Source: Rufibacter ruber
GTDB lineage: Bacteria; Bacteroidota; Bacteroidia; Cytophagales; Hymenobacteraceae
Direction: 5' to 3'
Assembly: GCF_001647275.1 (NCBI RefSeq)
Contig: NZ_LRMM01000008.1
Location: 62,001 to 126,000 of the forward strand
DNA length: 64,000 nucleotides
The translations under genes and the position numbers were made by a program. Of the stretch, positions 1 to 64,000 are shown in pieces; the stretch's first letter is position 1; the number at the start of each line of letters is the position of its first letter. The notes under the pieces are model-generated. The model was given only the letters and a program-made list of their open reading frames with translations. It searched no databases and had not been told where the DNA came from.

Positions 1-3000
1 AGTGACCAAGCCCCTATCACCTTCCCTGCAGTATCTGCCTATATTTTAGGTGAAATTACCTCTGGTGCCGGTTTCCTAACCAAAGGCCCAGATGTAGTAG
101 AGTTTGTATTGCGTGACCCACCTGGAACCGGCAGTTACGCCTTCTTAAGCAAAGGCTCTTCTACCACTAAGAAAATGTCTGTTAGCAGAACAAATGGCAG
201 TACTCAGGAAATAAACCCTACCCTCCATTTAGGAACGAAAGCAACTTTAGGCACAGGTTTGGGAGTATTTTTGGTTACAGAGAGTGAAGCCAAAGCCCAG
301 GTATCTAATGAGGAAATCATAAGTGAATCCCATAACAAGGAAGGGGAGTTCGTTGAAACCATTGAGATAGGCGAAGGCTGGGAAACCAGTTCCAGCCCAG
401 ACATGGTGGGCAGCATGGCAGACTTGTTTGTGGGCAAGGCCATGAACTTCATTATAGGCAAGACAGAGAACCTGGAACTTTTACCGTTAGAGGGTGCTTT
501 TGCCCAACTGCCTCGTTCCCAAAACACCTTTACCTATCAAGGCAAAGAATACGCCTTGGTGAGAAGACAAGGAATTGCCGCCGCCCAGGACAATTTCAGT
601 ACGCGGTTCATGTACACGCAGCACCACATAGAGAACACGCTTATCCCAGAATTGAAGAAATTCAGGAACAACCTGTTCACCCGTGGCGATGGGGTATATG
701 TCTCTAAACAACCCAAGGAATCAGAGAACTACGGTGCTGATAATTACGATGAACAAGCATTCCCTTCTTCCTTTCTTGCAAAATCATCTGAGGGTGTAGC
801 TTCCCGGGGCCAATATACAGGCCCAAGCTACACCTTTAACCCCAAAAAAAGCACCGACCCGGACTCTGTCTATTTAATTAATCAGCAGATCAAGCTTTGG
901 GAGAAAACCTTGCGGGACAATGAGAAAAACAAGCTTGATGCCAAGACCATTGGTTCAAAGGCAGATAACGTCTCTTATGACGGAGGTACCAATTACACAT
1001 GGGAAAAAAGCCTGAGTTCAGAATGGGGAATTGCTAATACGTTTGAAGTAACCGCTGATGCCTCTTTAGAACTGGTAACTGGGTACCAGTTCAACAAATT
1101 TGGGATAGAGATGCGGGTAAAGGCAGAATATAACCATTCATCCACAAGTACTACCGGAGATTTTGAGGGCAGGAACCTGAAGTTTGGGTATGTCTTGTCT
1201 GACGGCGACAAAGGCGATTACTACAGTGTAGATGTCATAGATCCTTCCAAAATAACCTTTACTACGAATACGGAAGGCCAAGTAAACTGGGAAGATTATT
1301 ATGACCTGGAAAAAGGACAGAAAGACCATAAAAATGGCTTCTACTCCCCCATGTTCTATACCCGCGGTGGTGTTACTTCTTGCCCTTATGAAGGAGAAGA
1401 AGTGACTAAGTATTACCAGCCAGGCAAAACCTTAAACGCCGCTACCATGCAGCGCGAGAAACCGCAGCTCTTGGTAGAGAATGCCAGCGTATCTGGCGTA
1501 CCGGAAACCAACGCGGCTGTTTTCCGCCTGAAATTGCAGAACAACAGCGAGTCTGAAGAAGACATGTGGTATGGCATTCAGCTAGATGAAGCCTCCAATA
1601 AAGATGGGGCTATCTTACAAATTGATGGTTCGTCCCCTAACAGAGCATTCAATGTGCCTTACGGTAAAACTGTTGAGAAAATACTCACCGTGAGAAAAGG
1701 GCCTGGCGCCGTGTATGAATACAAAGACCTGGGTATTATCCTGGCCTCTTTGTGTCAGCCAGAGGAAATCGCGGACACCGTCAGGGTTTCGGCTTATTTT
1801 GAGCCCGCCTGTACACCGGTAACCATGCTATCTCCTTTAAACAATTGGTTGGCAAATGTAGACTCTAAGGGGGTGGTGCCTATTCAGGTAAGCGGGTATG
1901 ACATTAACATGGGTACGTTTGTAAGCGTAGAGTTACAATACAAATCTTCCGCCTCTAACACGTGGGCCACTATACAGTCTTATTACAACCACATAGATGA
2001 TTATAACGCGGCCCTTGATAAAGGGGAGCCCGCTGCTTTGATAGACGGTAAAACCACCCTTACGTACTCCTGGAACATAGCAGACTTACCAGACCGGAAC
2101 TATGAACTCAGAGCCAAGTCTACCTGCGCCGATGGTTCGGTGGCATACTCTGAGGTGAAGTTGGGCTTGAAAGATGCTACCCCGCCTTTGGTTTTCGGCA
2201 CACCGCAGCCCGCAGACGGTATTCTTTCTCCCAATGACGAGATCATGATCCAGTTTGCTGAGCCCCTTGAGGCCGGTCTGATCACCAAAGCCAACATCAA
2301 CGTAACGGGCGTATTGAATGGTTCTAACCGGGCACATGGCAGCTTCCTGAAATTTGACGGGCAGCAAGCCTCGGTGCGTATTCCAGATGGTGTGCGCTTA
2401 GATGACCGGTCTTTCACGGTAGAGTTCTGGGCCAGAAATGCCCCGGCCACCGGAGATCGGGTAGTGATTGCGCAGGGCGAAGGAGACCAAATGCTACACA
2501 TCGGGTTTGACGCCGCCGGCAGACTGTACACAGAATGGAACGGCCTGCCAAGGGTAACCGCTAACAGAGCCCTTGCCGCCAACACCTGGCACCATTACGC
2601 CATCAGTTTTGACTTGGCCAGTAGCCGCTTGAACCTCTATGGCAATGATGAGAGCCTGGCAGAACAAAACCAAGCCAGCAAATTTGAAGGATCGGGTTCT
2701 ATGTTAATCGGGAAAACAGCCGCTGGCGCCAAACTCTATGCAGGTGACCTGTATGCCCTGCGTACCTGGGACATCTATAAGAGCCGTGACGAAGTATATG
2801 CCCTACAGTCAAAGAACCTAAACGGGACCGAACGGGGCCTTACCGGCTGCTGGCCCATGGATGACCTGAAAGGAACCGGGGTGAGAGACCTGGCCCGGGC
2901 GCTGCACGGTATCTCTACCGCACAATGGGTAGCCGAGCCTGCCTCCCATGCCGTTCAGCTTACTGGCAACGGCTATCTAACCGTACCCAGCGGCCATACT

Positions 3001-5664
3001 CCTATTACCAAAAACGCAGACTTTACCCTGGAATTCTGGTTGAAAGCCGGGGCTAGCGCCCGTGAGACTTCTTTGTTTTCTGCTGCCCTCCCTAACACGG
3101 ATATGAAATGGTCTTTAGACCTTGACAACAAAGGCAGCCTATTCCTGAGAAACCATGAACTGTTATTCAAAGGAATTGACAATGATGTGTTGGATGACAA
3201 ATGGCACCATATTGCCATGGTGGCAGACCGCAGAGGCAACTTGTCTTTCTACTTAGACGGTGAACTCAAAAACTCCAGAAGAGCAGATGCTCTCACCAGA
3301 TTAACTGCTGACAAACTGTACTTTGGGGTGCGCTATGATGCCTTCTCAGACGCCAACGGCACGCCACAGACTACACTCACCCGCCACTTTAAAGGCAACC
3401 TGGACGAGATAAGGCTATGGAATTCCGCCAGAAGCGCAGAGCAGCTCAACAGGTCTATCCATAAAAAGCAGCCAGACAATCTGCCTGATTTGCAAATTTA
3501 CCTTCCGTTTGAGGCTTACCAGAATAACAGCGGGGTCATGTTGTCTACGACTTCTGCCAAGGAACAAAGTGGTAAAACCAAAGACGTGTCTGCTACTTTT
3601 ACCAGCGCTTCTTTCACCTCAGAATCACCGTTGATTGACCGGCCACAGCCGCAGCAGAAAGTTGATTTCACCTACGTGATTAACCAGGACAAGATTCTGA
3701 TCACGCTCAATGAACCTGCACCGTTGGTAGAGAAGACCATTCTGGACATTACCGTGAACGGAATCATGGACAAGAACAGCAATGCCATGCAGGGGTCTAA
3801 AACGTGGTCGGTGTTTATAGACAAGAACCAGGTGAAGTGGGCAGATTCGCGCCGCCAGTTTGAGAAAGAACTCTACAAAGGGCTCACCTTTGAGGTAGAC
3901 ATTGTCAACCAGGGCGGCTCTCAGCAGAACTTCAGCATTGAAGGACTGCCTGGCTGGCTTACGGCCGTGCCTGCCTCTGGCATTATTGAACCCAACAGCC
4001 GCAAAACCATCAAGATCACGGTAGAAGAAAGCCTGAACATTGGCAACTACAGCAAAGACCTGTACTTGCGCACGGGTTTTGGGTATGATGAAAAACTGGC
4101 CCTGGATCTGAAAGTATTCGCCGTTCCGCCGAAGTGGGTGGTCAACCCGTCTAACTTTGACAAGTCTATGAGCGTGACAGGGATGGTGAAAATAAACGAC
4201 CGCTTCTCTACCAACGCAGATGACAAAGTTGTAGCCTTGGCAAACGGCGAAGTACGGGGCGTGGCGCAACTCCGGTACGTGGCGGGCTATGACCGCTACA
4301 TGTTCTTCATGGATGTGTATGGCAACGTGAACGAAACCGAGAAGGTGAAATTCAATATCTGGAACGCCAGCCTGGGCGTAGTACACACAGACGTCACCCC
4401 TGCCCAACTCACGTTCCGGGATGGCGAAGTGTACGGGACCCCGGCACAGCCCCAAATCTTGACGGCTTCCAATGAAGTGTACCAAGACATCGCCCTCAAG
4501 AAAGGCTGGAACTGGATTTCCTTCAACGTGAACGTTAACCAAAAGCCCATTGAAACCGCCTTTGACCCTGCCCTCCTGAACCGGAACAGCGTTTTAATGG
4601 CCGAAAATTGGTTTGCAGAGTACTCGGCAGGCATGTGGTCTCCGCCGGGTAAAACCCTCAGCAACGCAACCAGTTACTTACTGCGAGCCGATGCCGCCGC
4701 CCAACTTACCATGAAAGGCGGATTGCTGAACACGGCCAATGAACCTATCACCCTAAAAGAAGGCTGGAACTGGGTAGGCTATACGCCACAGGCCAGTATG
4801 CCGGTGAAAGATGCCTTGGCCAGTGCTATTCTAAACCCTGGCGATATTATTAAAGGGCAAACCGGTTTTGCCATTTATGACACCTACATGGGGTGGGTAG
4901 GCAGTTTGTCTTACCTGAAGAGCGGGGAAGGCTACCGGGTAAAATCTTCTAAAACCCAAAACATCACCTTCACTTACCCGAAAGCCTCTGTCAACTCTGG
5001 CGGCAGAACGGGCCAGACCGAGCAGGAAAAAGCGTTTGCAGCTACCAATCAGTTCTTCAGTATCCTGGTGCAGCCTACCCAGTTCCGGCACAATATGTCT
5101 CTGCTGGCACAAATTGACTCAGACCAAATACTACCCGGTTCTGTGATCATGGCCACCAACGCCAATGGGCAGCAGGTAGGCTGGGGCATAGGCCAGGAGT
5201 TGGGTGACAAGGTGGTTTTCTTTATTACCTTATTTGGAGACCAGCCGCAGCAAGAGCTTTCTTTTGCTTACTATGATGCCCAAGGCAAACAGCTGATAGG
5301 GTTACAGGAGAAAGTAACGTTCAGGCCTGACCAGACACAAGGTTCCTTAGCCGCTCCGTTTAAGTTCAGCACTTCCGGAGAGCTCAAAACCCAAGTACGT
5401 CTTACGTCTTTCGCCCAGGTGTTCCCTAACCCATTCTCAGAAAAAGTAACCATTGTTTGGGCTAACACGCCTGACCAGGAAACTACTCTGGAACTCTATG
5501 ACTTGGCCGGCCACAAAGTAGCCACCCTCTGGAAAGGCAGCCAATCTGCAGAGACCGGCACATTTGTCTGGGAACAGCAAACCCAACCTGTAGCAGCCGG
5601 CATGTATCTGCTTCGCGTTACCCACGGGTCTAAACAAGAGATCATTAAAGTAGTGAAGTGGTAA
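1..5664 (+). CDS. Giant secreted LamG-domain protein with T9SS type A sorting domain (5' partial)
   Basis: The frame is open from the first base, so the start codon lies upstream; 1887 residues are visible (numbered here from window base 1). Two LamG/concanavalin-like jelly-roll domains lie near residues 780-900 and 983-1140, each with an 'FTxEFWxxA' strand and a 'WHHxA' signature. A tyrosine-rich module near nt 4190-4470 resembles the N-terminus of the next gene's product, and two 'GWNW' motifs follow (about nt 4507 and 4765). The last 85 residues are a type A sorting domain: 'VFPNPFSEKVTI', 'LYDLAGHKV', 'AGMYLLRV' and a basic end. By family knowledge such proteins cross the outer membrane through T9SS and are anchored or released at the surface; an adhesin or glycan-binding role is inference. 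The PorP/SprF gene two positions downstream fits T9SS export. Confidence 0.88.
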   Translation, partial: SDQAPITFPAVSAYILGEITSGAGFLTKGPDVVEFVLRDPPGTGSYAFLSKGSSTTKKMSVSRTNGSTQEINPTLHLGTKATLGTGLGVFLVTESEAKAQVSNEEIISESHNKEGEFVETIEIGEGWETSSSPDMVGSMADLFVGKAMNFIIGKTENLELLPLEGAFAQLPRSQNTFTYQGKEYALVRRQGIAAAQDNFSTRFMYTQHHIENTLIPELKKFRNNLFTRGDGVYVSKQPKESENYGADNYDEQAFPSSFLAKSSEGVASRGQYTGPSYTFNPKKSTDPDSVYLINQQIKLWEKTLRDNEKNKLDAKTIGSKADNVSYDGGTNYTWEKSLSSEWGIANTFEVTADASLELVTGYQFNKFGIEMRVKAEYNHSSTSTTGDFEGRNLKFGYVLSDGDKGDYYSVDVIDPSKITFTTNTEGQVNWEDYYDLEKGQKDHKNGFYSPMFYTRGGVTSCPYEGEEVTKYYQPGKTLNAATMQREKPQLLVENASVSGVPETNAAVFRLKLQNNSESEEDMWYGIQLDEASNKDGAILQIDGSSPNRAFNVPYGKTVEKILTVRKGPGAVYEYKDLGIILASLCQPEEIADTVRVSAYFEPACTPVTMLSPLNNWLANVDSKGVVPIQVSGYDINMGTFVSVELQYKSSASNTWATIQSYYNHIDDYNAALDKGEPAALIDGKTTLTYSWNIADLPDRNYELRAKSTCADGSVAYSEVKLGLKDATPPLVFGTPQPADGILSPNDEIMIQFAEPLEAGLITKANINVTGVLNGSNRAHGSFLKFDGQQASVRIPDGVRLDDRSFTVEFWARNAPATGDRVVIAQGEGDQMLHIGFDAAGRLYTEWNGLPRVTANRALAANTWHHYAISFDLASSRLNLYGNDESLAEQNQASKFEGSGSMLIGKTAAGAKLYAGDLYALRTWDIYKSRDEVYALQSKNLNGTERGLTGCWPMDDLKGTGVRDLARALHGISTAQWVAEPASHAVQLTGNGYLTVPSGHTPITKNADFTLEFWLKAGASARETSLFSAALPNTDMKWSLDLDNKGSLFLRNHELLFKGIDNDVLDDKWHHIAMVADRRGNLSFYLDGELKNSRRADALTRLTADKLYFGVRYDAFSDANGTPQTTLTRHFKGNLDEIRLWNSARSAEQLNRSIHKKQPDNLPDLQIYLPFEAYQNNSGVMLSTTSAKEQSGKTKDVSATFTSASFTSESPLIDRPQPQQKVDFTYVINQDKILITLNEPAPLVEKTILDITVNGIMDKNSNAMQGSKTWSVFIDKNQVKWADSRRQFEKELYKGLTFEVDIVNQGGSQQNFSIEGLPGWLTAVPASGIIEPNSRKTIKITVEESLNIGNYSKDLYLRTGFGYDEKLALDLKVFAVPPKWVVNPSNFDKSMSVTGMVKINDRFSTNADDKVVALANGEVRGVAQLRYVAGYDRYMFFMDVYGNVNETEKVKFNIWNASLGVVHTDVTPAQLTFRDGEVYGTPAQPQILTASNEVYQDIALKKGWNWISFNVNVNQKPIETAFDPALLNRNSVLMAENWFAEYSAGMWSPPGKTLSNATSYLLRADAAAQLTMKGGLLNTANEPITLKEGWNWVGYTPQASMPVKDALASAILNPGDIIKGQTGFAIYDTYMGWVGSLSYLKSGEGYRVKSSKTQNITFTYPKASVNSGGRTGQTEQEKAFAATNQFFSILVQPTQFRHNMSLLAQIDSDQILPGSVIMATNANGQQVGWGIGQELGDKVVFFITLFGDQPQQELSFAYYDAQGKQLIGLQEKVTFRPDQTQGSLAAPFKFSTSGELKTQVRLTSFAQVFPNPFSEKVTIVWANTPDQETTLELYDLAGHKVATLWKGSQSAETGTFVWEQQTQPVAAGMYLLRVTHGSKQEIIKVVKW

Positions 5665-5763
5665 CGCAACCTGCCTCCAACAAGCTCAATTGATATACCA
5701 ACCACCTGTCCCCCAGTAGCCTATTGTCTACTGTGGGACAGGTTTCATACCCTTTATAACATC

Positions 5764-8700
5764 ATGCGGAATAGAATTAGCGGAATCATAGCATTCGTGC
5801 TTTGGCTCTGGACTTTTGAAGCCAGCGCCCAGGCACCCAACTGGCAGGTAAGCGCGCAGAATTACCAGTACCAAATGGTAACGGTAGGCGCTTTAAACCT
5901 GAACGGAATAGAATCAACAGACACCAATGACCTCTTGGGAGCCTTCATCAACGGAGAGTTACGCGGGGTGGGCCGTCCGGTGTACATTGCATCAGCGAAC
6001 CGGTACTTGGTGTATATGAACATCTACCACCATGACGGCAGCGGGGAAGTAAGCTTCAAGATCTATGATGCCAGTGAAAACAAAACGGTAGACCTGGAAC
6101 AGAAAGAGGCGTTTGAGATTCAGGCAGTCAGGGGCACCACCACCGCCCCGGTGGTTTACTCCCACCCCAGGCTGAGCAGTGAGGCTAACTTTCTCACGTT
6201 TACTTTGCCCGGCCAGGAAACTTCAGTCATCAACGGTTCCAACATTACGGTCACCATGCCTTACGGCTATGACGTGAGAAACATTGCCCCGGTCTACACC
6301 ACATCGGCGTTAGCCAAAGTTTTGGTCAACAACTTGGTGCAGAGCAGCGGTTTTTCAAGCCATAATTTCACGAACCCTGTGTATTACCGGGTCATAGCCG
6401 CAGACGCTACCTCTGAGAAAAACTACACCGTTACCGTAAAATTTGCATCGGCGCCGCTAGAAGGAGTAGTATTAAGCCGGACCCAGCTGAGCGAATCATC
6501 TGCTCCTGGCACTACGGTAGGCACGTTGCGGGCCATTGACCCAGACGGCGAAGGCACGTTTACCTACCACCTGGTCAACGGTACCGGAGACAAAGACAAT
6601 TCCTTTTTTGAGATCACCAATGACCAATTAGTCCTTCGGAAGAAAATGGACTATGAGACGCAGATTACCCACTCCTTGCGGGTAAAGGCCATAGACGAGA
6701 ACAATAATTCCATTGAAACGGTCCTGCAGGTAACGGCCCTCAATGAAAACGATGAAAAGCCTTTACCCGTCAGCGCAACTGTCCCAATCCCCGAGAACCA
6801 ACCTACCAGCACCTTGGTGCACACCATGCAGGTAACAGACCCAGACGGTCCTTCTAATTTCACCTACAGCATTTATGACGGCAACATAGACGGTAAATTC
6901 TCAATCCATGCCCAAAAAGGCGAGATACGGGTTGCCAAGCTGATGGACTTTGAGCTGGAGAAAAGAATCTACGAGCTGGATATTCTGGTTTCTGACGGCA
7001 TCAATGAGAACCACGCCAGCCTCACCTTCCAGATTTTGAACGTAAATGACAACGCACCCACGGTGACCGTAGAAACCTTGAGCGTACAGGAAAATGCCGC
7101 CGTGGGCACCATCATCCATACGTTAAGCCCAACTGACCCAGACGGCCCTTCTACGTTTACCTACCGGTTATTAGACAGCCAAACCCCGTTGCAGGTAGAA
7201 CCCAACGGTGCCATTACGGTAGCCGGCGCCATTGACTTTGAAAAGAACCAGAGCTACACCCTCAAAGTAGGCATTAGTGACGGAGTGAATGAAGGCAGCT
7301 TCCAGTTTCCGGTACAGGTAGTGAACCGCAATGACGAGGCACCGGTAGTTATTGGCAAAGCGTTAACCCTTTCTGAAAAAGCCGCTGTTGGCACGTTGGT
7401 CACCACCGTAGAAGCTACTGACCCAGACGGCCCCACCACGTTTGCGTTCCGGATTACAGAAGGCAACGCAGATGGCAAATTCGCTATAGACGCCACTACC
7501 GGTAAGCTTACCCTGCAGAACGTGGTAGACTATGAAAAAGTCACTTCCTACGCATTAAAGATAGCCGTAAGCGACGGTGTACAGGAAACCTCTGCTAATT
7601 TTCCGGTACAGATTATCAATGAAAACGATGAGAAGCCGCTGCCAGTCAGCACCACGGTAACTATCCCCGAGAACCAGCCAAACGGCACCTTGGTGCATAC
7701 CTTGGCCGTCACAGACCCAGATGGCCTTAGCACGTTCAGTTTCAGAATTCTCGCCGGGAACGGCGAAGGGAAGTTTTCCCTGCACGAGCAGAAAGGCGAA
7801 ATAAGAATACTGCGGCTTATTGACTACGAGACAGACAACCGGGTTTATGAACTGGATATCACCGTATCAGACGGCATCAATGAGAACCAGGCAACCATCA
7901 CCTTCAACCTCCTAAATCTGAATGATGTAGCTCCTACCGTTGCCATTGAAACCCTGCGTATCTCTGAAACCGCCGCTACGGGAACCGTTTTCCATACCCT
8001 CACGCCTTCAGACGCAGACGGTGCCAGCACGTTCACCTACCGGGTGATAAACACCTTGCCCGTTCCGTTCGCAGTGAATGCGGCCGGGGCCATTTCGGTG
8101 ACGGGGGTGTTAGATTATGAAAAAGTGAAAACTTACTCCTTGCAGATTGGCATTAGTGATGGGGTCAATGAGGGCACCTTCACGTTTCCGGTGGAAGTAG
8201 TCAATGAAAATGATGAAGCCCCCGTGGTGGCCGGTAAGTCTGTAACGTTGTCAGAAAAAGCGGCAATAGGCGCCCTGGTAACCACGGTAGAAGCTACTGA
8301 CCCAGATGGCCCTACCACTTTCTCTTACCGAATCACAAGCGGCAACGCCGACAACAAATTCAGCTTAGAAGCGAATACTGGCAGAATCACCCTCCAGAAC
8401 CTGGTAGACTACGAGAAAGTAACGGCCTACCAATTACAAGTAGCCGTGAATGATGGCCTGCGGGAAACCTTGGCCAACGTAGCCATACAGGTGCTGAATG
8501 AAAACGACGAGAAACCGGTACCGGTGAGTGCGTCCGTAGACATCCCAGAAAACCAGCCAACCGGCACCCTGGTACATACTTTAGCCGTTACTGACCCAGA
8601 CGGAACTAGCGCGTTTACCTTCAAAATTTTGGCGGGGAATGATGACGCCAAGTTCACCATCAATGAGCAAAGGGGCGAACTGAGAATTGCCCGACTGATT

Positions 8701-10530
8701 GACTTTGAAACCGACAAGAAACAGTTTAACCTAGAAGTACAGGTTTCTGACGGGGTAAACACCAATGAAGCCATCATCACCTTCAAAATTCAGAACATAA
8801 ATGATGTAGCGCCTACGGTGGCGGTAGAAACCATCTCTGTGAGTGAAACAGCCGCGTTGGCCACTTCTATCCATCAACTGCATCCAGAAGATGTCGATGG
8901 GGCTAGCACCTTCACCTACCGCATTCTCAATACCCAGGTTACCCCGTTTGCAGTAGATGCCACCGGTAGCATTACCGTTGCGACCCCATTAGACTATGAG
9001 AAAGTAAAAACGTACTCGCTGCGCATAGGCATTAGTGACGGGGTCAATGAAGGCCAATTCACCTTCCCGGTGGAAGTACGGAATGAGAACGATGAAAAAC
9101 CGGTGGCCATTAGCCGGAACCTCACGGTTTCAGAGAATTCCCCCATCGGGCACTTGGTGCACAAAGTAGAAGCTACTGACCCAGATGGAGCCACGGCGTT
9201 TACTTACACCATCACGGGCGGCAACGCAGACAACCGCTTTGCCCTGGAAGCACAGACCGGCGAACTGAAACTGCAAAGCCTGCTGGACTATGAAAAAGTG
9301 ACAGCCTATACCCTTACGGTAGCGGTAAGTGACGGCGTGCAGCAGACTACGGCTACCTATCAGGTACAGGTGCTCAATGAGAATGATGAAAAGCCGCTTC
9401 CGCTCAGCAAATCCATCACTATCCCAGAGAACCAGCCAACGGGCACCTTGGTGCACACCATGGAAGTAACCGATCCAGACGGCAGCACTAGTTACAGCTA
9501 CCGCATCTATGACGGCAACCTGGAAGGCAAATTCACCATTCACCAGCAGAAGGGCGAACTCCGGATTCTCCAACCCATAGACTATGAATTTGACAAGCGC
9601 AGCTATGAACTGGAAATTCTGGTGTCTGATGGCATCAATGAAAGCTTTGCCACCATCAGCATTCAAATAGAGAACCTGAATGACAACAAGCCTTTCGTGG
9701 CCGAGAAAGCGCTGACCGTGCAGGAAACCTCGCCTATAGGTACCCTCCTGCACCGCTTAGAGCCCACCGACCAGGACGATGCCACTACCTTTACCTACCG
9801 CGTCTTGAACCCGGCTACTACTCCGTTTGCCGTAGACGCAGACGGTATTGTAACGGTGGCCGCCGCCCTTGATTATGAGAAGATAAAGAAGTACGACCTC
9901 AAAATTGAGCTAAGTGACGGCCTGAACAAAGTGACCTACACGTTCCCGATACAGGTAATCAATGAGAATGATGAAAAGCCTGAACTCAGCTTTACCACCG
10001 CAGACGTGATGAACACTGCCGCACCGGGCACCCAGTTTGCCCAGCTGCAGGCCACTGACCCAGACAATGACGGGAGCACTATCACCTATTCCCTCATCAC
10101 CACCAATACCCCGTTTGCCCTTACCCCAGACGGTAAGTTCACCATCACCCAAGCCCTGGCCTTGACAGACCAGAACCGCTACGTGTTACAAGTGGGCATT
10201 ACTGATCAGGTGAATACCCACGTGCAGGAGTTCACGGTGAACGTGATAGATGAAGGTGAGTTTGACATGGAAATTGCCAACGTGCTCACACCCAACAATG
10301 ACGGGTACAATGACTTCTGGGAGATTAAGCGCGGGTACCTGTACCCCAACTACATCTTCCGGGTATTTGACACCCGCGGGCAGGAAGTGTTCTTCAGCAA
10401 AGGCTACCGTGAAAACTTCTGGGACGGCACTTTCCAGGGCAAGAAACTCCCTACCGGTACCTACATCTACACGGTTCAGTCTGAGAACAAACGCAAAGTG
10501 TACAAAGGCACGCTGAACATTTTGCATTGA
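5764..10530 (+). CDS. Cadherin-repeat surface protein with T9SS type B (gliding-associated) C-terminal domain
   Basis: 1588 residues with a signal peptide ending near 'FEASAQA'. After an N-terminal module shared with the upstream protein come about 13 cadherin-like domains of roughly 97 residues, each with a 'DPDG' calcium-type motif, 'DYE' and 'NENDE' linker. They form an A-B-C superrepeat: A begins 'IPENQPTGTLVHT', B 'ETLSVxExAAxGT', C 'LSEKAAxGTLVTT'; the A units start near nt 6751, 7628, 8506 and 9385, a period of 877-879 bp. The C-terminus ('LTPNNDGYNDFWEI', 'FDTRGQEVF', 'LPTGTYIYTV') is a type B T9SS/gliding-motility sorting domain, a class usually paired with PorP/SprF proteins like the next gene. 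It is probably a calcium-stabilised surface adhesin (inference). It lies 99 nt after the previous gene and 55 nt before the next. Confidence 0.9.
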   Translation: MRNRISGIIAFVLWLWTFEASAQAPNWQVSAQNYQYQMVTVGALNLNGIESTDTNDLLGAFINGELRGVGRPVYIASANRYLVYMNIYHHDGSGEVSFKIYDASENKTVDLEQKEAFEIQAVRGTTTAPVVYSHPRLSSEANFLTFTLPGQETSVINGSNITVTMPYGYDVRNIAPVYTTSALAKVLVNNLVQSSGFSSHNFTNPVYYRVIAADATSEKNYTVTVKFASAPLEGVVLSRTQLSESSAPGTTVGTLRAIDPDGEGTFTYHLVNGTGDKDNSFFEITNDQLVLRKKMDYETQITHSLRVKAIDENNNSIETVLQVTALNENDEKPLPVSATVPIPENQPTSTLVHTMQVTDPDGPSNFTYSIYDGNIDGKFSIHAQKGEIRVAKLMDFELEKRIYELDILVSDGINENHASLTFQILNVNDNAPTVTVETLSVQENAAVGTIIHTLSPTDPDGPSTFTYRLLDSQTPLQVEPNGAITVAGAIDFEKNQSYTLKVGISDGVNEGSFQFPVQVVNRNDEAPVVIGKALTLSEKAAVGTLVTTVEATDPDGPTTFAFRITEGNADGKFAIDATTGKLTLQNVVDYEKVTSYALKIAVSDGVQETSANFPVQIINENDEKPLPVSTTVTIPENQPNGTLVHTLAVTDPDGLSTFSFRILAGNGEGKFSLHEQKGEIRILRLIDYETDNRVYELDITVSDGINENQATITFNLLNLNDVAPTVAIETLRISETAATGTVFHTLTPSDADGASTFTYRVINTLPVPFAVNAAGAISVTGVLDYEKVKTYSLQIGISDGVNEGTFTFPVEVVNENDEAPVVAGKSVTLSEKAAIGALVTTVEATDPDGPTTFSYRITSGNADNKFSLEANTGRITLQNLVDYEKVTAYQLQVAVNDGLRETLANVAIQVLNENDEKPVPVSASVDIPENQPTGTLVHTLAVTDPDGTSAFTFKILAGNDDAKFTINEQRGELRIARLIDFETDKKQFNLEVQVSDGVNTNEAIITFKIQNINDVAPTVAVETISVSETAALATSIHQLHPEDVDGASTFTYRILNTQVTPFAVDATGSITVATPLDYEKVKTYSLRIGISDGVNEGQFTFPVEVRNENDEKPVAISRNLTVSENSPIGHLVHKVEATDPDGATAFTYTITGGNADNRFALEAQTGELKLQSLLDYEKVTAYTLTVAVSDGVQQTTATYQVQVLNENDEKPLPLSKSITIPENQPTGTLVHTMEVTDPDGSTSYSYRIYDGNLEGKFTIHQQKGELRILQPIDYEFDKRSYELEILVSDGINESFATISIQIENLNDNKPFVAEKALTVQETSPIGTLLHRLEPTDQDDATTFTYRVLNPATTPFAVDADGIVTVAAALDYEKIKKYDLKIELSDGLNKVTYTFPIQVINENDEKPELSFTTADVMNTAAPGTQFAQLQATDPDNDGSTITYSLITTNTPFALTPDGKFTITQALALTDQNRYVLQVGITDQVNTHVQEFTVNVIDEGEFDMEIANVLTPNNDGYNDFWEIKRGYLYPNYIFRVFDTRGQEVFFSKGYRENFWDGTFQGKKLPTGTYIYTVQSENKRKVYKGTLNILH

Positions 10531-10585
10531 TAATTTCCACACAAAAAGACAGACAAGCGCCTGGCGCTCCTAATACAATACAAAT

Positions 10586-11920
10586 ATGAAGAGGTATATA
10601 TGGTCACTGGTTTTTCTGGCAATGGCGGGTGCGGCACAAGCACAGTCTGTACAGGATTACTTTTTTAAGAGCTGGGACCTTTCTTACGTAAGTGCGGCCG
10701 CACTCACGCAGGAAGGCGGGCTAAAAGGAAATCTCTACTACCAACAAGACCGCGTGGGCAGCGTGAACAGCAATGAGGGCGGCCTGCTGCAGTTGCACAC
10801 CAACGTGGGCCGCAACCACGGCGTGGGCGTAACCATGCAAAGCACCCGCTCGGGCATTCTGCGGAGCAGCAACATTGGCGCCGGGTACGCGTACCGCGTG
10901 CAGTTGGCCCAGAACCAGACCCTTTCGGCCGGGGGCCGATTCAGTTATTTCCGGTACAGCCTGGACCGGGCCGCCGTGACCCACGCAGACGTAGCCGACC
11001 CTATCCTGTACGGCGACATGTTCCAGCAGAACAGCTTATTGCTTTCTACCGGCATTCTGTATGAATGGGGACTGTTCAGATTGGCCGTCAACGCCCCGGA
11101 GCTGGTTCCGCTGGAAGGCGGGCGTTACGCCAAGAAGCACTTCAGCGCCTACACAGACTATTCTTTCCTGCTGGACAACTGGCAGATTAGGCCCAACGTG
11201 TACTATGAGCAGTTGGCCGCCCTGGGCGGATGGTTTGAGGCCAACCTTTACACTTCATTCAAAGACCGGGTAGCGGTAGAAGTGGGGTACACCTCTGAAC
11301 ATGCCATTAGGGCCAAGGCCAGCGTAAACTACAGCGCCTTTACGGTGGGCTACGGCTACAACGCCGGCAAATCTGCCAACGAGGGATCTTCCAGCCAGGC
11401 GGGGCATAGAATTTATCTGGGCTATACCTTTGGGGATGTGTTTGAGAAGCGCAAAAAGCGCCGGGACCAGGAAGAACAGGAAAAGCAGGAATTGGAGACC
11501 ATCATCAAAGAATCGGCGCAGCTGATTGAAGATTACAAAAAAATGCTGGCCCAATCTGAAGAAGCTGCCCAAAAAGCCCTCCAGCCACAACCGGATACCT
11601 TCATCACGTCCAAACCCAACCCAACGCCAGAACCAGCTCCACCATTAGCAAATGAAAATGTAAAGCCATCACCTAAGACTCCATCAGTTATGGGTGGTTT
11701 CTATGTAGCCATTGCCGCGTTTGACACCATGAGCGGGGTAGCTGCTTTCATGGACCAAAACAGAAAAGCCGGTTTCACCCCCAAAGTGCTGTACCACGGA
11801 GGGGCTAAAAAGTTCAGGGTGTATTACAACAACTACAAAAACTACAGAGAGGCACTCAAAGCAAGAAACCAGCTAAGGAGTAAAGGCTTTAAAGACAGCT
11901 GGATTTTTGAAGTAAAATAG
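10586..11920 (+). CDS. PorP/SprF family T9SS outer-membrane protein with C-terminal SPOR-like domain
   Basis: 444 residues with a signal peptide ending 'GAAQAQ'. Residues about 20-285 match the PorP/SprF beta-barrel pattern (alternating aromatic strands, 'GVGVTMQS', 'AGGRFSYFRY', 'RIYLGYTFGDVF'). A charged coiled coil follows (about 290-335, 'KKRRDQEEQEKQELE'), then a proline-rich linker, and residues about 372-444 look like a SPOR fold ('GGFYVAIAAFDT', 'AGFTPKVLYHGGAKKFRVY', 'ALKARNQLRSKGF'). PorP/SprF proteins handle type B CTD cargo in T9SS; the adjacent upstream cargo has that CTD type, so this is probably its partner. SPOR domains bind denuded peptidoglycan, so the tail may tether the barrel to the wall (inference). 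The fusion is less usual than the plain barrel. A strong terminator follows at once. Confidence 0.85.
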   Translation: MKRYIWSLVFLAMAGAAQAQSVQDYFFKSWDLSYVSAAALTQEGGLKGNLYYQQDRVGSVNSNEGGLLQLHTNVGRNHGVGVTMQSTRSGILRSSNIGAGYAYRVQLAQNQTLSAGGRFSYFRYSLDRAAVTHADVADPILYGDMFQQNSLLLSTGILYEWGLFRLAVNAPELVPLEGGRYAKKHFSAYTDYSFLLDNWQIRPNVYYEQLAALGGWFEANLYTSFKDRVAVEVGYTSEHAIRAKASVNYSAFTVGYGYNAGKSANEGSSSQAGHRIYLGYTFGDVFEKRKKRRDQEEQEKQELETIIKESAQLIEDYKKMLAQSEEAAQKALQPQPDTFITSKPNPTPEPAPPLANENVKPSPKTPSVMGGFYVAIAAFDTMSGVAAFMDQNRKAGFTPKVLYHGGAKKFRVYYNNYKNYREALKARNQLRSKGFKDSWIFEVK

Positions 11921-11931
11921 CATCACCAACC

Positions 11932-11980
11932 TTTAAACAGAACAGCCGCCCCAGACAACAGGGCGGCTGTTCTGTTTAAA
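11932..11980. terminator. Terminator hairpin after the PorP/SprF gene
   Basis: Perfect 20-bp stem (11932-11951 with 11961-11980) and a 9-nt loop, 11 nt after the stop codon; GC-rich at the tip and AT-rich at the base, so it can work in both directions. Confidence 0.85.
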
Positions 11981-12029
11981 GCTTTTGCGTTTTCGGCCTG
12001 TTTCCAGAAAACAGCGAAAACGCAAAAGC
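11981..12029. repeat. GTTTT/GGCC palindrome family, copy 1
   Basis: 15-bp perfect outer stem (11981-11995 with 12015-12029) with the family core 'CGGCCTGTTT'. It directly abuts the preceding terminator. Confidence 0.7.
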
Positions 12030-12060
12030 AATTGGCCCATGAGTTTCCCCCGGAAATGAA

Positions 12061-12068
12061 TAGCTTTG
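12061..12068 (+). promoter_or_regulatory. Candidate -7 box (TAGCTTTG)
   Basis: Matches the Bacteroidota -7 consensus TAnnTTTG, 22 nt before the ATG at 12091. No convincing -33 TTTG at the right spacing, so only moderate support. Confidence 0.4.
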
Positions 12069-12090
12069 TCTTCACTATTCAAGCAAGGCT

Positions 12091-12495
12091 ATGTCTGGGA
12101 AGAAGTTGAAATATGTATTGGGGGCAGTTTTTATTGGGCTGGTGCTCTGGTTCCTCAAAGACGCCTTCACCCAACCCGGCGTGCAAGACCTGCAAGGTGG
12201 CTTTGAGGAAGTGGCCCTCTACCGCAACGAGAACAACACCGGCCCCATTCAGCGCATCTACGCCGTGACCGTGGCCGACACCCAGCGTGCCCAATTGCAG
12301 CAATACGGCGATTACATGCCCCACACCAAATACGGCAGCACCAAAGTGTACTTTTTCCTGAAAGGGGAGTCGGCACCGGACAAAGTTTTCCCGGGGGAGC
12401 AGAATTTTGACGCGCAGTTTCAGAAGAATTGCCTGGCCGTGTATGAGAAGGATGCTATGGGGCAGATGCGTTTGGTGAAGTGGCCGTTTAAGTAG
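12091..12495 (+). CDS. Hypothetical protein with single N-terminal membrane helix
   Basis: 134 residues and no family recognised. Residues about 7-26 ('YVLGAVFIGLVLWFLKDAFT') form one hydrophobic segment, either an uncleaved anchor or a signal peptide, followed by a soluble, charged domain with one cysteine ('FQKNCLAVYEKD') and a basic end 'RLVKWPFK'. It stands alone between two palindromic repeats, with a TAGCTTTG box upstream. The start is the first ATG after that box. Probably a conserved small envelope protein of this family of bacteria (inference). Confidence 0.7.
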   Translation: MSGKKLKYVLGAVFIGLVLWFLKDAFTQPGVQDLQGGFEEVALYRNENNTGPIQRIYAVTVADTQRAQLQQYGDYMPHTKYGSTKVYFFLKGESAPDKVFPGEQNFDAQFQKNCLAVYEKDAMGQMRLVKWPFK

Positions 12496-12527
12496 TAAGG
12501 AGAGTCAACTTAAATTCTCTCTTCTCC

Positions 12528-12616
12528 TGTCATCCTGAAAGGATCTTGGCGGCGAGCGGCTATACCACTGGGAAAGCGTTCTTACAGCTTGCCCACAAGA
12601 TTCTTCCAGAATGGCA
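12528..12616. repeat. Inverted REP-like pair (TGTCATCCTGAAAGGATCTTG type)
   Basis: Left arm 12528-12548 and right arm 12596-12616 are imperfect inverted copies (17 of 21 positions), each with an internal ATCCT/AGGAT mini-hairpin. A further copy of the left arm lies at 19623-19651. Confidence 0.6.
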
Positions 12617-12665
12617 TAAGAGTGGACACAACATATTTATCCTGATAGGTAAAAACTCACTCAAC

Positions 12666-12703
12666 CGTTTCCGGCCTGTTTTCGCCAAAACAGGCCGGAA
12701 ACG
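12666..12703. repeat. GTTTT/GGCC palindrome family, copy 2
   Basis: Perfect 17-bp stem (12666-12682 with 12687-12703) and 4-nt loop; the core is 'TTTCCGGCCTGTTTT'. Compared with other copies both arms carry matching changes (CCGG in place of CGGCC flanks). Confidence 0.75.
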
Positions 12704-12753
12704 CACCCGCCATTGCACTAAACCAAGAACCTGCACACCGCCTACTTTTTCCG

Positions 12754-12785
12754 TTGCGCAAACAAACCAGAATAGAGTAACTTTG
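12754..12785 (+). promoter_or_regulatory. dnaX promoter candidate (TTG - 21 nt - TAACTTTG)
   Basis: A -33-type TTG at 12754 and a consensus -7 box TAACTTTG at 12778-12785 are separated by 21 nt, a normal Bacteroidota spacing. The ATG of dnaX is only 7 nt downstream of the box, so the transcript would have almost no 5' leader. Confidence 0.6.
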
Positions 12786-12792
12786 TAGAGCG

Positions 12793-14784
12793 ATGGAGAA
12801 TTTTGTTGTATCGGCCCGTAAATACCGTCCTACTACCTTTGACAGCGTGGTGGGGCAGCACCATATTACCACTACCCTCAAGAACGCAATCAGCAGCAAC
12901 CACCTGGCGCAGGCCTTTTTGTTCTGCGGACCGAGGGGTGTGGGCAAGACCACGTGCGCGCGTATTCTGGCCAAGACCATCAACTGCCAGAACATTACCC
13001 CGGAGGTTGAGGCCTGCAACGAGTGCGACAACTGCAAGAGCTTCAACAACAACAGCTCGTTCAACGTGCATGAGCTGGACGCGGCGTCTAACAACTCGGT
13101 AGATGATATCCGGAGCCTAGTGGAGCAGGTGCGCTACGCGCCGCAGACGGGCAAGTACAAAATCTACATCATAGATGAGGTGCACATGCTCTCCACCTCG
13201 GCATTCAACGCGTTCCTGAAGACCCTGGAGGAGCCGCCGTCGTACGCCATTTTCATTCTGGCCACCACGGAGCGGCACAAGATTATCCCCACCATTCTCT
13301 CGCGCTGCCAGATTTTCGACTTCAACCGCATACGCATTGAAGACATGGTGCAGCACCTGGGCCGCATTGCCTCTAAAGAGGAAATCAAAGCCGATGATGA
13401 TGCCCTGCACCTGATTGCCCAGAAAGCCGACGGCGCCCTGCGCGATGCCTTGTCTATCTTTGACCAGATGGTGACCTTTTCGGGCAACCACCTCACCTAC
13501 AAGGCCACCGTGCAGAACCTGCACATTCTGGATTATGACTATTACTTTAGGCTCACCGATTTCCTGCTCACCCAGAACCTGAGCGGCGCGTTGCTGCTGT
13601 ATGATGAAATCCTGAAAAACGGGTTTGACAGCCACAACTTCGTGTTGGGCATTGGCGAACACTTCCGGAGTCTGCTGGTATGCAAAGACACCGTGACCGT
13701 GCAGCTACTGCAAGTATCAGAAAACATCAAGGCGCAGTACGCGAAGCAGTCACAGGAGGCAAGTTTGAGTTTCCTGTTGTCTGGGTTGAACTTGGTGGGT
13801 ACCTGTGACCAGAACTTTAAGTCGGCGAAGAACCAGCGGCTGCACGTGGAGCTCCTGCTCATGAAGCTGGCGCACCTGCCGCACGCCCTGCAGCTGGCCT
13901 CAGACGTCTCTCTCACCGGGGACGTCAAAAAAAAAACTAATGGCCAATCCGGCGTAACAGCTGCCGCTCCTACAGGTTCGGTTCCAGGTGTGGGTACTGC
14001 CCCGTCTGCTCCGGCAACCACGGCTGCTTCGGCTACGCCGAAAATGCCCACGCCTGCTTCTACTGATACTTCATCGGCGCAGCCAGTTTCGGCCTCATTT
14101 GAGAAAAACAGCCCGGAAACGCACCATAACACGGCTCCTGCTGACATGGATTCGGGCGAAGACCCCATCTTTGACACCTACCCCGAGGAAGCGCCTTCTC
14201 TGGTGCCTTCGGCCGTGGCCGTGAAACCGGCTCCTGCCGTGGCAGCGCCCGCCGCCCCTGCTCCGCCGACCAGAGCCGTGGCCTCGCCGCTGGCCAACCG
14301 CAAACTCTCCAAGCTGCCCAGCCTCAAGAACATTGAGGAACAGATGGCCGCCAAAGCCACAACCGTGGCCGCGCCCGTAGAGGAAGAAGCCGAAGACTAC
14401 GTGCCCGGCTCGCTGCCCGCCATCAACGAACTAAGGCTGCAGCAACTCTGGCAAGCCTACGTGAACCAGGTCAAGCAAACCGACCGCACCCTGGAATACA
14501 CTATCCTGAACCGCGAGTGGCACTTTGACGCCGAAAAAGCCGAGGTGCATCTGCACGTGGAGAATGACGTACAAGTAGCCGAGTTTAACAGTTTCAAACC
14601 AGATTTTATGGCGTATCTGCGCCAGGGTCTGGGCCACAACCGCCTGCAGGTGGTCATTGACGTGCAGCACCAGGAAACCGGCCGCAAACTTTACACCACC
14701 CAAGACAAGTACAATTACCTGTCTGAGCTCTACCCCGCCCTGAAAGACCTGAAAACCCGCCTGGGGCTGGACACCGATTTTTAA
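12793..14784 (+). CDS. dnaX: DNA polymerase III subunit gamma/tau
   Basis: 663 residues (tau form). It loads the sliding clamp as part of the polymerase III clamp-loader. N-terminal AAA+ module: 'RPTTFDSVVGQ', Walker A 'GPRGVGKTTCARIL' near residue 45, a four-cysteine zinc site (about 64-79, 'ACNECDNC'), Walker B 'IIDEVHMLS' and 'EEPPSYAIFILATTE' sensor region. Residues about 376-540 are a low-complexity Ala/Pro/Thr linker, and a tau-specific C-terminal domain follows. A run of ten A at 13927-13936 (codons AAA AAA AAA, then ACT) ends the AAA+ region; a -1 shift there reads AAC TAA and would give a gamma-like product of about 382 residues. A copy of a dispersed palindrome seems to be embedded in the linker at 14086-14120. 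Confidence 0.97.
   Translation: MENFVVSARKYRPTTFDSVVGQHHITTTLKNAISSNHLAQAFLFCGPRGVGKTTCARILAKTINCQNITPEVEACNECDNCKSFNNNSSFNVHELDAASNNSVDDIRSLVEQVRYAPQTGKYKIYIIDEVHMLSTSAFNAFLKTLEEPPSYAIFILATTERHKIIPTILSRCQIFDFNRIRIEDMVQHLGRIASKEEIKADDDALHLIAQKADGALRDALSIFDQMVTFSGNHLTYKATVQNLHILDYDYYFRLTDFLLTQNLSGALLLYDEILKNGFDSHNFVLGIGEHFRSLLVCKDTVTVQLLQVSENIKAQYAKQSQEASLSFLLSGLNLVGTCDQNFKSAKNQRLHVELLLMKLAHLPHALQLASDVSLTGDVKKKTNGQSGVTAAAPTGSVPGVGTAPSAPATTAASATPKMPTPASTDTSSAQPVSASFEKNSPETHHNTAPADMDSGEDPIFDTYPEEAPSLVPSAVAVKPAPAVAAPAAPAPPTRAVASPLANRKLSKLPSLKNIEEQMAAKATTVAAPVEEEAEDYVPGSLPAINELRLQQLWQAYVNQVKQTDRTLEYTILNREWHFDAEKAEVHLHVENDVQVAEFNSFKPDFMAYLRQGLGHNRLQVVIDVQHQETGRKLYTTQDKYNYLSELYPALKDLKTRLGLDTDF
13927..13940 (+). 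promoter_or_regulatory. dnaX: Candidate dnaX frameshift/slippage site (A10 then TAA in -1 frame)
   Basis: Ten consecutive A lie in frame as three AAA codons plus one A. Loss of register by -1 gives AAC at 13935-13937 and an immediate TAA stop at 13938-13940. In E. coli (ribosomal) and Thermus (transcriptional slippage) similar A-runs at this position generate gamma. No clear downstream stem-loop was seen, which favours transcriptional slippage (inference). Confidence 0.65.
14086..14120 (+). repeat. Palindrome-family copy embedded in dnaX
   Basis: 'GTTTCGGCCTCATTT' faces 'GAGAAAAACAGCCCGGAAAC'; it matches the intergenic palindrome core closely and is read in frame as part of the tau linker ('SFEKNSPETHH'). 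Confidence 0.5.
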
Positions 14785-14835
14785 TTTCATACCAACCTGC
14801 CCAGCTTTCAATAGCCGCCCAGGTTTACCCCGCCC

Positions 14836-15360
14836 ATGCAAGACCTCTTCGACCGTAAAACCGACCCGTATTTTGGCTCCCTCCGTTACCTGGGCTACCT
14901 GCTGCTTCCGGCGGGTATTATTGTGGCCGGGACGGCGTTGTGGTTGGAGGCAGATGCGGTTCAGTTAGTTTCGGTGGGCGGGCTGTTGTTTTTGCTGGGG
15001 CTCCTTTTCCAGACTACGCACCACGGGTTCCAGATAGATTTCAAGAACCGCCGCGTGCGTGAATACCTGACCATGTTCGGGGTGAAAAGTGGGAATTGGG
15101 TGCCGCTGCCGCAATTCCAAAAGGTGGTACTAAGCTCTAACCTGGCTCCCGCCGATGACCATGACCACGCGCACGACCACCATCACGATGATCAACCTGC
15201 GCCGCTGGTCACCTGGTACACCGTTGGCCTGTACTCCACTTCGCCCGAGGCGGATTTTGAATTGCGTACCGGCCACCAGCAAGACGCCTTGAAAACGCTG
15301 CATCTGCTGGCTGCCAAATTAGGAGTCCCCGCAGAAGACAGAACCACCGCAGCCCGCTGA
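14836..15360 (+). CDS. Hypothetical membrane protein with two TM helices and His/Asp-rich segment
   Basis: 174 residues. Two hydrophobic helices (about 18-38 and 42-60, 'YLLLPAGIIVAGTALWL' and 'VQLVSVGGLLFLLGLLF') resemble the membrane hairpin of PH-like YdbT/YcdB proteins. A soluble domain follows ('FKNRRVREYLTMFGVKSGNW'), interrupted near 108-121 by 'DDHDHAHDHHHDD', a possible metal-binding loop. It lies 51 nt after dnaX and is probably cotranscribed. No function assigned. A family palindrome starts at the base after the stop codon. Confidence 0.75.
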   Translation: MQDLFDRKTDPYFGSLRYLGYLLLPAGIIVAGTALWLEADAVQLVSVGGLLFLLGLLFQTTHHGFQIDFKNRRVREYLTMFGVKSGNWVPLPQFQKVVLSSNLAPADDHDHAHDHHHDDQPAPLVTWYTVGLYSTSPEADFELRTGHQQDALKTLHLLAAKLGVPAEDRTTAAR

Positions 15361-15405
15361 TTTCCGTTTGGACCTGTTTTGGCCAAAACAGGCCGAAAAC
15401 GGAAA
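15361..15405. repeat. GTTTT/GGCC palindrome family, copy 3
   Basis: Starts immediately after the stop codon of the upstream gene. Arms 'TTTCCGTTT' and 'AAACGGAAA' enclose a perfect inner 'CCTGTTTTGGCCAAAACAGG'; no T-run, but the position suggests a 3'-end role. Confidence 0.65.
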
Positions 15406-15472
15406 GGCGTTGCCCCTTCTCCCCCTGGGAGAAGGTTAGGATGAGGGGCGAGGCGGTTGCAGCGGTAATTGG

Positions 15473-15514
15473 CGCAGACGCTCGCAGGTCCTCCGGACGC
15501 TACGAGGTCTTGGG
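15473..15514 (+). repeat. REP element (GCAGACGCTCGCAGG ... GCTACGAGGTCTT)
   Basis: Hairpin-forming element similar to the inverted repeats that bound the RAYT gene at 34141-34878 and to copies at 37820 and 43060. Confidence 0.6.
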
Positions 15515-15563
15515 AGAATGGCTGATGGTGTATGGTAAATTGCTTAGGAGATCGATCACTGGC

Positions 15564-15611
15564 GCGAGTCTCTGACTCGTGACCTGGGATGGTGCGAGTC
15601 TCCAGACTCGC
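15564..15611. repeat. Paired GCGAGTCTCCAGACTCGC palindromes
   Basis: An imperfect copy at 15564-15579 and a perfect 8-bp-arm palindrome at 15594-15611. Related copies lie near 38115-38150, 43178-43193 and 43689-43704, always in gene-free tracts. Confidence 0.55.
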
Positions 15612-15644
15612 CGGGAGCCATGATAAGATCAGCCATGCGTGAAA

Positions 15645-15815
15645 CCCACCCCTACCCCTCTGAGGAGGGGAATTACCGGGAACGCGTGCAGGTGTATGTA
15701 ATACGCTCCTACACCTGCAATGTGTGCCCTCCTGTGTAAACATCCCCCTTCGCCCCTTCAAAGGGGGAGTATCAAATATGCGTGGGAGACAAGGCGGTGC
15801 CTGGTCTCTACCATT
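15645..15815 (+). repeat. Mosaic intergenic element (CCACCCCTACCCCT / CCCCTTCAAAGGGG modules)
   Basis: Three modules in order: an 'ACCCCTCTGAGGAGGGG' hairpin, then 'CCCTTCGCCCCTTCAAAGGGG' (near 15743), then 'GGGAGACAAGGCGG...GGTCTC'. The same modules recur at 32215-32450, 37894-37980 and 43226-43347 in different combinations. Non-coding. Confidence 0.6.
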
Positions 15816-15865
15816 CTCCGAAACGCCTGAACCAGACCACTGGCAAGCAGCAATGAACAACCAAC

Positions 15866-16117
15866 ACTTCTGCCCTTGACTGATGTGCGCAGCACGGGCC
15901 CGGCTCAGGCTAGCGGAACAGCAACGGTTACCTACAGAGGCAGACAAAACAGCACAAGCAGCTACAGGAGAGGAACCTGAACCAGTCCTGGCGGGGAGCG
16001 CCTCTGTTAATACGGTGCCGCTCCAGCGGCAAGGCCGGAGGGCCTAGTTTTAACAGCAGTGCTCACCCCCAGGACGGGGCCCCGCGGCCGTGAGCGCTTA
16101 CCGGAAAAGATGAAACA
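15866..16117 (+). ncRNA. Putative structured RNA element, copy A
   Basis: One of three about 250-nt copies. The 5' block 'CTGATGTGCGCAGCACGGGC' and 3' block 'CCCCGCGGCCGTGAGCGCTT' then 'ACCGGAAAAGATG' are nearly invariant. Between them, 'GTCCTGGCGG' pairs with 'CCAGGAC' (closing stem), 'CTGTTAA' with 'TTAACAG', and two hairpins are copy-specific: 'GCCGCT CC AGCGGC' and 'AGGCC GGA GGGCCT'. The other copies have different arms that still pair. Purine loops favour the plus strand as the RNA. Function unknown; a stand-alone HEARO/omega-RNA-type element is one possibility. Confidence 0.6.
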
Positions 16118-16137
16118 ACTCAGTGAGTGAGGCACCC

Positions 16138-16310
16138 CGTCAAGCGCCAAAGCCAGGGGAATAGCGAACTACGGTAGCAGTCCAGCAGCAGCAACTGGCA
16201 GTCACCAAATACAGCATCAAGCGCCACCGCCAAGGGAACAGCAGACTACGCATTCCTACGCTGCCCCGGAGCAAACGGTCAAAGCAAACGAACAGCTGAC
16301 TACAAATGGC
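16138..16310 (+). repeat. Degenerate repeat array following structured element A
   Basis: Three units resembling 'AAGCGCCAAAGCCAGGGGAA' + 'NAGCGAACTACG' begin near 16140, 16219 and 16267, at irregular spacing. Equivalent arrays follow copies B and C. Confidence 0.5.
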
Positions 16311-16384
16311 TTTAAATCAACAAGATTAAGGTGATAGCTCCCACTATAAGCCCAGGATAAGTGATAACCAAACACCACGATCCT

Positions 16385-16420
16385 GTTTTTGGCCTGTTTT
16401 TAGAAAATCAGCCCCAAAAC
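16385..16420. repeat. GTTTT/GGCC palindrome family, degenerate copy 4
   Basis: 'GTTTTTGGCCTGTTTT' opposite 'GAAAATCAGCCCCAAAAC'; several mismatches. Confidence 0.45.
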
Positions 16421-16475
16421 GCACTCCTCGATATTCCTGAAAAGAAAAGAACAAGACAAAACCGGGGCATTCGTT

Positions 16476-16483
16476 ATATTTGA
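16476..16483 (+). promoter_or_regulatory. Candidate -7 box (TATATTTG) for the M16 peptidase gene
   Basis: Exact TAnnTTTG match 28 nt before the ATG at 16512; the -33 box is weak. Confidence 0.45.
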
Positions 16484-16511
16484 CTTACTACACCCACAAC
16501 CCAATTCTTAA

Positions 16512-19475
16512 ATGAAAAAAAGAACCCTTGCTTTTTCATTGATAGGCACTTTGCTGTTTGCCCAATGCAAAACCAGCACGCCGCCCCAGACCGCTTCTAC
16601 GGCCCCGCAACCGGCCACGGAAGCCCCTGCTAAAAAAGAGCTCACCTACACCACCGTCCCCAACGACCCGCTCAAGACCCGCATCTACACGCTGGACAAC
16701 GGGCTGAAAGTCTACCTCTCACAGTACAAGGCGGCACCGCGCATTCAGACGTACATTGCGGTGCGCGCGGGCAGCAAGAACGACCCGGCCAATGCCACCG
16801 GTCTGGCCCATTACCTGGAGCACATGGCGTTCAAAGGCTCCACCCGCCTGGGCACTATAGACTGGGAAAAGGAGAAAGTAGAACTGGCCAAGATTGAGGC
16901 GCTGTATGAACTGTACCGCACCCAGAAAGATCCGGCGCTGCGTCAGAAAACCTACCACCAGATTGACTCTATCTCGGGGGTAGCGGCCAAATACGCCGTG
17001 CCCAATGAGTATGACAAACTGGTGGCGGCCATGGGCATGAAGAACTCCAACGCCAGCACGTGGGTAGAACAGACCATTTACTACGGCGACATCCCCAGCA
17101 ACCAACTGGACAAGTGGGCCATGCTGGAGGCCGAGCGGTTGGGTGTGATGATTCCGAGGCTGTTCCATACTGAGTTGGAGGCCGTGTACGAGGAGAAAAA
17201 CCGGTCGCTGGACTCAGACAACAACAAGGCGTTTGAGGCGGCCTTTGCGGCGCTGTTCCCTACGCACCAGTACGGCACCCAGACCACCATTGGCACCGTG
17301 GAGCACCTCAAGAACCCGTCTATCACCGAGATTAAGAAGTACTTTGACCAGTACTACGTGCCCAACAACATGGCCATCGCCATGAGCGGCGACCTGGAGT
17401 TTGATGAGACCATCAAGGTCATTCAGGAACATTTTGGGCGGTGGCAGAAGAAGAATGACCCCGTGTACCGCGCGCCGCAGGAGAAACCCATTGCCGCGCC
17501 GGTGGTGAAAGAAGTGTTCGGCCCAGAGGCCGAAAGCCTGCTGCTGGCCTACCGTTTCCCGGGGGTGAAGAGCAAAGACGCCATTGTGCTGCGCATGATT
17601 AACCAGATTCTGAGCAACGGCCAGGCAGGTTTGATTGACCTGAACATCAACCAGAAACAAGCGGCGTTGGGCGCGGGCTCGTTCGCCGAGATTTACAATG
17701 ACTACAGCGCGCATTTCCTTTCGGGGAACCCGCGCCAGGGGCAAACGTTAGACCAGGTGCGCGATTTGCTATTGCAGCAGGTGGAACTGGTCAAGAAAGG
17801 GCAGTTTGAAGATTGGCTTATTCCGGCTATTGTGAACAAGAACAAGATTAGCAAGATGAAGAGCTACGAGAGCAACGCCGCGCGCGCCACGGCTTTCGTA
17901 GACGCGTTCCTGGCACACATGGACTGGGCCGAGTACCTGCAGCAGGAAGAGGCGTTTGAGAAAATCACCAAACAAGACGTGATGGACGTGGCCAATCGCT
18001 ACTACGGCAACAACTATGTAGCCATTTACAAGCGCACCGGCCAGGACCCTACCGCCCAGAAAGTAGAGAAACCCGCCATCACACCCGTGCCCGCCAACCG
18101 CGAGGCGCAGTCTGAGTACTACAAGCTGGTGGCTAGCAAACCGGCCTCAGACCTGCAGCCGCAGTTTGTAGATTACCAGAAAGATTTGCAGGAAGGCAAG
18201 CTTAAATCAGGGATTCCCATTTACTACACCCGCAATGCGGAAAACGGCCTGTTCAACCTGTACTACGTGCTGGAGATGGGCACCAACAACGACCCTAAAA
18301 TCGGCTTGGCCGTGGACTACCTGCAGTACCTGGGCACCGATAAATACACCGCCGAGGAGTTGCAGAAGGAGTTTTTCAAGATTGGCTGTTCGTTCAGCGT
18401 GTCCTCGGGGCAGGACCAAATCTACGTGTCGTTGAGCGGGCTGGACGAAAACCTGGAGCAGGGCCTCACGCTCTTTGAAAGCCTGCTGCAAAATCCCAAA
18501 GCCGATAAAAAAGCGCTGGAAGATTTGGTGGCCGGCATCTTGAAAGACCGCAAAGACGCCAAGCTGAACAAGAACGTGATTCACAGCGTGGCCATGGTGA
18601 ACTACGCCAAGTACGGCCCCAAGAACCCGTTCACCAACATTCTGTCTGAGCCGCAGCTTAAGAAGGTGAAGCCCGAGGAGCTGCTGTCCATCATCAAGAG
18701 CATTCCCACGTATCAGCACCACGTGTTGTACTACGGTCCTCGGCCGATGCAGGACGTGACCGCTACGCTGAATACGGGGCATAACGCACCGGCTTCGCTC
18801 AAACCTATTCCGGCGGCCAAAGAGTTCAAGGAGCTGGACATTATCAAGCGCCAGGTGCTCTGGACCGACTACAACATGGTGCAGGCCGAACTGTTGTTCC
18901 TGACCAAATCGCTGAACTATGACCCCAAGATGGTGCCTACCATCAGGCTGTACAATGAGTATTTTGACGGCGGCATGGGCGCGATTGTATTTCAGGAACT
19001 GCGCGAGTCACGGGCGTTGGCGTATAGCGCCAGCTCCAGGTTCAACAACGCCAGCCGGAAAGACCGCGCCAATTACATCATGTCGTACATAGGCACGCAA
19101 GCCGATAAACTACCCGAGGCCATGGCCGGTATGCAGGAACTCCTGAACGACATGCCGCTGGCCGCCACCAACTTTGAGAACGCCAAAGCCTCGGTGCGCA
19201 ACAGTATCGCTACGGAGCGGGTGAACAAGGTGGGCATCTTGATGAACTATGAGCAGGCCCGCAAACTGGGCGTGGACCATGACATCAGAAAAGACATCTA
19301 CGAAAGCCTGGACGCCCTCACCCTGGACCAAATCAAAGCCTTCCAGCAGCAGTTCGTGAAGGGCCAAAACCAGACCATTCTGGTGATTGGCTCCAAAGAC
19401 AGGCTCAACTTCAAAGAACTGGCCAAGTACGGCACCGTCAAACAACTCACGTTGAAGGAGCTGTTTGGGTATTAG
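16512..19475 (+). CDS. M16 family (insulinase-like) zinc metallopeptidase, lipoprotein
   Basis: 987 residues. The N-terminus has a lipoprotein signal with lipobox 'LFAQC' (Cys19), so it is probably anchored in the envelope. The inverted zinc motif HxxEH is at 100-104 ('HYLEH') with the downstream glutamate in 'ELEAVYEEKNRS'. The first M16 module covers about 55-270, the peptidase_M16_C region about 270-460, and a second degenerate M16 half about 560-980, with the conserved 'ELRESRALAYSASS' R/Y motif. This is the size of two-module bacterial M16 proteases that degrade peptides in a clam-shell chamber. Single gene with its own promoter candidate; the downstream hairpin at 19510-19539 is a likely terminator. 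Confidence 0.93.
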   Translation: MKKRTLAFSLIGTLLFAQCKTSTPPQTASTAPQPATEAPAKKELTYTTVPNDPLKTRIYTLDNGLKVYLSQYKAAPRIQTYIAVRAGSKNDPANATGLAHYLEHMAFKGSTRLGTIDWEKEKVELAKIEALYELYRTQKDPALRQKTYHQIDSISGVAAKYAVPNEYDKLVAAMGMKNSNASTWVEQTIYYGDIPSNQLDKWAMLEAERLGVMIPRLFHTELEAVYEEKNRSLDSDNNKAFEAAFAALFPTHQYGTQTTIGTVEHLKNPSITEIKKYFDQYYVPNNMAIAMSGDLEFDETIKVIQEHFGRWQKKNDPVYRAPQEKPIAAPVVKEVFGPEAESLLLAYRFPGVKSKDAIVLRMINQILSNGQAGLIDLNINQKQAALGAGSFAEIYNDYSAHFLSGNPRQGQTLDQVRDLLLQQVELVKKGQFEDWLIPAIVNKNKISKMKSYESNAARATAFVDAFLAHMDWAEYLQQEEAFEKITKQDVMDVANRYYGNNYVAIYKRTGQDPTAQKVEKPAITPVPANREAQSEYYKLVASKPASDLQPQFVDYQKDLQEGKLKSGIPIYYTRNAENGLFNLYYVLEMGTNNDPKIGLAVDYLQYLGTDKYTAEELQKEFFKIGCSFSVSSGQDQIYVSLSGLDENLEQGLTLFESLLQNPKADKKALEDLVAGILKDRKDAKLNKNVIHSVAMVNYAKYGPKNPFTNILSEPQLKKVKPEELLSIIKSIPTYQHHVLYYGPRPMQDVTATLNTGHNAPASLKPIPAAKEFKELDIIKRQVLWTDYNMVQAELLFLTKSLNYDPKMVPTIRLYNEYFDGGMGAIVFQELRESRALAYSASSRFNNASRKDRANYIMSYIGTQADKLPEAMAGMQELLNDMPLAATNFENAKASVRNSIATERVNKVGILMNYEQARKLGVDHDIRKDIYESLDALTLDQIKAFQQQFVKGQNQTILVIGSKDRLNFKELAKYGTVKQLTLKELFGY

Positions 19476-19476
19476 G

Positions 19477-19581
19477 TTAGTTGTTCGTTGGTAGTTATTC
19501 GTTATTAGCAGAAGGAGCAGCCGTGAGGTTGCTCCTTCTTGCGTTTTTGGCCTGTTTTGGCGAAAAGAGGCCAAAAACAGG
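19477..19581 (+). repeat. About 103-bp intergenic repeat with terminator and palindrome, copy 1
   Basis: Begins two bases after the M16 stop codon. It contains a perfect 10-bp terminator stem (19510-19519 with 19530-19539, then TT) and a family palindrome (19542-19580). A near-identical direct copy is at 20126-20228. The gap from here to 19843 holds one TGTCATCCTGAAAGGATCTTG copy (19623-19651) and AT-rich sequence; nothing else was seen. Confidence 0.75.
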
Positions 19582-19843
19582 TTGCTAGTTCTATTCACCA
19601 AACATATTAAAAACCACCCTCCTGTCATCCTGAAAGGATCTTGTGGGCGAACTTGAAAAGCAATAGCTAAACTGAATTACAGCTTTGAAACGAATGGTTT
19701 CAGGAAAGCTAAAAGAGTATGGCTTACTTATGAACCCTCTTAAATTATATTCTTATGCAGATAAAGCAAAGAACAAACTCTCAACTATATTTAATTACAT
19801 ATAAATCATCACTTTTACAGCATAGTATATCTCAAAGCATATA

Positions 19844-20050
19844 ATGAAGCGTTTAGCAGAGTTCGTAAAAGCCCGCAGGCGGGAGGTGAACCTTACCCAG
19901 GAGGAGTTTGCGGAACGGTCGGGGGTAGCGCTAACCGTCATCAGGAAAATTGAACAGGGAAAAACCAATCTGAACTTGGACAAAGTAAACCTGGTGCTAA
20001 ACATGTTTGGGCATGAGCTGGCATCGGTGAACAGGAAAGAACTTAGCTAA
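19844..20050 (+). CDS. XRE-family HTH regulator, HipB-like
   Basis: 68 residues, almost entirely one helix-turn-helix domain: 'RREVNLTQEEFAERSGVALT' and 'IRKIEQGKTNLNLDKVNLVL'. The size and downstream context match the HipB/y4mF-type antitoxin-repressor that normally heads a hipBA operon. The next reading frame overlaps its stop (TAATG) and starts like HipA but stops after 24 codons, so the antitoxin is now an orphan. Probably autoregulatory DNA-binding protein (family knowledge). Confidence 0.8.
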   Translation: MKRLAEFVKARRREVNLTQEEFAERSGVALTVIRKIEQGKTNLNLDKVNLVLNMFGHELASVNRKELS

Positions 20051-20124
20051 TGAGACGGGGCAAAGTATTCTACAAAGACTGGTACGCAGGTCTGCTGACG
20101 TTGAAGAGGCTGTTGGAGAATTGA
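20050..20124 (+). pseudogene. Truncated HipA N-terminal stub
   Basis: Starts in a TAATG overlap with the XRE gene. The 24 residues 'MRRGKVFYKDWYAGLLTL' plus 'KRLLEN' resemble the first strand-turn-strand of HipA N-terminal domains ('GKVYxxxxxAGxLxxx'). It stops at TGA, and the next base pair begins the 103-bp repeat copy, so the rest of hipA was probably lost in a rearrangement there. Confidence 0.6.
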
Positions 20125-20125
20125 G

Positions 20126-20228
20126 TTAGTTGTTCGTTGGTAATTATTTGTTGTTAGCAGAAGGAGCAGCCGTGAGGTTGCTCCTTCTCGTTTTCGGCCT
20201 GTTTTGGCGAAAAGAGGCCGAAAACAGG
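20126..20228 (+). repeat. About 103-bp intergenic repeat, copy 2
   Basis: Direct repeat of 19477-19581 with a few substitutions (TAGTTATTCGTTATT to TAATTATTTGTTGTT). Includes the AGAAGGAGCA/TGCTCCTTCT stem and the palindrome 20190-20225. It joins the hipA stub without spacer. Confidence 0.75.
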
Positions 20229-20312
20229 TAAGGGCAGAAGTGGGCAATCAGAGAACGGCATTTCATCAACCCACTCCTTGCATACACGTATAATATTTTA
20301 TATCTTACACGT

Positions 20313-20564
20313 ATGGAAACCAAACTCACTTTAGTTCTAGACCAGAAAATTATTGCGAGGGCCAAGTCTTATGCTTCCCACAAGAAGACGAGTGTCTCTA
20401 AATTGGTAGAAGCGTATCTGGAAAAAATCACGGTAGATGAGAATGAAACCGCAGAGATTTCGCCTTTGGTGAAAAGCCTTTCTGGAGTGCTTACGCTCCC
20501 AGCAGAACTGGACCATAAAAAGGAATATGGAGACCATTTAGCAGATAAGTACCTCCATGACTGA
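20313..20564 (+). CDS. DUF6364-type antitoxin
   Basis: 83 residues. N-terminal ribbon-helix-helix-like start 'METKLTLVLDQKIIARAKSY' and 'TSVSKLVEAYLEKI', typical of DUF6364 antitoxins, followed by an acidic tail that would wrap the toxin. It overlaps the PIN-domain gene by 8 nt, the usual translationally coupled antitoxin-first order. Expected to neutralise the PIN nuclease and repress the operon (family knowledge). Confidence 0.8.
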   Translation: METKLTLVLDQKIIARAKSYASHKKTSVSKLVEAYLEKITVDENETAEISPLVKSLSGVLTLPAELDHKKEYGDHLADKYLHD

Positions 20565-20973
20565 AATCTTCATTGACACCAATGTGTGTCTGGACCTTTT
20601 AGCCCAACGAGAACCGCACTATACCTACGCCGCTTCTTTGTTTACCCTCGCTGACAAAGGAGAAATAAAACTGTACGTGTCTTCCCTTTCTTTCTCCAAC
20701 TTGAATTACCTTCTGTCCAGGCAATACTCCATGCCCGAAGCCCGGCGCATTTTAAGCAAGTTCAAGGTGTTGGTGAAGGTATTACCCGTAGATGACAAAG
20801 TCATTGAGTTGGCCCTCCATTCAAACTTTAAAGATTTTGAAGACGCCATTCAGTATTTCACCGCCATTGAATCTGGGATAAAGTTGCTGTTGACTAGAAA
20901 TTTGAAAGATTATAAAAAGGCAGAGATACAGGTGCAAACGCCGGAATTGTTTTTGAAAGGGAGGGAGATGTAG
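20557..20973 (+). CDS. PIN-domain toxin (VapC-like ribonuclease)
   Basis: 138 residues covering one PIN domain: 'FIDTNVCLDLLAQRE' with the first catalytic Asp, 'VSSLSFSNLNYLL', the acidic 'DFEDAIQYFTA' and the final 'LLTRNLKDY' motif. PIN toxins cleave tRNA or rRNA with Mg2+ when freed from their antitoxin. It is coupled to the DUF6364 gene. Acidic positions look intact, so the module is probably functional. It lies at the left edge of the accessory region containing the restriction-modification operon. Confidence 0.85.
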   Translation: MTEIFIDTNVCLDLLAQREPHYTYAASLFTLADKGEIKLYVSSLSFSNLNYLLSRQYSMPEARRILSKFKVLVKVLPVDDKVIELALHSNFKDFEDAIQYFTAIESGIKLLLTRNLKDYKKAEIQVQTPELFLKGREM

Positions 20974-21026
20974 TTTAATAAAATAGAACTACATCAACTT
21001 GCTATATATTTCAACGCCACAGTATT

Positions 21027-21212
21027 TTAGATATTTACCTCTGCGTACAGGGCTTGCAAGGCAGCACGTTTGCCTGCCTCGGTTTCCACCCGCACCAAGG
21101 CCCGCACGTGCGCGCCTCATTTGCGCAACTCTTCGGTGATGAGGCCACCTAAGTGGCCGATGGCTCCCGCGAGGATGATGGTTGGGATGTTGGGAGAGGT
21201 GGAAGTGGTCAT
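21027..21212 (-). pseudogene. Fragment of NmrA-like NAD(P)-binding protein with in-frame stop
   Basis: Reading leftward from ATG at 21212 gives 'IPTIILAGAIGHLGGLITEE', a Rossmann start with the GxxGxxG pattern of NmrA/isoflavone-reductase-like proteins. An in-frame TGA at 21119-21117 interrupts 'ELRK * GAHVRALVR', where an Arg codon is expected; the frame then continues 'VETEAGKRAALQAL' and stops at 21027. Only the first 60 or so residues of a roughly 300-residue family remain. The rest of 20974-21471 is AT-rich and shows no further gene. Confidence 0.65.
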
Positions 21213-21471
21213 AGTAATTGAGATGTTTTGTCTCAAGAACTCTGAATAGGCGAAAAAGTTATGAGTGAATAGTAACGCAGATGAAATGCCCATTCATTTG
21301 TTGCTACAAAATATATTCTGTGTTTTAGTAATGCTTACTCAGTTACCATTGATCTAATAATGTATTTTTGGCATCTCACCTAGGTTGCTTGACCAGAGTA
21401 GCTGCGTTTATTCTAAAGTTAGTATCTAGCATAAGCTGAAAATCAAACAAATAATAAAGCGATATAATTAA

Positions 21472-23037
21472 ATGGCAAAAGAGCAAGAACGCGACGAACT
21501 CCACCGCGCAATTTGGCAAATCGCAAATGACCTGCGAGGTAGTGTAGATGGCTGGGATTTTAAATCATATGTGCTGGACATGTTATTTTACAGGTTTATT
21601 TCCGAAAACCTGACATCTTTTATAAACAAGGAAGAGCAACGTGCCGGCAACACTAATTTTGATTATGCAAAAATATCTGATGCAGATGCCGAGTTTGGCC
21701 GCGAAGATACTGTAAAGGAAAAAGGCTTTTATATTCTGCCGTCGGAGCTGTTTGTGAATGTACAGAAGAAAGCCAAGACCGACGAGAATCTGAACGAAAC
21801 GTTACGTAGGGTTTTTAAAAATATTGAGAACTCGGCAAAGGGAATGGACAGCGAAGACGATTTGAAAGGCCTGTTTGACGACATAGACGTGAACAGCAAC
21901 AAGCTGGGCGCATCGGTGCAGAAGCGTAACGAAAAGTTAGTGAAGATACTGGAATCTATTGGCGGCCTGAAATTAGGCGAGTTCCAGGATAATACCATAG
22001 ATGCCTTTGGCGATGCCTATGAGTTTTTGATGACCATGTACGCGGGCAATGCCGGGAAATCGGGAGGGGAGTTTTTTACCCCGCAGGAAGTGTCAGAGTT
22101 ATTGGCCGAAATTACGGTGGCAGGCAAAACGCAGGTAAACAAAGTATATGACCCGGCTTGCGGTTCGGGCTCACTGCTGCTGAAGTTTGCCAAAGTGTTG
22201 GGCAAGGAAAACGTACGGCAGGGTTTTTACGGACAGGAAGTAAACATTACCACCTACAACCTGTGCCGCATTAACATGTTTTTGCACGACATCAATTACG
22301 AGAAATTTGATATTGCCCACGGTGATACACTTACTGAACCCAAGCACTGGGACGATGAACCGTTTGATGCTATCGTATCTAACCCGCCGTATTCCATCAA
22401 ATGGGACGGCGACGCGAACCCGCTTTTAATTAACGACCCACGCTTTTCGCCTGCCGGTGTGCTGGCGCCTAAAAGCAAAGCAGATCTGGCCTTTACCATG
22501 CATATTCTTTCGTGGCTGGCTACGTCGGGTACGGCTGCTATCGTTGAGTTTCCGGGGGTGTTGTATCGCGGAGGTGCCGAACAGAAGATACGGAAATACC
22601 TGATAGATAATAACTACATTGATACCGTTATACAGTTGCCGCCCGACCTGTTTTTTGGTACCACTATTGCCACCTGCATTATAGTTATTAAAAAGAGCAA
22701 AAAAGACAACGCCACACTGTTTATTGATGCATCAGGTGAGTTTGTACGGGGTGGAAATAAAAATAAACTGGCTGAAGCCAACCGCAAACGCATACTGAAC
22801 GCTTTTATGGCGCGGGAAAGCGACGGCCATTTCTGCCAGCTGATACCCAACAGCGTAATTGCTGAAAACGATTACAATATTGCTGTTAGCAGCTACGTGG
22901 AGCAGGAAAACACAACGATAGCCGTTGACATCGAAAAGCTGAATGCCCACATTGCCGAAATCGTAATACGCCAGAACAAACTGCGCACCGCTATCGATGA
23001 GATTGTTGGCGAACTGGAAGGAGTAATGTATGAGTAA
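21472..23037 (+). CDS. hsdM: Type I restriction-modification DNA methyltransferase subunit M
   Basis: 521 residues. It methylates adenine in the sequence chosen by HsdS, using S-adenosylmethionine. The HsdM N-terminal helical domain spans about 1-150; the SAM-binding motif 'DPACGSGSLLLKF' starts at residue 227 and the catalytic 'NPPY' at 304. 'GGEFFTPQEVSELL' is the family's motif X region. First gene of an M-S-R operon; it overlaps hsdS by 8 nt. The locus is more AT-rich than its neighbours, consistent with horizontal transfer. Confidence 0.95.
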   Translation: MAKEQERDELHRAIWQIANDLRGSVDGWDFKSYVLDMLFYRFISENLTSFINKEEQRAGNTNFDYAKISDADAEFGREDTVKEKGFYILPSELFVNVQKKAKTDENLNETLRRVFKNIENSAKGMDSEDDLKGLFDDIDVNSNKLGASVQKRNEKLVKILESIGGLKLGEFQDNTIDAFGDAYEFLMTMYAGNAGKSGGEFFTPQEVSELLAEITVAGKTQVNKVYDPACGSGSLLLKFAKVLGKENVRQGFYGQEVNITTYNLCRINMFLHDINYEKFDIAHGDTLTEPKHWDDEPFDAIVSNPPYSIKWDGDANPLLINDPRFSPAGVLAPKSKADLAFTMHILSWLATSGTAAIVEFPGVLYRGGAEQKIRKYLIDNNYIDTVIQLPPDLFFGTTIATCIIVIKKSKKDNATLFIDASGEFVRGGNKNKLAEANRKRILNAFMARESDGHFCQLIPNSVIAENDYNIAVSSYVEQENTTIAVDIEKLNAHIAEIVIRQNKLRTAIDEIVGELEGVMYE

Positions 23038-24199
23038 GTTAGTAGAACTTATACAGGAGCTATGCCCTGAAGGGGTGGATTTTGTAAAACTTGAAGAAGT
23101 TTTTAAAATCACTCGCGGAAGAGTGATGTCTAAGGAATACTTAACTCAAAATAAAGGAGAGTATCCAGTATATTCATCTCAAACAGCTAATAATGGTCAA
23201 ATTGGCAGGATAACAACCTATGATTATGATGGCGAATACTTAACTTGGACAACTGATGGCGCTAATGCAGGTACAATTTTTTACAGAAATGAGAAGTTTA
23301 GCATAACTAATGTTTGTGGTCTGCTAAAAGCTAAATCTAAAAATATTTTACCAAAATATGCTTACTATGTTCTAAGTATAGTAATGAAGAGTTATGTTAG
23401 TTCTGGTATGGGTAACCCTAAATTAATGAGTAATGTTACTGCTAAAATTCAAATCCCCTTTCCCCCGCTTCCCATCCAACAGGAAATAGTTTCTATTCTC
23501 GATAAGTTTACGGAATTGGAGGCGGAATTGGAGGCGGAATTGGAGGCGCGTACGCTTCAATATAAATACTACCGCGATCAACTCCTAAATTTTGCTGATA
23601 AAGAAGTAGAATGGAAAGCGCTGGGGGAAATTGGTGAATTTGTTAGGGGAACTGGCTTGCAGAAAAGTGATTTTATTGAAAGTGGTGTAGGTTGTATTCA
23701 CTATGGTCAGATTTATACCCATTTTGGTTTTTCGGCAAATAAAACGAAAACCTTTATTTCTCCTGAATTGGCAAACAGATTAAGGAAAGCTAAAAAAGGA
23801 GATATAGTATTTGCAACCACCAGCGAAAATATTGATGATGTATGCAAGACTGTAGTTTGGCTAGGTGATGAAGAAATAGCTATAAGTGGAGAAACTTACA
23901 TCTATAAACATAATCAAAATGCTAAATTTATTGCCTATTACTTAAAAACGCCACCTTTCATCGCTTTCAAAAAGCAAAATATTACAGGCACAAAAGTAAT
24001 CCGCGTTCATGGCGAAAAGTTAAAGCAATTCCGTATTCCTATTCCATCTCTGGAAGAGCAGGAGCGGATAGTAGGTATTTTAGATAAATTCGATGCGTTG
24101 GTAAATGATATTTCGGTGGGCTTACCTGCCGAGATACTGGCAAGAAGAAAGCAGTATGAATTTTATAGAGAACAATTATTGAATTTTAAAACTAAGTAA
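23030..24199 (+). CDS. hsdS: Type I restriction-modification specificity subunit S
   Basis: 389 residues with the classic two-half layout: target-recognition domain 1 (about 15-145), conserved helix 1 ('LPIQQEIVSILDKFTELEAE', about 146-195), recognition domain 2 (about 200-330) and conserved helix 2 ('LEEQERIVGILDKFDALV', about 340-385). Both halves end with 'QLLNF'. Each recognition domain reads one half of a bipartite DNA site and the helices set the spacer. The first helix contains three exact 12-bp repeats encoding Leu-Glu-Ala-Glu units. AT-rich composition, strongest in this gene. It overlaps hsdR by one base (TAATG). Confidence 0.93.
   Translation: MSKLVELIQELCPEGVDFVKLEEVFKITRGRVMSKEYLTQNKGEYPVYSSQTANNGQIGRITTYDYDGEYLTWTTDGANAGTIFYRNEKFSITNVCGLLKAKSKNILPKYAYYVLSIVMKSYVSSGMGNPKLMSNVTAKIQIPFPPLPIQQEIVSILDKFTELEAELEAELEARTLQYKYYRDQLLNFADKEVEWKALGEIGEFVRGTGLQKSDFIESGVGCIHYGQIYTHFGFSANKTKTFISPELANRLRKAKKGDIVFATTSENIDDVCKTVVWLGDEEIAISGETYIYKHNQNAKFIAYYLKTPPFIAFKKQNITGTKVIRVHGEKLKQFRIPIPSLEEQERIVGILDKFDALVNDISVGLPAEILARRKQYEFYREQLLNFKTK
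23511..23546 (+). repeat. hsdS: Three 12-bp tandem repeats in the hsdS spacer helix
   Basis: 'CGGAATTGGAGG' three times without mismatch, in frame (TELEAELEAELEAR). Same position and size as the TAEL repeats whose number changes EcoR124 specificity. Confidence 0.85.
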
Positions 24200-25215
24200 T
24201 GGATAAATACGCCCTTGTTGCTGAAAGCCCGGAAAGCACAGTTGTAGCCGAATATCAACCACTATACCGCAAAGACACTTCTTACCAAAGTGAGGCCGAT
24301 CTTGAAAAAGCTTTTATAGAACAGCTTCAGAACCAGGCATACGAGTATTTACCCATCACTTCTGAAGCAGCACTAGTTGCCAACTTGCGTACACAATTGG
24401 AGTTGCTAAACAATTATCAGTTCACAGATGCCGAATGGGACCAGTTCTTTAAAAGCAAGATCGCCAACCAGAACAACGGCATCGTTGAAAAAACAACTAT
24501 AGTTCAGGAAGATCACATACAGCTGCTTACCCGCCCCGACGGCACCGTAAAAAACATTTACCTGCTTGATAAAACCAACATCCATAACAACCGCCTGCAG
24601 GTAATAAACCAGTACACTGTTGAGGACGGCCAGCGTGCCAACCGCTACGATGTTACCATTTTAATAAATGGTCTGCCCATGGTGCACGTAGAACTTAAAA
24701 AACGCGGTGTAGATATAAAAGAAGCCTTTAACCAGATAAACCGCTACAACCGCGAATCGTTCTGGTCTGGCAGCGGCCTGTTCGAGTACGTGCAGCTGTT
24801 TGTTATCTCGAACGGCACCTATACCAAGTATTACAGCAACACCACCCGCTTTACGCACTTAAAAGACCTCACCGACGGCACGGTAAAAAAAGGAAAACGC
24901 ACCAGCAACAGCTTCGAGTTTACCTCATGGTGGGCCGATGCCAGCAACCGCCCCATCACCGACCTGATGGACTTTGGCCGCACGTTCTTTGCCAAACACA
25001 CCCTGCTTCAAATTCTTACAAAGTATTGCGTTTTTACCTCCGATAAGCTGCTGCTTGTCATGCGGCCTTACCAAATCGTTGCCACTGAACGGATTCTGAG
25101 CAGAATAAATGTTTCAAACAACTATAAAACCTATGGTTCTGTAGAGGGCGGCGGTTATGTCTGGCACACCACCGGTAGCGGTAAAACGCTTACCTCTTTT
25201 AAATCGGCTCAGTAG
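24199..25215 (+). pseudogene. hsdR: Type I restriction subunit R, 5' part of a frameshifted gene
   Basis: 338 residues: the HsdR N-terminal nuclease domain (about 20-250; 'LPMVHVELKKRGVDIKEAFN' carries the D/E-x-K nuclease signature) and the Walker A motif 'WHTTGSGKTLTSFKSAQ'. Translation then hits TAG at 25213. Related HsdR proteins continue 'QLASKLPFV'; the bases read CAG TA GCC AGT AAA CTT, so one T of a TTA codon is missing after 25212. With that base restored the frame joins the next ORF, giving about 1019 residues, the normal HsdR length. As written, no complete translocase/nuclease is made; assembly error cannot be excluded. Confidence 0.85.
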
Positions 25216-25250
25216 CCAGTAAACTTCCGTTTGTAAGCAAGGTACTTTTT

Positions 25251-27257
25251 GTGGTAGACCGCAAAGACCTTGATTACCAGACGATGAAAGAGTACGATAA
25301 GTTTGAGAAAGGGGCAGCCAACAGCAATACCAATACCGCCATACTTAAAAAGCAGCTCGAAGACCCTAACGCTCGGATCATCATCACCACTATCCAAAAG
25401 CTTTCTGTACTTATTAAAAAGCACAAAAGCCACCCGGCGTTTAACCAGCACCTTGTCATCATTTTCGACGAATGCCACCGGTCGCAGTTCGGCGATATGC
25501 ACACGGCCATTACCAAAGCCTTTAAAAAATACCACCTTTTCGGATTTACCGGTACGCCAATCTTCCCAGTAAACTCCAGCAGTGGCAGCAAACCTAATTT
25601 ACGCACCACTGAGCAAGCATTTGGCAAAAAACTGCATACCTACACCATTGTTGATGCCATCACTGATAAAAACGTGCTTCCCTTCCGGATTGATTACATC
25701 AGAACCATGAAGGAACAGGAAAATATTGCCGATGCCAAAGTGTGGGACATTGACCGCGAAAAAGCCTTAGCAGCGCCCGAGCGCATTAGCAATGTAGTAA
25801 AATACATCCGCGAACATTTTGACCAGAAAACCAAGCGCAACACATTTTATCAGTTAAAAGACCGCCGTTTAGCCGGGTTTAATTCCATATTTGCTGTAGC
25901 CTCAATAGATGCCGCAAAAAGATACTATACCGAGTTTCAGAGGCAAATGGCAGACTTGCCCAGCGATAAACAACTTAAAATTGCTACCATCTACAGCTTT
26001 GGCGTGAACGAACCCGATGACGAAGACGCTGGTATTATAGAAGACGAAAACCTGGAAGATACAAGCCAGTTAGACCAAAGCTCTAGGGATTTCCTGGAAA
26101 GCGCCATTCAGGATTACAATAAGTTATTTAAAACAAACTGGGACACCTCCAGCGATAAATTTCAGAACTATTATAAAGACTTATCGCAACGGGTAAAAGA
26201 CCGCGAAATTGATCTGTTGATTGTGGTAAACATGTTCCTGACCGGGTTTGATGCCACCACGTTGAATACCCTTTGGGTAGATAAGAACCTACGCCTGCAC
26301 GGCCTTTTGCAAGCCTATTCGCGCACAAACCGCATTCTTAACTCCGTAAAAACCTTCGGCAACATCATCTGCTTCCGCAACCTCGAAAAAGCTACGAACG
26401 AAAGTATTGCCTTATTCGGGAATAAAGAAGCAGGCGGCGTGGTATTGCTTAAAACCTATACCGAATACTACAACGGTTATACCGATGGTGAGAAGGATGT
26501 TTCTGGTTATTATGATCTGGTAACTGACCTGCAGGAAAACTTCCCGATTGGCGAACAAATCATTGGTGAACAAAACCAAAAAGATTTTATTAAGCTGTAC
26601 AGCGCCATTTTAAAGGTTAAAAACATACTAACCACCTTCGACGAATTTGCCGGTAACGAGATTCTGTCAGAAAGAGATGTGCAGGATTATCATAGCATGT
26701 ATATAAACCTGTACAACGAGTTCAGGGGCAAAACCAAAGGCGACAGCGAAAATGTAAACGATGATATTGTCTTTGAAATGGAGCTGATAAAGCAGGTGGA
26801 GATCAATATCGATTATATTTTGGCGCTTATTAAAAAATACCACGAAGGACACCTGAAAGACAAGGAAATTGAAATAACTATTAAGAAAGCCATTGATGCG
26901 AGTGTTGAACTCCGGAATAAAAAAGACTTGATTGAAAACTTTATCCATTCTCTAAGTCCTTCTTCCAAAGTTGATGATGATTGGCATGCGTTTGTAGATG
27001 CAAAAAAGGTTGAGGAAATAAACAACATTATTACCGATGAAGGTTTGAATAAAGATGAAACCTTCAATTTTATGAACAACGCTTTCCAGGATGGCTATGT
27101 ACAAATAACCGGTACGGCTATTACTAAGGTTTTGCCACCAGTGTCAAGGTTTACGCCAACCGGCGACCGCACTAAAAAACGTGAAACTGTAATTGAAAAA
27201 CTCAGTGCTTTTTTTAATAAATTCTGGGATATTTCAGGAGGAAGATTATTAAAATAG
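25251..27257 (+). pseudogene. hsdR: Type I restriction subunit R, 3' part of the frameshifted gene
   Basis: The frame is open from 25212; 25251 is only the first possible (GTG) start. It encodes the rest of the SF2 helicase motor: 'VLFVVDRKDLDYQ' (motif Ia region), DEAD-type box 'FDECHRSQFGD', 'FGFTGTP', then 'LIVVNMFLTGFDA' and 'QAYSRTNRI' (motifs V and VI), and a helical C-terminal domain that docks on the methylase. It lacks Walker A and the nuclease domain, so it should be inactive alone. Hence the locus is predicted to methylate but not restrict, unless the shift is corrected by slippage or is a sequence error. Confidence 0.85.
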
Positions 27258-27402
27258 AATTGAATTATAAGTAAAAGATCATTCAAACTGCTACCATAGG
27301 ATATAAAGCATAAGGTGGTAAGGCAATTTAATTGGTTCAAATTTAATTTTATTAGCTAGTAAACTAACTACCCTTATTGGATGGACATAAACTGTTAAAA
27401 CA

Positions 27403-27436
27403 AAAGGCCGCTTGAGATTTCTCCCAAGCGGCCTTT
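27403..27436. terminator. Terminator, duplicated copy
   Basis: 12-bp stem 'AAAGGCCGCTTG' / 'CAAGCGGCCTTT' with loop AGATTTCTCC. Identical stem and loop at 28388-28421, downstream of icd. Part of the partial duplication. Confidence 0.9.
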
Positions 27437-27458
27437 CCTTTTCAAACCAACTCTCCTA

Positions 27459-27726
27459 TTAGAACTGATCAATATAAGTATTCAACGTTGCACTAGGTCG
27501 CATAGCGGTAGACACCTTCGCCAGGTCTGGGTGGAAGTAACCGCCCATATCCACCGGTTTGCCTTGCTCGGCAATCTGCTCCTGCACAATCTTCTCCTCG
27601 TTTTCAGTCAGCGCTTTGGCCAGGTCTGAGAAACGGGCTTTCAGCTCCTCGTTCTTGGTTTGCTCGGCCAAGGCCTGGGCCCAGTAAAGCGCCAGGTAGA
27701 AGTGGCTTCCGCGGTTGTCAATGCCA
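27459..27726 (-). pseudogene. Duplicated 3' fragment of monomeric isocitrate dehydrogenase
   Basis: On the minus strand, 88 codons plus stop match the C-terminus of the full gene at 28443-30668, from '[20 protein letters not shown]' to 'TLNTYIDQF'. About five residues differ (for example '[11 protein letters not shown]' against '[11 protein letters not shown]'). Similarity stops abruptly near 27726 and includes the terminator on the left. Too short to be an enzyme. It is a direct duplication about 0.98 kb from the parent. Confidence 0.9.
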
Positions 27727-27797
27727 CACCTATTATATTGTTTGAGCAGTTGCGCAAAGACCGTTTAATCCCGTAAAACTATTCTATCATATTTTGT

Positions 27798-27840
27798 AAA
27801 ACGGGGAAGGAGCAGCTAATGGTTGCTCCTTCCCCGTTTT
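27798..27840. terminator. Perfect 17-bp hairpin between icd fragment and YkgJ-like gene
   Basis: 27798-27814 pairs with 27824-27840 ('AAAACGGGGAAGGAGCA'). The tip GGAGCA/TGCTCC resembles the hairpins in the 103-bp repeats. Ends with TTTTT on the plus strand, 20 nt before the next ATG. Confidence 0.7.
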
Positions 27841-27859
27841 TGGTCTACTTTTAGAGAAC

Positions 27860-28363
27860 ATGAGTGATTCAACAAATATCTGTTTGTCTTGTGGGTCCTG
27901 TTGTGACGGCACCATGATTGGTTTTGTACAGCTTAGCCGTGAAGAGTTACCTGTCATGAGAGAGTTCATGGACGTTGAGAATACAAATGGTGATGGTTTT
28001 TTCCTCCAACCCTGTCGCAACTATTGTGATGGTTGCACCATTTATGCTAAGAGACCGAAACAATGTGCCAATTTTGAGTGCGGACTTTTAAAGTCTGTTG
28101 AACAAAAGGAATTAGATTTTGATTCGGCTGTTGAAATAGTCAACGTGTTGAGACAAAAAAGAATCGCCATTGAAAAAAAGGTAGCGCTACTCCCCTTTGA
28201 TCTTCAGTCCCCCTCCTTTTATTTTAAAATGATGGAATTGAAAAAGCTGTTGCAGAAAGACAAGCCTGAAGGACCATCAACACAAACTCATCTAGATTTA
28301 CTATCAGACCTCCAGCAACTAGATACGCTGCTGTCAAAAGAATTTGGTGTCTCCCTGTTTTAA
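27860..28363 (+). CDS. YkgJ-type cysteine-cluster (zinc/iron-chelating) protein
   Basis: 167 residues. The N-terminal half has the cluster 'CLSCGSCCDG', then 'QPCRNYCDGCTIYAKRPKQC' and 'FECGLL', the spacing of the YkgJ/CxxCxxCC family thought to bind zinc or an Fe-S cluster. The C-terminal half is helical and unrecognised. It sits between the two copies of the icd 3' end and is convergent with icd, so it may have arrived with that duplication. Biochemical role unknown. Confidence 0.8.
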   Translation: MSDSTNICLSCGSCCDGTMIGFVQLSREELPVMREFMDVENTNGDGFFLQPCRNYCDGCTIYAKRPKQCANFECGLLKSVEQKELDFDSAVEIVNVLRQKRIAIEKKVALLPFDLQSPSFYFKMMELKKLLQKDKPEGPSTQTHLDLLSDLQQLDTLLSKEFGVSLF

Positions 28364-28387
28364 AAACAAGAGATTATTGACGAATAA

Positions 28388-28421
28388 AAAGGCCGCTTGA
28401 GATTTCTCCCAAGCGGCCTTT
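28388..28421. terminator. Terminator between icd and YkgJ-like gene
   Basis: Stem 'AAAGGCCGCTTG' / 'CAAGCGGCCTTT'; serves two convergent genes (ends 28363 plus, 28443 minus). Confidence 0.92.
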
Positions 28422-28442
28422 ATTCTTTAACCTCAGCTCCTC

Positions 28443-30737
<2,295 letters not shown>

Positions 30738-30755
30738 CTACCAGGCAGACAAGGG

Positions 30756-30763
30756 CAAATATA
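30756..30763 (-). promoter_or_regulatory. Candidate -7 box for icd (TATATTTG on minus strand)
   Basis: Exact TAnnTTTG match 88 nt upstream of the icd ATG; no -33 box at ideal spacing. Confidence 0.4.
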
Positions 30764-30866
30764 CGTGTCTTTTCAATACGGGCTAGCCCGAAGGCACATT
30801 CCTGCCCCGCTTTTCGCAGGGGCTGCGCCAGCGCTTTCTAAGCACTGTTTTTAGAGACAGCATTCA

Positions 30867-30904
30867 TGTTTTCGGGCTATTTTCTGAAAAACAGGCCGAA
30901 AACA
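30867..30904. repeat. GTTTT/GGCC palindrome family, copy 5
   Basis: 'TGTTTTCGGGCTATTTT' opposite 'AAAACAGGCCGAAAACA', near-perfect. Lies in the icd upstream gap. Confidence 0.6.
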
Positions 30905-30917
30905 GGAATTCAGGTAA

Positions 30918-31078
30918 GAGCATGTTTAAATTTGTCTTTTGCGCTGCAAACGGGTATCAAAAGAACCTGACTTTGCTTTTTTCTCGCACCATAGCGGGGC
31001 GTATGCTGCTCAAAAAACGCTATAGAAGAACCTTTCGCTCCCCGTTTTCGCTTGCAAAATCAAAATGTAAACAAGCTC
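30918..31078. mobile_element. MITE-like insertion, about 161 bp
   Basis: Imperfect terminal inverted repeats begin GAGCATGTTTAAATTT on the left and GAGCTTGTTTACATTTTG when the right end is reversed; complementarity extends about 37 bp. TAA flanks both ends (30915-30917 and 31079-31081), a 3-bp TNA-type duplication as made by some IS5-family transposases. No coding capacity. The rest of 30669-31417 shows no gene. Confidence 0.5.
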
Positions 31079-31417
31079 TAAGCTGGCGGGAGCAGCTCAA
31101 CCAGTACCGGGCAATGACTTTCAAACTGGTAGGCAGGCAGGCTAAACATACGGCTCCTAGGCTGTTCGGGGTTATGAACCCAGAACTTCAGCCCCTGCAA
31201 ATTTATAAAGCGCGGTGCCTGCCGGCTGCATGGTGCCGCAACGGGAACCGCACATCTGCTTAAGACCTGTTCCAGATGACAAATTAGAAAGAGAAACACG
31301 CATCAAATCTGGAGGAGCAGCGCATAGCAAGAGTAACAGCAACCGTTTAGCTTATAGAACTTTTCACCTAAGCCCCACCTGGCTTTACTTTTCAAACCAC
31401 GTTCCGTATATAGCAGC

Positions 31418-32146
31418 ATGAAGATATTTGCCCCTATTCTTGCCTCTACCCTGCTTTTCGGGTTTGGTTGCCAACCAAATACAGCTTCCCGGAACGCAGA
31501 GACTTCTACCGCAGAAACCGCCTCGCCTGCCCCGGCGGCCCCCACTACTGCAGAGACCCGGCAACAAGAGACGGTCCTTCAGCAAGACACCCTCAATGCG
31601 GTGCAGGAGGAAGTGGTGAAAAAGCCCACGCCCAAAGCGCAGGAAAACTTTACCGCTTTCTTCCAGAACTTTGAGGCCATCATCAAAAAGCAAGACGCGG
31701 CGGCTTTCAACCAACTGATTGACCCCGAGCACGGGCTCTACCTCATTGACACGCCCGGTGCCCTGCCCCAGTTCACCCACGTCACAGATATCAGCACTTT
31801 TAAGCGGGCAGACATAGAACAGCGCCCCTTCTTCACCATCAGGGAAACCTTCAGAAACTGCCGGTTAGAGGAAGTCAAAACGCTGCCCAAGGTGACCTGC
31901 GAGGGAGATGCAGCCCCGTATGAGAAAAAAGGGTGCTTTGTGGCAGACGGTTCGGCGTTCCGGAAATACAACGCCTACCAATACGCCAGCCTACCCAAAG
32001 AAGAGGAAAGAAAAGTGGCCCAGACCCAGTTACTGGTCAACAAGACCGTGCTGCACACTGGCAGCGGCTTTAAATTCCATTTTGGGCAGATCAAGGGCCA
32101 GTGGCGGGTGCTGTTTATAGACTTGATGACGCCGTGCAGTGCATAA
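31418..32146 (+). CDS. Hypothetical lipoprotein
   Basis: 242 residues with a lipoprotein signal: 'MKIFAPILASTLLFGFGCQP', lipobox Cys18. A Thr/Ala/Pro/Gln-rich linker (19-75) precedes a soluble domain of about 165 residues containing 'FFQNFEAIIKKQDAAAFNQL', 'DPEHGLYLIDTPGALPQF' and four cysteines including the pair in 'VTCEGD' and 'KKGCFV'. The fold 'FKFHFGQIKGQWRVLFIDL' at the end recalls NTF2-like or SH3-like envelope lipoproteins, but no family is certain. Single gene, periplasmic or outer-membrane facing (inference). Confidence 0.75.
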   Translation: MKIFAPILASTLLFGFGCQPNTASRNAETSTAETASPAPAAPTTAETRQQETVLQQDTLNAVQEEVVKKPTPKAQENFTAFFQNFEAIIKKQDAAAFNQLIDPEHGLYLIDTPGALPQFTHVTDISTFKRADIEQRPFFTIRETFRNCRLEEVKTLPKVTCEGDAAPYEKKGCFVADGSAFRKYNAYQYASLPKEEERKVAQTQLLVNKTVLHTGSGFKFHFGQIKGQWRVLFIDLMTPCSA

Positions 32147-32214
32147 TTGGTAACGCGCAGCAAGTAGCAAGATTTGGGAGGCAATTCTGTTATGTAGGCT
32201 GGTTGCATATAACC

Positions 32215-32450
32215 CAGCCTTACCCCAGGAGGGGAGTTATCTGGAATGCGTGGGAGACAAGGCGGTACCTGGTCTCTACATCAGGATTTGCTGCAACCCG
32301 TATTCAGCAGGTGTCAACATCCCCCCTTCGCCCCCCTTCAAAGGGGGAATATCTACTAAAGTGGCAGGTGCCAAACAACTCCCGCAAAAGAAGAACTGCA
32401 GGCTCACGCATTGCAGATAATTCCCCTCCTGGGAGGGGTAGGGGTGGTTA
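32215..32450. repeat. Mosaic intergenic element, two inverted modules
   Basis: 'CCCCAGGAGGGGAGTTATC' then 'GGAATGCGTGGGAGACAAGG' and a GAGAC/GTCTC hairpin, then a CCCCCCTTCAAAGGGGG hairpin (near 32327-32347), then the 'CCCCTCCTGGGAGGGG' module in the opposite orientation (32420-32443). Same modules as 15645-15815. Confidence 0.55.
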
Positions 32451-32548
32451 ACTGCCAATGGTAAAACCGCCGCAAATCTGATAAGGCAGGCAGGTAGCAA
32501 TGGCACGTGAAATCTTCTTGGGGTGGAGCGCCGTAAAGGGGAATGCGT

Positions 32549-32594
32549 TTTCTGTTTTCGGGCTGTTTTCAGAAAAACGGCCCGAAAACAGAAA
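32549..32594. repeat. GTTTT/GGCC palindrome family, copy 6
   Basis: 'TTTCTGTTTTCGGGCTGTTTT' arm faces its near-perfect reverse; the GGGC core is matched by a GCCC change on the other arm. Confidence 0.7.
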
Positions 32595-32633
32595 GCACTC
32601 AGGACTTAGAACTCAAGACTCAGAACTACAAAT

Positions 32634-33311
32634 ATGGCCTGGCCTCCCCACCTTCCGCCGCCCGACCCGCAACTGGTGAGAACCCTCACGGAGCAGCAGG
32701 AGAAACTGCGCCAGCAGGTGGTGCTCCAGAAACCGGACTTTGACCTGAAACTGCTGGCGGGCTGTGACTCGTCGTTTATTAGGGAGAATATCTTGTCGGT
32801 GTTTGTGGTGCTCACGTACCCGGAACTGGAGCTGGTGGAGAAAGTGTGGCACTACGGGCCGGTGGAGATGCCGTACATTCCGGGTTTCCTGGCCTTCAGA
32901 GAAGCGCCCAACCTGGTGCAGGCGTACGGCAAGCTGGAGCGCACCCCCGATTTGATCATGGTAGACGGCCACGGCATTGCGCACCCGCGCCGCCTGGGAA
33001 TTGCCAGCCAATTGGGCGTGCTGCTGAACAAACCCACCATGGGCGTGGCCAAGAAAGTACTCACGGGCAAGTTTGAGGAACCGGCTTCCGTTAAAGGCAG
33101 CATCACGCCCCTCACCCACCGCCAGGAGCACATTGGCAACGTCATTCGCACCAAAGACAAGGTAAAGCCGGTGTTCGTCTCGCCGGGGCATTTGATGGAC
33201 CTTGAAACCGCCACCGCCCTGGCGCTGCAGACGTCCCTCAAGCACAAACTGCCGGAGCCCACCCGCCTGGCCGACCATTACGCCGAAGTCTTCAAAGCCG
33301 AAGTTGGGTAA
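32634..33311 (+). CDS. nfi: Endonuclease V (deoxyinosine 3' endonuclease)
   Basis: 225 residues, normal family length. It nicks DNA one base 3' to hypoxanthine and other deaminated bases to start repair. The RNase H-like core is clear: first catalytic Asp in 'LLAGCDSSF', 'MPYIPGFLAFREAP' (the invariant PYIPGFLxFRE motif), 'LIMVDGHGIAHPRRLGIASQ' (second Asp and His) and 'GVAKKVLTG'. The ATG at 32634 places the N-terminus about where homologues start. Single gene, cytosolic. Confidence 0.95.
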   Translation: MAWPPHLPPPDPQLVRTLTEQQEKLRQQVVLQKPDFDLKLLAGCDSSFIRENILSVFVVLTYPELELVEKVWHYGPVEMPYIPGFLAFREAPNLVQAYGKLERTPDLIMVDGHGIAHPRRLGIASQLGVLLNKPTMGVAKKVLTGKFEEPASVKGSITPLTHRQEHIGNVIRTKDKVKPVFVSPGHLMDLETATALALQTSLKHKLPEPTRLADHYAEVFKAEVG

Positions 33312-33577
33312 CTACCGGTACCATTTAGCGTTCTACCACTAAAAACAGAGCAAAGCACGTGCTGCTGCCCGGGTGTTAAGGCAGGTTCGCCTCCAGCAAC
33401 GCTTTTCAGATTCTGCACTGGCTCCTTTTACCTGAAATCCCAGAGGCTGGAACGCAAAGCAAGCCATTTGCTTCCAGTTGAGCGCCTTGGGGCTCATCCT
33501 AAGTTAACCTGCCCCGCGGGGAATGCGTTATAAGAAGACGAACGTAATACCATCCCTCACCAATACACCTAACCCTT

Positions 33578-34135
33578 ATGGAAACTTTGCACACCTTTAC
33601 CGGCTCTACCCAAGATGAAATTTGGCAAAAAGTAGCCTATGACATGGCCAGCCAGAAAGAACTTCTCAGCTACTCGGCTCTGGTGCAGTTAAATGATACC
33701 CAAATCTATTTTGATACCGACCTTGATTTAGGCGGCGGCTTTGAGGGTGGCATCTCATCTACCAACTTCATGGCGCCGGTCCCAGAAAATGTGTCGCTGC
33801 GTTTTTCCCTGCATGAGCAAGGGTGGATGGACGAGGTAGGCAAATTCTTCGGGATGGAAGATGTGGAACTGGGTTACCCAGACATAGACGAGGCCTTCAT
33901 TATCAAAACCAACCAACCTGATACACTCAAACAGCTGCTCTCTGACCCTACGGTGCACCAGCTGCTCCTCAAACACAAAAGCTGCGAACTCAAACTGCAT
34001 GATGACGCTGATGATTCTGGCCATGAGACCGTGCTTACCTTTTCTAAAGATGAAGCTATCTTAAACATAGCCGAACTGCGCGAAATCTATGACATGCTGT
34101 ACAGGCTGTTACAGCAGCTGCGGCAGTTGGTGTAA
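33578..34135 (+). CDS. Hypothetical acidic cytosolic protein
   Basis: 185 residues; no signal peptide or membrane helix. Recognisable only as a conserved-looking globular protein: 'DIDEAFIIKTNQPDTLKQLL' and 'LTFSKDEAILNIAELREIYD' resemble the strand-helix pattern of bacterial DUF domains in which a protein carries paired 'F-I-K-T-N' strands, but no family is claimed. Its stop is 6 nt before the left inverted repeat of the RAYT element, so the element inserted, or was fixed, right at its 3' end. Confidence 0.65.
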   Translation: METLHTFTGSTQDEIWQKVAYDMASQKELLSYSALVQLNDTQIYFDTDLDLGGGFEGGISSTNFMAPVPENVSLRFSLHEQGWMDEVGKFFGMEDVELGYPDIDEAFIIKTNQPDTLKQLLSDPTVHQLLLKHKSCELKLHDDADDSGHETVLTFSKDEAILNIAELREIYDMLYRLLQQLRQLV

Positions 34136-34140
34136 CAGGC

Positions 34141-34878
34141 GTAGACACTCGTAGGAGCTTCGCACACTACGAGGTCTGTTGAGCAGGCGGCGTTAAGTTT
34201 AGAAACTTTAAAAGATGCAGAAAAGTGTTCCTTTAGAAGCGGGCAAGTTTTACCACGTCTACACGCGCGGGAACAACAAAGAGACTGTCTTCATAAGTAA
34301 GGAAAACTATAATTACTTTTTGCAGTTGTACAGGAAGTATTTGACTCCTTATGTATACACCTATGCGTACTGCTTATTGCCAAATCATTTTCATTTGCTT
34401 GTTCAGGTAAAAGAGGAGGAGGCACTAAGATGGAAGAGCGCAGATGGTCAGATAGAGGAAAAGCTGGTGAATATCTCTCAGCAATTTTCACACTTGCTAA
34501 ACGCATACACGAAAGCATTCAACGCAGTGAATAAAAGAGTTGGAAGCTTGTTTCAAAACAGGTTTGGCAGAAAAGAAGTTACCTCAGAAGCCTATTTTAC
34601 ACGCCTGGTGTACTACCTCCACTTCAACCCACAACATCATGGGATAGTAGAGGATTTTCAGGAATGGCCATATTCCTCGTACCACAGCCTTCTCTCCCTT
34701 AAGAAAACCAACCTGCTACGGGAGGAAGTGCTGCAATGGTTTGGCGGCAAAGACTGGTTTAAAAGCTTTCATCAAGAAAACGCTGCAGACTTCAAATTCA
34801 TTACCCCACTCTTAGAAGACGACCTATAGCGCTGGCTCAAATGACCTCGTAGTGTGCGAAGCTCCTACGAGTGTCTAC
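34141..34878. mobile_element. RAYT element bounded by perfect 36-bp inverted repeats
   Basis: 34141-34176 and 34843-34878 are exact reverse complements (36 of 36). Each repeat begins GTAGACACTCGTAGG from its outer side and folds on itself by CTCGTAG/CTACGAG. The only gene inside is the tyrosine transposase. Related single elements are dispersed at 15473, 37820 and 43060. Confidence 0.85.
34215..34829 (+). CDS. REP-associated tyrosine transposase (RAYT, Y1 HUH family)
   Basis: 204 residues. IS200-like single-strand transposase fold: 'FYHVYTRGNN' start, HUH metal motif 'LLPNHFHLL' with His58 and His60, and the candidate nucleophile tyrosine in 'FTRLVYYLHFNP', the RAYT equivalent of the Y1 motif. 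The C-terminal extension 'DFQEWPYSSYHSLLSLKK' is typical of RAYTs rather than IS200. RAYTs bind and nick REP hairpins at single-stranded DNA; they are domesticated single-copy genes thought to spread REPs. Flanked on both sides by inverted REP-like repeats. All key residues appear intact. Confidence 0.93.
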   Translation: MQKSVPLEAGKFYHVYTRGNNKETVFISKENYNYFLQLYRKYLTPYVYTYAYCLLPNHFHLLVQVKEEEALRWKSADGQIEEKLVNISQQFSHLLNAYTKAFNAVNKRVGSLFQNRFGRKEVTSEAYFTRLVYYLHFNPQHHGIVEDFQEWPYSSYHSLLSLKKTNLLREEVLQWFGGKDWFKSFHQENAADFKFITPLLEDDL

Positions 34879-35032
34879 ACCAACCACACCCAGCCATTCT
34901 GTCTTACAACTATTCAAACAGCCCATCCAACTCTGACATTATTTCCGAAAAACAGCCCCAAAACGCCTCGGCACCTGCTTTGCTTTAACCGTCGTAGAGT
35001 AAAAAACTAGAAACTACGGAAAAACAAAACAT

Positions 35033-37651
35033 ATGAACTTTAACAACTATACCATCAAAAGCCAGGAGGCCGTGCAGAAGGCAACCGAGATTGCCGGCGG
35101 CAACCAGCAGCAGGCCATTGAGACGGGGCACTTGCTGAAGGGTATCCTGCAGACCGACGAGAACGTGACCGGTTTCTACCTGAAGAAGCTGGGCGTGAAC
35201 GTGAACCAATTCAACACCCGCCTGGACGAGATTGTGAACGCCTACCCTAAAGTGAGCGGCGGCAGTCCGTACCTGGGCAATGATGCCGCGGCGGCGTTAC
35301 AGAAAGCCAACTCGTATTTGAAAGAATTTGGGGATGAGTACGTGGCCATTGAGCACTTATTGCTGGGCTTGCTGGCCGGCCGTGACAAAACCGCTACGCT
35401 CTTAAAAGACAGCGGTATCACGGAGAAAGGCCTGAAAGCAGCCATCAAAGAACTGCGCGGTGACTCTAAAGTGACTGACCAAAACGCCGAGGCGAAATAC
35501 AACTCGCTCAAGCGTTACGCCATTGACCTGAACGAGCAGGCTCGCCTAGGCAAGATTGACCCGGTGATTGGCCGTGACGAGGAAATCAGGCGCGTGTTGC
35601 AGATTCTGAGCCGCCGTACCAAAAACAACCCGATTCTGCTGGGTGAGCCGGGCGTAGGTAAAACCGCCATCGTAGAAGGTCTGGCCCAGCGCATTGTGTC
35701 TGGTGACGTGCCCGAGAACCTCAAGTCCAAAACCATCATGAGTCTGGATATGGGCTTACTGGTAGCAGGAGCCAAATACAAAGGCGAGTTTGAGGAGCGT
35801 CTGAAAGCGGTCATCAAAGAAGTAGTAGACTCTGAGGGCGAGATTGTGCTCTTCATTGACGAGATCCACACCCTGATTGGAGCCGGTGCCGGTGGCGACA
35901 GCGCCATGGATGCCGCGAACCTTCTGAAACCAGCTTTGGCCCGCGGGGAATTGCATGCCATTGGTGCCACCACTTTGAAAGAGTACCAGAAGTACTTTGA
36001 GAAAGACAAAGCCATGGAGCGTCGGTTCCAGGCGGTGACGGTAGATGAACCCAGCATTCCAGATGCCATTTCCATCCTGCGTGGTATTAAAGAGAAGTAC
36101 GAGTTGCACCACGGCGTGCGCATCAAAGACGATGCGGTGATTGCTGCCGTGGAACTGTCCAGCCGCTACATCTCTGACCGTTTCTTGCCCGACAAAGCCA
36201 TTGACCTGGTAGACGAGGCCGCTTCTAAACTGCGCATCGAGATTGACTCTTTGCCTGTAGAGCTGGACGAGGTGCAGCGCAAGATCATGCAGTTGGAGAT
36301 TGAGCGCGAAGCCATCCGCCGTGAGAATGATAAGGAGAAAGAGAACCTGCTTTCCAAAGAGATTGCTGATTTAAGCGAAACCCGTGACGCCCTGCGCGCC
36401 AAATGGCAGAGTGAGAAACAGGTGATTGAAGGCATCCAGAAACAGAAGGAAGCCATTGAGCAGTACCGACTGGAAGCCGAGCAGGCCGAGCGCGCCGGGG
36501 ATTACGGTAGAGTAGCCGAGCTGCGTTACGGTAAAATCCAGGAGGCCGAAGCCAAGCTGCGCGAACTGCAGGAGCAGGTGAAACAGCAGCAGGAAGGTGA
36601 CCGCATGCTACAGGAGGAAGTAACCTCTGAAGACATCGCCGAGGTTGTGGCTAAGTGGACTGGCGTGCCAGTGAATAAGATGTTGCAAAGTGACCGCGAG
36701 AAACTGTTGCACCTGGAAGAAGAACTGGGCCGTCGCGTGGCCGGTCAGGAAGAAGCCATTGCCGCTATTTCTGATGCCGTGCGCCGCAGCCGGGCCGGCC
36801 TGCAAGACCCCAAACGCCCTATCGGTTCATTTATCTTCCTGGGTACCACCGGGGTGGGTAAAACCGAGCTCGCCAAGGCGCTGGCCGACTTCCTGTTCAA
36901 CGACGAGAACGCCATGGTGCGCATTGACATGAGTGAGTACCAGGAGCGCCACGCCGTGAGCCGTCTGGTGGGAGCGCCTCCGGGATACGTAGGCTACGAC
37001 GAAGGCGGTCAGTTGACCGAAGCCGTTCGCCGGAAGCCGTACTCTGTCATCTTGCTGGACGAGATTGAGAAAGCGCACCCAGACGTGTTTAACATCTTGC
37101 TGCAAGTGCTGGATGATGGTCGTTTGACTGATAACAAAGGCCGCGTGGCCAACTTCAAGAACACCATCATCATCATGACGTCTAACATTGGGGCGCACAT
37201 TATTCAGGAGAACTTCCAGCATCTGGATGAACTGAACCCTGAGCCCACCATTGACCGGACCCGTGACGAGGTGTTTGAGCTCTTGAAGAAGACCCTGCGC
37301 CCTGAGTTCCTGAACCGAATTGATGAGTTGATCATGTTCCGGCCGTTGAGCTCCCGTGAGATCCGGAAGATTGTGGACATCCAGTTCCGTCAGATCCAGG
37401 ACCGTCTGGAAGACACCGGCATCCGTCTGGAAGCCACCGACGAGGTACTGGACTTCCTGGGCCACGAGGGTTACGATCCGCAGTTCGGCGCCCGTCCGTT
37501 GAAGCGTGTGCTGCAACGCCGTATCCTGAACGAGCTGTCCAAAGCCATCTTGGCCGGTGACATCCGGAAAGACGCCGTGGTAGAAGCCGTACTGGAAGGG
37601 GATCAGATCAAGTTCATCAACGTGGACATTGACCTGCCCATTGACAGGTAA
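35033..37651 (+). CDS. clpB: ATP-dependent disaggregase ClpB
   Basis: 872 residues, the normal size. Hexameric AAA+ chaperone that pulls aggregated proteins apart with DnaK after heat stress. It has a double Clp N-domain (about 1-145), first Walker A '[15 protein letters not shown]' (about 205), the long coiled-coil middle domain (about 405-525) that separates ClpB from ClpA/C, second Walker A '[14 protein letters not shown]' (about 605) and Walker B '[16 protein letters not shown]'. No ClpP-binding loop was recognised. A terminator starts 26 nt after the stop. Confidence 0.97.
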
Positions 37652-37677
37652 TTGATAGTGAGTGATTAAAAGTGGTG

Positions 37678-37708
37678 AAGCGGCCGGAGAATTTCTCCGC
37701 GCTTTTTT
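37678..37708 (+). terminator. clpB terminator
   Basis: AAGCG/CGCTT base and CGGAGA/TCTCCG upper stem followed by a run of seven T. Confidence 0.85.
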
Positions 37709-37720
37709 TACGGCCTTCCG

Positions 37721-37753
37721 TTTTGGGGCTGTTTTCTGAAAACAGCCCCAAAA
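37721..37753. repeat. GTTTT/GGCC palindrome family, copy 7
   Basis: Perfect 15-bp stem 'TTTTGGGGCTGTTTT' / 'AAAACAGCCCCAAAA' around CTG. Confidence 0.75.
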
Positions 37754-37819
37754 AAGACTTAGCGGGTTTTCTTCTCCCTGCGGAAAAGGTTTTTCAGTTG
37801 TTATGGCAAAAGCAACTGG

Positions 37820-37870
37820 CACAGACGCTCGCAGGTCTGAAAGACGCTACGAGGTCTTTTGAGCAGGCGG
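37820..37870 (+). repeat. REP element related to the RAYT ends
   Basis: 'CAGACGCTCGCAGGTC', 'GACGCTACGAGGTCTT' and the exact trailing 'GAGCAGGCGG' also found just inside the left RAYT repeat (34180-34190). Confidence 0.7.
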
Positions 37871-37893
37871 TACAGCGGGGGCAGGTGTATAGA

Positions 37894-37980
37894 ACCCACC
37901 CTTCCCGGGAGGGGAGTTTTCTGGAATGCGTGCTCTCCTGAGTCAAACATCCCCCTTCGCCCCCTTCCAAAGGGGGAGTA
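37894..37980 (+). repeat. Mosaic intergenic element
   Basis: 'CCCACCCTTCCCGGGAGGGG' hairpin, 'TGGAATGCGTG', then 'CCCCCTTCGCCCCCTTCC' with 'AAAGGGGGAGTAT'. Third copy of the mosaic family. Confidence 0.6.
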
Positions 37981-38380
37981 TTGGAGTGAGTCCTGAGTTA
38001 TGAGTCTTGAGTCCAGAGTCCTTTCTTTTCCCCTTAGGCAATTCAGCAGGAATGAAGCAGCAATGCCTGGTTTCGCCGCCGCGCCGCGGGGGCAGCCAGA
38101 GACCGCCCGTCATCAGTAGACACGATTCTGGGGACTCGCGCCAGCGCGTGAGTATCAGCTGGCGTTAGAAGGCACGGAAGTAACTTCCGCGCCATAGAGG
38201 AGCTATAGAGGGCAGAGGTAATGTGAGGCGGCCGCCTCATGGAAGATGAAAGCTTCCGCCATTATAGGTCCAAGTTGGAAACTTGAACCAGTGAAAGCGA
38301 CAAATAAGCAGCAATAAGTAAGCAAACAAGCAGCAATGAACAATCAACACTTCTGCCAGTGGCACCTCTGTTAAATCAAC

Positions 38381-38627
38381 ACTTCTGCCCTTGGCTGATG
38401 TGCGCAGCACGGGCTCGCCATAGGCTAGCGGGACAACAACGGTTACCTACTGAAACAGACAGAGCAAGTAAGGAAGTAACAGGAGAGGAACCCAGACCAG
38501 TCCTGGCGGGGAGCGCCTCTGTTAATACGGTGCCCAAGGCAACGCCAAAGGCGTAGTTTTAACAGCAGTGCGAGCCGCCAGGACGGGGCCCCGCGGCCGT
38601 GAGCGCTTACCGGAAAAGATGAAACAA
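38381..38627 (+). ncRNA. Putative structured RNA element, copy B
   Basis: Second about 250-nt copy. The closing stem 'GTCCTGGCGG' / 'CCGCCAGGAC' is perfect here, 'CTGTTAA' / 'TTAACAG' is kept, and the two variable hairpins are 'TGCC CAA GGCA' and 'ACGCC AAA GGCGT'. The last 40 bases match copies A and C almost base for base. The sequence 'AATCAACACTTCTGCC' before it is partly duplicated (38342 and 38375). No ORF is conserved between copies. Confidence 0.62.
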
Positions 38628-38644
38628 TGCAGCTACTAAACACC

Positions 38645-38900
38645 GCGACAAGCGCTAAAGCCAAGGGAGCAGCGGACTACGTATTCCTAAAATAACAGCA
38701 CTGCAGCAAGCGGCAAAGCCAAGGGAATAACGAACTACGCATACACTCCTGCTAACAACAATGAAACAGAAGGGGCTTTTGATGCCCTGCTCCCAACTGC
38801 ACTGCCAAGGCAACAGCAGACTTCGCCTTCCAGCCGCAGCCAGGGGAACAGCGATCTGTATTCCGTCAAGGGGAACAGCAAAGTAGATATTGCCACTGTA
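38645..38900 (+). repeat. Degenerate repeat array following structured element B
   Basis: At least four units of the type 'AAGCGGCAAAGCCAAGGGAA' + 'NANCGNACTACG', near 38648, 38706, 38795 and 38835, spacing 40-90 bp. Many contain a small GGC-AAA-GCC hairpin. Confidence 0.5.
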
Positions 38901-38966
38901 GCTACAACTTCCGGTGAAAGCACACACTACTCTTTCCTGCACCTCCATCCAGCAAAAAGACACATA

Positions 38967-39012
38967 TTTCTGTTTTTAGCCTGTTTTTCCAAAAACAAGT
39001 CAAAAACAGAAA
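38967..39012. repeat. GTTTT/GGCC palindrome family, copy 8
   Basis: Outer 'TTTCTGTTTTT' / 'AAAAACAGAAA' perfect; inner arm diverged. Confidence 0.55.
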
Positions 39013-39091
39013 CTCATCAGCACCCTTGCCAGAGCCCCAGCATTTTCTAATTTTGTCAACTGTTCCTGTGTACCCCCTTATTCTTCTTTCT

Positions 39092-39694
39092 GTGTCTTCT
39101 GTCTTCTACACGTACCTCCAACTGGGCTTTCACCATATTTTCAACCTGCAGGCGTATGACCACATGGTGTTTGTGCTGGCCATGTGCGCGGTGTACTCCG
39201 GCAGTGAGTGGCGTAGAATTCTGGCGCTGGTCACCAGTTTTACCGTTGGCCACTCTATCACGCTGGCGCTTTCCACGCTGGAGATGCTCACATTCAACAC
39301 GGCCCTGATTGAACTCCTGATTCCCGTCACTATCTTAATCACCTGCCTGTACAATTTCACCCAACTGAACAAAGGCAAGAAAAAAGGCGGCGCGCTCTGG
39401 TCCTGGAACAATGTATTCGCCATTGCCTTCGGGCTGATTCACGGCATGGGGTTCTCCAATTACCTGAAGTCTTTGCTGGGGAAAGGGCAGAACATTGTGC
39501 TGGAGCTGTTTGCGTTTAACGTGGGCATAGAACTGGGGCAGTTGCTCATTGTGGCGCTGGTGCTGCTGATCAACCTCCTGCTCACCCACATCCTGCACGT
39601 AAAGAAACGGGACTGGATACTTGGCGTGAGCAGCGCCGCGGGGGCCATTGCGCTCATGCTGATTCTGGGCCAGGATTTATCGGCTGTTTTTTAG
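39092..39694 (+). CDS. HupE/UreJ family membrane protein
   Basis: About 200 residues from a GTG at 39092; TTG codons at 39026 and 39053 are alternatives in the same frame and there is no ATG. The GTG is preferred because it gives the family-typical start 'SSVFYTYLQLGFHHIF'. Six or so membrane helices are visible, with 'AYDHMVFVLAM', 'TSFTVGHSITLAL', 'FGLIHGMGFSNYL' and 'FNVGIELGQL'; the conserved His/Asp/Glu sites resemble HupE/UreJ nickel (or cobalt) permease-like proteins. Substrate here is unknown, since no urease or hydrogenase gene is in the window. The stop codon lies inside the terminator stem. Confidence 0.85.
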   Translation: MSSVFYTYLQLGFHHIFNLQAYDHMVFVLAMCAVYSGSEWRRILALVTSFTVGHSITLALSTLEMLTFNTALIELLIPVTILITCLYNFTQLNKGKKKGGALWSWNNVFAIAFGLIHGMGFSNYLKSLLGKGQNIVLELFAFNVGIELGQLLIVALVLLINLLLTHILHVKKRDWILGVSSAAGAIALMLILGQDLSAVF

Positions 39695-39711
39695 GGAACA
39701 GCCTTTTTTTT
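39682..39711 (+). terminator. HupE/UreJ terminator overlapping the stop codon
   Basis: 'GGCTGTT' pairs with 'AACAGCC' around TTTAGGG, followed by eight T. The TAG stop (39692-39694) is in the loop. The segment TTTTTAGGGAACAGCC is repeated once more directly after. Confidence 0.85.
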
Positions 39712-39767
39712 AGGGAACAGCCTTAAAACAGGAACGTACACCCCATGTTCCTTTTACATTTTCTCTC

Positions 39768-40388
39768 ATGCTGGCGGAGTCATACAGAGTCTTGCAACTT
39801 CCGTACGGGGCGCAGATGTCCCAGATCAGGCAGGCCTACCGCCAGCTGGTACTCCAATACCACCCAGACCGGAACCGCCAACCGGGTGCCTATGAAGTAT
39901 TCCTGCAAGTGCAGGCAGCGTATGAGTACCTCCAAAAGTACCACACCGTTGGCGTTGCCGCCCCTGCTTTTCCCCCTGCCCCCCAAACTGCTGCCACCAA
40001 AGCTGAGCGCGACTGGGAAAAGTACCAGCACCTGTATGAACCGCCCGCAGACCCCAGAGAGTTTGCGGCCTGGGCCGAAGTGGCGCGCGAGCGGGTACGC
40101 CGCCAGAAGGAGAAAGACCATGCCGCCTACGTGCAGCGCACGCTGGAGATGAAAAAGCAATGGTGGTACGGCATTGCCTTGGCCAGCAGCTATGCCCTGC
40201 TCCTGGCCGGCAGTCTGACAGGAATTGTCATTGCCATCATTCCGTTTCTCTTTCTGCTGAGCGACCACCCCAAACGGGTGTTTCTGGCGGTCATTCTGGT
40301 GCCCGTTGGCTGGCGAATTGTCAACATCATGCAGAACTTCCGGCAAGACATCCGGCGCCACTTTGGGGAAGACCTGCCGGAAGAATGA
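39768..40388 (+). CDS. J-domain (DnaJ-like) membrane protein
   Basis: 206 residues. Residues 3-62 form a J domain with the HPD motif ('LQYHPDRNRQ') and helix II-IV pattern ('QIRQAYRQLV', 'AAYEYLQKY'). A linker follows ('WEKYQHLYEPPADPREFAAW') and two membrane helices near 135-185 ('YALLLAGSLTGIVIAIIPFLFLL' region and 'VFLAVILVPVGWRIV'). J domains stimulate DnaK ATPase, so it may recruit DnaK to the membrane (inference). It is not a full-length DnaJ; no zinc-finger or substrate domain. Confidence 0.85.
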   Translation: MLAESYRVLQLPYGAQMSQIRQAYRQLVLQYHPDRNRQPGAYEVFLQVQAAYEYLQKYHTVGVAAPAFPPAPQTAATKAERDWEKYQHLYEPPADPREFAAWAEVARERVRRQKEKDHAAYVQRTLEMKKQWWYGIALASSYALLLAGSLTGIVIAIIPFLFLLSDHPKRVFLAVILVPVGWRIVNIMQNFRQDIRRHFGEDLPEE

Positions 40389-40472
40389 AACTGGCACCCC
40401 GGCGTTTTTTTCTTTGGCGGCAAATCGCGAAATTGCCCTTTCACCCGAACCACAAACAACCCATCCGTTTCA

Positions 40473-42797
40473 ATGAAGATATCTTTGCTCGCCGCCGGCC
40501 TGTTGCTTTCATTGGCAGGCTCCGCCTTGGCGCAAGAGAATACAGATAAATCAAAATTCAGGCAGCTGGCACAGGAACTGCCCACCCCCAACGTGTACCG
40601 CTCCGCCTCCGGGGCCCCCGGCCATGAGTACTGGCAGCAGCGCGCCGACTACAACATCAAGGTGGAGCTGAATGATGACAACCAGTCGGTGACCGGTTCT
40701 GAGACCATCACCTACACCAACCTGTCGCCAGACGTGTTGACGTACCTCTGGGTGCAGCTGGACCAGAATATCTTTGAGAAGAATTCCATGAACAGCCTCA
40801 CCCAAACCAGCCGCATTCCCGCCAAGCCCACCTTTGAGGCCGCTGAGGCCCTGGCCGAGCAGACGTTTGACGGCGGTTACAAAATCAAAGCGGTAAAAGA
40901 CGCCAACGGCAGAGCTTTGCCCTATGTGATCAACTTCACCATGATGCGCATAGACCTTCCAACGCCATTGAAGCCCAAGCAGAGCGTGAAGTTCAGTATT
41001 GACTGGTTCAACAACATCAATGACCAGAAGAAACAGGGCGGCCGCGGCGGCTACGAGTATTTCCCCAAAGACGGGAACTACGAGTACCAGATGGCGCAGT
41101 GGTTCCCGCGCATGGCCGTGTATGATGACGTGAACGGCTGGCAGCACAAGCAGTTTTTGGGCACGGGTGAGTTTGCGCTTCCGTTTGGGGACTACCGCGT
41201 GAGCATTACCGTACCAGCTGACCATGTGGTGGCCTCTACCGGTGAACTGCAGAACCCAGACCAGGTCATGACCAGCACCCAGCGCAGCCGCATGGCACAG
41301 GCGCAGAAGGCAAACAAACCCGTACTCATTGTGACCCAGGCTGAGGCGGAGCAAGCCGAAAAAAACAAGGCCAAAGGCAAAAAGACGTGGGTGTATTCAG
41401 CTAAAAACGTGCGTGACTTTGCCTGGGCCAGCTCCCGTAAGTTCATCTGGGATGCCATGAACGTGAACGTAGCCGGCAAGAACACCTTGGCCATGAGCTA
41501 CTACCCCAAAGAAGGCAACCCGCTGTGGGGACAGTACTCCACCGAGGTGGTGGCGCACACGCTAAAGGTCTACTCCAGGTTCACCATTGACTACCCGTAC
41601 CCCGTGGCTATCTCAGTGCACGGCGCCGTGGGCGGAATGGAGTACCCTATGATCTCGTTCAACGGGGGTCGGCCAGAGGCCGATGGCTCGTATACCGAGC
41701 GCACCAAGTACGGCATGATCTCAGTGATCATCCACGAAGTGGGGCACAACTTCTTCCCCATGATCATCAACTCAGACGAGCGCCAGTGGACCTGGATGGA
41801 TGAAGGCCTCAACACATTTGTACAGTACCTCGCAGAGCAGGAGTGGCAGCGGGATTACCCGTCGCGCCGCGGCGAGCCCCGTAACATTGTGGAGTACATG
41901 AAGATGGACAAGAGCCTGCAGCAGCCCATCATGACCAACTCTGAGTCTATCACCCAGCTGGGCAACAACGCCTATGGCAAACCGGCCACCGCCCTCAATA
42001 TTCTGCGGGAGACAGTGATGGGCCGCAAGCTGTTTGACTATGCTTTCAAGGAATACGCGCGCCGCTGGGCCTTCAAACACCCCATGCCGGCCGACTTTTT
42101 CAGAACCATGGAAGACGCCTCTGGCACTGATCTGGACTGGTTCTGGAGAGGCTGGTTCTACACCACAGACCACGTAGACCAGGAACTGACGGGGGTGCGT
42201 TGGTTCAGTGTTGACTCCAGAAACCCAGAGGTGGAGAACGCCCGCCGCCGGTCAGAGATTAACGCGGCCCCGCAGAGCCTTTCCCAGCAGCGCAACCTGC
42301 AGGACATCCCCAAGACGCTGGTTGACGTGAAGCCGGAACTGAAGGATTTCTACAACACCTATGACCCACTGGCCGTGACCGAAGAAAGCAAAGCGCAGTA
42401 CCAGAAGTACCTGCAGAGCCTCACCCCAGAAGAGCGCGCCTTCCTGGAAAAAGGCTTCAACTTCTATGAAGTGGGGGTTAGGAACAACGGCGGACTGGTG
42501 ATGCCCCTGGTGGTACAGATGAACTTTACAGACGGCACCAACCAGGTTGTGCGCATCCCCGCTGAAATCTGGCGCTACAATGAGCAGGAGATCACCAAAG
42601 TGTTTGTCACTGAAAAACCCGTGGCCAGCTTTGTGCTAGACCCTTTCCAGGAAACGGCAGACATCAACCTAGACAACAACGCTTATCCGCAGCGGGCCCA
42701 GCCTTCACGGTTTGAACTGTTCAAGCAGCAGCCCCAGGGTATTACGCCAAACCCGCTCCAGCAGCAGATGCAACGCCAGCAAGGGAACGGCAGATAG
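40473..42797 (+). CDS. M1 family zinc aminopeptidase, secreted
   Basis: 774 residues; signal peptide ending 'GSALAQ'. The zinc site HExxH is at 421-425 ('IIHEVGHNFFP') with the third ligand Glu444 in 'WTWMDEGLN'; the exopeptidase-type motif upstream reads 'GAVGGMEYPM' (GxMEN-like but with EYPM, as in the DUF/M1 subgroup of Bacteroidota). An N-terminal beta domain (about 50-300) precedes the thermolysin-like domain (about 310-570). It probably trims peptides from the N-terminus in the periplasm or outside. It ends in a Gln-rich tail; no T9SS domain. Confidence 0.92.
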   Translation: MKISLLAAGLLLSLAGSALAQENTDKSKFRQLAQELPTPNVYRSASGAPGHEYWQQRADYNIKVELNDDNQSVTGSETITYTNLSPDVLTYLWVQLDQNIFEKNSMNSLTQTSRIPAKPTFEAAEALAEQTFDGGYKIKAVKDANGRALPYVINFTMMRIDLPTPLKPKQSVKFSIDWFNNINDQKKQGGRGGYEYFPKDGNYEYQMAQWFPRMAVYDDVNGWQHKQFLGTGEFALPFGDYRVSITVPADHVVASTGELQNPDQVMTSTQRSRMAQAQKANKPVLIVTQAEAEQAEKNKAKGKKTWVYSAKNVRDFAWASSRKFIWDAMNVNVAGKNTLAMSYYPKEGNPLWGQYSTEVVAHTLKVYSRFTIDYPYPVAISVHGAVGGMEYPMISFNGGRPEADGSYTERTKYGMISVIIHEVGHNFFPMIINSDERQWTWMDEGLNTFVQYLAEQEWQRDYPSRRGEPRNIVEYMKMDKSLQQPIMTNSESITQLGNNAYGKPATALNILRETVMGRKLFDYAFKEYARRWAFKHPMPADFFRTMEDASGTDLDWFWRGWFYTTDHVDQELTGVRWFSVDSRNPEVENARRRSEINAAPQSLSQQRNLQDIPKTLVDVKPELKDFYNTYDPLAVTEESKAQYQKYLQSLTPEERAFLEKGFNFYEVGVRNNGGLVMPLVVQMNFTDGTNQVVRIPAEIWRYNEQEITKVFVTEKPVASFVLDPFQETADINLDNNAYPQRAQPSRFELFKQQPQGITPNPLQQQMQRQQGNGR

Positions 42798-42798
42798 C

Positions 42799-42843
42799 TT
42801 CTGTTTTCAGCCTGTTTTCTGAAAAGTAGGCCCAAAACAGAAA
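42799..42843. repeat. GTTTT/GGCC palindrome family, copy 9
   Basis: 'TTCTGTTTTCAGCCTGTTTT' opposite 'CCCAAAACAGAA', starting next to the stop codon; imperfect core. Confidence 0.6.
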
Positions 42844-42848
42844 GGAAC

Positions 42849-42886
42849 AAACCGAAAGGCTCCTCTAGTGGGGAGCCTTTCGGTTT
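42849..42886 (+). terminator. M1 peptidase terminator
   Basis: Perfect 15-bp stem 'AAACCGAAAGGCTCC' / 'GGAGCCTTTCGGTTT' with a T-run. Confidence 0.92.
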
Positions 42887-43059
42887 TTCTGGCCATTTCA
42901 CCCTTGCAGGAACGGCAGGGTATCTCCTGGCTTTTGCTCTATTGTACCACCCCGTAGACCTGCAACAAAGAGCTGATTTGCATTGGGAGCAGGGGGCCTT
43001 CACTTCAAGATTACGTTTTTGGCGTGTTTTGTAAAAAGCAGGTCAGAAACGGAAAATGG

Positions 43060-43100
43060 TGCAGACGCCCACAGGTGCTGCGCACGCTACAAGGTCTTTT
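43060..43100 (+). repeat. REP element, diverged
   Basis: 'GCAGACGCCCACAGGTGCTG' then 'GCACGCTACAAGGTCTTTTT'. Fourth REP of the RAYT-related group; preceded by a degenerate palindrome (43013-43052). Confidence 0.5.
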
Positions 43101-43177
43101 TGAAATTGCTGATTGTTCATTGCTGATTTAAATAAAGGAACTGGCGCGCGACTCCTGTCTTGTGCCATGGGCTGGGT

Positions 43178-43193
43178 CGAGTCTCCAGACTCG
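43178..43193. repeat. CGAGTCTCCAGACTCG palindrome
   Basis: Same palindrome as 15594-15611; another, CGAGTCTGGAGACTCG, is at 43689-43704. Confidence 0.55.
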
Positions 43194-43225
43194 CCGGGAA
43201 CTGTATGACGTTCAGGAATACGTGG

Positions 43226-43347
43226 AACCCACCCCTACCCCTCCAGGGAAGGGAATTTCAGCAATGAGTGGGACCTATGCCCTATGCCCGTATACCTCTG
43301 GCATGCGTGTTCAGCAGGTGTCAACATCCTCCTTCGCCCCCTTCAAA
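43226..43347 (+). repeat. Mosaic intergenic element, interrupted by an insertion
   Basis: 'CCCACCCCTACCCCTCC', a CCTCCTTCGCCCCCTTCAAA arm, then the family's expected AAGGGGGAG arm is found only at 43543-43551, after the 191-bp insertion. Confidence 0.6.
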
Positions 43348-43538
43348 GGGCAGTGCCGTTAAGTTCTACTAAAATGAAGTTGCTCTTCCTGATTTGCAAT
43401 CCGGAAGCAGGTAATGCGGGGATTTGCAATCCCCGTCTCAGCCCTCCAGACCTGCACAAGCCGCGGATTACAAATCCGCAGGATACGCTAGTTCGGAATT
43501 GCAAATCCCGAACAGCCGAGAACTTAACAGCCCTGCCC
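43348..43538. mobile_element. MITE-like insertion with 20-bp inverted ends and target-site duplication
   Basis: Left end 'GGGCAGTGCCGTTAAGTTCT'; the reversed right end is 'GGGCAGGGCTGTTAAGTTCT' (18 of 20 match). TTCAAA flanks both ends (43342-43347 and 43539-43544). The inside holds four small hairpins of the type GGATT-TGC-AATCC (43391, 43417-43434, 43463-43479, 43492-43512). No gene. Inserted in the stem of a mosaic repeat. Confidence 0.65.
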
Positions 43539-43776
43539 TTCAAAAGGGAGGTAACGAAAGGAGTCCTGAGTCTTGAGTTCTGAAGTCATTTAATCCCGCT
43601 CTGGCAATCCAGCACGGGTAAACCAGCACTGCGCATGGTCGCTGCCCGGCAGCGAGGGTAGTCAGAGACTACCCATCATCATTAGACACGAGTCTGGAGA
43701 CTCGCGCCAGCAGGACCTGCTGCAGTTGCTGTAGCTGCTGCAGCAGCCACTATCAGTCTGCCATAGCCAATCCACC

Positions 43777-44027
43777 ACTTCTGCCCCCCGACTGATGTGC
43801 GCAGCACGGGCTCGTCTCAGGCTAGCGGATCTACAATAGTTACCTGCAGAGGCAGCAATAAACAGGAAAGACTGATCAGGAAAGGGACAGAGACCAGTCG
43901 TGGGGATGAGCGCCTCTGGTTCTCGGTGCTGCTTTAGCAGCAAAACCGAAGGTTTAGAGAAGCAGCAGTGCGAATCGCCAGGACGGGGCCCCGCGGCCGT
44001 GAGCGCTTACCGGAAAAGATGGAACAG
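43777..44027 (+). ncRNA. Putative structured RNA element, copy C
   Basis: Third copy and the most diverged one, yet the 5' block 'CTGATGTGCGCAGCACGGGC' and 3' block are intact. Variable hairpins are 'TGCTGC TTTA GCAGCA' and 'AAACC GAA GGTTT'; both differ in sequence from copies A and B and both remain fully paired. The 'CTGTTAA' stem of A and B is replaced by a TGCTGCTT/AAGCAGCA alternative. The closing stem has two mismatches. Confidence 0.6.
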
Positions 44028-44042
44028 CAAAGAGATTGCGCA

Positions 44043-44240
44043 CCGGAGCAAACGGCACAGCCAGGGGAACAGCAAACCACGCATTCCAACAGCAGCAATG
44101 AAACAAAGCAGTCAGTGAGGCCCCGGAGCAAACGGCAGAGCCATGGGAACAGCAAACCACGTATTCCCACAACAGCAGCACTTCGTCAACCAGACCAGCC
44201 AAGGGAATATATAAATTACACATTCCAGCAGAAGCAATTC
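44043..44240 (+). repeat. Degenerate repeat array following structured element C
   Basis: Two strong units, 'GGAGCAAACGGCACAGCCAG' + 'GGGAACAGCAAACCACGCATTCC' type, near 44044 and 44124, and a weaker one near 44190. Confidence 0.55.
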
Positions 44241-44346
44241 AAAAAGAAAGTTCGTGAGGCATTACAGCAACTTGTATAGATTAGTGAACAGTATAACATT
44301 ACAACTGCAACAACACCAACCGTAACTTAAACCTTTGCACCGCATA

Positions 44347-44391
44347 AAAAAGCAGCAGGCCGTTCTACAAAAGAACGGCCTGCTGCTTTTT
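44347..44391. terminator. Bidirectional-type terminator at the 3' end of the carboxypeptidase-regulatory-like gene
   Basis: 20-bp perfect stem 44347-44366 with 44372-44391 (AAAAAGCAGCAGGCCGTTCT arm); T-run on both strands. It ends 18 nt from the minus-strand stop codon. Confidence 0.9.
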
Positions 44392-44408
44392 ATTAAAGAA
44401 ATTCCTAT

Positions 44409-45101
44409 TTAATCCTTCTTCTTAAAATCCCCATTCTTGATTGACTTAATCACCTGATACCAGGCAAACGGGTTCAAAAGCGGGTTATTGGCCGCAGGGT
44501 TGTACCCGCCGCGCCGCAGCATCTGCTGGTTCTGCAGATTAATATAGTTGCGGTGATTGGAGTTTCCATCCATGGGGGTGTTCCGGAACATCTGCTCCAG
44601 AATCTGGGCACTCATGGCATTCTGCTCATCAATGCCTTTGTCAGGCAGTTCCATGGCAAGCACCGCCTGGGTAAACTCCCGGAAAGTGGCATACGGGAAC
44701 ACCCGTACCTCTGGCAACACGTTGGGGTCTTCCAGCATCTCTATGATGACAGAATAACTGTCGCGCTCAAAAGACTGCGGCACAATGATAGACTGCTTGG
44801 CGTACCCCAAGGAACTGAAGACCACACTATCGCCGGCCAGCACCGGAATAGAGAAAAAGCCATACTCATTGGTGTTGGTGCCACGCCCGGCTTTGGGTAT
44901 CACCACACTGGCCCCGGGCAAACCCAAAAGGCTGTCACCCGCCGTGACTACCCCGGTTAATTGAATCACTTTTTTTCCGCCCTGGGCGCACACCGGGTTC
45001 CAGCTACCGCCCAGAAACAAGAAGAGGAGTACGCCAAAAACTAAAAAGGCGGGTTTAAAGCGTGAAAGCAGAAAAGAGGGTTTGGTATATAGCGTTGTCA
45101 T
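44409..45101 (-). CDS. Carboxypeptidase-regulatory-like domain protein, secreted
   Basis: 230 residues. The first 40 residues contain a signal/anchor helix ('AFLVFGVLLFLFLGGSW') with cleavage likely after 'PVCAQG'. Residues about 44-120 are a CarboxypepD_reg-like beta-sandwich: 'VIQLTGVVTAGDSLLGLPGA', 'TNEYGFFSIPVLAGDSVVFS' and 'LGYAKQSIIVP'. The C-terminal 90 residues are unrecognised and rich in Asn/Gln. This domain is found at the start of SusC-like receptors but also as stand-alone periplasmic proteins; role unknown. Its start overlaps nothing coding on the opposite strand if the ArsR gene begins at 45182, leaving an 80-bp divergent promoter region. Confidence 0.82.
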   Translation of the reverse strand: MTTLYTKPSFLLSRFKPAFLVFGVLLFLFLGGSWNPVCAQGGKKVIQLTGVVTAGDSLLGLPGASVVIPKAGRGTNTNEYGFFSIPVLAGDSVVFSSLGYAKQSIIVPQSFERDSYSVIIEMLEDPNVLPEVRVFPYATFREFTQAVLAMELPDKGIDEQNAMSAQILEQMFRNTPMDGNSNHRNYINLQNQQMLRRGGYNPAANNPLLNPFAWYQVIKSIKNGDFKKKD

Positions 45102-45181
45102 GGGTAAGTTCGTTTACAAGTATAGGCTTTTTATGGTACTTTGTGCCGCTAGAGGACTTTTTTATTTACGGGAACCGCACC

Positions 45182-45574
45182 ATGAGGCTCAAAAATTTTA
45201 ACGTTGGTTTTGGTGAACAAGTATTCAGGGCCATGGGAGACTCTTCCAGAATCAGAATTCTGAACCTGCTGCTCAAAAACAAGGAACTTTGCATTGCTGA
45301 TCTGGAACTGGTGCTGGACTTTACCCAGACCAAAACCTCACGCCACCTGATTTACCTGAAGAACGCCGGCATGGTCTCCTTCCGTAAACAGGATCAGTGG
45401 GCGTTTTATTATATCAAAGATGAGATGATGGACTTTCTGGGGCAGATGTTTGGGTATTTAGAGCGCGACCCGCAGTTGCTGAAAGACCAGGACGTGTACA
45501 AGACCTTGTATTCTAACAGGGAGTTGGCTGTGAACCGGCTGCAGCAGCGGCATTTCACGGGATTTATCAGCTAG
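45182..45574 (+). CDS. ArsR-family winged-helix transcriptional regulator
   Basis: 130 residues from the ATG at 45182; a longer frame back to GTG 45062 exists but lacks homology and would overlap the divergent gene. Winged HTH: 'VFRAMGDSSRIRILNLLLKN', 'LCIADLELVLDFTQTKTSRH' (recognition helix), 'LIYLKNAGMVSFRKQDQWAF'. No CxC metal motif in the alpha-3 helix, so it is not a typical metal sensor. It probably controls itself or the divergently transcribed gene (inference). Confidence 0.88.
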   Translation: MRLKNFNVGFGEQVFRAMGDSSRIRILNLLLKNKELCIADLELVLDFTQTKTSRHLIYLKNAGMVSFRKQDQWAFYYIKDEMMDFLGQMFGYLERDPQLLKDQDVYKTLYSNRELAVNRLQQRHFTGFIS

Positions 45575-45636
45575 ACCATAAAAGGAAGAACTTTGCCCAC
45601 CCGCCAGCCGTTCCTCTTAGGCGCAGCATTAGCTTT

Positions 45637-46341
45637 ATGAGAAAACCAAAGACTTACCGTCACCTGTTTTTTGACCTGGACCACACCCTGTGGGACTTTG
45701 AAAAGAATTCAGAAGAGACGCTCCACCACCTGTATGACCATTTCAACCTAGGCCAGCTGGGCAGCTTCAGCCGTGACTCTTTCTACCGCAAGTACAGCTT
45801 CATTAACCAGCGGCTCTGGGATCTCTACCACAAAGGCAAGATCACGCAGCAGGAACTGCGGGAGAAGCGGTTTGTGAAGTGCCTCACCGGCTTAGGGGTG
45901 CCTGAAGCCGAGGTGCCTGAAGGACTCAGTGAAGCCTTTACCAGCCTCTGCCCTACTAAAACCGCCGTTTTCCCCTTCACGCATGAGGTGCTGGGGTACC
46001 TGAAGGAGAAATACATTCTGCACATCATCACCAACGGGTTCAAAGACGTACAGTACATTAAAATGAGGTCGTCTGGGTTAGATGCGTATTTTTCAGAGAT
46101 CATTACCGCAGAATGCATCAACTGCACCAAACCAGACAAACGAATTTTTCAGCATGCGCTGGAGCGGGCCGGTATCACCGCGCAGGAAAGCCTTATGATT
46201 GGCGACAGCCTGGAGGCTGATATCCTGGGGGCCATGAATGCGGGCATAGATGCGGTTTTTTTTAACCCCGAGCGCAAAAAGCCGCGTATGCGGCCCACCT
46301 ACACGGTTACCTGCCTGAGTGAACTCAAGACGTTTCTGTAA
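45637..46341 (+). CDS. yjjG: YjjG family noncanonical pyrimidine nucleotidase (HAD superfamily)
   Basis: 234 residues. HAD motif I 'LFFDLDHTLWDF' (nucleophile and acid Asp), motif II 'HIITNGFKD', motif III Lys in 'CTKPDKRIF' and motif IV 'MIGDSLEADILGAMNAGID'. The cap starts 'SEETLHHLYDHFNL' as in YjjG. The family dephosphorylates noncanonical pyrimidine nucleotides such as 5-fluoro-UMP and dUMP, sanitising the pool. Cytosolic; single gene 62 nt after the ArsR gene, so possibly cotranscribed. Confidence 0.92.
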   Translation: MRKPKTYRHLFFDLDHTLWDFEKNSEETLHHLYDHFNLGQLGSFSRDSFYRKYSFINQRLWDLYHKGKITQQELREKRFVKCLTGLGVPEAEVPEGLSEAFTSLCPTKTAVFPFTHEVLGYLKEKYILHIITNGFKDVQYIKMRSSGLDAYFSEIITAECINCTKPDKRIFQHALERAGITAQESLMIGDSLEADILGAMNAGIDAVFFNPERKKPRMRPTYTVTCLSELKTFL

Positions 46342-46342
46342 A

Positions 46343-46384
46343 CCTGTTTTGGGGCTGTTTTGGCAAAAACAGCCCCAAAACAGG
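46343..46384. repeat. GTTTT/GGCC palindrome family, copy 10
   Basis: Perfect 19-bp stem (46343-46361 with 46366-46384), starting 2 nt after the yjjG stop; likely 3'-end structure. Confidence 0.8.
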
Positions 46385-46420
46385 GAACATAATTCTGCTG
46401 GTTTTTGTCTAGTATTTGGT

Positions 46421-46428
46421 TACTTTTG
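46421..46428 (+). promoter_or_regulatory. ssrA: Candidate -7 box (TACTTTTG) of the tmRNA gene
   Basis: Exact TAnnTTTG match, 44 nt upstream of the mature tmRNA 5' end; TTTTTG at 46402-46407 lies closer than the normal -33 spacing. Confidence 0.5.
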
Positions 46429-46471
46429 CAGGCTGTTGGCCGTAAAAGGCCAGAGAAGTTCTTTCACAATT

Positions 46472-46842
46472 GGGGATGACCGGAATTGACAGCTTGAGCA
46501 AGCTGGGTGTAAGCATGTCGGGCGTTGGCAGAATTTCCCGTAAATCAAAACTGACCGAACAATTATCTGGCGAGTCTAACTACGCCATGGCTGCCTAATC
46601 TAGGTATTAGGTAAATGCCATTGTCCTGCAGCCCCTCTGAACGGTGGGAGCTGGTCACAGGGCATCGTAATGCCGTTCTAGCAGAGGCTAAGGTGTGGAG
46701 TCTGTGCGAAGCTAAAGCACCTACGGTGTCTTCTTAGGCGAGTTCTGGGCCTGAAGCCACCTGACAATCTAATCAGGACTAAACATGTAGAAAGCGCTCA
46801 AGTTTCCTTGTCTGGACCAGGGTTCGACTCCCTGCATCTCCA
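46472..46842 (+). ncRNA. ssrA: Transfer-messenger RNA (tmRNA)
   Basis: One-piece tmRNA of about 371 nt. The 5' 'GGGGATGACCGGAATTGACA' and 3' 'CCAGGGTTCGACTCCCTGCA' + 'TCTCC' form the tRNA-like domain: acceptor GGGGATG pairs with CATCTCC (one G-U) and the T-arm is intact. CCA is not encoded. The tag frame ends 'EQLSGESNYAMAA' with TAA at 46596, degradation signal YAMAA typical of Bacteroidota. It rescues stalled ribosomes with SmpB. The stop-side pseudoknots were not modelled in detail. Confidence 0.95.
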
Positions 46843-46847
46843 CAAAA

Positions 46848-46885
46848 CAAAAAGCCTGACTATTGAGTTATAGTCAGGCTTTTTG
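46848..46885 (+). terminator. tmRNA terminator
   Basis: Perfect 15-bp stem 'CAAAAAGCCTGACTA' / 'TAGTCAGGCTTTTTG' followed by TTTTC. Confidence 0.92.
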
Positions 46886-47026
46886 TTTTCTCTATGCCAT
46901 GCCTACTTCTAAAAGTGCCAGAGCGGTTTTCCTGTTCAGTTTGCGTTAGCCAATTTTACTGAGGCTGGGTCAGGTGCTCCCCATCATTTGTTTGAATCAT
47001 CAATTTTGTCTATCTGTTATCAAAGC

Positions 47027-49927
47027 ATGACAAAAAAGTTCACGCTGTTTTTGCTCTTGAATCTGGGAATGTGGTGGTGGTCACTGCCTCAGGCGCTGGC
47101 ACAGCCGTCTAACGACTTTCATTTTCCATTTGTACAGAATTACCCAAAGCTGAACTACCAGGCAGGAAATCAGAATTGGGCAATTACCAAAGGCCACAAC
47201 AATGTCATGTATTTTGGCAATTCAGATGGCCTGCTGGCTTTTGATGGCCAATACTGGCAGCTTAACCGCATGCCTAACAAAGTCATTGTGCGGGCTGTGG
47301 CGGCAGACACGGCAGCTAACCGCATCTATGCCGGGGGCTTTGGGGAATTAGGCTATTGGCATTACAATCACCAAGGCAAGTTTGTCTATCAGACTTTAAC
47401 CCATCTTCTACCTAAAGCCAGTCCGCTTAAAGACGAGATCTGGAAGATCTACGTGGAGCCAGACCGGGTAATTTTTCAGTCCTTTTCTGCCATCTACATC
47501 TACGCACAAGGCAAGATTACCGTCATCAAGGGCGAGCACACCTTGCTTTTCCTCTTAAAGGCAAAGGGCAGGTACTTTGTAGAAGTCATTGCCAAAGGGC
47601 TTTATGAGCTGAAACAGAACAAACTGGTGCTGGTGAAGGGGAGTGAGTTTCTAGGCATGAGCGGGGTTTTGTCTGTTCTCCCCTTCTCTGAGAATTCCTT
47701 CCTGATTGGCACTGCCAAAAATGGGGTTTTCTTATTGACTGACGCTACCATCACCCCCTGGCCCAATGCCGCCAATGATTTCTTGAAGGCAAACCAGCTT
47801 AATAACGGAGTGGTTTTGCAGAAAGACTATTTTGCCTTCGGCACTATCTTAAATGGCATTATCATAGTAGACCGGGAAGGAACTGTGATCAACAGAATCA
47901 ACAAGTCCAGTGGCCTGCAAAATAACACGGTGCTAAGCTTATTCACAGACCAGGAACAGAACCTGTGGGCTGGTTTAGACAATGGCATTGACAGAATTGA
48001 GATCAATTCCCCGTTTTACTTCTACTTTGACAAAACCGGTAAATTTGGCACCGTCTATTCCAGCATTATCCATGCGGGCAAAATATACCTGGGAACAAAT
48101 CAAGGCCTTTTCTATAGTGACTGGCCCTCTAATTCCCCACAAAATTACCAATCACTTGATTTTAAAATAATAGAAGGGTCACAAGGCCAGGTGTGGGAGT
48201 TAGCTTTGGTAGATGACCAGTTATTCTGTGGCCACAATGAAGGTACTTTTCTGGTGCAGGGTACCCAGTTCAGGAAAATTTCTGATTTCAAAGGAGGCTG
48301 GACCCTTAAAAAGCTCTCTTCCCGGCAAGACATGCTCATTCAGGGCACTTATACGGGGTTAGTGCTCTACAGAAAAACCCAAGACGGTTCCTGGGCCCTT
48401 TCTCATAAAATTGAGGGGTTTGGAGAACCCTCCAGGTATGTAGAACAAGACAACAATGGGCAGCTCTGGGTAAGTCACGCCTATAAAGGACTATTTAAAC
48501 TCACCTTAAGCCCAGATCTCCAGAATGTAGAGAAAATAAAACGGTATGACCAGCGGCAAGGCCTCCCCAAAGATTACCACATCAACACGTTTAGGCTAGA
48601 TGGCAGGCTTGTCTTTACCTCTGACAACGGTTTTTATGTGTATGACGCCATCAGTGATTCTTTTTCAAAATACACTGAGCTGAACAAAAAGCTTGGCTCA
48701 TTTGCCAAGGCTAACAGGATTATAAAAGCGGCCGGCAGCAACTACTGGTTCATTAGTCAAGGCCGCGTGGCTTTGGTAAGTATGCCCCAAGCGGGTACCT
48801 TACAGGTAAACGCCACTCCCTTCAACATGCTGAGCGGGCGAATGGTGCAGCATTATGAAAACATTAGCCGGATCAGTAACTCTATCTACCTCATCAGTAT
48901 TGATGAAGGCTTTGTTGTTTACAATGCGGCAGCACGGCCTGCTGCCAGAAAAACCATTCCGCCGGTGTTAATCAGGCGGGTTCAGCACACGTTAGAAGAC
49001 CCCCATGTTCTTACAGAGCTGGCATCTCAGAAAATTGAGATCCCTTTTAAGCAGAACAGTATAAGCATTGCCTTCTCCCTGCCGTACTATAGCCAGATCC
49101 AGCCCAAGTTTCAGTACTTTTTAGAAGGCTACTCGCGCGAGTGGTCAGACTGGTCTTCCACCACTCAAAAAGAGTTCCTGAACCTGGCCCAGGGCGAATA
49201 TAGGTTTAAGGTGAGGGCAAAGATTGAAAATGAAGCCATTTCCCCTATTACGCAATTTGCTTTTACAGTGGGGCCGCCGTGGTATGCCACGTATTGGGCC
49301 TATATAGGGTATGTGGTTTTGGGAATCCTGCTGCTGTATGTGTCCAGACACCTGTATCTACAGAAGCTGCAGAGAGATAAAGAACGCATACGGGTGAAGA
49401 TGGAGCAGGAGAAAGAGGAAGTTCTGAAACGGGAGGCTTTGATCAATGAGCAAAAGCTGGTTAAGCTCAGAAACGAGCAGCTTGAAAACGAATTGGCATC
49501 TAAAAGCAGGGAACTGGCTAACTCTGCACTGAGCATTGTCTCTAAAAATGAACTCCTGGAGGGCATACGCGAAGAAATTCTCCAGCTAAAAGATGCTACT
49601 GGCAAAAAGCTGTCGGCAGACCAGTTAAAGAAACTACAGCGGGTTATTGATGAAGGCATGGACCGCGATTATGACTGGAACCTATTTGAAACCAGTTTTA
49701 ACGAGGCACATGAAAACTACTTTAAAAAGCTTAAGACCCTTCATCCTGACCTTACGCCTAAAGACCTAAAGCTTTGCGCCTACCTGCGCCTGAACATGAA
49801 CAGCAAAGAAATAGCTTCGTTGCTAAACATTACAGTACGCAGTGTTGAAATAAGCCGGTACCGCCTCCGGAAAAAACTGAATCTGGATCATGAGAAGAAT
49901 CTGGTAGAGTTTCTCATGGAGGTCTAA
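47027..49927 (+). CDS. Membrane-spanning sensor with beta-propeller, Y_Y_Y and LuxR-type HTH
   Basis: 966 residues from ATG 47027 (a TTG at 46988 would add 13 residues before a good signal peptide, so ATG is chosen). Layout: signal peptide ending 'PQALAQ'; about 650 residues of two-component-regulator propeller repeats ('LWAGLDNGIDRIEIN', 'ITKGHNNVMYFGNSDGLLAF'); a Y_Y_Y domain ('FQYFLEGYSREWSDWSS', 'GEYRFKVRAK'); one TM helix near 765-785 ('YIGYVVLGILLLYVS'); a cytosolic coiled coil; and a C-terminal HTH ('LKLCAYLRLNMNSKEIASLL', 'VRSVEISRYRLRKKL'). No kinase or receiver domain. It would read an extracellular glycan and act on DNA directly from the membrane (inference), most likely on the SusC/D operon downstream. 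Confidence 0.9.
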   Translation: MTKKFTLFLLLNLGMWWWSLPQALAQPSNDFHFPFVQNYPKLNYQAGNQNWAITKGHNNVMYFGNSDGLLAFDGQYWQLNRMPNKVIVRAVAADTAANRIYAGGFGELGYWHYNHQGKFVYQTLTHLLPKASPLKDEIWKIYVEPDRVIFQSFSAIYIYAQGKITVIKGEHTLLFLLKAKGRYFVEVIAKGLYELKQNKLVLVKGSEFLGMSGVLSVLPFSENSFLIGTAKNGVFLLTDATITPWPNAANDFLKANQLNNGVVLQKDYFAFGTILNGIIIVDREGTVINRINKSSGLQNNTVLSLFTDQEQNLWAGLDNGIDRIEINSPFYFYFDKTGKFGTVYSSIIHAGKIYLGTNQGLFYSDWPSNSPQNYQSLDFKIIEGSQGQVWELALVDDQLFCGHNEGTFLVQGTQFRKISDFKGGWTLKKLSSRQDMLIQGTYTGLVLYRKTQDGSWALSHKIEGFGEPSRYVEQDNNGQLWVSHAYKGLFKLTLSPDLQNVEKIKRYDQRQGLPKDYHINTFRLDGRLVFTSDNGFYVYDAISDSFSKYTELNKKLGSFAKANRIIKAAGSNYWFISQGRVALVSMPQAGTLQVNATPFNMLSGRMVQHYENISRISNSIYLISIDEGFVVYNAAARPAARKTIPPVLIRRVQHTLEDPHVLTELASQKIEIPFKQNSISIAFSLPYYSQIQPKFQYFLEGYSREWSDWSSTTQKEFLNLAQGEYRFKVRAKIENEAISPITQFAFTVGPPWYATYWAYIGYVVLGILLLYVSRHLYLQKLQRDKERIRVKMEQEKEEVLKREALINEQKLVKLRNEQLENELASKSRELANSALSIVSKNELLEGIREEILQLKDATGKKLSADQLKKLQRVIDEGMDRDYDWNLFETSFNEAHENYFKKLKTLHPDLTPKDLKLCAYLRLNMNSKEIASLLNITVRSVEISRYRLRKKLNLDHEKNLVEFLMEV

Positions 49928-49930
49928 CCT

Positions 49931-49998
49931 GTCCCCCTCATTTCCTGTTTTAGGGCTGTTTTAAGAAAAACAGCCCTAAAACAGGAAATGAGGGGGAC
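49931..49998. repeat. GTTTT/GGCC palindrome family, copy 11, with 32-bp perfect stem
   Basis: Arms 49931-49962 and 49967-49998 pair over about 32 bp with a 4-nt loop; the core 'TGTTTTAGGGCTGTTTT' is matched by AGCCCTAAAACA. It starts 3 nt after the regulator's stop and is the longest perfect hairpin noticed in the window. Confidence 0.85.
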
Positions 49999-50580
49999 CC
50001 ACCAGTCGTTTTATCTTGACCGTCCTAAATAGCTACTTCCTCTCATTCCACCTCCCACTTCTCATGAAAAGCAGGAGCCGGTATGCCACCCTTTCCCTGA
50101 CAATTTTGAACATTCCTAAGACAGGCTGAATAGGCAGCCGCTAAAGGCAGGCAAGCCATAACACTAGAGGTGTTGTGCAGGAACAAGAAGTTCCAGGAAT
50201 AAGAAGACCTTCCTTTTTTACAATAGTAATTCTCCCTCTACATTGCCTCATGCCAACTCAAAAGAGCAGTTTTTGAGTATATCCCCCTTACATCTTGCAG
50301 ATGAACACCTCACATTTCCTTTCAATCTAAGAGAAACCACCTCAACATTACCACACACACCAGCCTTTCATCTACATTCCCTCTGTTTCCATTTTCAAAA
50401 ATGGACCTCCCTAAATAGGTGTTAAAGCAGCAAAAACAGTTAATCATTACTCAAATTTTAACATTTTAACATTTGATGTAGCATTGTATAGGTGATTTTT
50501 TATTAAATCAGCAAAGAAGTAAGCAGATTTGAGAACGATTTCTAACAACTGAATCACTTAAGCTCAAACTCTATTCTACC
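49999..50580. other. Gene-free region upstream of susC
   Basis: About 580 bp with no convincing gene. AT-rich from 50430 on ('ACATTTTAACATTTGATGTA'), so it probably carries the susC promoter and regulator site, but no clear TAnnTTTG box with -33 was found. Confidence 0.5.
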
Positions 50581-53500
50581 ATGAAGAGACTACTACTAGT
50601 ACTATTTTTCACTTTGCTCCTGCTACCGGCACTCTATGCCCAGGGGCTTCTTACCGTAAGAGGGAAAATTACCTCCGGAGCTAACAATGATCCGCTCATT
50701 GGTGCTAGTGTTCAAGTAAAAGGAACCACCCTTGGCGCCCAGACTGACCTTAACGGAGAATATTCACTTTCTAATGTGGCCAGCAACGCTACATTGGTCA
50801 TAACTTACATTGGCTATGTTTCCCAGGAGGTGGCAGTGAACGGCAGAACCTCTATCAATGTGGCACTGCAAAGTGCCTCTAGTGAGCTGGACCAAGTGGT
50901 AGTGATAGGCTATGGCACCCAGCAGAAAAGAGATGTCACGGGTTCTATTGTGTCACTGAAAGCCGAAGAGTTTGAAGACGTTCCTGTTCCTAACCCGCTT
51001 AATGCTCTACAAGGGAAAGCTGCAGGGGTTTTGATTACTAACAACGGATCTCCGGGTTCAGCTCCTAGCATTAGAATTAGAGGTGTAGGGTCCATCAATG
51101 GAGTTTCTCCCATTTTTGTGGTAGATGGGATTATTACCAACAACATTGATTTCATCAATCCTAATGATATTGCGTCAATGGAGATCCTGAAAGATGCCTC
51201 TTCACTAGCCATCTTCGGACTACAGGGTGCCAACGGGGTGGTTATTGTGACCACTAAAAGAGCACGTACAGGTGAAACAAACATCAATGTAAATTCTTAC
51301 GCTGGTGTGCAGCGGGTAGGTAATAAAATTGAGGTTGCTAATGGGCCTCAGTTTAGACAGTTATATAATGAACAGCTAAACAATCTAGGGCAATCTCCTT
51401 TTGATTTTGATTTCAATGGGTATACAGCAGACACAGATTGGCAAGACCTCATTTTAAGAGAAAATGCCTTCATCAATAACAATAGCGTCAGCATCACATC
51501 GGCTACAGAGAGGAATTCGGCTAGTTTAAGTTTGAGTTACTTTAACCAGGAGGGGCTAGTGAAGTATGACTCTTATAAAAGATATACTGCCCACTTGCGG
51601 GATGAATTCACTATTAATAAAAATATAAAGGTAGGTGCTGACATTAACTTATTCCGTTGGGACCGCACCCCGGCAACGGGCAGCATCACCGGCGCATTAT
51701 GGGCAGCCCCTGTCTATACACCTACTCATTCATCTGGAGTCTATAATTCAGGGCCTCTGTTCCAGAGAACACAGGTGGGTAATCCACTAGCTTTTATGGA
51801 AATAAACAAGGGCACTAACATTAGCAACGGGTACCGTCTGGTGGCCTCTGCTTTCGGAGAGGTGAAATTCCTGAAAAATTTCACGCTCCGTTCTACCTTT
51901 TATACAGACTTGGGCTTCAACCAGAGCAGAAGTTATTCACCACTTTATGTGATTGGGGTGCCAAACCCAGACCCTAGCCTTGACCAGCGTGCGCAGAGAA
52001 ATGAAGTAACCTCTGTTAGTCAATCTAAGGATACCTACACTGCTTGGCAGCAAGATCATTTACTTACGTATAGCCGCACTTTCAATGAGAAGCATGACGT
52101 CACATTGTTATTAGGGGCCACTTTGCAATACAGCGGCAGTGACTTTCTCAATGGCTCTGTGCAAGGCATTACCGCCAACATTCCTAACAACCCAGATTTC
52201 TGGTACTTAGGCATCAGCAATGACCGAGAAACGCAACGTAATGGAGGACGAGCAGAAGAGAGTGCTTTAGCGGCCACGTTTGCCCGGATCAATTATTCTT
52301 TTGCCGGCAGATATTTACTGAATGCTTCTTTGCGCAGAGACGGGACTTCAAGATTTGGGCCGGTGAACCAATATGACCTCTTCCCTTCTATTGGGGCAGG
52401 TTGGGTAATTAGTGAGGAGAGCTTCATGCAGAACCAAAGCATTGTAAACTTTTTGAAGCTGAAAGCGTCTTGGGGACAGCAGGGAAATCAGCAGGTAGGC
52501 AATTATGTAATCTACCCTAGATTGAATACGGGTATCTCGGCGGTTTTTGGTGACAGAATTTTCCCAGCCGCTCAGCCTGAATATGTTCCAAACCCTGGTA
52601 TTAGATGGGAGAAAATTGAAGGATTTGATGCCGGTGTGGAAATTTTCACTCTCAATAATAAGTTAAACCTAGAGATTGACTACTACAACCGTAAAACTAG
52701 AGACATTCTAACTCTTGTCCCAAGGCAGGCTACGGTGGGCGTTGGCACCACTTACGTTAATGCAGGTACCGTTTTAAACAGAGGCTTTGAATTCACAGGT
52801 ATTTGGAGCGAGAAAAAAGGCGATTTTGGCTACAGCATCAGTGCTAATTTCACAACTATCCATAATGAAGTACTTGCAATTGGGGAAAATAATGGCTTTG
52901 AACTTTTTGACGGCAATTCCAGGACCTCTGTAGGCAACCCTATTGGCTCATTCTACGGTCTTGTGCATGATGGTATCTTCCAAACTGCAGATGAAGTAGC
53001 CAATTCTCTGCAAGCTGCCACGGCCAAGCCAGGCGATATCCGCTATAAAGATGTTGATAATGACGGAGTCTTTAATCAAGCAAAAGACCGTACCTTCATT
53101 GGTTCCCCCACCCCAGATTTTACCTATGGGGCTTCGCTTAACTTCAACTATAAAGGATTTGAGCTAGGCATTGACCTACAGGGAGTGGCAGGTAACTACA
53201 TCTACAACAGTCGCATTGCCCAAAATTTTGCAATTCTTAATTATGAAGCCAGAAGATTAGGTCGCTGGACCGGTCCCGGCACTTCTAATTTTGAGCCCAT
53301 TTTGGACAATACTCGGGTACAGAACTTCCTGCCTTCAGACTACTTCTTAGAGAAAGGCGATTACTTCCGCATTAGGAACTTAACAGTGGGGTACAACCTA
53401 CCTAGTGGTTTTGTGCAGAAACTACGCATGAAAAATGCGAAAGTGTATGTAAATGCCCAGAACCTGAAAACCTTCACAGATGCCACCGGCTATTCACCAG

Positions 53501-53595
53501 AAGTTGGCGGCCCTACCCCCTTAAGTTTCGGGGTAGACAACGGCACGTATCCTGTTCCTTCCATTTTCACCGGTGGTATCAACATTAACTTTTAG
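50581..53595 (+). CDS. SusC/RagA family TonB-dependent outer-membrane transporter
   Basis: 1004 residues; signal peptide ending 'ALYAQG'. N-terminal CarboxypepD_reg domain ('GKITSGANNDPLIGASVQVK', 'DLNGEYSLSNV'), then the TonB plug ('VVIGYGTQQKRDVTGSIVSL', 'PSIRIRGVGSINGVSPIFVV') and a 22-strand-type barrel to the C-terminal aromatic 'GGININF'. It forms a lidded import complex with the SusD protein encoded 5 nt downstream, taking oligosaccharides into the periplasm. No anti-sigma (FecR/STN) extension, so control must come from elsewhere, plausibly the adjacent membrane LuxR-type sensor. Confidence 0.96.
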   Translation: MKRLLLVLFFTLLLLPALYAQGLLTVRGKITSGANNDPLIGASVQVKGTTLGAQTDLNGEYSLSNVASNATLVITYIGYVSQEVAVNGRTSINVALQSASSELDQVVVIGYGTQQKRDVTGSIVSLKAEEFEDVPVPNPLNALQGKAAGVLITNNGSPGSAPSIRIRGVGSINGVSPIFVVDGIITNNIDFINPNDIASMEILKDASSLAIFGLQGANGVVIVTTKRARTGETNINVNSYAGVQRVGNKIEVANGPQFRQLYNEQLNNLGQSPFDFDFNGYTADTDWQDLILRENAFINNNSVSITSATERNSASLSLSYFNQEGLVKYDSYKRYTAHLRDEFTINKNIKVGADINLFRWDRTPATGSITGALWAAPVYTPTHSSGVYNSGPLFQRTQVGNPLAFMEINKGTNISNGYRLVASAFGEVKFLKNFTLRSTFYTDLGFNQSRSYSPLYVIGVPNPDPSLDQRAQRNEVTSVSQSKDTYTAWQQDHLLTYSRTFNEKHDVTLLLGATLQYSGSDFLNGSVQGITANIPNNPDFWYLGISNDRETQRNGGRAEESALAATFARINYSFAGRYLLNASLRRDGTSRFGPVNQYDLFPSIGAGWVISEESFMQNQSIVNFLKLKASWGQQGNQQVGNYVIYPRLNTGISAVFGDRIFPAAQPEYVPNPGIRWEKIEGFDAGVEIFTLNNKLNLEIDYYNRKTRDILTLVPRQATVGVGTTYVNAGTVLNRGFEFTGIWSEKKGDFGYSISANFTTIHNEVLAIGENNGFELFDGNSRTSVGNPIGSFYGLVHDGIFQTADEVANSLQAATAKPGDIRYKDVDNDGVFNQAKDRTFIGSPTPDFTYGASLNFNYKGFELGIDLQGVAGNYIYNSRIAQNFAILNYEARRLGRWTGPGTSNFEPILDNTRVQNFLPSDYFLEKGDYFRIRNLTVGYNLPSGFVQKLRMKNAKVYVNAQNLKTFTDATGYSPEVGGPTPLSFGVDNGTYPVPSIFTGGININF

Positions 53596-53600
53596 TACTC

Positions 53601-55094
53601 ATGAAAAAGATAACTAAATATACAACTTTTGCCCTAGCAGGCGCACTCTCCCTTTCCGCACTTTCTTGTAATGACTTTCTTGACCGTGAACCTCTAGGCA
53701 GATATACCACAGAAACGTACCCGGCCGGCGGTCTTACCCAATATGTATACGGGATGTATTCAGGTCTTCGGGCTTGGGGCGTACATGCCTTTGCTTTTGT
53801 GGGCATCACCAGTATTACCTCAGATGACGCAGACAAAGGCAGTACCCCTGCTGACGGTGCAGACCAATTGGCCTTAGATAACTTTAACATTCTGCCCAAC
53901 AACGGCCTGATCACTGACTTGTACCGATCCCATTACACAGCAATTAGTAACTGCAATGTAGTATTAGAGCAGGCAGAAGCACAGAAGGCTGCCCTTAGCC
54001 CTGAAGATTATGTAAGATCACAAGCCGAGGCACGGTTTGTGAGAGGGTATCTCTACTTCAACCTGGTAAGAACGTATGGCCGCGTACCACTTGTGGACCG
54101 TGTTTTCAAAGAAGGAGACAACTTTAACATACCGCAATCTTCCGCCGCAGAAGTCTACAATTTCATTGAGCAAGACTTGATGTTCGCTGCCACAAACCTT
54201 CCCCCCACTTGGGGCACCCAATATCCAGGCAGACCCAACAAATGGACTGCCCAGGCTATGCTCGCCAAAGTGTATCTATACCAAAAGAAATGGGGCAGCG
54301 CCTTGACCAGCGCGAAAGCCGTAATGGGGTCTGGTTTATATAACCTAAGTACTCCTTACAACCAGATCTTTACCGAAGCCAAAGAAAACGGCCCAGAGTC
54401 TGTTTTTGAGATTCAGGCGCTGTACACCCGCACAAACCAGTTTGGCACTCAATACGCAGAGGTACAAGGGGTAAGAGGTTCCGGCGAGATGGATTTGGGC
54501 TGGGGCTTTAATGTGCCATCACAGCAACTGGTAAACGCCTATGAGCCCAATGATCCCAGAAGAGATGCTACCATCTTGTTCAGAGGCGAAACCACGCCGT
54601 ATGGCGAGGTGATTCCAGCCTCTGTGCCCAATGAGCGCTATAACCAAAAGGTGTACACAGACCCAAAATTCAGATTGGAAGCCAACAACAGGCATGGCCT
54701 ATGGGTGAACATCCGAATCCTGCGCTATGCAGACGTAGTGCTTATGGCAGCAGAAGCCGCCAATGAGTTAGGAGGCACTGCCAATACAGATGATGCTTTG
54801 GCATATCTGGAAATGGTACGCGCCAGGGCACGCGGGAACAATGCCGCCATTCTGCCAAGAATAACAGAACGTGACCAAGCTGCCCTACGTGACCTTATCA
54901 GACATGAACGCCGTATTGAGCTGGCCATGGAACATGAGCGCTTCTATGACCTGGTGCGCTGGGGAATTGCAGGCCCTGTATTGCGCGCCGCCGGCAAAAA
55001 CTTTGTAACGGGTCGGCATGAACTGATGCCAATTCCGCAAGGCGAAATTGATAAATCAAACGGCGTACTTACCCAAAACCCTAATTATAACTGA
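53601..55094 (+). CDS. SusD/RagB family outer-membrane glycan-binding lipoprotein
   Basis: 497 residues; lipoprotein signal with Cys in 'ALSLSALSCNDFLDREPLG', the canonical SusD start. Helical TPR-like core: 'EARFVRGYLYFNLVRTYGRV', 'FNIPQSSAAEVYNFIEQDL', 'NKWTAQAMLAKVYLYQKKWG' and C-terminal 'LRDLIRHERRIELAMEHERF' with 'DLVRWG'. It acts as the surface lid that captures glycan for the SusC barrel. Cotranscribed with susC. Confidence 0.96.
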   Translation: MKKITKYTTFALAGALSLSALSCNDFLDREPLGRYTTETYPAGGLTQYVYGMYSGLRAWGVHAFAFVGITSITSDDADKGSTPADGADQLALDNFNILPNNGLITDLYRSHYTAISNCNVVLEQAEAQKAALSPEDYVRSQAEARFVRGYLYFNLVRTYGRVPLVDRVFKEGDNFNIPQSSAAEVYNFIEQDLMFAATNLPPTWGTQYPGRPNKWTAQAMLAKVYLYQKKWGSALTSAKAVMGSGLYNLSTPYNQIFTEAKENGPESVFEIQALYTRTNQFGTQYAEVQGVRGSGEMDLGWGFNVPSQQLVNAYEPNDPRRDATILFRGETTPYGEVIPASVPNERYNQKVYTDPKFRLEANNRHGLWVNIRILRYADVVLMAAEAANELGGTANTDDALAYLEMVRARARGNNAAILPRITERDQAALRDLIRHERRIELAMEHERFYDLVRWGIAGPVLRAAGKNFVTGRHELMPIPQGEIDKSNGVLTQNPNYN

Positions 55095-55163
55095 TCTACT
55101 CCCGTAGAGTTCGCCTCTAACTAGTTTCTAAGACTTGACAGATGCTGTTTTTCTGAAGATATG

Positions 55164-55201
55164 GCGTTTTACGCCTGTTTTCAGAAAAACAGCTCAAAAA
55201 C
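55164..55201. repeat. GTTTT/GGCC palindrome family, degenerate copy 12
   Basis: 'GCGTTTTACGCCTGTTTT' opposite 'AAAACAGCTCAAAAAC'; about 70 nt after the susD stop. Confidence 0.45.
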
Positions 55202-55294
55202 ACCTCTTCCAATGAGAGGCTGGGATTGAATTTTCTTTACTCAGCCACTTTAGCCTGGTTCAACGCCAACAACACAAAATTAAAGTCTACCACA

Positions 55295-56920
55295 ATGGGT
55301 TTATTAAAGCGCGTACCCTTGCTGCTTCTTTCAATTTTCTGCATGGGCTACACCCAAGCCTGCAAGGAACAGGAAGACCCTGCCCCTGAACCTCAACCAG
55401 TTGCTCCCTCCTCTACGGCAGGAGATAAAAAGCTGCTGGACCAGGTACAGCGGGAAACATTTAACTATTTCTGGGATTTTGCCCACCCGGCCTCTGGCAT
55501 GGCACGGGAACGGACCACTTCCGGTGATTTGGTCACCAGCGGCGGCTCCGGCTTTGGGGTACAGGCCATCATTGTAGGTGCGCACCGAAACTTCATCACC
55601 AGAACTCAGGCGGTAGACAGATTACTCAAAATCACCAATTTCCTGGCAACAGCTGATAGGTTTCACGGCGTATGGAGCCACTGGATCAACGGCAACACCG
55701 GCAAGGTCATCGCATTCAGCGCCAAAGACAACGGCGGCGATGTTATTGAGACAGCTTTTCTGATGAATGGCCTGCTTACTGCCCGGGCTTACTTTAACGG
55801 TGCAGATGCCAAAGAAACGGAACTCCGTAACAAGATCACCCAACTCTGGGAAACGGTAGAATGGGATTGGTATGCCTCCAGGGGAGACAACAAATTGTAT
55901 TGGCACTGGAGCCCCAACTATGGCTGGGACATGAACATGCCTATTAGTGGCTGGAATGAGGGGTTAATTGCCTATGTTCTGGCGCTTGCATCCCCTACCC
56001 ACCCCATTTCTACAGCTGTTTACCAAAACTCCTGGACCAGAAACGGAAGCTTTGTGAATGGGTCTACCTATGAAGGGTACAGACTCCCGTTAGGACCAGC
56101 TTTTGGTGGCCCTTTGTTCTTTGCACACTACTCCTTCATCAGCTTAGATCCTAGGCAACTGCAGGACCAGTATGCCAATTACTGGAAGCAGAATGTTATT
56201 CATACCCTTATCAACCGCTCTTACAGCATCAATACCGCCCCTAAAAGCTATGGGTACTTTGCCAGCCTCTGGGGGTTGACCGCCTCTGACACTTACAATG
56301 GCTACACGGCCCACAGCCCCACCAATGACAACGGTACTATGACGCCCACCGCCGCCCTGTCTTCCTTCCCCTACACCCCATATTTCTCTATGCAGGTGCT
56401 CCGGTATCTGTACCAGAACTTAGGCAATACCATGATTGGCACCTATGGCCCATATGATGCCTATAACAAGGAAAGGAATTGGGTAGGCACGCAGTATTTG
56501 GCGATAGACCAGGGACCAATAGTGACCATGATTGAGAATTACCGCAGTGGTTTGCTATGGTCTCTTTTCACCAACCTGCCAGAGATACAAGCCGGTTTGG
56601 CAAAAGCCAATATCACCAAGCCCACCCCTGAAACAGGTTTCCCCTACGCGGTACTGGAGGTACAGTCTAACCTGCTGGATTTACTTAAACACCCAGATGC
56701 AGATGCCTATCAGATAGAAGTAGCGGTACATAACAGCCCTGGCCTCACCCTTACGGTTGAGAAAGGAGATGGTACTGTAGTAGAAACAGTTTGGAACAAT
56801 GAAAACAAAGCGAATGGGGTCTATACGGTGAATTTTGGGAAAACTTTGCCGCCCGCCACCTACCGCCTTCGGCTTAAAAACAGCACTTTAGATAAATTCA
56901 TCACAGTTTTCCTGCATTAA
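55295..56920 (+). CDS. GH144-type (Glycoamylase, PF10091) glycoside hydrolase, lipoprotein
   Basis: 541 residues from ATG 55295; an upstream in-frame start at 55226 would put unrelated sequence before the signal peptide. Signal 'LLLLSIFCMGYTQAC' with Cys22 suggests a lipoprotein. The catalytic (alpha/alpha)6 domain (about 50-460) shows 'TFNYFWDFAHPASGMARERT', 'GFGVQAIIVGAHRNFITR', 'HWSPNYGWDMNMPISGWNEG', 'LPLGPAFGGPLFFAHYSF' and 'GLTASDTYNGYTAHSP', shared with the gene at 60302. GH144 members include endo-beta-1,2-glucanases; substrate here is inferred. The last 80 residues are an Ig-like beta domain ('VYTVNFGKTLPPATYRLRL'), which the second copy lacks. Confidence 0.9.
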   Translation: MGLLKRVPLLLLSIFCMGYTQACKEQEDPAPEPQPVAPSSTAGDKKLLDQVQRETFNYFWDFAHPASGMARERTTSGDLVTSGGSGFGVQAIIVGAHRNFITRTQAVDRLLKITNFLATADRFHGVWSHWINGNTGKVIAFSAKDNGGDVIETAFLMNGLLTARAYFNGADAKETELRNKITQLWETVEWDWYASRGDNKLYWHWSPNYGWDMNMPISGWNEGLIAYVLALASPTHPISTAVYQNSWTRNGSFVNGSTYEGYRLPLGPAFGGPLFFAHYSFISLDPRQLQDQYANYWKQNVIHTLINRSYSINTAPKSYGYFASLWGLTASDTYNGYTAHSPTNDNGTMTPTAALSSFPYTPYFSMQVLRYLYQNLGNTMIGTYGPYDAYNKERNWVGTQYLAIDQGPIVTMIENYRSGLLWSLFTNLPEIQAGLAKANITKPTPETGFPYAVLEVQSNLLDLLKHPDADAYQIEVAVHNSPGLTLTVEKGDGTVVETVWNNENKANGVYTVNFGKTLPPATYRLRLKNSTLDKFITVFLH

Positions 56921-56979
56921 CCGGTTTACTGCCAGCATTCAAGTTGATCGTCACACCAGAACAGACAAACTAAAACTAT

Positions 56980-58827
56980 ATGAGACTACCATTACTCCTT
57001 ACCTTCAGAAGACAGGTCATCCCTCTATTCATGGTGTCTGGCCTACTGCTGCTCTTCAGCCATTCCTCTTTGGTAGCGCAAAGCAAACGAGATACTGTTA
57101 ACATTGATTTTGGCAACTCCACCCGCCTTTCTACTGGTACCTGGAATAATGTCACAGATTCTAAGACAGGCTCTGTGAACAATCTAATCAACTACCAAGG
57201 CTTGAATTCCGGAATTACCGTGGCTGTCACAGATGCTTTCAATGACGGGAGCAATACAGCCGGAGCAGCTGCAGATGATAGTCTCAGAATACCGTCTAAT
57301 GCCGCCACTGATAGCTTCTTTGGCAGCAAAAGGGCTGCCGTGGGCGGTTTTGAACCAACTGGGGGTGTGACCTTCTCTAACCTTAGTCCTCAGACGGCTT
57401 ACAGCTTTGCCATTTTCGCCTCAAGGGTAGACACTGGAACCGGCGGTACTAACCGCGAAACCAAGTACACGGTCACTGGTAAGACTACGCAAGTGGTGGC
57501 AATGAACCCTTCTGGGGCTAAAGGCTATTTTGTGCGGGTCAGTAACATGCTCCCCGCTGACAACGGTACTATTACTGTTACCGCTACCACGGGCACCAAC
57601 AATACCAACCCAGATGGCTACTATTACCTGGGGGTAATCAGAATCACATACCTCAATAACGCCACAGTGGGGCCTAAAAGTCTGGCTGTTACTTACCCTA
57701 ATGGCGCCGAGCGGTGGGAAGCAGGCAAACAGGTTTTCATTGGCTGGAACAGCGAAAACATTATCTCTGCCAATCTTGAATACTCCACAGACAATGGCGC
57801 CACCTGGATTCCTATTGCCTCCTCTGTACCTGCCGCCAACAAAAAATACACCTGGACAGTACCAGCCACGGTTTCAACCCAAGCATTGGTAAGGATTACA
57901 GACGCAGATGATGCTAATGTAAAAGATGTCAGCAACCACCCTTTCACCATTAGGCCAGACAACGGCAAAGAGTATAACATAGTAGTTCTGGGCTCTTCTA
58001 CCGCGGCAGGTACAGGTCCTAGCGCCCAAGACAGTGCTTGGGTATGGCGGTACAGAACCTATCTCACCCAAAAAGACACAGACTTCAATGTTATAAACCT
58101 TGCGGTTGGCGGTTACACCACCAGCAGCATCTTACCAACCAACAACCCGCAGAACAACATCACCAAGGCCCTTTCTTACAACCCAGAGGCTATCATTATC
58201 AATATGCCGTCTAATGATGCAGCTGGCAATGTGGCGGTATCAACGCAAATGGCCAATTATACCACCATCGCCGATTTGGCCGCCAATGCCAATGTGCCGT
58301 TGTATGTCACGACCACCCAACCTAGAAACTTCAACGGGGACCAGGTTAAAATCCAGATTCAGGTAGACATGGTGGCTGCCACCCAGAATAAGTTCGGGAA
58401 CAAGACCATTGACTTCTGGACCGGCTTCCCAGATGAGACAAACCAGATGAAAGCCATTTACAACAGCGGTGACGGCGTGCACATGAACAATCTTGCGCAC
58501 CGCATTCTATTTGAGCGGGTGGTGGCCATGAACATAGACCAAGCCATCATATCTCAAAACCCTTTGGGTAGTTCTCAAGAGGCAAACCCGTCTCTGTACA
58601 GAATTTACCCCAACCCTAGCACTGGACAAATTTTCATTCAGCCCAAAGACGGCCACCCCATTCAGAGAGTCACGCTGCATACGCTTACCGGCCAAGTAGC
58701 CTTAGAGATAGGACCAGACAAAAACCTGGGTCTTACAGTTGATGCGTCTGCTCTAACCAAAGGTATGTACCTCTTGCAGATACATACACAGCAGGCTACT
58801 TACACCTCCAGAGTAATCCTTCACTAA
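56980..58827 (+). CDS. SGNH/GDSL-type esterase with galactose-binding-like and T9SS domains
   Basis: 615 residues; signal peptide to 'SLVAQS'. Residues about 30-225 form a galactose-binding-like beta-sandwich ('VNIDFGNSTRLSTGTWNNVT'), about 230-325 an Ig-like domain, and about 330-530 an SGNH hydrolase: block I 'VVLGSSTAAGTG' (candidate Ser340), block II Gly 'NLAVGGYTTSS', block III Asn 'NMPSND', and block V 'DGVHMNN' (Asp498, His501). The C-terminus is a type A T9SS tail ('IYPNPSTGQIF', 'GMYLLQIHT'). Likely a surface or secreted carbohydrate esterase that deacylates the glycan; substrate unknown. Confidence 0.9.
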   Translation: MRLPLLLTFRRQVIPLFMVSGLLLLFSHSSLVAQSKRDTVNIDFGNSTRLSTGTWNNVTDSKTGSVNNLINYQGLNSGITVAVTDAFNDGSNTAGAAADDSLRIPSNAATDSFFGSKRAAVGGFEPTGGVTFSNLSPQTAYSFAIFASRVDTGTGGTNRETKYTVTGKTTQVVAMNPSGAKGYFVRVSNMLPADNGTITVTATTGTNNTNPDGYYYLGVIRITYLNNATVGPKSLAVTYPNGAERWEAGKQVFIGWNSENIISANLEYSTDNGATWIPIASSVPAANKKYTWTVPATVSTQALVRITDADDANVKDVSNHPFTIRPDNGKEYNIVVLGSSTAAGTGPSAQDSAWVWRYRTYLTQKDTDFNVINLAVGGYTTSSILPTNNPQNNITKALSYNPEAIIINMPSNDAAGNVAVSTQMANYTTIADLAANANVPLYVTTTQPRNFNGDQVKIQIQVDMVAATQNKFGNKTIDFWTGFPDETNQMKAIYNSGDGVHMNNLAHRILFERVVAMNIDQAIISQNPLGSSQEANPSLYRIYPNPSTGQIFIQPKDGHPIQRVTLHTLTGQVALEIGPDKNLGLTVDASALTKGMYLLQIHTQQATYTSRVILH

Positions 58828-58887
58828 AACCCATATTACTTTCTTCTCACACTAACTTATTATTCCAAAACATTAAAAAACCTGCTT

Positions 58888-60135
58888 ATGAAACGTTTAT
58901 CTAACCATTGGAGCACCCTGCTAGCGGCACTGGTCCTTTTATGTTTTACCGCCTGCGGCGATGATGACAGCGCACCGGAACCAACTAAATTTGAGTTGAA
59001 GTCTTTGATGGCAGGCACTATTAACCTTAATACGGCAACGGCTGCCACTAATGTGCCAACAGATGCCACCATTAAGGCCACCTTTTCAACCAACGTAGAC
59101 GCTGCTACCGCTACCAACACGGTTGTGACTCTTAAAAAGCAGGGTGAAACCGCCAATGTTCCGGCTATGGTAACTGTTACGGGCATGGAAGTAACGCTAG
59201 CGCCCAATGCAGCACTAACCGCAGGAACAACCTATACACTTAGCATTGGCGCCATTAAATCTTCTGACGGCCAAACAATGGCGGCCATGAGCAAGAACTT
59301 CACTACCGCCGGCACTGCGCCCCTCCCTGGCACGGTGGCCCATTGGTCATTTGACGGGAATACCAATGCCGTGGTGGGGAATTACAATCCATCGGCCAGC
59401 ATTGACATCACCTATGGCCCAGACCGTAAAAACCAGGCCAACAAAGCAGCAGTTTTCAACGGGTCTACTTCTATCATAGAGATTGACAACGGAAGCCAAT
59501 TATTGAATGCCAGCAATTTCACCCTTAGTTTCTGGATGAAGTTGAATTCAGATAATGGCAACAGAGACCATTTTGTGATGGGCCTAGGTGCTTTTCATGG
59601 CTTAGGGATGGAAGTTCCAAAAACTTATGGCCTCTTTAAAGTAGTAGCCCAATATGAATGGGCAGACGGCAGAACAGGTGCCAATGACTTTGTATTTAAC
59701 GGTGACGGAAAAAACAAAGATAACGGGGGCTGGGCAGCCATTGAAACTGAAAAAGATTTAACAAATACCGGTGGGGTAGCTGGACTGCTGAAAGATAAAT
59801 GGGCCCACGTCACGTTTGTTTTCAATAGTGCCACCAAGTCAAGGTTCCTGTATATCAACGGCGAACTCATGGAGAAAGACAACTTTACCTTATTGCCAGA
59901 CGGTGACCTGAAGACGGCCAAAGGCCTTAAATTCAATGGGAACACTGAGGTGCAAAACAAACTGGCGTTTGGGTTTAACCAGGCAAGAGGCGGCATTATG
60001 TGGGCAAATGAACCTTGGGGCGGTTATCAATTCCCAACGGCTAACCATTTCAAAGGAAGCTTAGACGAGATTAGAATATTCCATTCCGCCTTAACCGCAA
60101 CTGAGGTGCAGGCTATGTATAACTCTGAGAAATAA
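58888..60135 (+). CDS. LamG-domain lipoprotein with Big_5-type Ig domain, possible surface glycan-binding protein
   Basis: 415 residues; lipobox 'LLCFTACGDD' (Cys23). Residues about 45-145 are an SbsA/Big_5 Ig-like domain ('TNVPTDATIKATFSTNVDAA', 'NAALTAGTTYTLSIGAIKSS'). Residues about 155-415 are a concanavalin-like LamG_3 domain ('VAHWSFDGNTNAVVGNY', 'NFTLSFWMKLNSDN', 'DKWAHVTFVFN', 'GSLDEIRIFHSAL'). Its place in the locus, between enzymes and after SusC/D, matches the SusE/F-type surface glycan-binding role (inference). A 16-bp palindrome follows. Confidence 0.87.
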   Translation: MKRLSNHWSTLLAALVLLCFTACGDDDSAPEPTKFELKSLMAGTINLNTATAATNVPTDATIKATFSTNVDAATATNTVVTLKKQGETANVPAMVTVTGMEVTLAPNAALTAGTTYTLSIGAIKSSDGQTMAAMSKNFTTAGTAPLPGTVAHWSFDGNTNAVVGNYNPSASIDITYGPDRKNQANKAAVFNGSTSIIEIDNGSQLLNASNFTLSFWMKLNSDNGNRDHFVMGLGAFHGLGMEVPKTYGLFKVVAQYEWADGRTGANDFVFNGDGKNKDNGGWAAIETEKDLTNTGGVAGLLKDKWAHVTFVFNSATKSRFLYINGELMEKDNFTLLPDGDLKTAKGLKFNGNTEVQNKLAFGFNQARGGIMWANEPWGGYQFPTANHFKGSLDEIRIFHSALTATEVQAMYNSEK

Positions 60136-60141
60136 TCAACT

Positions 60142-60197
60142 GCAGCTTTCTGTTTTCAGGTTGTTTTTCCAAAACTAGCCAGAAAACAGAAAGCTGC
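60142..60197. repeat. GTTTT/GGCC palindrome family, copy 13
   Basis: Outer 16-bp perfect stem 60142-60157 with 60182-60197, 6 nt after the stop of the LamG gene. Confidence 0.7.
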
Positions 60198-60301
60198 TTT
60201 TCTACCTCCCCCTACACACGTACCTGTCAACTATACCTTCTTTTTATCCCCCGATTGTGTCTTTCATGCCCAGTCATCAACAACTACCTATTGCCATGCC
60301 C

Positions 60302-61660
60302 ATGAAGAAACTTGCTGCCCTCTTCTTCACTTTTTGTTTATTTCTTCCTGTAGGAGTACAAGCCCAGAAAAAAAGAAATTCTGCCCAAAGCACCGTTTCC
60401 AGACCCCAGAATCTATCAGATGAACAACTGCTGGACCTGGTGCAGAAGCAGACCTTTAAATACTTCTGGGACTTTGGCCACCCCGTAAGTGGCATGGCGC
60501 GCGAGCGCAGCAATACCTCCTTTGACTACGGCAATGAAGTAGTAACCACCGGCGGCACCGGCTTTGGCGTGATGTCCATTATTGTAGCCGCAGAACGCGG
60601 CTGGATTACCCGTCAACAGGCTGCAGAGCGCACCCTTAAAATTGTGAACTTCCTGCAAAAGGCAGACATGTTCCATGGCGTATTCCCGCATTGGCTCAAT
60701 GGCGCAACAGGCAAAGTGATTCGGTTCAGCCCCAAAGATGATGGCGGCGATTTAGTAGAGACATCACTCCTGTTTCAGGGGTTACTGACTTCTAAACAGT
60801 ATTTCACCCAGAACAACCCCATAGAAAACCAGCTCCGCAACAAAATTCAGGGGCTCTGGGATGGCATTGAGTGGAACTGGCACACCCAGGGTGGGCAACA
60901 TGTGCTGTACTGGCACTGGAGCCCCAACAACGGCTGGAGCATGAACCACCAGATCAGAGGCTGGAACGAATGCCTGATTACCTATGTATTGGCCGCTGCA
61001 TCGCCACGCTATTCCATTTCTCCGCAGGTGTACCACCAAGGCTACGCCACCAGCAACCACTTCCGGAATGACCGGGAGTACTACAACATAAAGCTGCCGC
61101 TGGGCTTTGACTACGGCGGGCCTCTGTTCTTCTCGCACTACTCGTTCCTGGGCCTTGACCCCCGCGGTTTAAAAGACAATTACGCAGACTACTGGGAGCA
61201 GAACAAAAACCACACCCTCATCAACCGTGCCTATTGCCTGGACAATCCCAAAAAATACAAAGGCTACGGCCCTAACAGCTGGGGGCTTACCGCCTCAGAC
61301 AGTTACCGCGGCTACGCCGCCCATTCGCCTACTGAAGATTTAGGCGTGATTACCCCTACCGCCGCTCTGTCTGCCTTCCCTTACACGCCAGAATATTCTA
61401 TGCAGGCGCTCAGACATTTCTACAACAACCTGGGTGATAAAATCTGGGGCGAATATGGCTTTGTAGATGCCTTTAGTGAGCACCACAACTGGTACGCCAA
61501 TTCCTACCTGGCCATTGACCAGGGCCCTATCATTGTCATGATTGAGAACTACCGCACCGGTCTGCTCTGGAAGCTCTTCATGGCGAACCCGGATGTGCAG
61601 AACGGCTTGAAGAAGCTGAACTTCAAAAGCGACAAAATCCAGGGGGAGGCAAGTAAATGA
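60302..61660 (+). CDS. GH144-type (Glycoamylase, PF10091) glycoside hydrolase, secreted
   Basis: 452 residues from ATG 60302 ('MKKLAALFFTFCLF' signal peptide ending 'GVQAQ'); ATGs at 60257 and 60296 are possible in the same frame. Nearly the whole protein is the (alpha/alpha)6 catalytic domain, sharing 'KYFWDFGHPVSGMARER', 'HWSPNNGWSMN' and 'GLTASDSYRGYAAHSP' with the gene at 55295, so the two are paralogues. This one is not a lipoprotein and lacks the Ig tail, suggesting different locations: surface for the first, periplasm for this one (inference). The stop overlaps the next start by 4 nt (ATGA). Confidence 0.92.
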   Translation: MKKLAALFFTFCLFLPVGVQAQKKRNSAQSTVSRPQNLSDEQLLDLVQKQTFKYFWDFGHPVSGMARERSNTSFDYGNEVVTTGGTGFGVMSIIVAAERGWITRQQAAERTLKIVNFLQKADMFHGVFPHWLNGATGKVIRFSPKDDGGDLVETSLLFQGLLTSKQYFTQNNPIENQLRNKIQGLWDGIEWNWHTQGGQHVLYWHWSPNNGWSMNHQIRGWNECLITYVLAAASPRYSISPQVYHQGYATSNHFRNDREYYNIKLPLGFDYGGPLFFSHYSFLGLDPRGLKDNYADYWEQNKNHTLINRAYCLDNPKKYKGYGPNSWGLTASDSYRGYAAHSPTEDLGVITPTAALSAFPYTPEYSMQALRHFYNNLGDKIWGEYGFVDAFSEHHNWYANSYLAIDQGPIIVMIENYRTGLLWKLFMANPDVQNGLKKLNFKSDKIQGEASK

Positions 61661-63399
61661 GAAAGACGTTTTTCCTTTTCTTCCTTCTCATAGGGCTTGG
61701 AGCGCAGGCGCAGCAAAAGCAGCAAACCTACTGCAACCCCATGAACCTGGACTACGGCTACACGCCCATCCCTGACTTCACCCAGTCTGGGAAGCACCGC
61801 GCCACCGCAGACCCGGTCATTGTGACTTACAAAGGCGACTACTACCTTTTCTCCACCAACCAGTGGGGCTACTGGTGGAGCAGTGATTTGTACCACTGGA
61901 ATTTTGTCTCTAAGTCGTTCCTGAAGCCGCACCACAAGGTCTATGATGACCTCTGTGCGCCCGCCGTGTTTGTGATGGGTGACACCATGCTGGTTTTCGG
62001 GTCTACGCATGAGAAAAACTTTCCGCTCTGGATGAGCACCAACCCCAAAGGCAACGAGTGGAAGGAAGCCGTGGAGCCGTTTGAGGTAGGTGCCTGGGAC
62101 CCGGCGTTTTTCCTGGATGACGACGGCCGCCTGTACCTCTACTGGGGCAGCAGCAACGTGCACCCGCTCTACGGCATAGAGATAGACCGCAAGTCCTTTA
62201 AACCTAAGGGTGAGAAGAAAGAGCTCATTCACCTGAACCATGAAAAGTTTGGCTGGCAGCGGTTTGGCGAGTACTTAGACAACACCTTTCTGGACCCGTT
62301 CATGGAAGGTGCCTGGGTGACCAAACACAACGGCAAGTATTATCTGCAGTATGGCGCGCCCGGCACTGAGTTCAGCGGCTACGCCGATGGCGTGCAGGTA
62401 AGCGACCACCCATTGGGGCCGTTCAAACCGCAGCCGCACAACCCGTTTGCCTACAAGCCCGGTGGCTTTGCAAGAGGTGCCGGGCACGGCAACACCTTTC
62501 AGGATCAATGGAACAACTGGTGGCACGTGTCTACCATGGTCATCTCGGTGAAGAACAACTTTGAGCGGCGGCTGGGCGTGTGGCCCGCCGGGTTTGACAA
62601 AGACGGGGTGCTGTACAGCAATGCCACCTTCGGGGATTACCCGCACTACCTGCCCAATGGCCCCGCTGACCACCTCAAAAGCCGCTTCACCGGCTGGATG
62701 CTCCTCAACTACAACAAGCCGGTGACCGTATCTTCCACCCTGGCGGCCTACGCACCCAACTACGCGGTAGACGAAAGCATTAAAACCTACTGGAGCGCCG
62801 CCACCGGAAACAAAGGCGAATGGATTCAAACCGATTTAGGTGCTTTGAGCACCGTGAGAGCCATCCAACTCAACTACGCCGACCAGGACGCTGAGTTCCT
62901 GGGCAAACAAACCAACACCTACCACCAATACAAAATCTACCACTCTACAGACGGTAAAAAGTGGAAAATGCTGGTAGACAAAAGCCAGAACAAGACAGAT
63001 GTACCGCATGACTACATAGAGCTGCCCCAGGCTGTGAAAACCCGCTACCTTAAGCTGGAGAACATTCATATGCCCACCGGCAAGTTTGCCATCAGCGGGT
63101 TCAGGGTGTTCGGCAACGGCACGGGCGCCAAGCCTAAGCCAGTGAACAACCTGGTGGTGTTGCGCACTGAGAAAGACAAGCGCAGCGCCTGGCTCAAGTG
63201 GTCACAGTCGCCAGACGCGTATGCCTACAACATTTATGTGGGCATTGCGCCAGACAAGCTCTACAATGCCATCATGGTGCACGGCAGCGGCGAGTACTAC
63301 TTCAAAGGCATGGACAAAGACTTGCCCTACTACTTTCAGATAGAGTCTATCAACGAGAACGGCGTCTCTGAGAGAAGCGCTGTTATTGAGTCAAAATAA
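61657..63399 (+). CDS. GH43-type glycoside hydrolase with discoidin-like and Fn3 domains
   Basis: 580 residues; signal peptide to 'GLGAQAQ'. Five-bladed GH43-like propeller (about 25-340) with the acidic triad visible: Asp52 ('ATADPVIV'), Asp148 ('AWDPAFF') and Glu217 ('FMEGAWV'). An F5/8 type C-like domain follows (about 345-485; 'NYAVDESIKTYWSAATGNKG', 'YLKLENIHM'), then an Fn3-like domain (about 495-580). GH43 members are usually arabinanases or xylosidases; the subfamily was not resolved, so its substrate and fit with a beta-1,2-glucan locus are open. Translationally coupled to the upstream GH144 gene. Confidence 0.88.
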   Translation: MRKTFFLFFLLIGLGAQAQQKQQTYCNPMNLDYGYTPIPDFTQSGKHRATADPVIVTYKGDYYLFSTNQWGYWWSSDLYHWNFVSKSFLKPHHKVYDDLCAPAVFVMGDTMLVFGSTHEKNFPLWMSTNPKGNEWKEAVEPFEVGAWDPAFFLDDDGRLYLYWGSSNVHPLYGIEIDRKSFKPKGEKKELIHLNHEKFGWQRFGEYLDNTFLDPFMEGAWVTKHNGKYYLQYGAPGTEFSGYADGVQVSDHPLGPFKPQPHNPFAYKPGGFARGAGHGNTFQDQWNNWWHVSTMVISVKNNFERRLGVWPAGFDKDGVLYSNATFGDYPHYLPNGPADHLKSRFTGWMLLNYNKPVTVSSTLAAYAPNYAVDESIKTYWSAATGNKGEWIQTDLGALSTVRAIQLNYADQDAEFLGKQTNTYHQYKIYHSTDGKKWKMLVDKSQNKTDVPHDYIELPQAVKTRYLKLENIHMPTGKFAISGFRVFGNGTGAKPKPVNNLVVLRTEKDKRSAWLKWSQSPDAYAYNIYVGIAPDKLYNAIMVHGSGEYYFKGMDKDLPYYFQIESINENGVSERSAVIESK

Positions 63400-63403
63400 C
63401 GTT

Positions 63404-63441
63404 GCGTTTTGGGCCTTTTTTTCAGAAAACAGGCCCAAAAC
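63404..63441. repeat. GTTTT/GGCC palindrome family, copy 14
   Basis: 'GCGTTTTGGGCC' and 'GGCCCAAAAC' arms with a 7-T tract; starts 4 nt after the GH43 stop and may also terminate transcription. Confidence 0.7.
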
Positions 63442-63524
63442 AGAGAAGGCAGCCTTAGCTACAACAGAAAGGGCCACCCTCTTCAAATACCCCTAGCTTA
63501 AAGATTACCCATTACAAAACACGC

Positions 63525-64000
63525 ATGAAAATGAGAAATGTGACCACCCTTGCCCTGGTTTTGCTTTTAAGCGGAAGCTGCACGCAGATGAATCCGCAGA
63601 AACCAACGGCCATAGCCACTGAAACCGGGAAACCCCAACCCGAAACCAGCACCCCTACCAATACCGGCAAGCCGCAAGATGCCAAAATGAAGAAATTCAT
63701 TGATGACCTCATGGCCAAAATGACACTGGAGGAGAAGATTGGGCAGCTGAACCTGGTGTCGGTGGGTTTTACCGTAACCGGCCCCGTGGTAAGCGAGAAC
63801 GTAGACGAGAAAATCACCAAAGGCCTGGTGGGCGGCGTGTTCAATACCTTCACCCCCATTGCCGTGCGCAAACTGCAGGAGAAAGCCATTAGCCAATCGC
63901 GCCTCAAGATTCCGCTGCTGTTTGGGTATGATGTGATACACGGCCACCGCACCATCTTCCCTATGCCCATTGGCCTGGCCGCCAGCTGGGATTTGGCCGC
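63525..64000 (+). CDS. GH3 family beta-glucosidase (3' partial)
   Basis: 158 codons are visible before the window ends. Lipoprotein-like signal 'TLALVLLLSGSC'. Then the GH3 N-terminal domain: 'LMAKMTLEEKIGQLNLV', 'VGGVFNTFTPIAVRKLQEKA', 'SRLKIPLLFGYDVIHGHRTI' and 'FPMPIGLAASWD', matching BglX-like enzymes near residues 30-160. GH3 glucosidases release glucose from the ends of oligosaccharides; in known beta-1,2-glucan loci a GH3 acts on sophoro-oligosaccharides made by GH144. Catalytic Asp lies beyond the window. Confidence 0.92.
   Translation, partial: MKMRNVTTLALVLLLSGSCTQMNPQKPTAIATETGKPQPETSTPTNTGKPQDAKMKKFIDDLMAKMTLEEKIGQLNLVSVGFTVTGPVVSENVDEKITKGLVGGVFNTFTPIAVRKLQEKAISQSRLKIPLLFGYDVIHGHRTIFPMPIGLAASWDLA

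Follow-up and report, generated by a model that had tools for sequence, protein, structure and literature searches.

A structured repeat family of Rufibacter ruber and other Cytophagales with a single-strand fold kept by compensatory change

The three structured elements in the 64-kb stretch of Rufibacter ruber DNA that we analysed (the window) are members of a structured repeat family that reaches about 80 dispersed copies per genome in some Cytophagales, and it is strongly supported that selection acts on their folded single strand, keeping the fold rather than the letters. With moderate confidence we take the members of the family to be non-autonomous mobile elements, comparable to SINEs or MITEs, that work as a folded single strand, most likely of RNA. 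We favour this mobile-element reading because of the high copy number, the patchy sites, the inverted pairs and the mosaic copies. The family merits attention for a one-stranded fold that includes a pseudoknot and a tandem-GA motif and was kept by compensatory change across several families while the sequence turned over, and for its occurrence in two states, a single copy under constraint and tens of copies dispersed through a genome.

Copies in the window, the genome and the order

A covariance model built from 61 diverse cores (R2) matched the window exactly three times at E<=1, always on the plus strand (Table 1), which agrees with the three plus-strand copies of the original prediction. 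Its description of a three-copy family holds for the window but not for the genome: a model built from 32 copies of the Rufibacter ruber genome (R1) returned 135 matches there, comprising 78 sense-strand matches (at least 111 bits), 56 antisense hairpin echoes and one 47-nt fragment at a contig edge, the 78 being a lower bound with 150 of 1896 candidates scored. Protein coding is not conserved, as had been proposed, since any of the six frames is free of stops in at most 2 of 32 copies, and the lengths of these copies (220-227 nt) represent all three remainders modulo 3. To call the surrounding tracts gene-free was too plain, as the copies are embedded among other short palindromic repeats. 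Copy 2 lies 3' of clpB (35033-37651, ClpB domains matched), in the same orientation as that gene.

Table 1. Positions of the three element copies in the window, of the helices of copy 1 and of flanking repeats
Feature	Position	Strand	Evidence
Copy 1, conserved core (P1/P2/P3/P4, pseudoknot and ATGAAAC tail)	15977-16122	+	R2 match, 129.9 bits, E 6.4e-40
Copy 2, conserved core	38492-38631	+	R2 match, 126.4 bits, E 8.6e-39
Copy 3, conserved core (lowest score of the three)	43889-44031	+	R2 match, 120.6 bits, E 6.2e-37
Copy 1, Rufibacter-level unit with extra 5' domain (TGATGTGCGCAGCACGGGC...)	15881-16106	+	R1 match, 272.5 bits
Copy 2, Rufibacter-level unit	38396-38615	+	R1 match, 243.5 bits
Copy 3, Rufibacter-level unit	43793-44015	+	R1 match, 227.9 bits
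Copy 1, stem P1 and P1b, enclosing P2-P4	15985-16075 (within 15985-16001 and 16059-16075)	+	Fold; covariation, columns 9-25/101-117
Copy 1, stem P2	16004-16056 (within 16004-16013 and 16047-16056)	+	Fold; columns 28-32/94-98
Copy 1, hairpin P3 (first hairpin of the original prediction)	16016-16031	+	Fold; columns 43-46/62-65; three versions in the window
Copy 1, hairpin P4 (second hairpin of the original prediction)	16032-16045	+	Fold; three versions in the window; outside the 30-pair count
Copy 1, hairpin P5 (16078-16081 with 16086-16089) and pseudoknot, loop CGC (16083-16085) with GCG (16094-16096)	16078-16096	+	Columns 120-131, 125-127/137-139
Flanking module CGCTCGCAGG..CTACGAGGTC, 5' of copy 2	37814-37863 (also 15467-15516, 43054-43103)	+	Repeat family D10
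Tail repeats of the GCCAAGGGAA..ACTAC type	38640-38738 after copy 2; 44040-44160 after copy 3	+	Families D11, D15

A covariance-model search of the genome and its relatives, proposed earlier as a check, revealed many more copies, in several families of the order. R1 matched 58 of 204 genomes of Hymenobacteraceae, in four of six genera; this count is a lower bound because R1 found nothing in G008 (genus g2), where R2 found 82 copies. Among 390 genomes sampled from the order R2 matched 36, of which eight lie in four other families (f11, f19, f5 and f15), and its count for G010 (genus g3) was 72. Counts within genus g5 were one (G192), three (G150) and up to at least 11 in genus-mates; genus g4 contained no element in either the R1 family search or the R2 order search. 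When R2 was applied across the class, 7 of 395 genomes gave matches and three were accepted. Four matches from beyond the order, at E 1e-4 to 1e-3, were rejected, three being just 63-80 nt long and the fourth (L343) lacking the motifs by eye. A 25-base exact pattern was found in records of Rufibacter, Pontibacter and Sabulibacter among the 80 listed of 105, and phage, plasmid and viral collections gave no match to the element queries used. Judged by titles, we found no published account of this repeat family.

We kept as a lead a locus (L342) of G655, a genome from another family of the class, where short hairpins at 858-917 and 1501-1580 both precede AGGCC(C)CTGCGGCCATGAGCAGA. The pair is divergent and about 580 nt apart, its motif order is a hairpin with GGCC..GCGGCC..TGAGC, and it looks like a stripped-down element; an 18-base pattern derived from it matched once in G655 and in none of 8 other genomes.

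A fold maintained by compensatory change

In the conserved unit, of about 120 nt, a long stem is interrupted by a tandem-GA internal motif, the inner stem ends in a three-way junction in most lineages, and a small 4-bp hairpin (P5) follows, whose loop forms a pseudoknot with the bases immediately 3' of it. Double changes were present in just 6 of 52 pairs of the within-genome alignment (A2), whose copies are too young, so that homologues from other genomes were needed. The resulting alignment (A4) holds 61 of 80 anchored sequences, with 19 near-duplicates or odd ones omitted and 1 of 81 matches unanchored, and was scored for P1 (columns 9-18/108-117), P1b (22-25/101-104), P2 (28-32/94-98), P3 (43-46/62-65), P5 (120-123/128-131) and the pseudoknot (125-127/137-139). 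We found double changes in 21 of these 30 pairs, including all five of P2. Paired cells amounted to 95.5%, compared with 81.9% in shuffled and at most 43.5% in slid controls, and the covariation score was 0.382, compared with 0.133 (shuffled) and at most 0.113 (slid), where the shuffle tests are inflated by sequence kinship that the slid controls retain.

These values, together with the one-stranded pairing bias described below, bear out the earlier proposal of selection on a folded strand. The paired variants quoted in its support also stand, for the first hairpin as GCCGCT/AGCGGC, TGCC/GGCA and TGCTGC/GCAGCA and for the second as AGGCC/GGCCT, ACGCC/GGCGT and AAACC/GGTTT. Across 92 sequences of all lineages (the 98 rows of alignment A5 minus the antisense L079 row, L340, L341, two L342 rows and L343), the stem cells include 151 G-U and 3 A-C combinations, and the fold is therefore that of the sense strand in single-stranded form. 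DNA hairpins tolerate G-T pairs too, so that the G-U excess is compatible with RNA and with single-stranded DNA.

Pseudoknot versions in the 61 sequences were CGC/GCG (52), CCC/GGG (4), CTC/GAG (1) and TGC/GCA (1), the other three having one broken pair, and RNAalifold recovered this helix from A4 unprompted, in place of P5. An alternative RNAalifold pairing, of columns 6-7 with 120-121, was replaced by P5 in the structure that we scored. Three of the four P5 pairs are invariant in A4, and the remaining one (121-130) is G-C in 56 sequences, C-G in one and unpaired in four; T-A and A-T versions of P5-homologous pairs occur in the 92-sequence set. The tandem GA/GA motif between P1 and P1b is present in 53 of 61 sequences, with Watson-Crick pairs at the same site in seven (GA/TC in 5, CC/GG in 1, GG/CC in 1) and AA/GA in one. 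Thermodynamic folding gave the 120-nt core of copy 1 a z of -4.2, with 0 of 200 dinucleotide shuffles as good, and eight cores of different lineages gave z between -2.1 and -6.4, each matched by 0 to 4 of 200 shuffles.

The f11 sequence folds with its inner part as one long hairpin, the three-way junction being absent, and the extra 5' domain of the Rufibacter unit is unconserved in other lineages. The closing stem of that unit (A2 columns 7-22 with 206-220) is almost invariant and was set aside as unproven. A small GGGGGTAGGGGCCCTC insert, or its complement, occurs inside the fold at differing places in L153, L164 and L171 (G150) and in L052 (G151).

Boundaries, site turnover and a fixed site

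Similarity among the copies compared is mostly limited to the core, which begins at about CAG and finishes at GAGCG or GAGGGC, in G255 (four copies), G412 (four), the f15 genome (three) and G221 (two). The lineages of Hymenobacteraceae have each added flanking domains of their own, and the copies there lie amid other repeats. For 67 copies found by pattern in 70 Rufibacter ruber loci, we recorded ATG[AGC]AAC immediately 3' of 61, a GCCA[AG]GG tail 3' of 59, an upstream CCCCCTT..CAAAGGGG repeat at 45, a GTCCAAGT..ACTTGAACC hairpin at 33 and, by a strict pattern, the CGCTCGCAGG..CTACGAGGTC module upstream of nine. Within-genome similarity continues beyond ATGAAAC, and the ATGA near which the element had been thought to end is not an insertion boundary. 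By eye, the Rufibacter ruber copies look like mosaics in which each segment is drawn from a small number of alleles, a pattern suggestive of recombination between them.

A 40-bp palindrome family (GTTTTnGGCCTGTTTTn..AAAACAGGCCnAAAAC type) has 17 copies in the 64 kb (e.g. 12666-12706, 19542-19582, 46345-46385 and 63405-63445), shows paired changes between its arms by eye and is also found 3' of clpB in congeners. Lineage-specific short words crowd intergenic DNA, namely AAGTATAG in G167 (loci L039, L076 and L077), CTATAG in G174 (L046 and L087) and CCAAGGGAACAGC..ACTACGCATTCC in Rufibacter ruber (15300-16560, 37900-39100 and 42780-45100 of the window), and the spacers look filled with such micro-repeats.

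Turnover was seen at one site in one genus. Of the 16 genomes of the genus, three (Rufibacter ruber, G139 and G142) have an element within 1.5 kb downstream of clpB, in the same orientation, and the other 13 gave no match there; it is missing from the genome whose ClpB is most similar (98%) and present in two at 94%. This sharing can also reflect an old insertion followed by loss. Because each of the three copies resembles the family of its own genome, concerted evolution and independent insertion are indistinguishable at this site. Many dispersed non-coding copies and site turnover, the hallmarks of a small non-autonomous interspersed repeat, are both found here.

Paired copies are a feature of G008. 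Using 81 of its 82 matches, we counted 17 pairs of neighbours less than 3 kb apart, 16 of them divergent (minus, then plus), one tandem and none convergent; the divergent pairs have 124-438 nt between them, and most copies in this genome are single. The outer ends on both sides could be located for 4 of 10 inverted pairs, and these gave no sign of target-site duplication: the longest words common to their flanks measure 4-5 nt (mean 4.75), and mismatched flanks have a mean of 4.33. The ten interiors are AT-rich (26-41% GC) and do not contain a shared promoter of the full TTG-N18-22-TAnnTTTG form, with a lone TAnnTTTG in one. Gene orientation around the ten pairs follows no rule (four same-strand (--), four convergent, one divergent and one (++)), and the strand distribution of 42 minus and 39 plus copies is nothing striking as a replication-strand bias.

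We propose that a putative trans-acting enzyme or binding protein recognises the element by its fold and would copy or move it into intergenic DNA, after which recombination and repeated amplification would keep the copies of each genome alike. Some copies, such as the conserved single copy of f11, probably now function in the transcript that contains them. Three congeners of f11 have the element as a syntenic single copy. Its identity between species is 94-95%, whereas that of the adjoining 60 nt is 93, 63 and 62% on the upstream side and 30, 18 and 70% on the downstream side in the three comparisons; in the closest pair, the upstream flank is no less alike than the element. As far as these identities can indicate, the site shows constraint without mobility, and mobility alone would not be the whole account. 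Some copies, that of f11 among them, look functional.

The mostly diverged flanks of this fixed site also favour a host-functional RNA, either a trans-acting small RNA or a 3'-UTR or intercistronic structure (marking an mRNA end, affecting stability or binding a protein), whose copies would arise by duplication and not by mobility of their own. Gene orientation points the same way in part: where an upstream gene was called for distant copies, it is co-oriented with the element in 14 of 16 (12 of 14 when independent sites are counted). The corresponding figures are 51 of 68 elsewhere in the family and, for named genomes, 43 of 64 (p=0.008), with Pontibacter contributing 16 of 19 and Rufibacter 25 of 40; the family and named-genome sets have genomes in common. 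The Rufibacter ruber genome, however, has no such bias (28 of 56, one copy being included twice as L009 and L031), and the downstream gene has none in the named genomes (33 of 72). Genes were called by a simple longest-ORF rule; the family and own-genome counts draw on 124 of 137 elements with both neighbours called, of which 22 share sequence with an ORF of 110 aa or more, and the named-genome counts on 80 loci listed of 105, with duplicates and three copies overlapping long ORFs excluded. Moreover, the neighbouring genes appear unrelated, and copy numbers that range from 1 to at least 11 in g5, up to 82 in the family and none in g4 are ill suited to an essential RNA. We regard a host-functional RNA as possible, though clearly less probable than a mobile element. 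If it is correct, the family would represent an unlisted RNA class in more than 50 sequenced species (58 in Hymenobacteraceae alone).

Known RNA classes, candidate enzymes and comparable repeats

The 4227 models of Rfam 15 gave no match inside the element, whether in the whole window at gathering scores, in three loci at E<=10 or in 20 diverse loci at E<=0.5; sub-gathering matches were chance hairpins elsewhere in the loci. The only match above gathering score in the 20 diverse loci was a SAM riboswitch outside the element (L094, 1243-1345). The scan, which had been suggested with HEARO (RF02033), group II introns and other classes in mind, thus assigns the element to none of them. Our alignment and covariance model make the choice between a mobile element and a host RNA testable where Rfam detects nothing.

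The likeness to stand-alone HEARO/omega-RNA put forward in the original prediction would mean an RNA guiding an IscB or TnpB nuclease in trans. HEARO does occur as stand-alone copies, and the high copy number, the strong pseudoknotted fold and the intergenic position of our element would all suit such a role, as would a TGAT that is weakly conserved directly 5' of the core in several lineages. That TGAT is, however, absent from most Rufibacter copies inspected, and RF02033 matched neither the window nor the three or the 20 diverse loci. TnpB (PF07282) was above the cut-off in 0 of 21 genomes, compared with 6 of 14 controls, G158 having one sub-threshold match that contains a stop; the IscB domain RRXRR (PF14239) was found in 0 of 21 but likewise in 0 of 14 control genomes, leaving its absence unproven. 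The HEARO/IscB omega-RNA is likewise a large structured RNA (PMC9755519), and the element differs in having neither an Rfam match nor a partner nuclease that we could find. We consider this explanation largely refuted and very improbable.

Movement could instead involve a folded single-stranded DNA on which a Y1 (HUH) transposase, TnpA or RAYT, would act; the element would then be an unusually large REP/BIME-like sequence or a derivative of IS200/IS605. Y1 domains are present in 156 of 204 genomes of the family (E<=0.001), including most carriers of the element, short palindromes such as GTAGGGACAGGTCGCGACCTGTCCC lie nearby, and the inverted pairs and the lack of a visible target-site duplication in the scorable ones would also fit, as BIMEs contain inverted pairs. 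Against this, G142 and G010 are both rich in copies without a Y1 match, and genus g4 has Y1 matches without the element. REP elements are 20-40 bp palindromes tagged GTAG or CGTC and associated with RAYT (PMC3733652). Our element resembles REP and BIME sequences in its intergenic position, high copy number and hairpins, but it is a multi-stem unit of about 120 nt, several times the length of a REP, that starts with CAG, has no GTAG/CGTC tag and includes a three-way junction, a tandem-GA motif and a pseudoknot. We therefore think a Y1 substrate unlikely.

Retro-copying by a reverse transcriptase now in the genome is less likely still. The fold is RNA-like, and reverse transcriptase domains (RVT_1) were detected in 11 of 21 genomes, including Rufibacter ruber, G139, G008, G010 and G255, but five carriers (G142, G174, G158, G412 and G221) have no RVT_1 match. 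Of the candidate partners, reverse transcriptase, IscB, TnpB and Y1 transposase, none fits co-occurrence with all carriers, though for IscB the controls were silent too. These searches identified no mobilising enzyme, which speaks against the mobile-element reading, as does the lack of a target-site duplication in the scorable pairs.

Returning to the mobile-element reading, the element most likely belongs, by analogy, with the small intergenic mobile repeats, from which its far richer fold and some site-constrained copies set it apart. Bacterial interspersed repeats are usually simple palindromes, and we know of no ERIC/IRU-type repeat with such a rich fold, compensated across several families. 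The small intergenic mobile repeats comprise ERIC/IRU, the pneumococcal repeat unit, Correia/Neisseria elements and Yersinia palindromic sequences, for which a review mentions RNA secondary-structure motifs (PMC2229807). Like these, the present element is small, non-autonomous and mostly intergenic; unlike them, as far as is known, it combines a long stem, tandem-GA motif, three-way junction and pseudoknot in a strand-specific fold with compensatory change across several families, and has a single-copy constrained site. Compared with a MITE, with its terminal inverted repeats and target-site duplication, the element is found as inverted pairs only in part, and the scorable pairs have no duplication. 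Eukaryotic SINEs derive from 7SL or tRNA genes; the element resembles them as a structured RNA-like unit that is single in some lineages and amplified in others, and differs in that we found neither machinery nor a retro-signature. A bolder version, which we advance tentatively and think unlikely as a whole, is that of a bacterial SINE: a constrained single-copy RNA in some Cytophagales, amplified in Hymenobacteraceae to about 80 copies per genome and moved through its folded strand by a putative trans-acting enzyme, forming a new order-wide RNA class. If the fold is the recognition unit for movement, the family would offer a tractable bacterial model of SINE-like spread.

The window contains other repeats and a tmRNA gene. 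A 273-nt direct repeat, 88% identical, has copies 984 nt apart (27403-27725 and 28388-28709), each preceded by the same 34-nt hairpin, and tandem-like repeats with a period of about 879 nt occupy 6493-9985 within an ORF of 1588 aa (5764-10530). The tmRNA gene lies at 46472-46845 and encodes the tag peptide GESNYAMAA.
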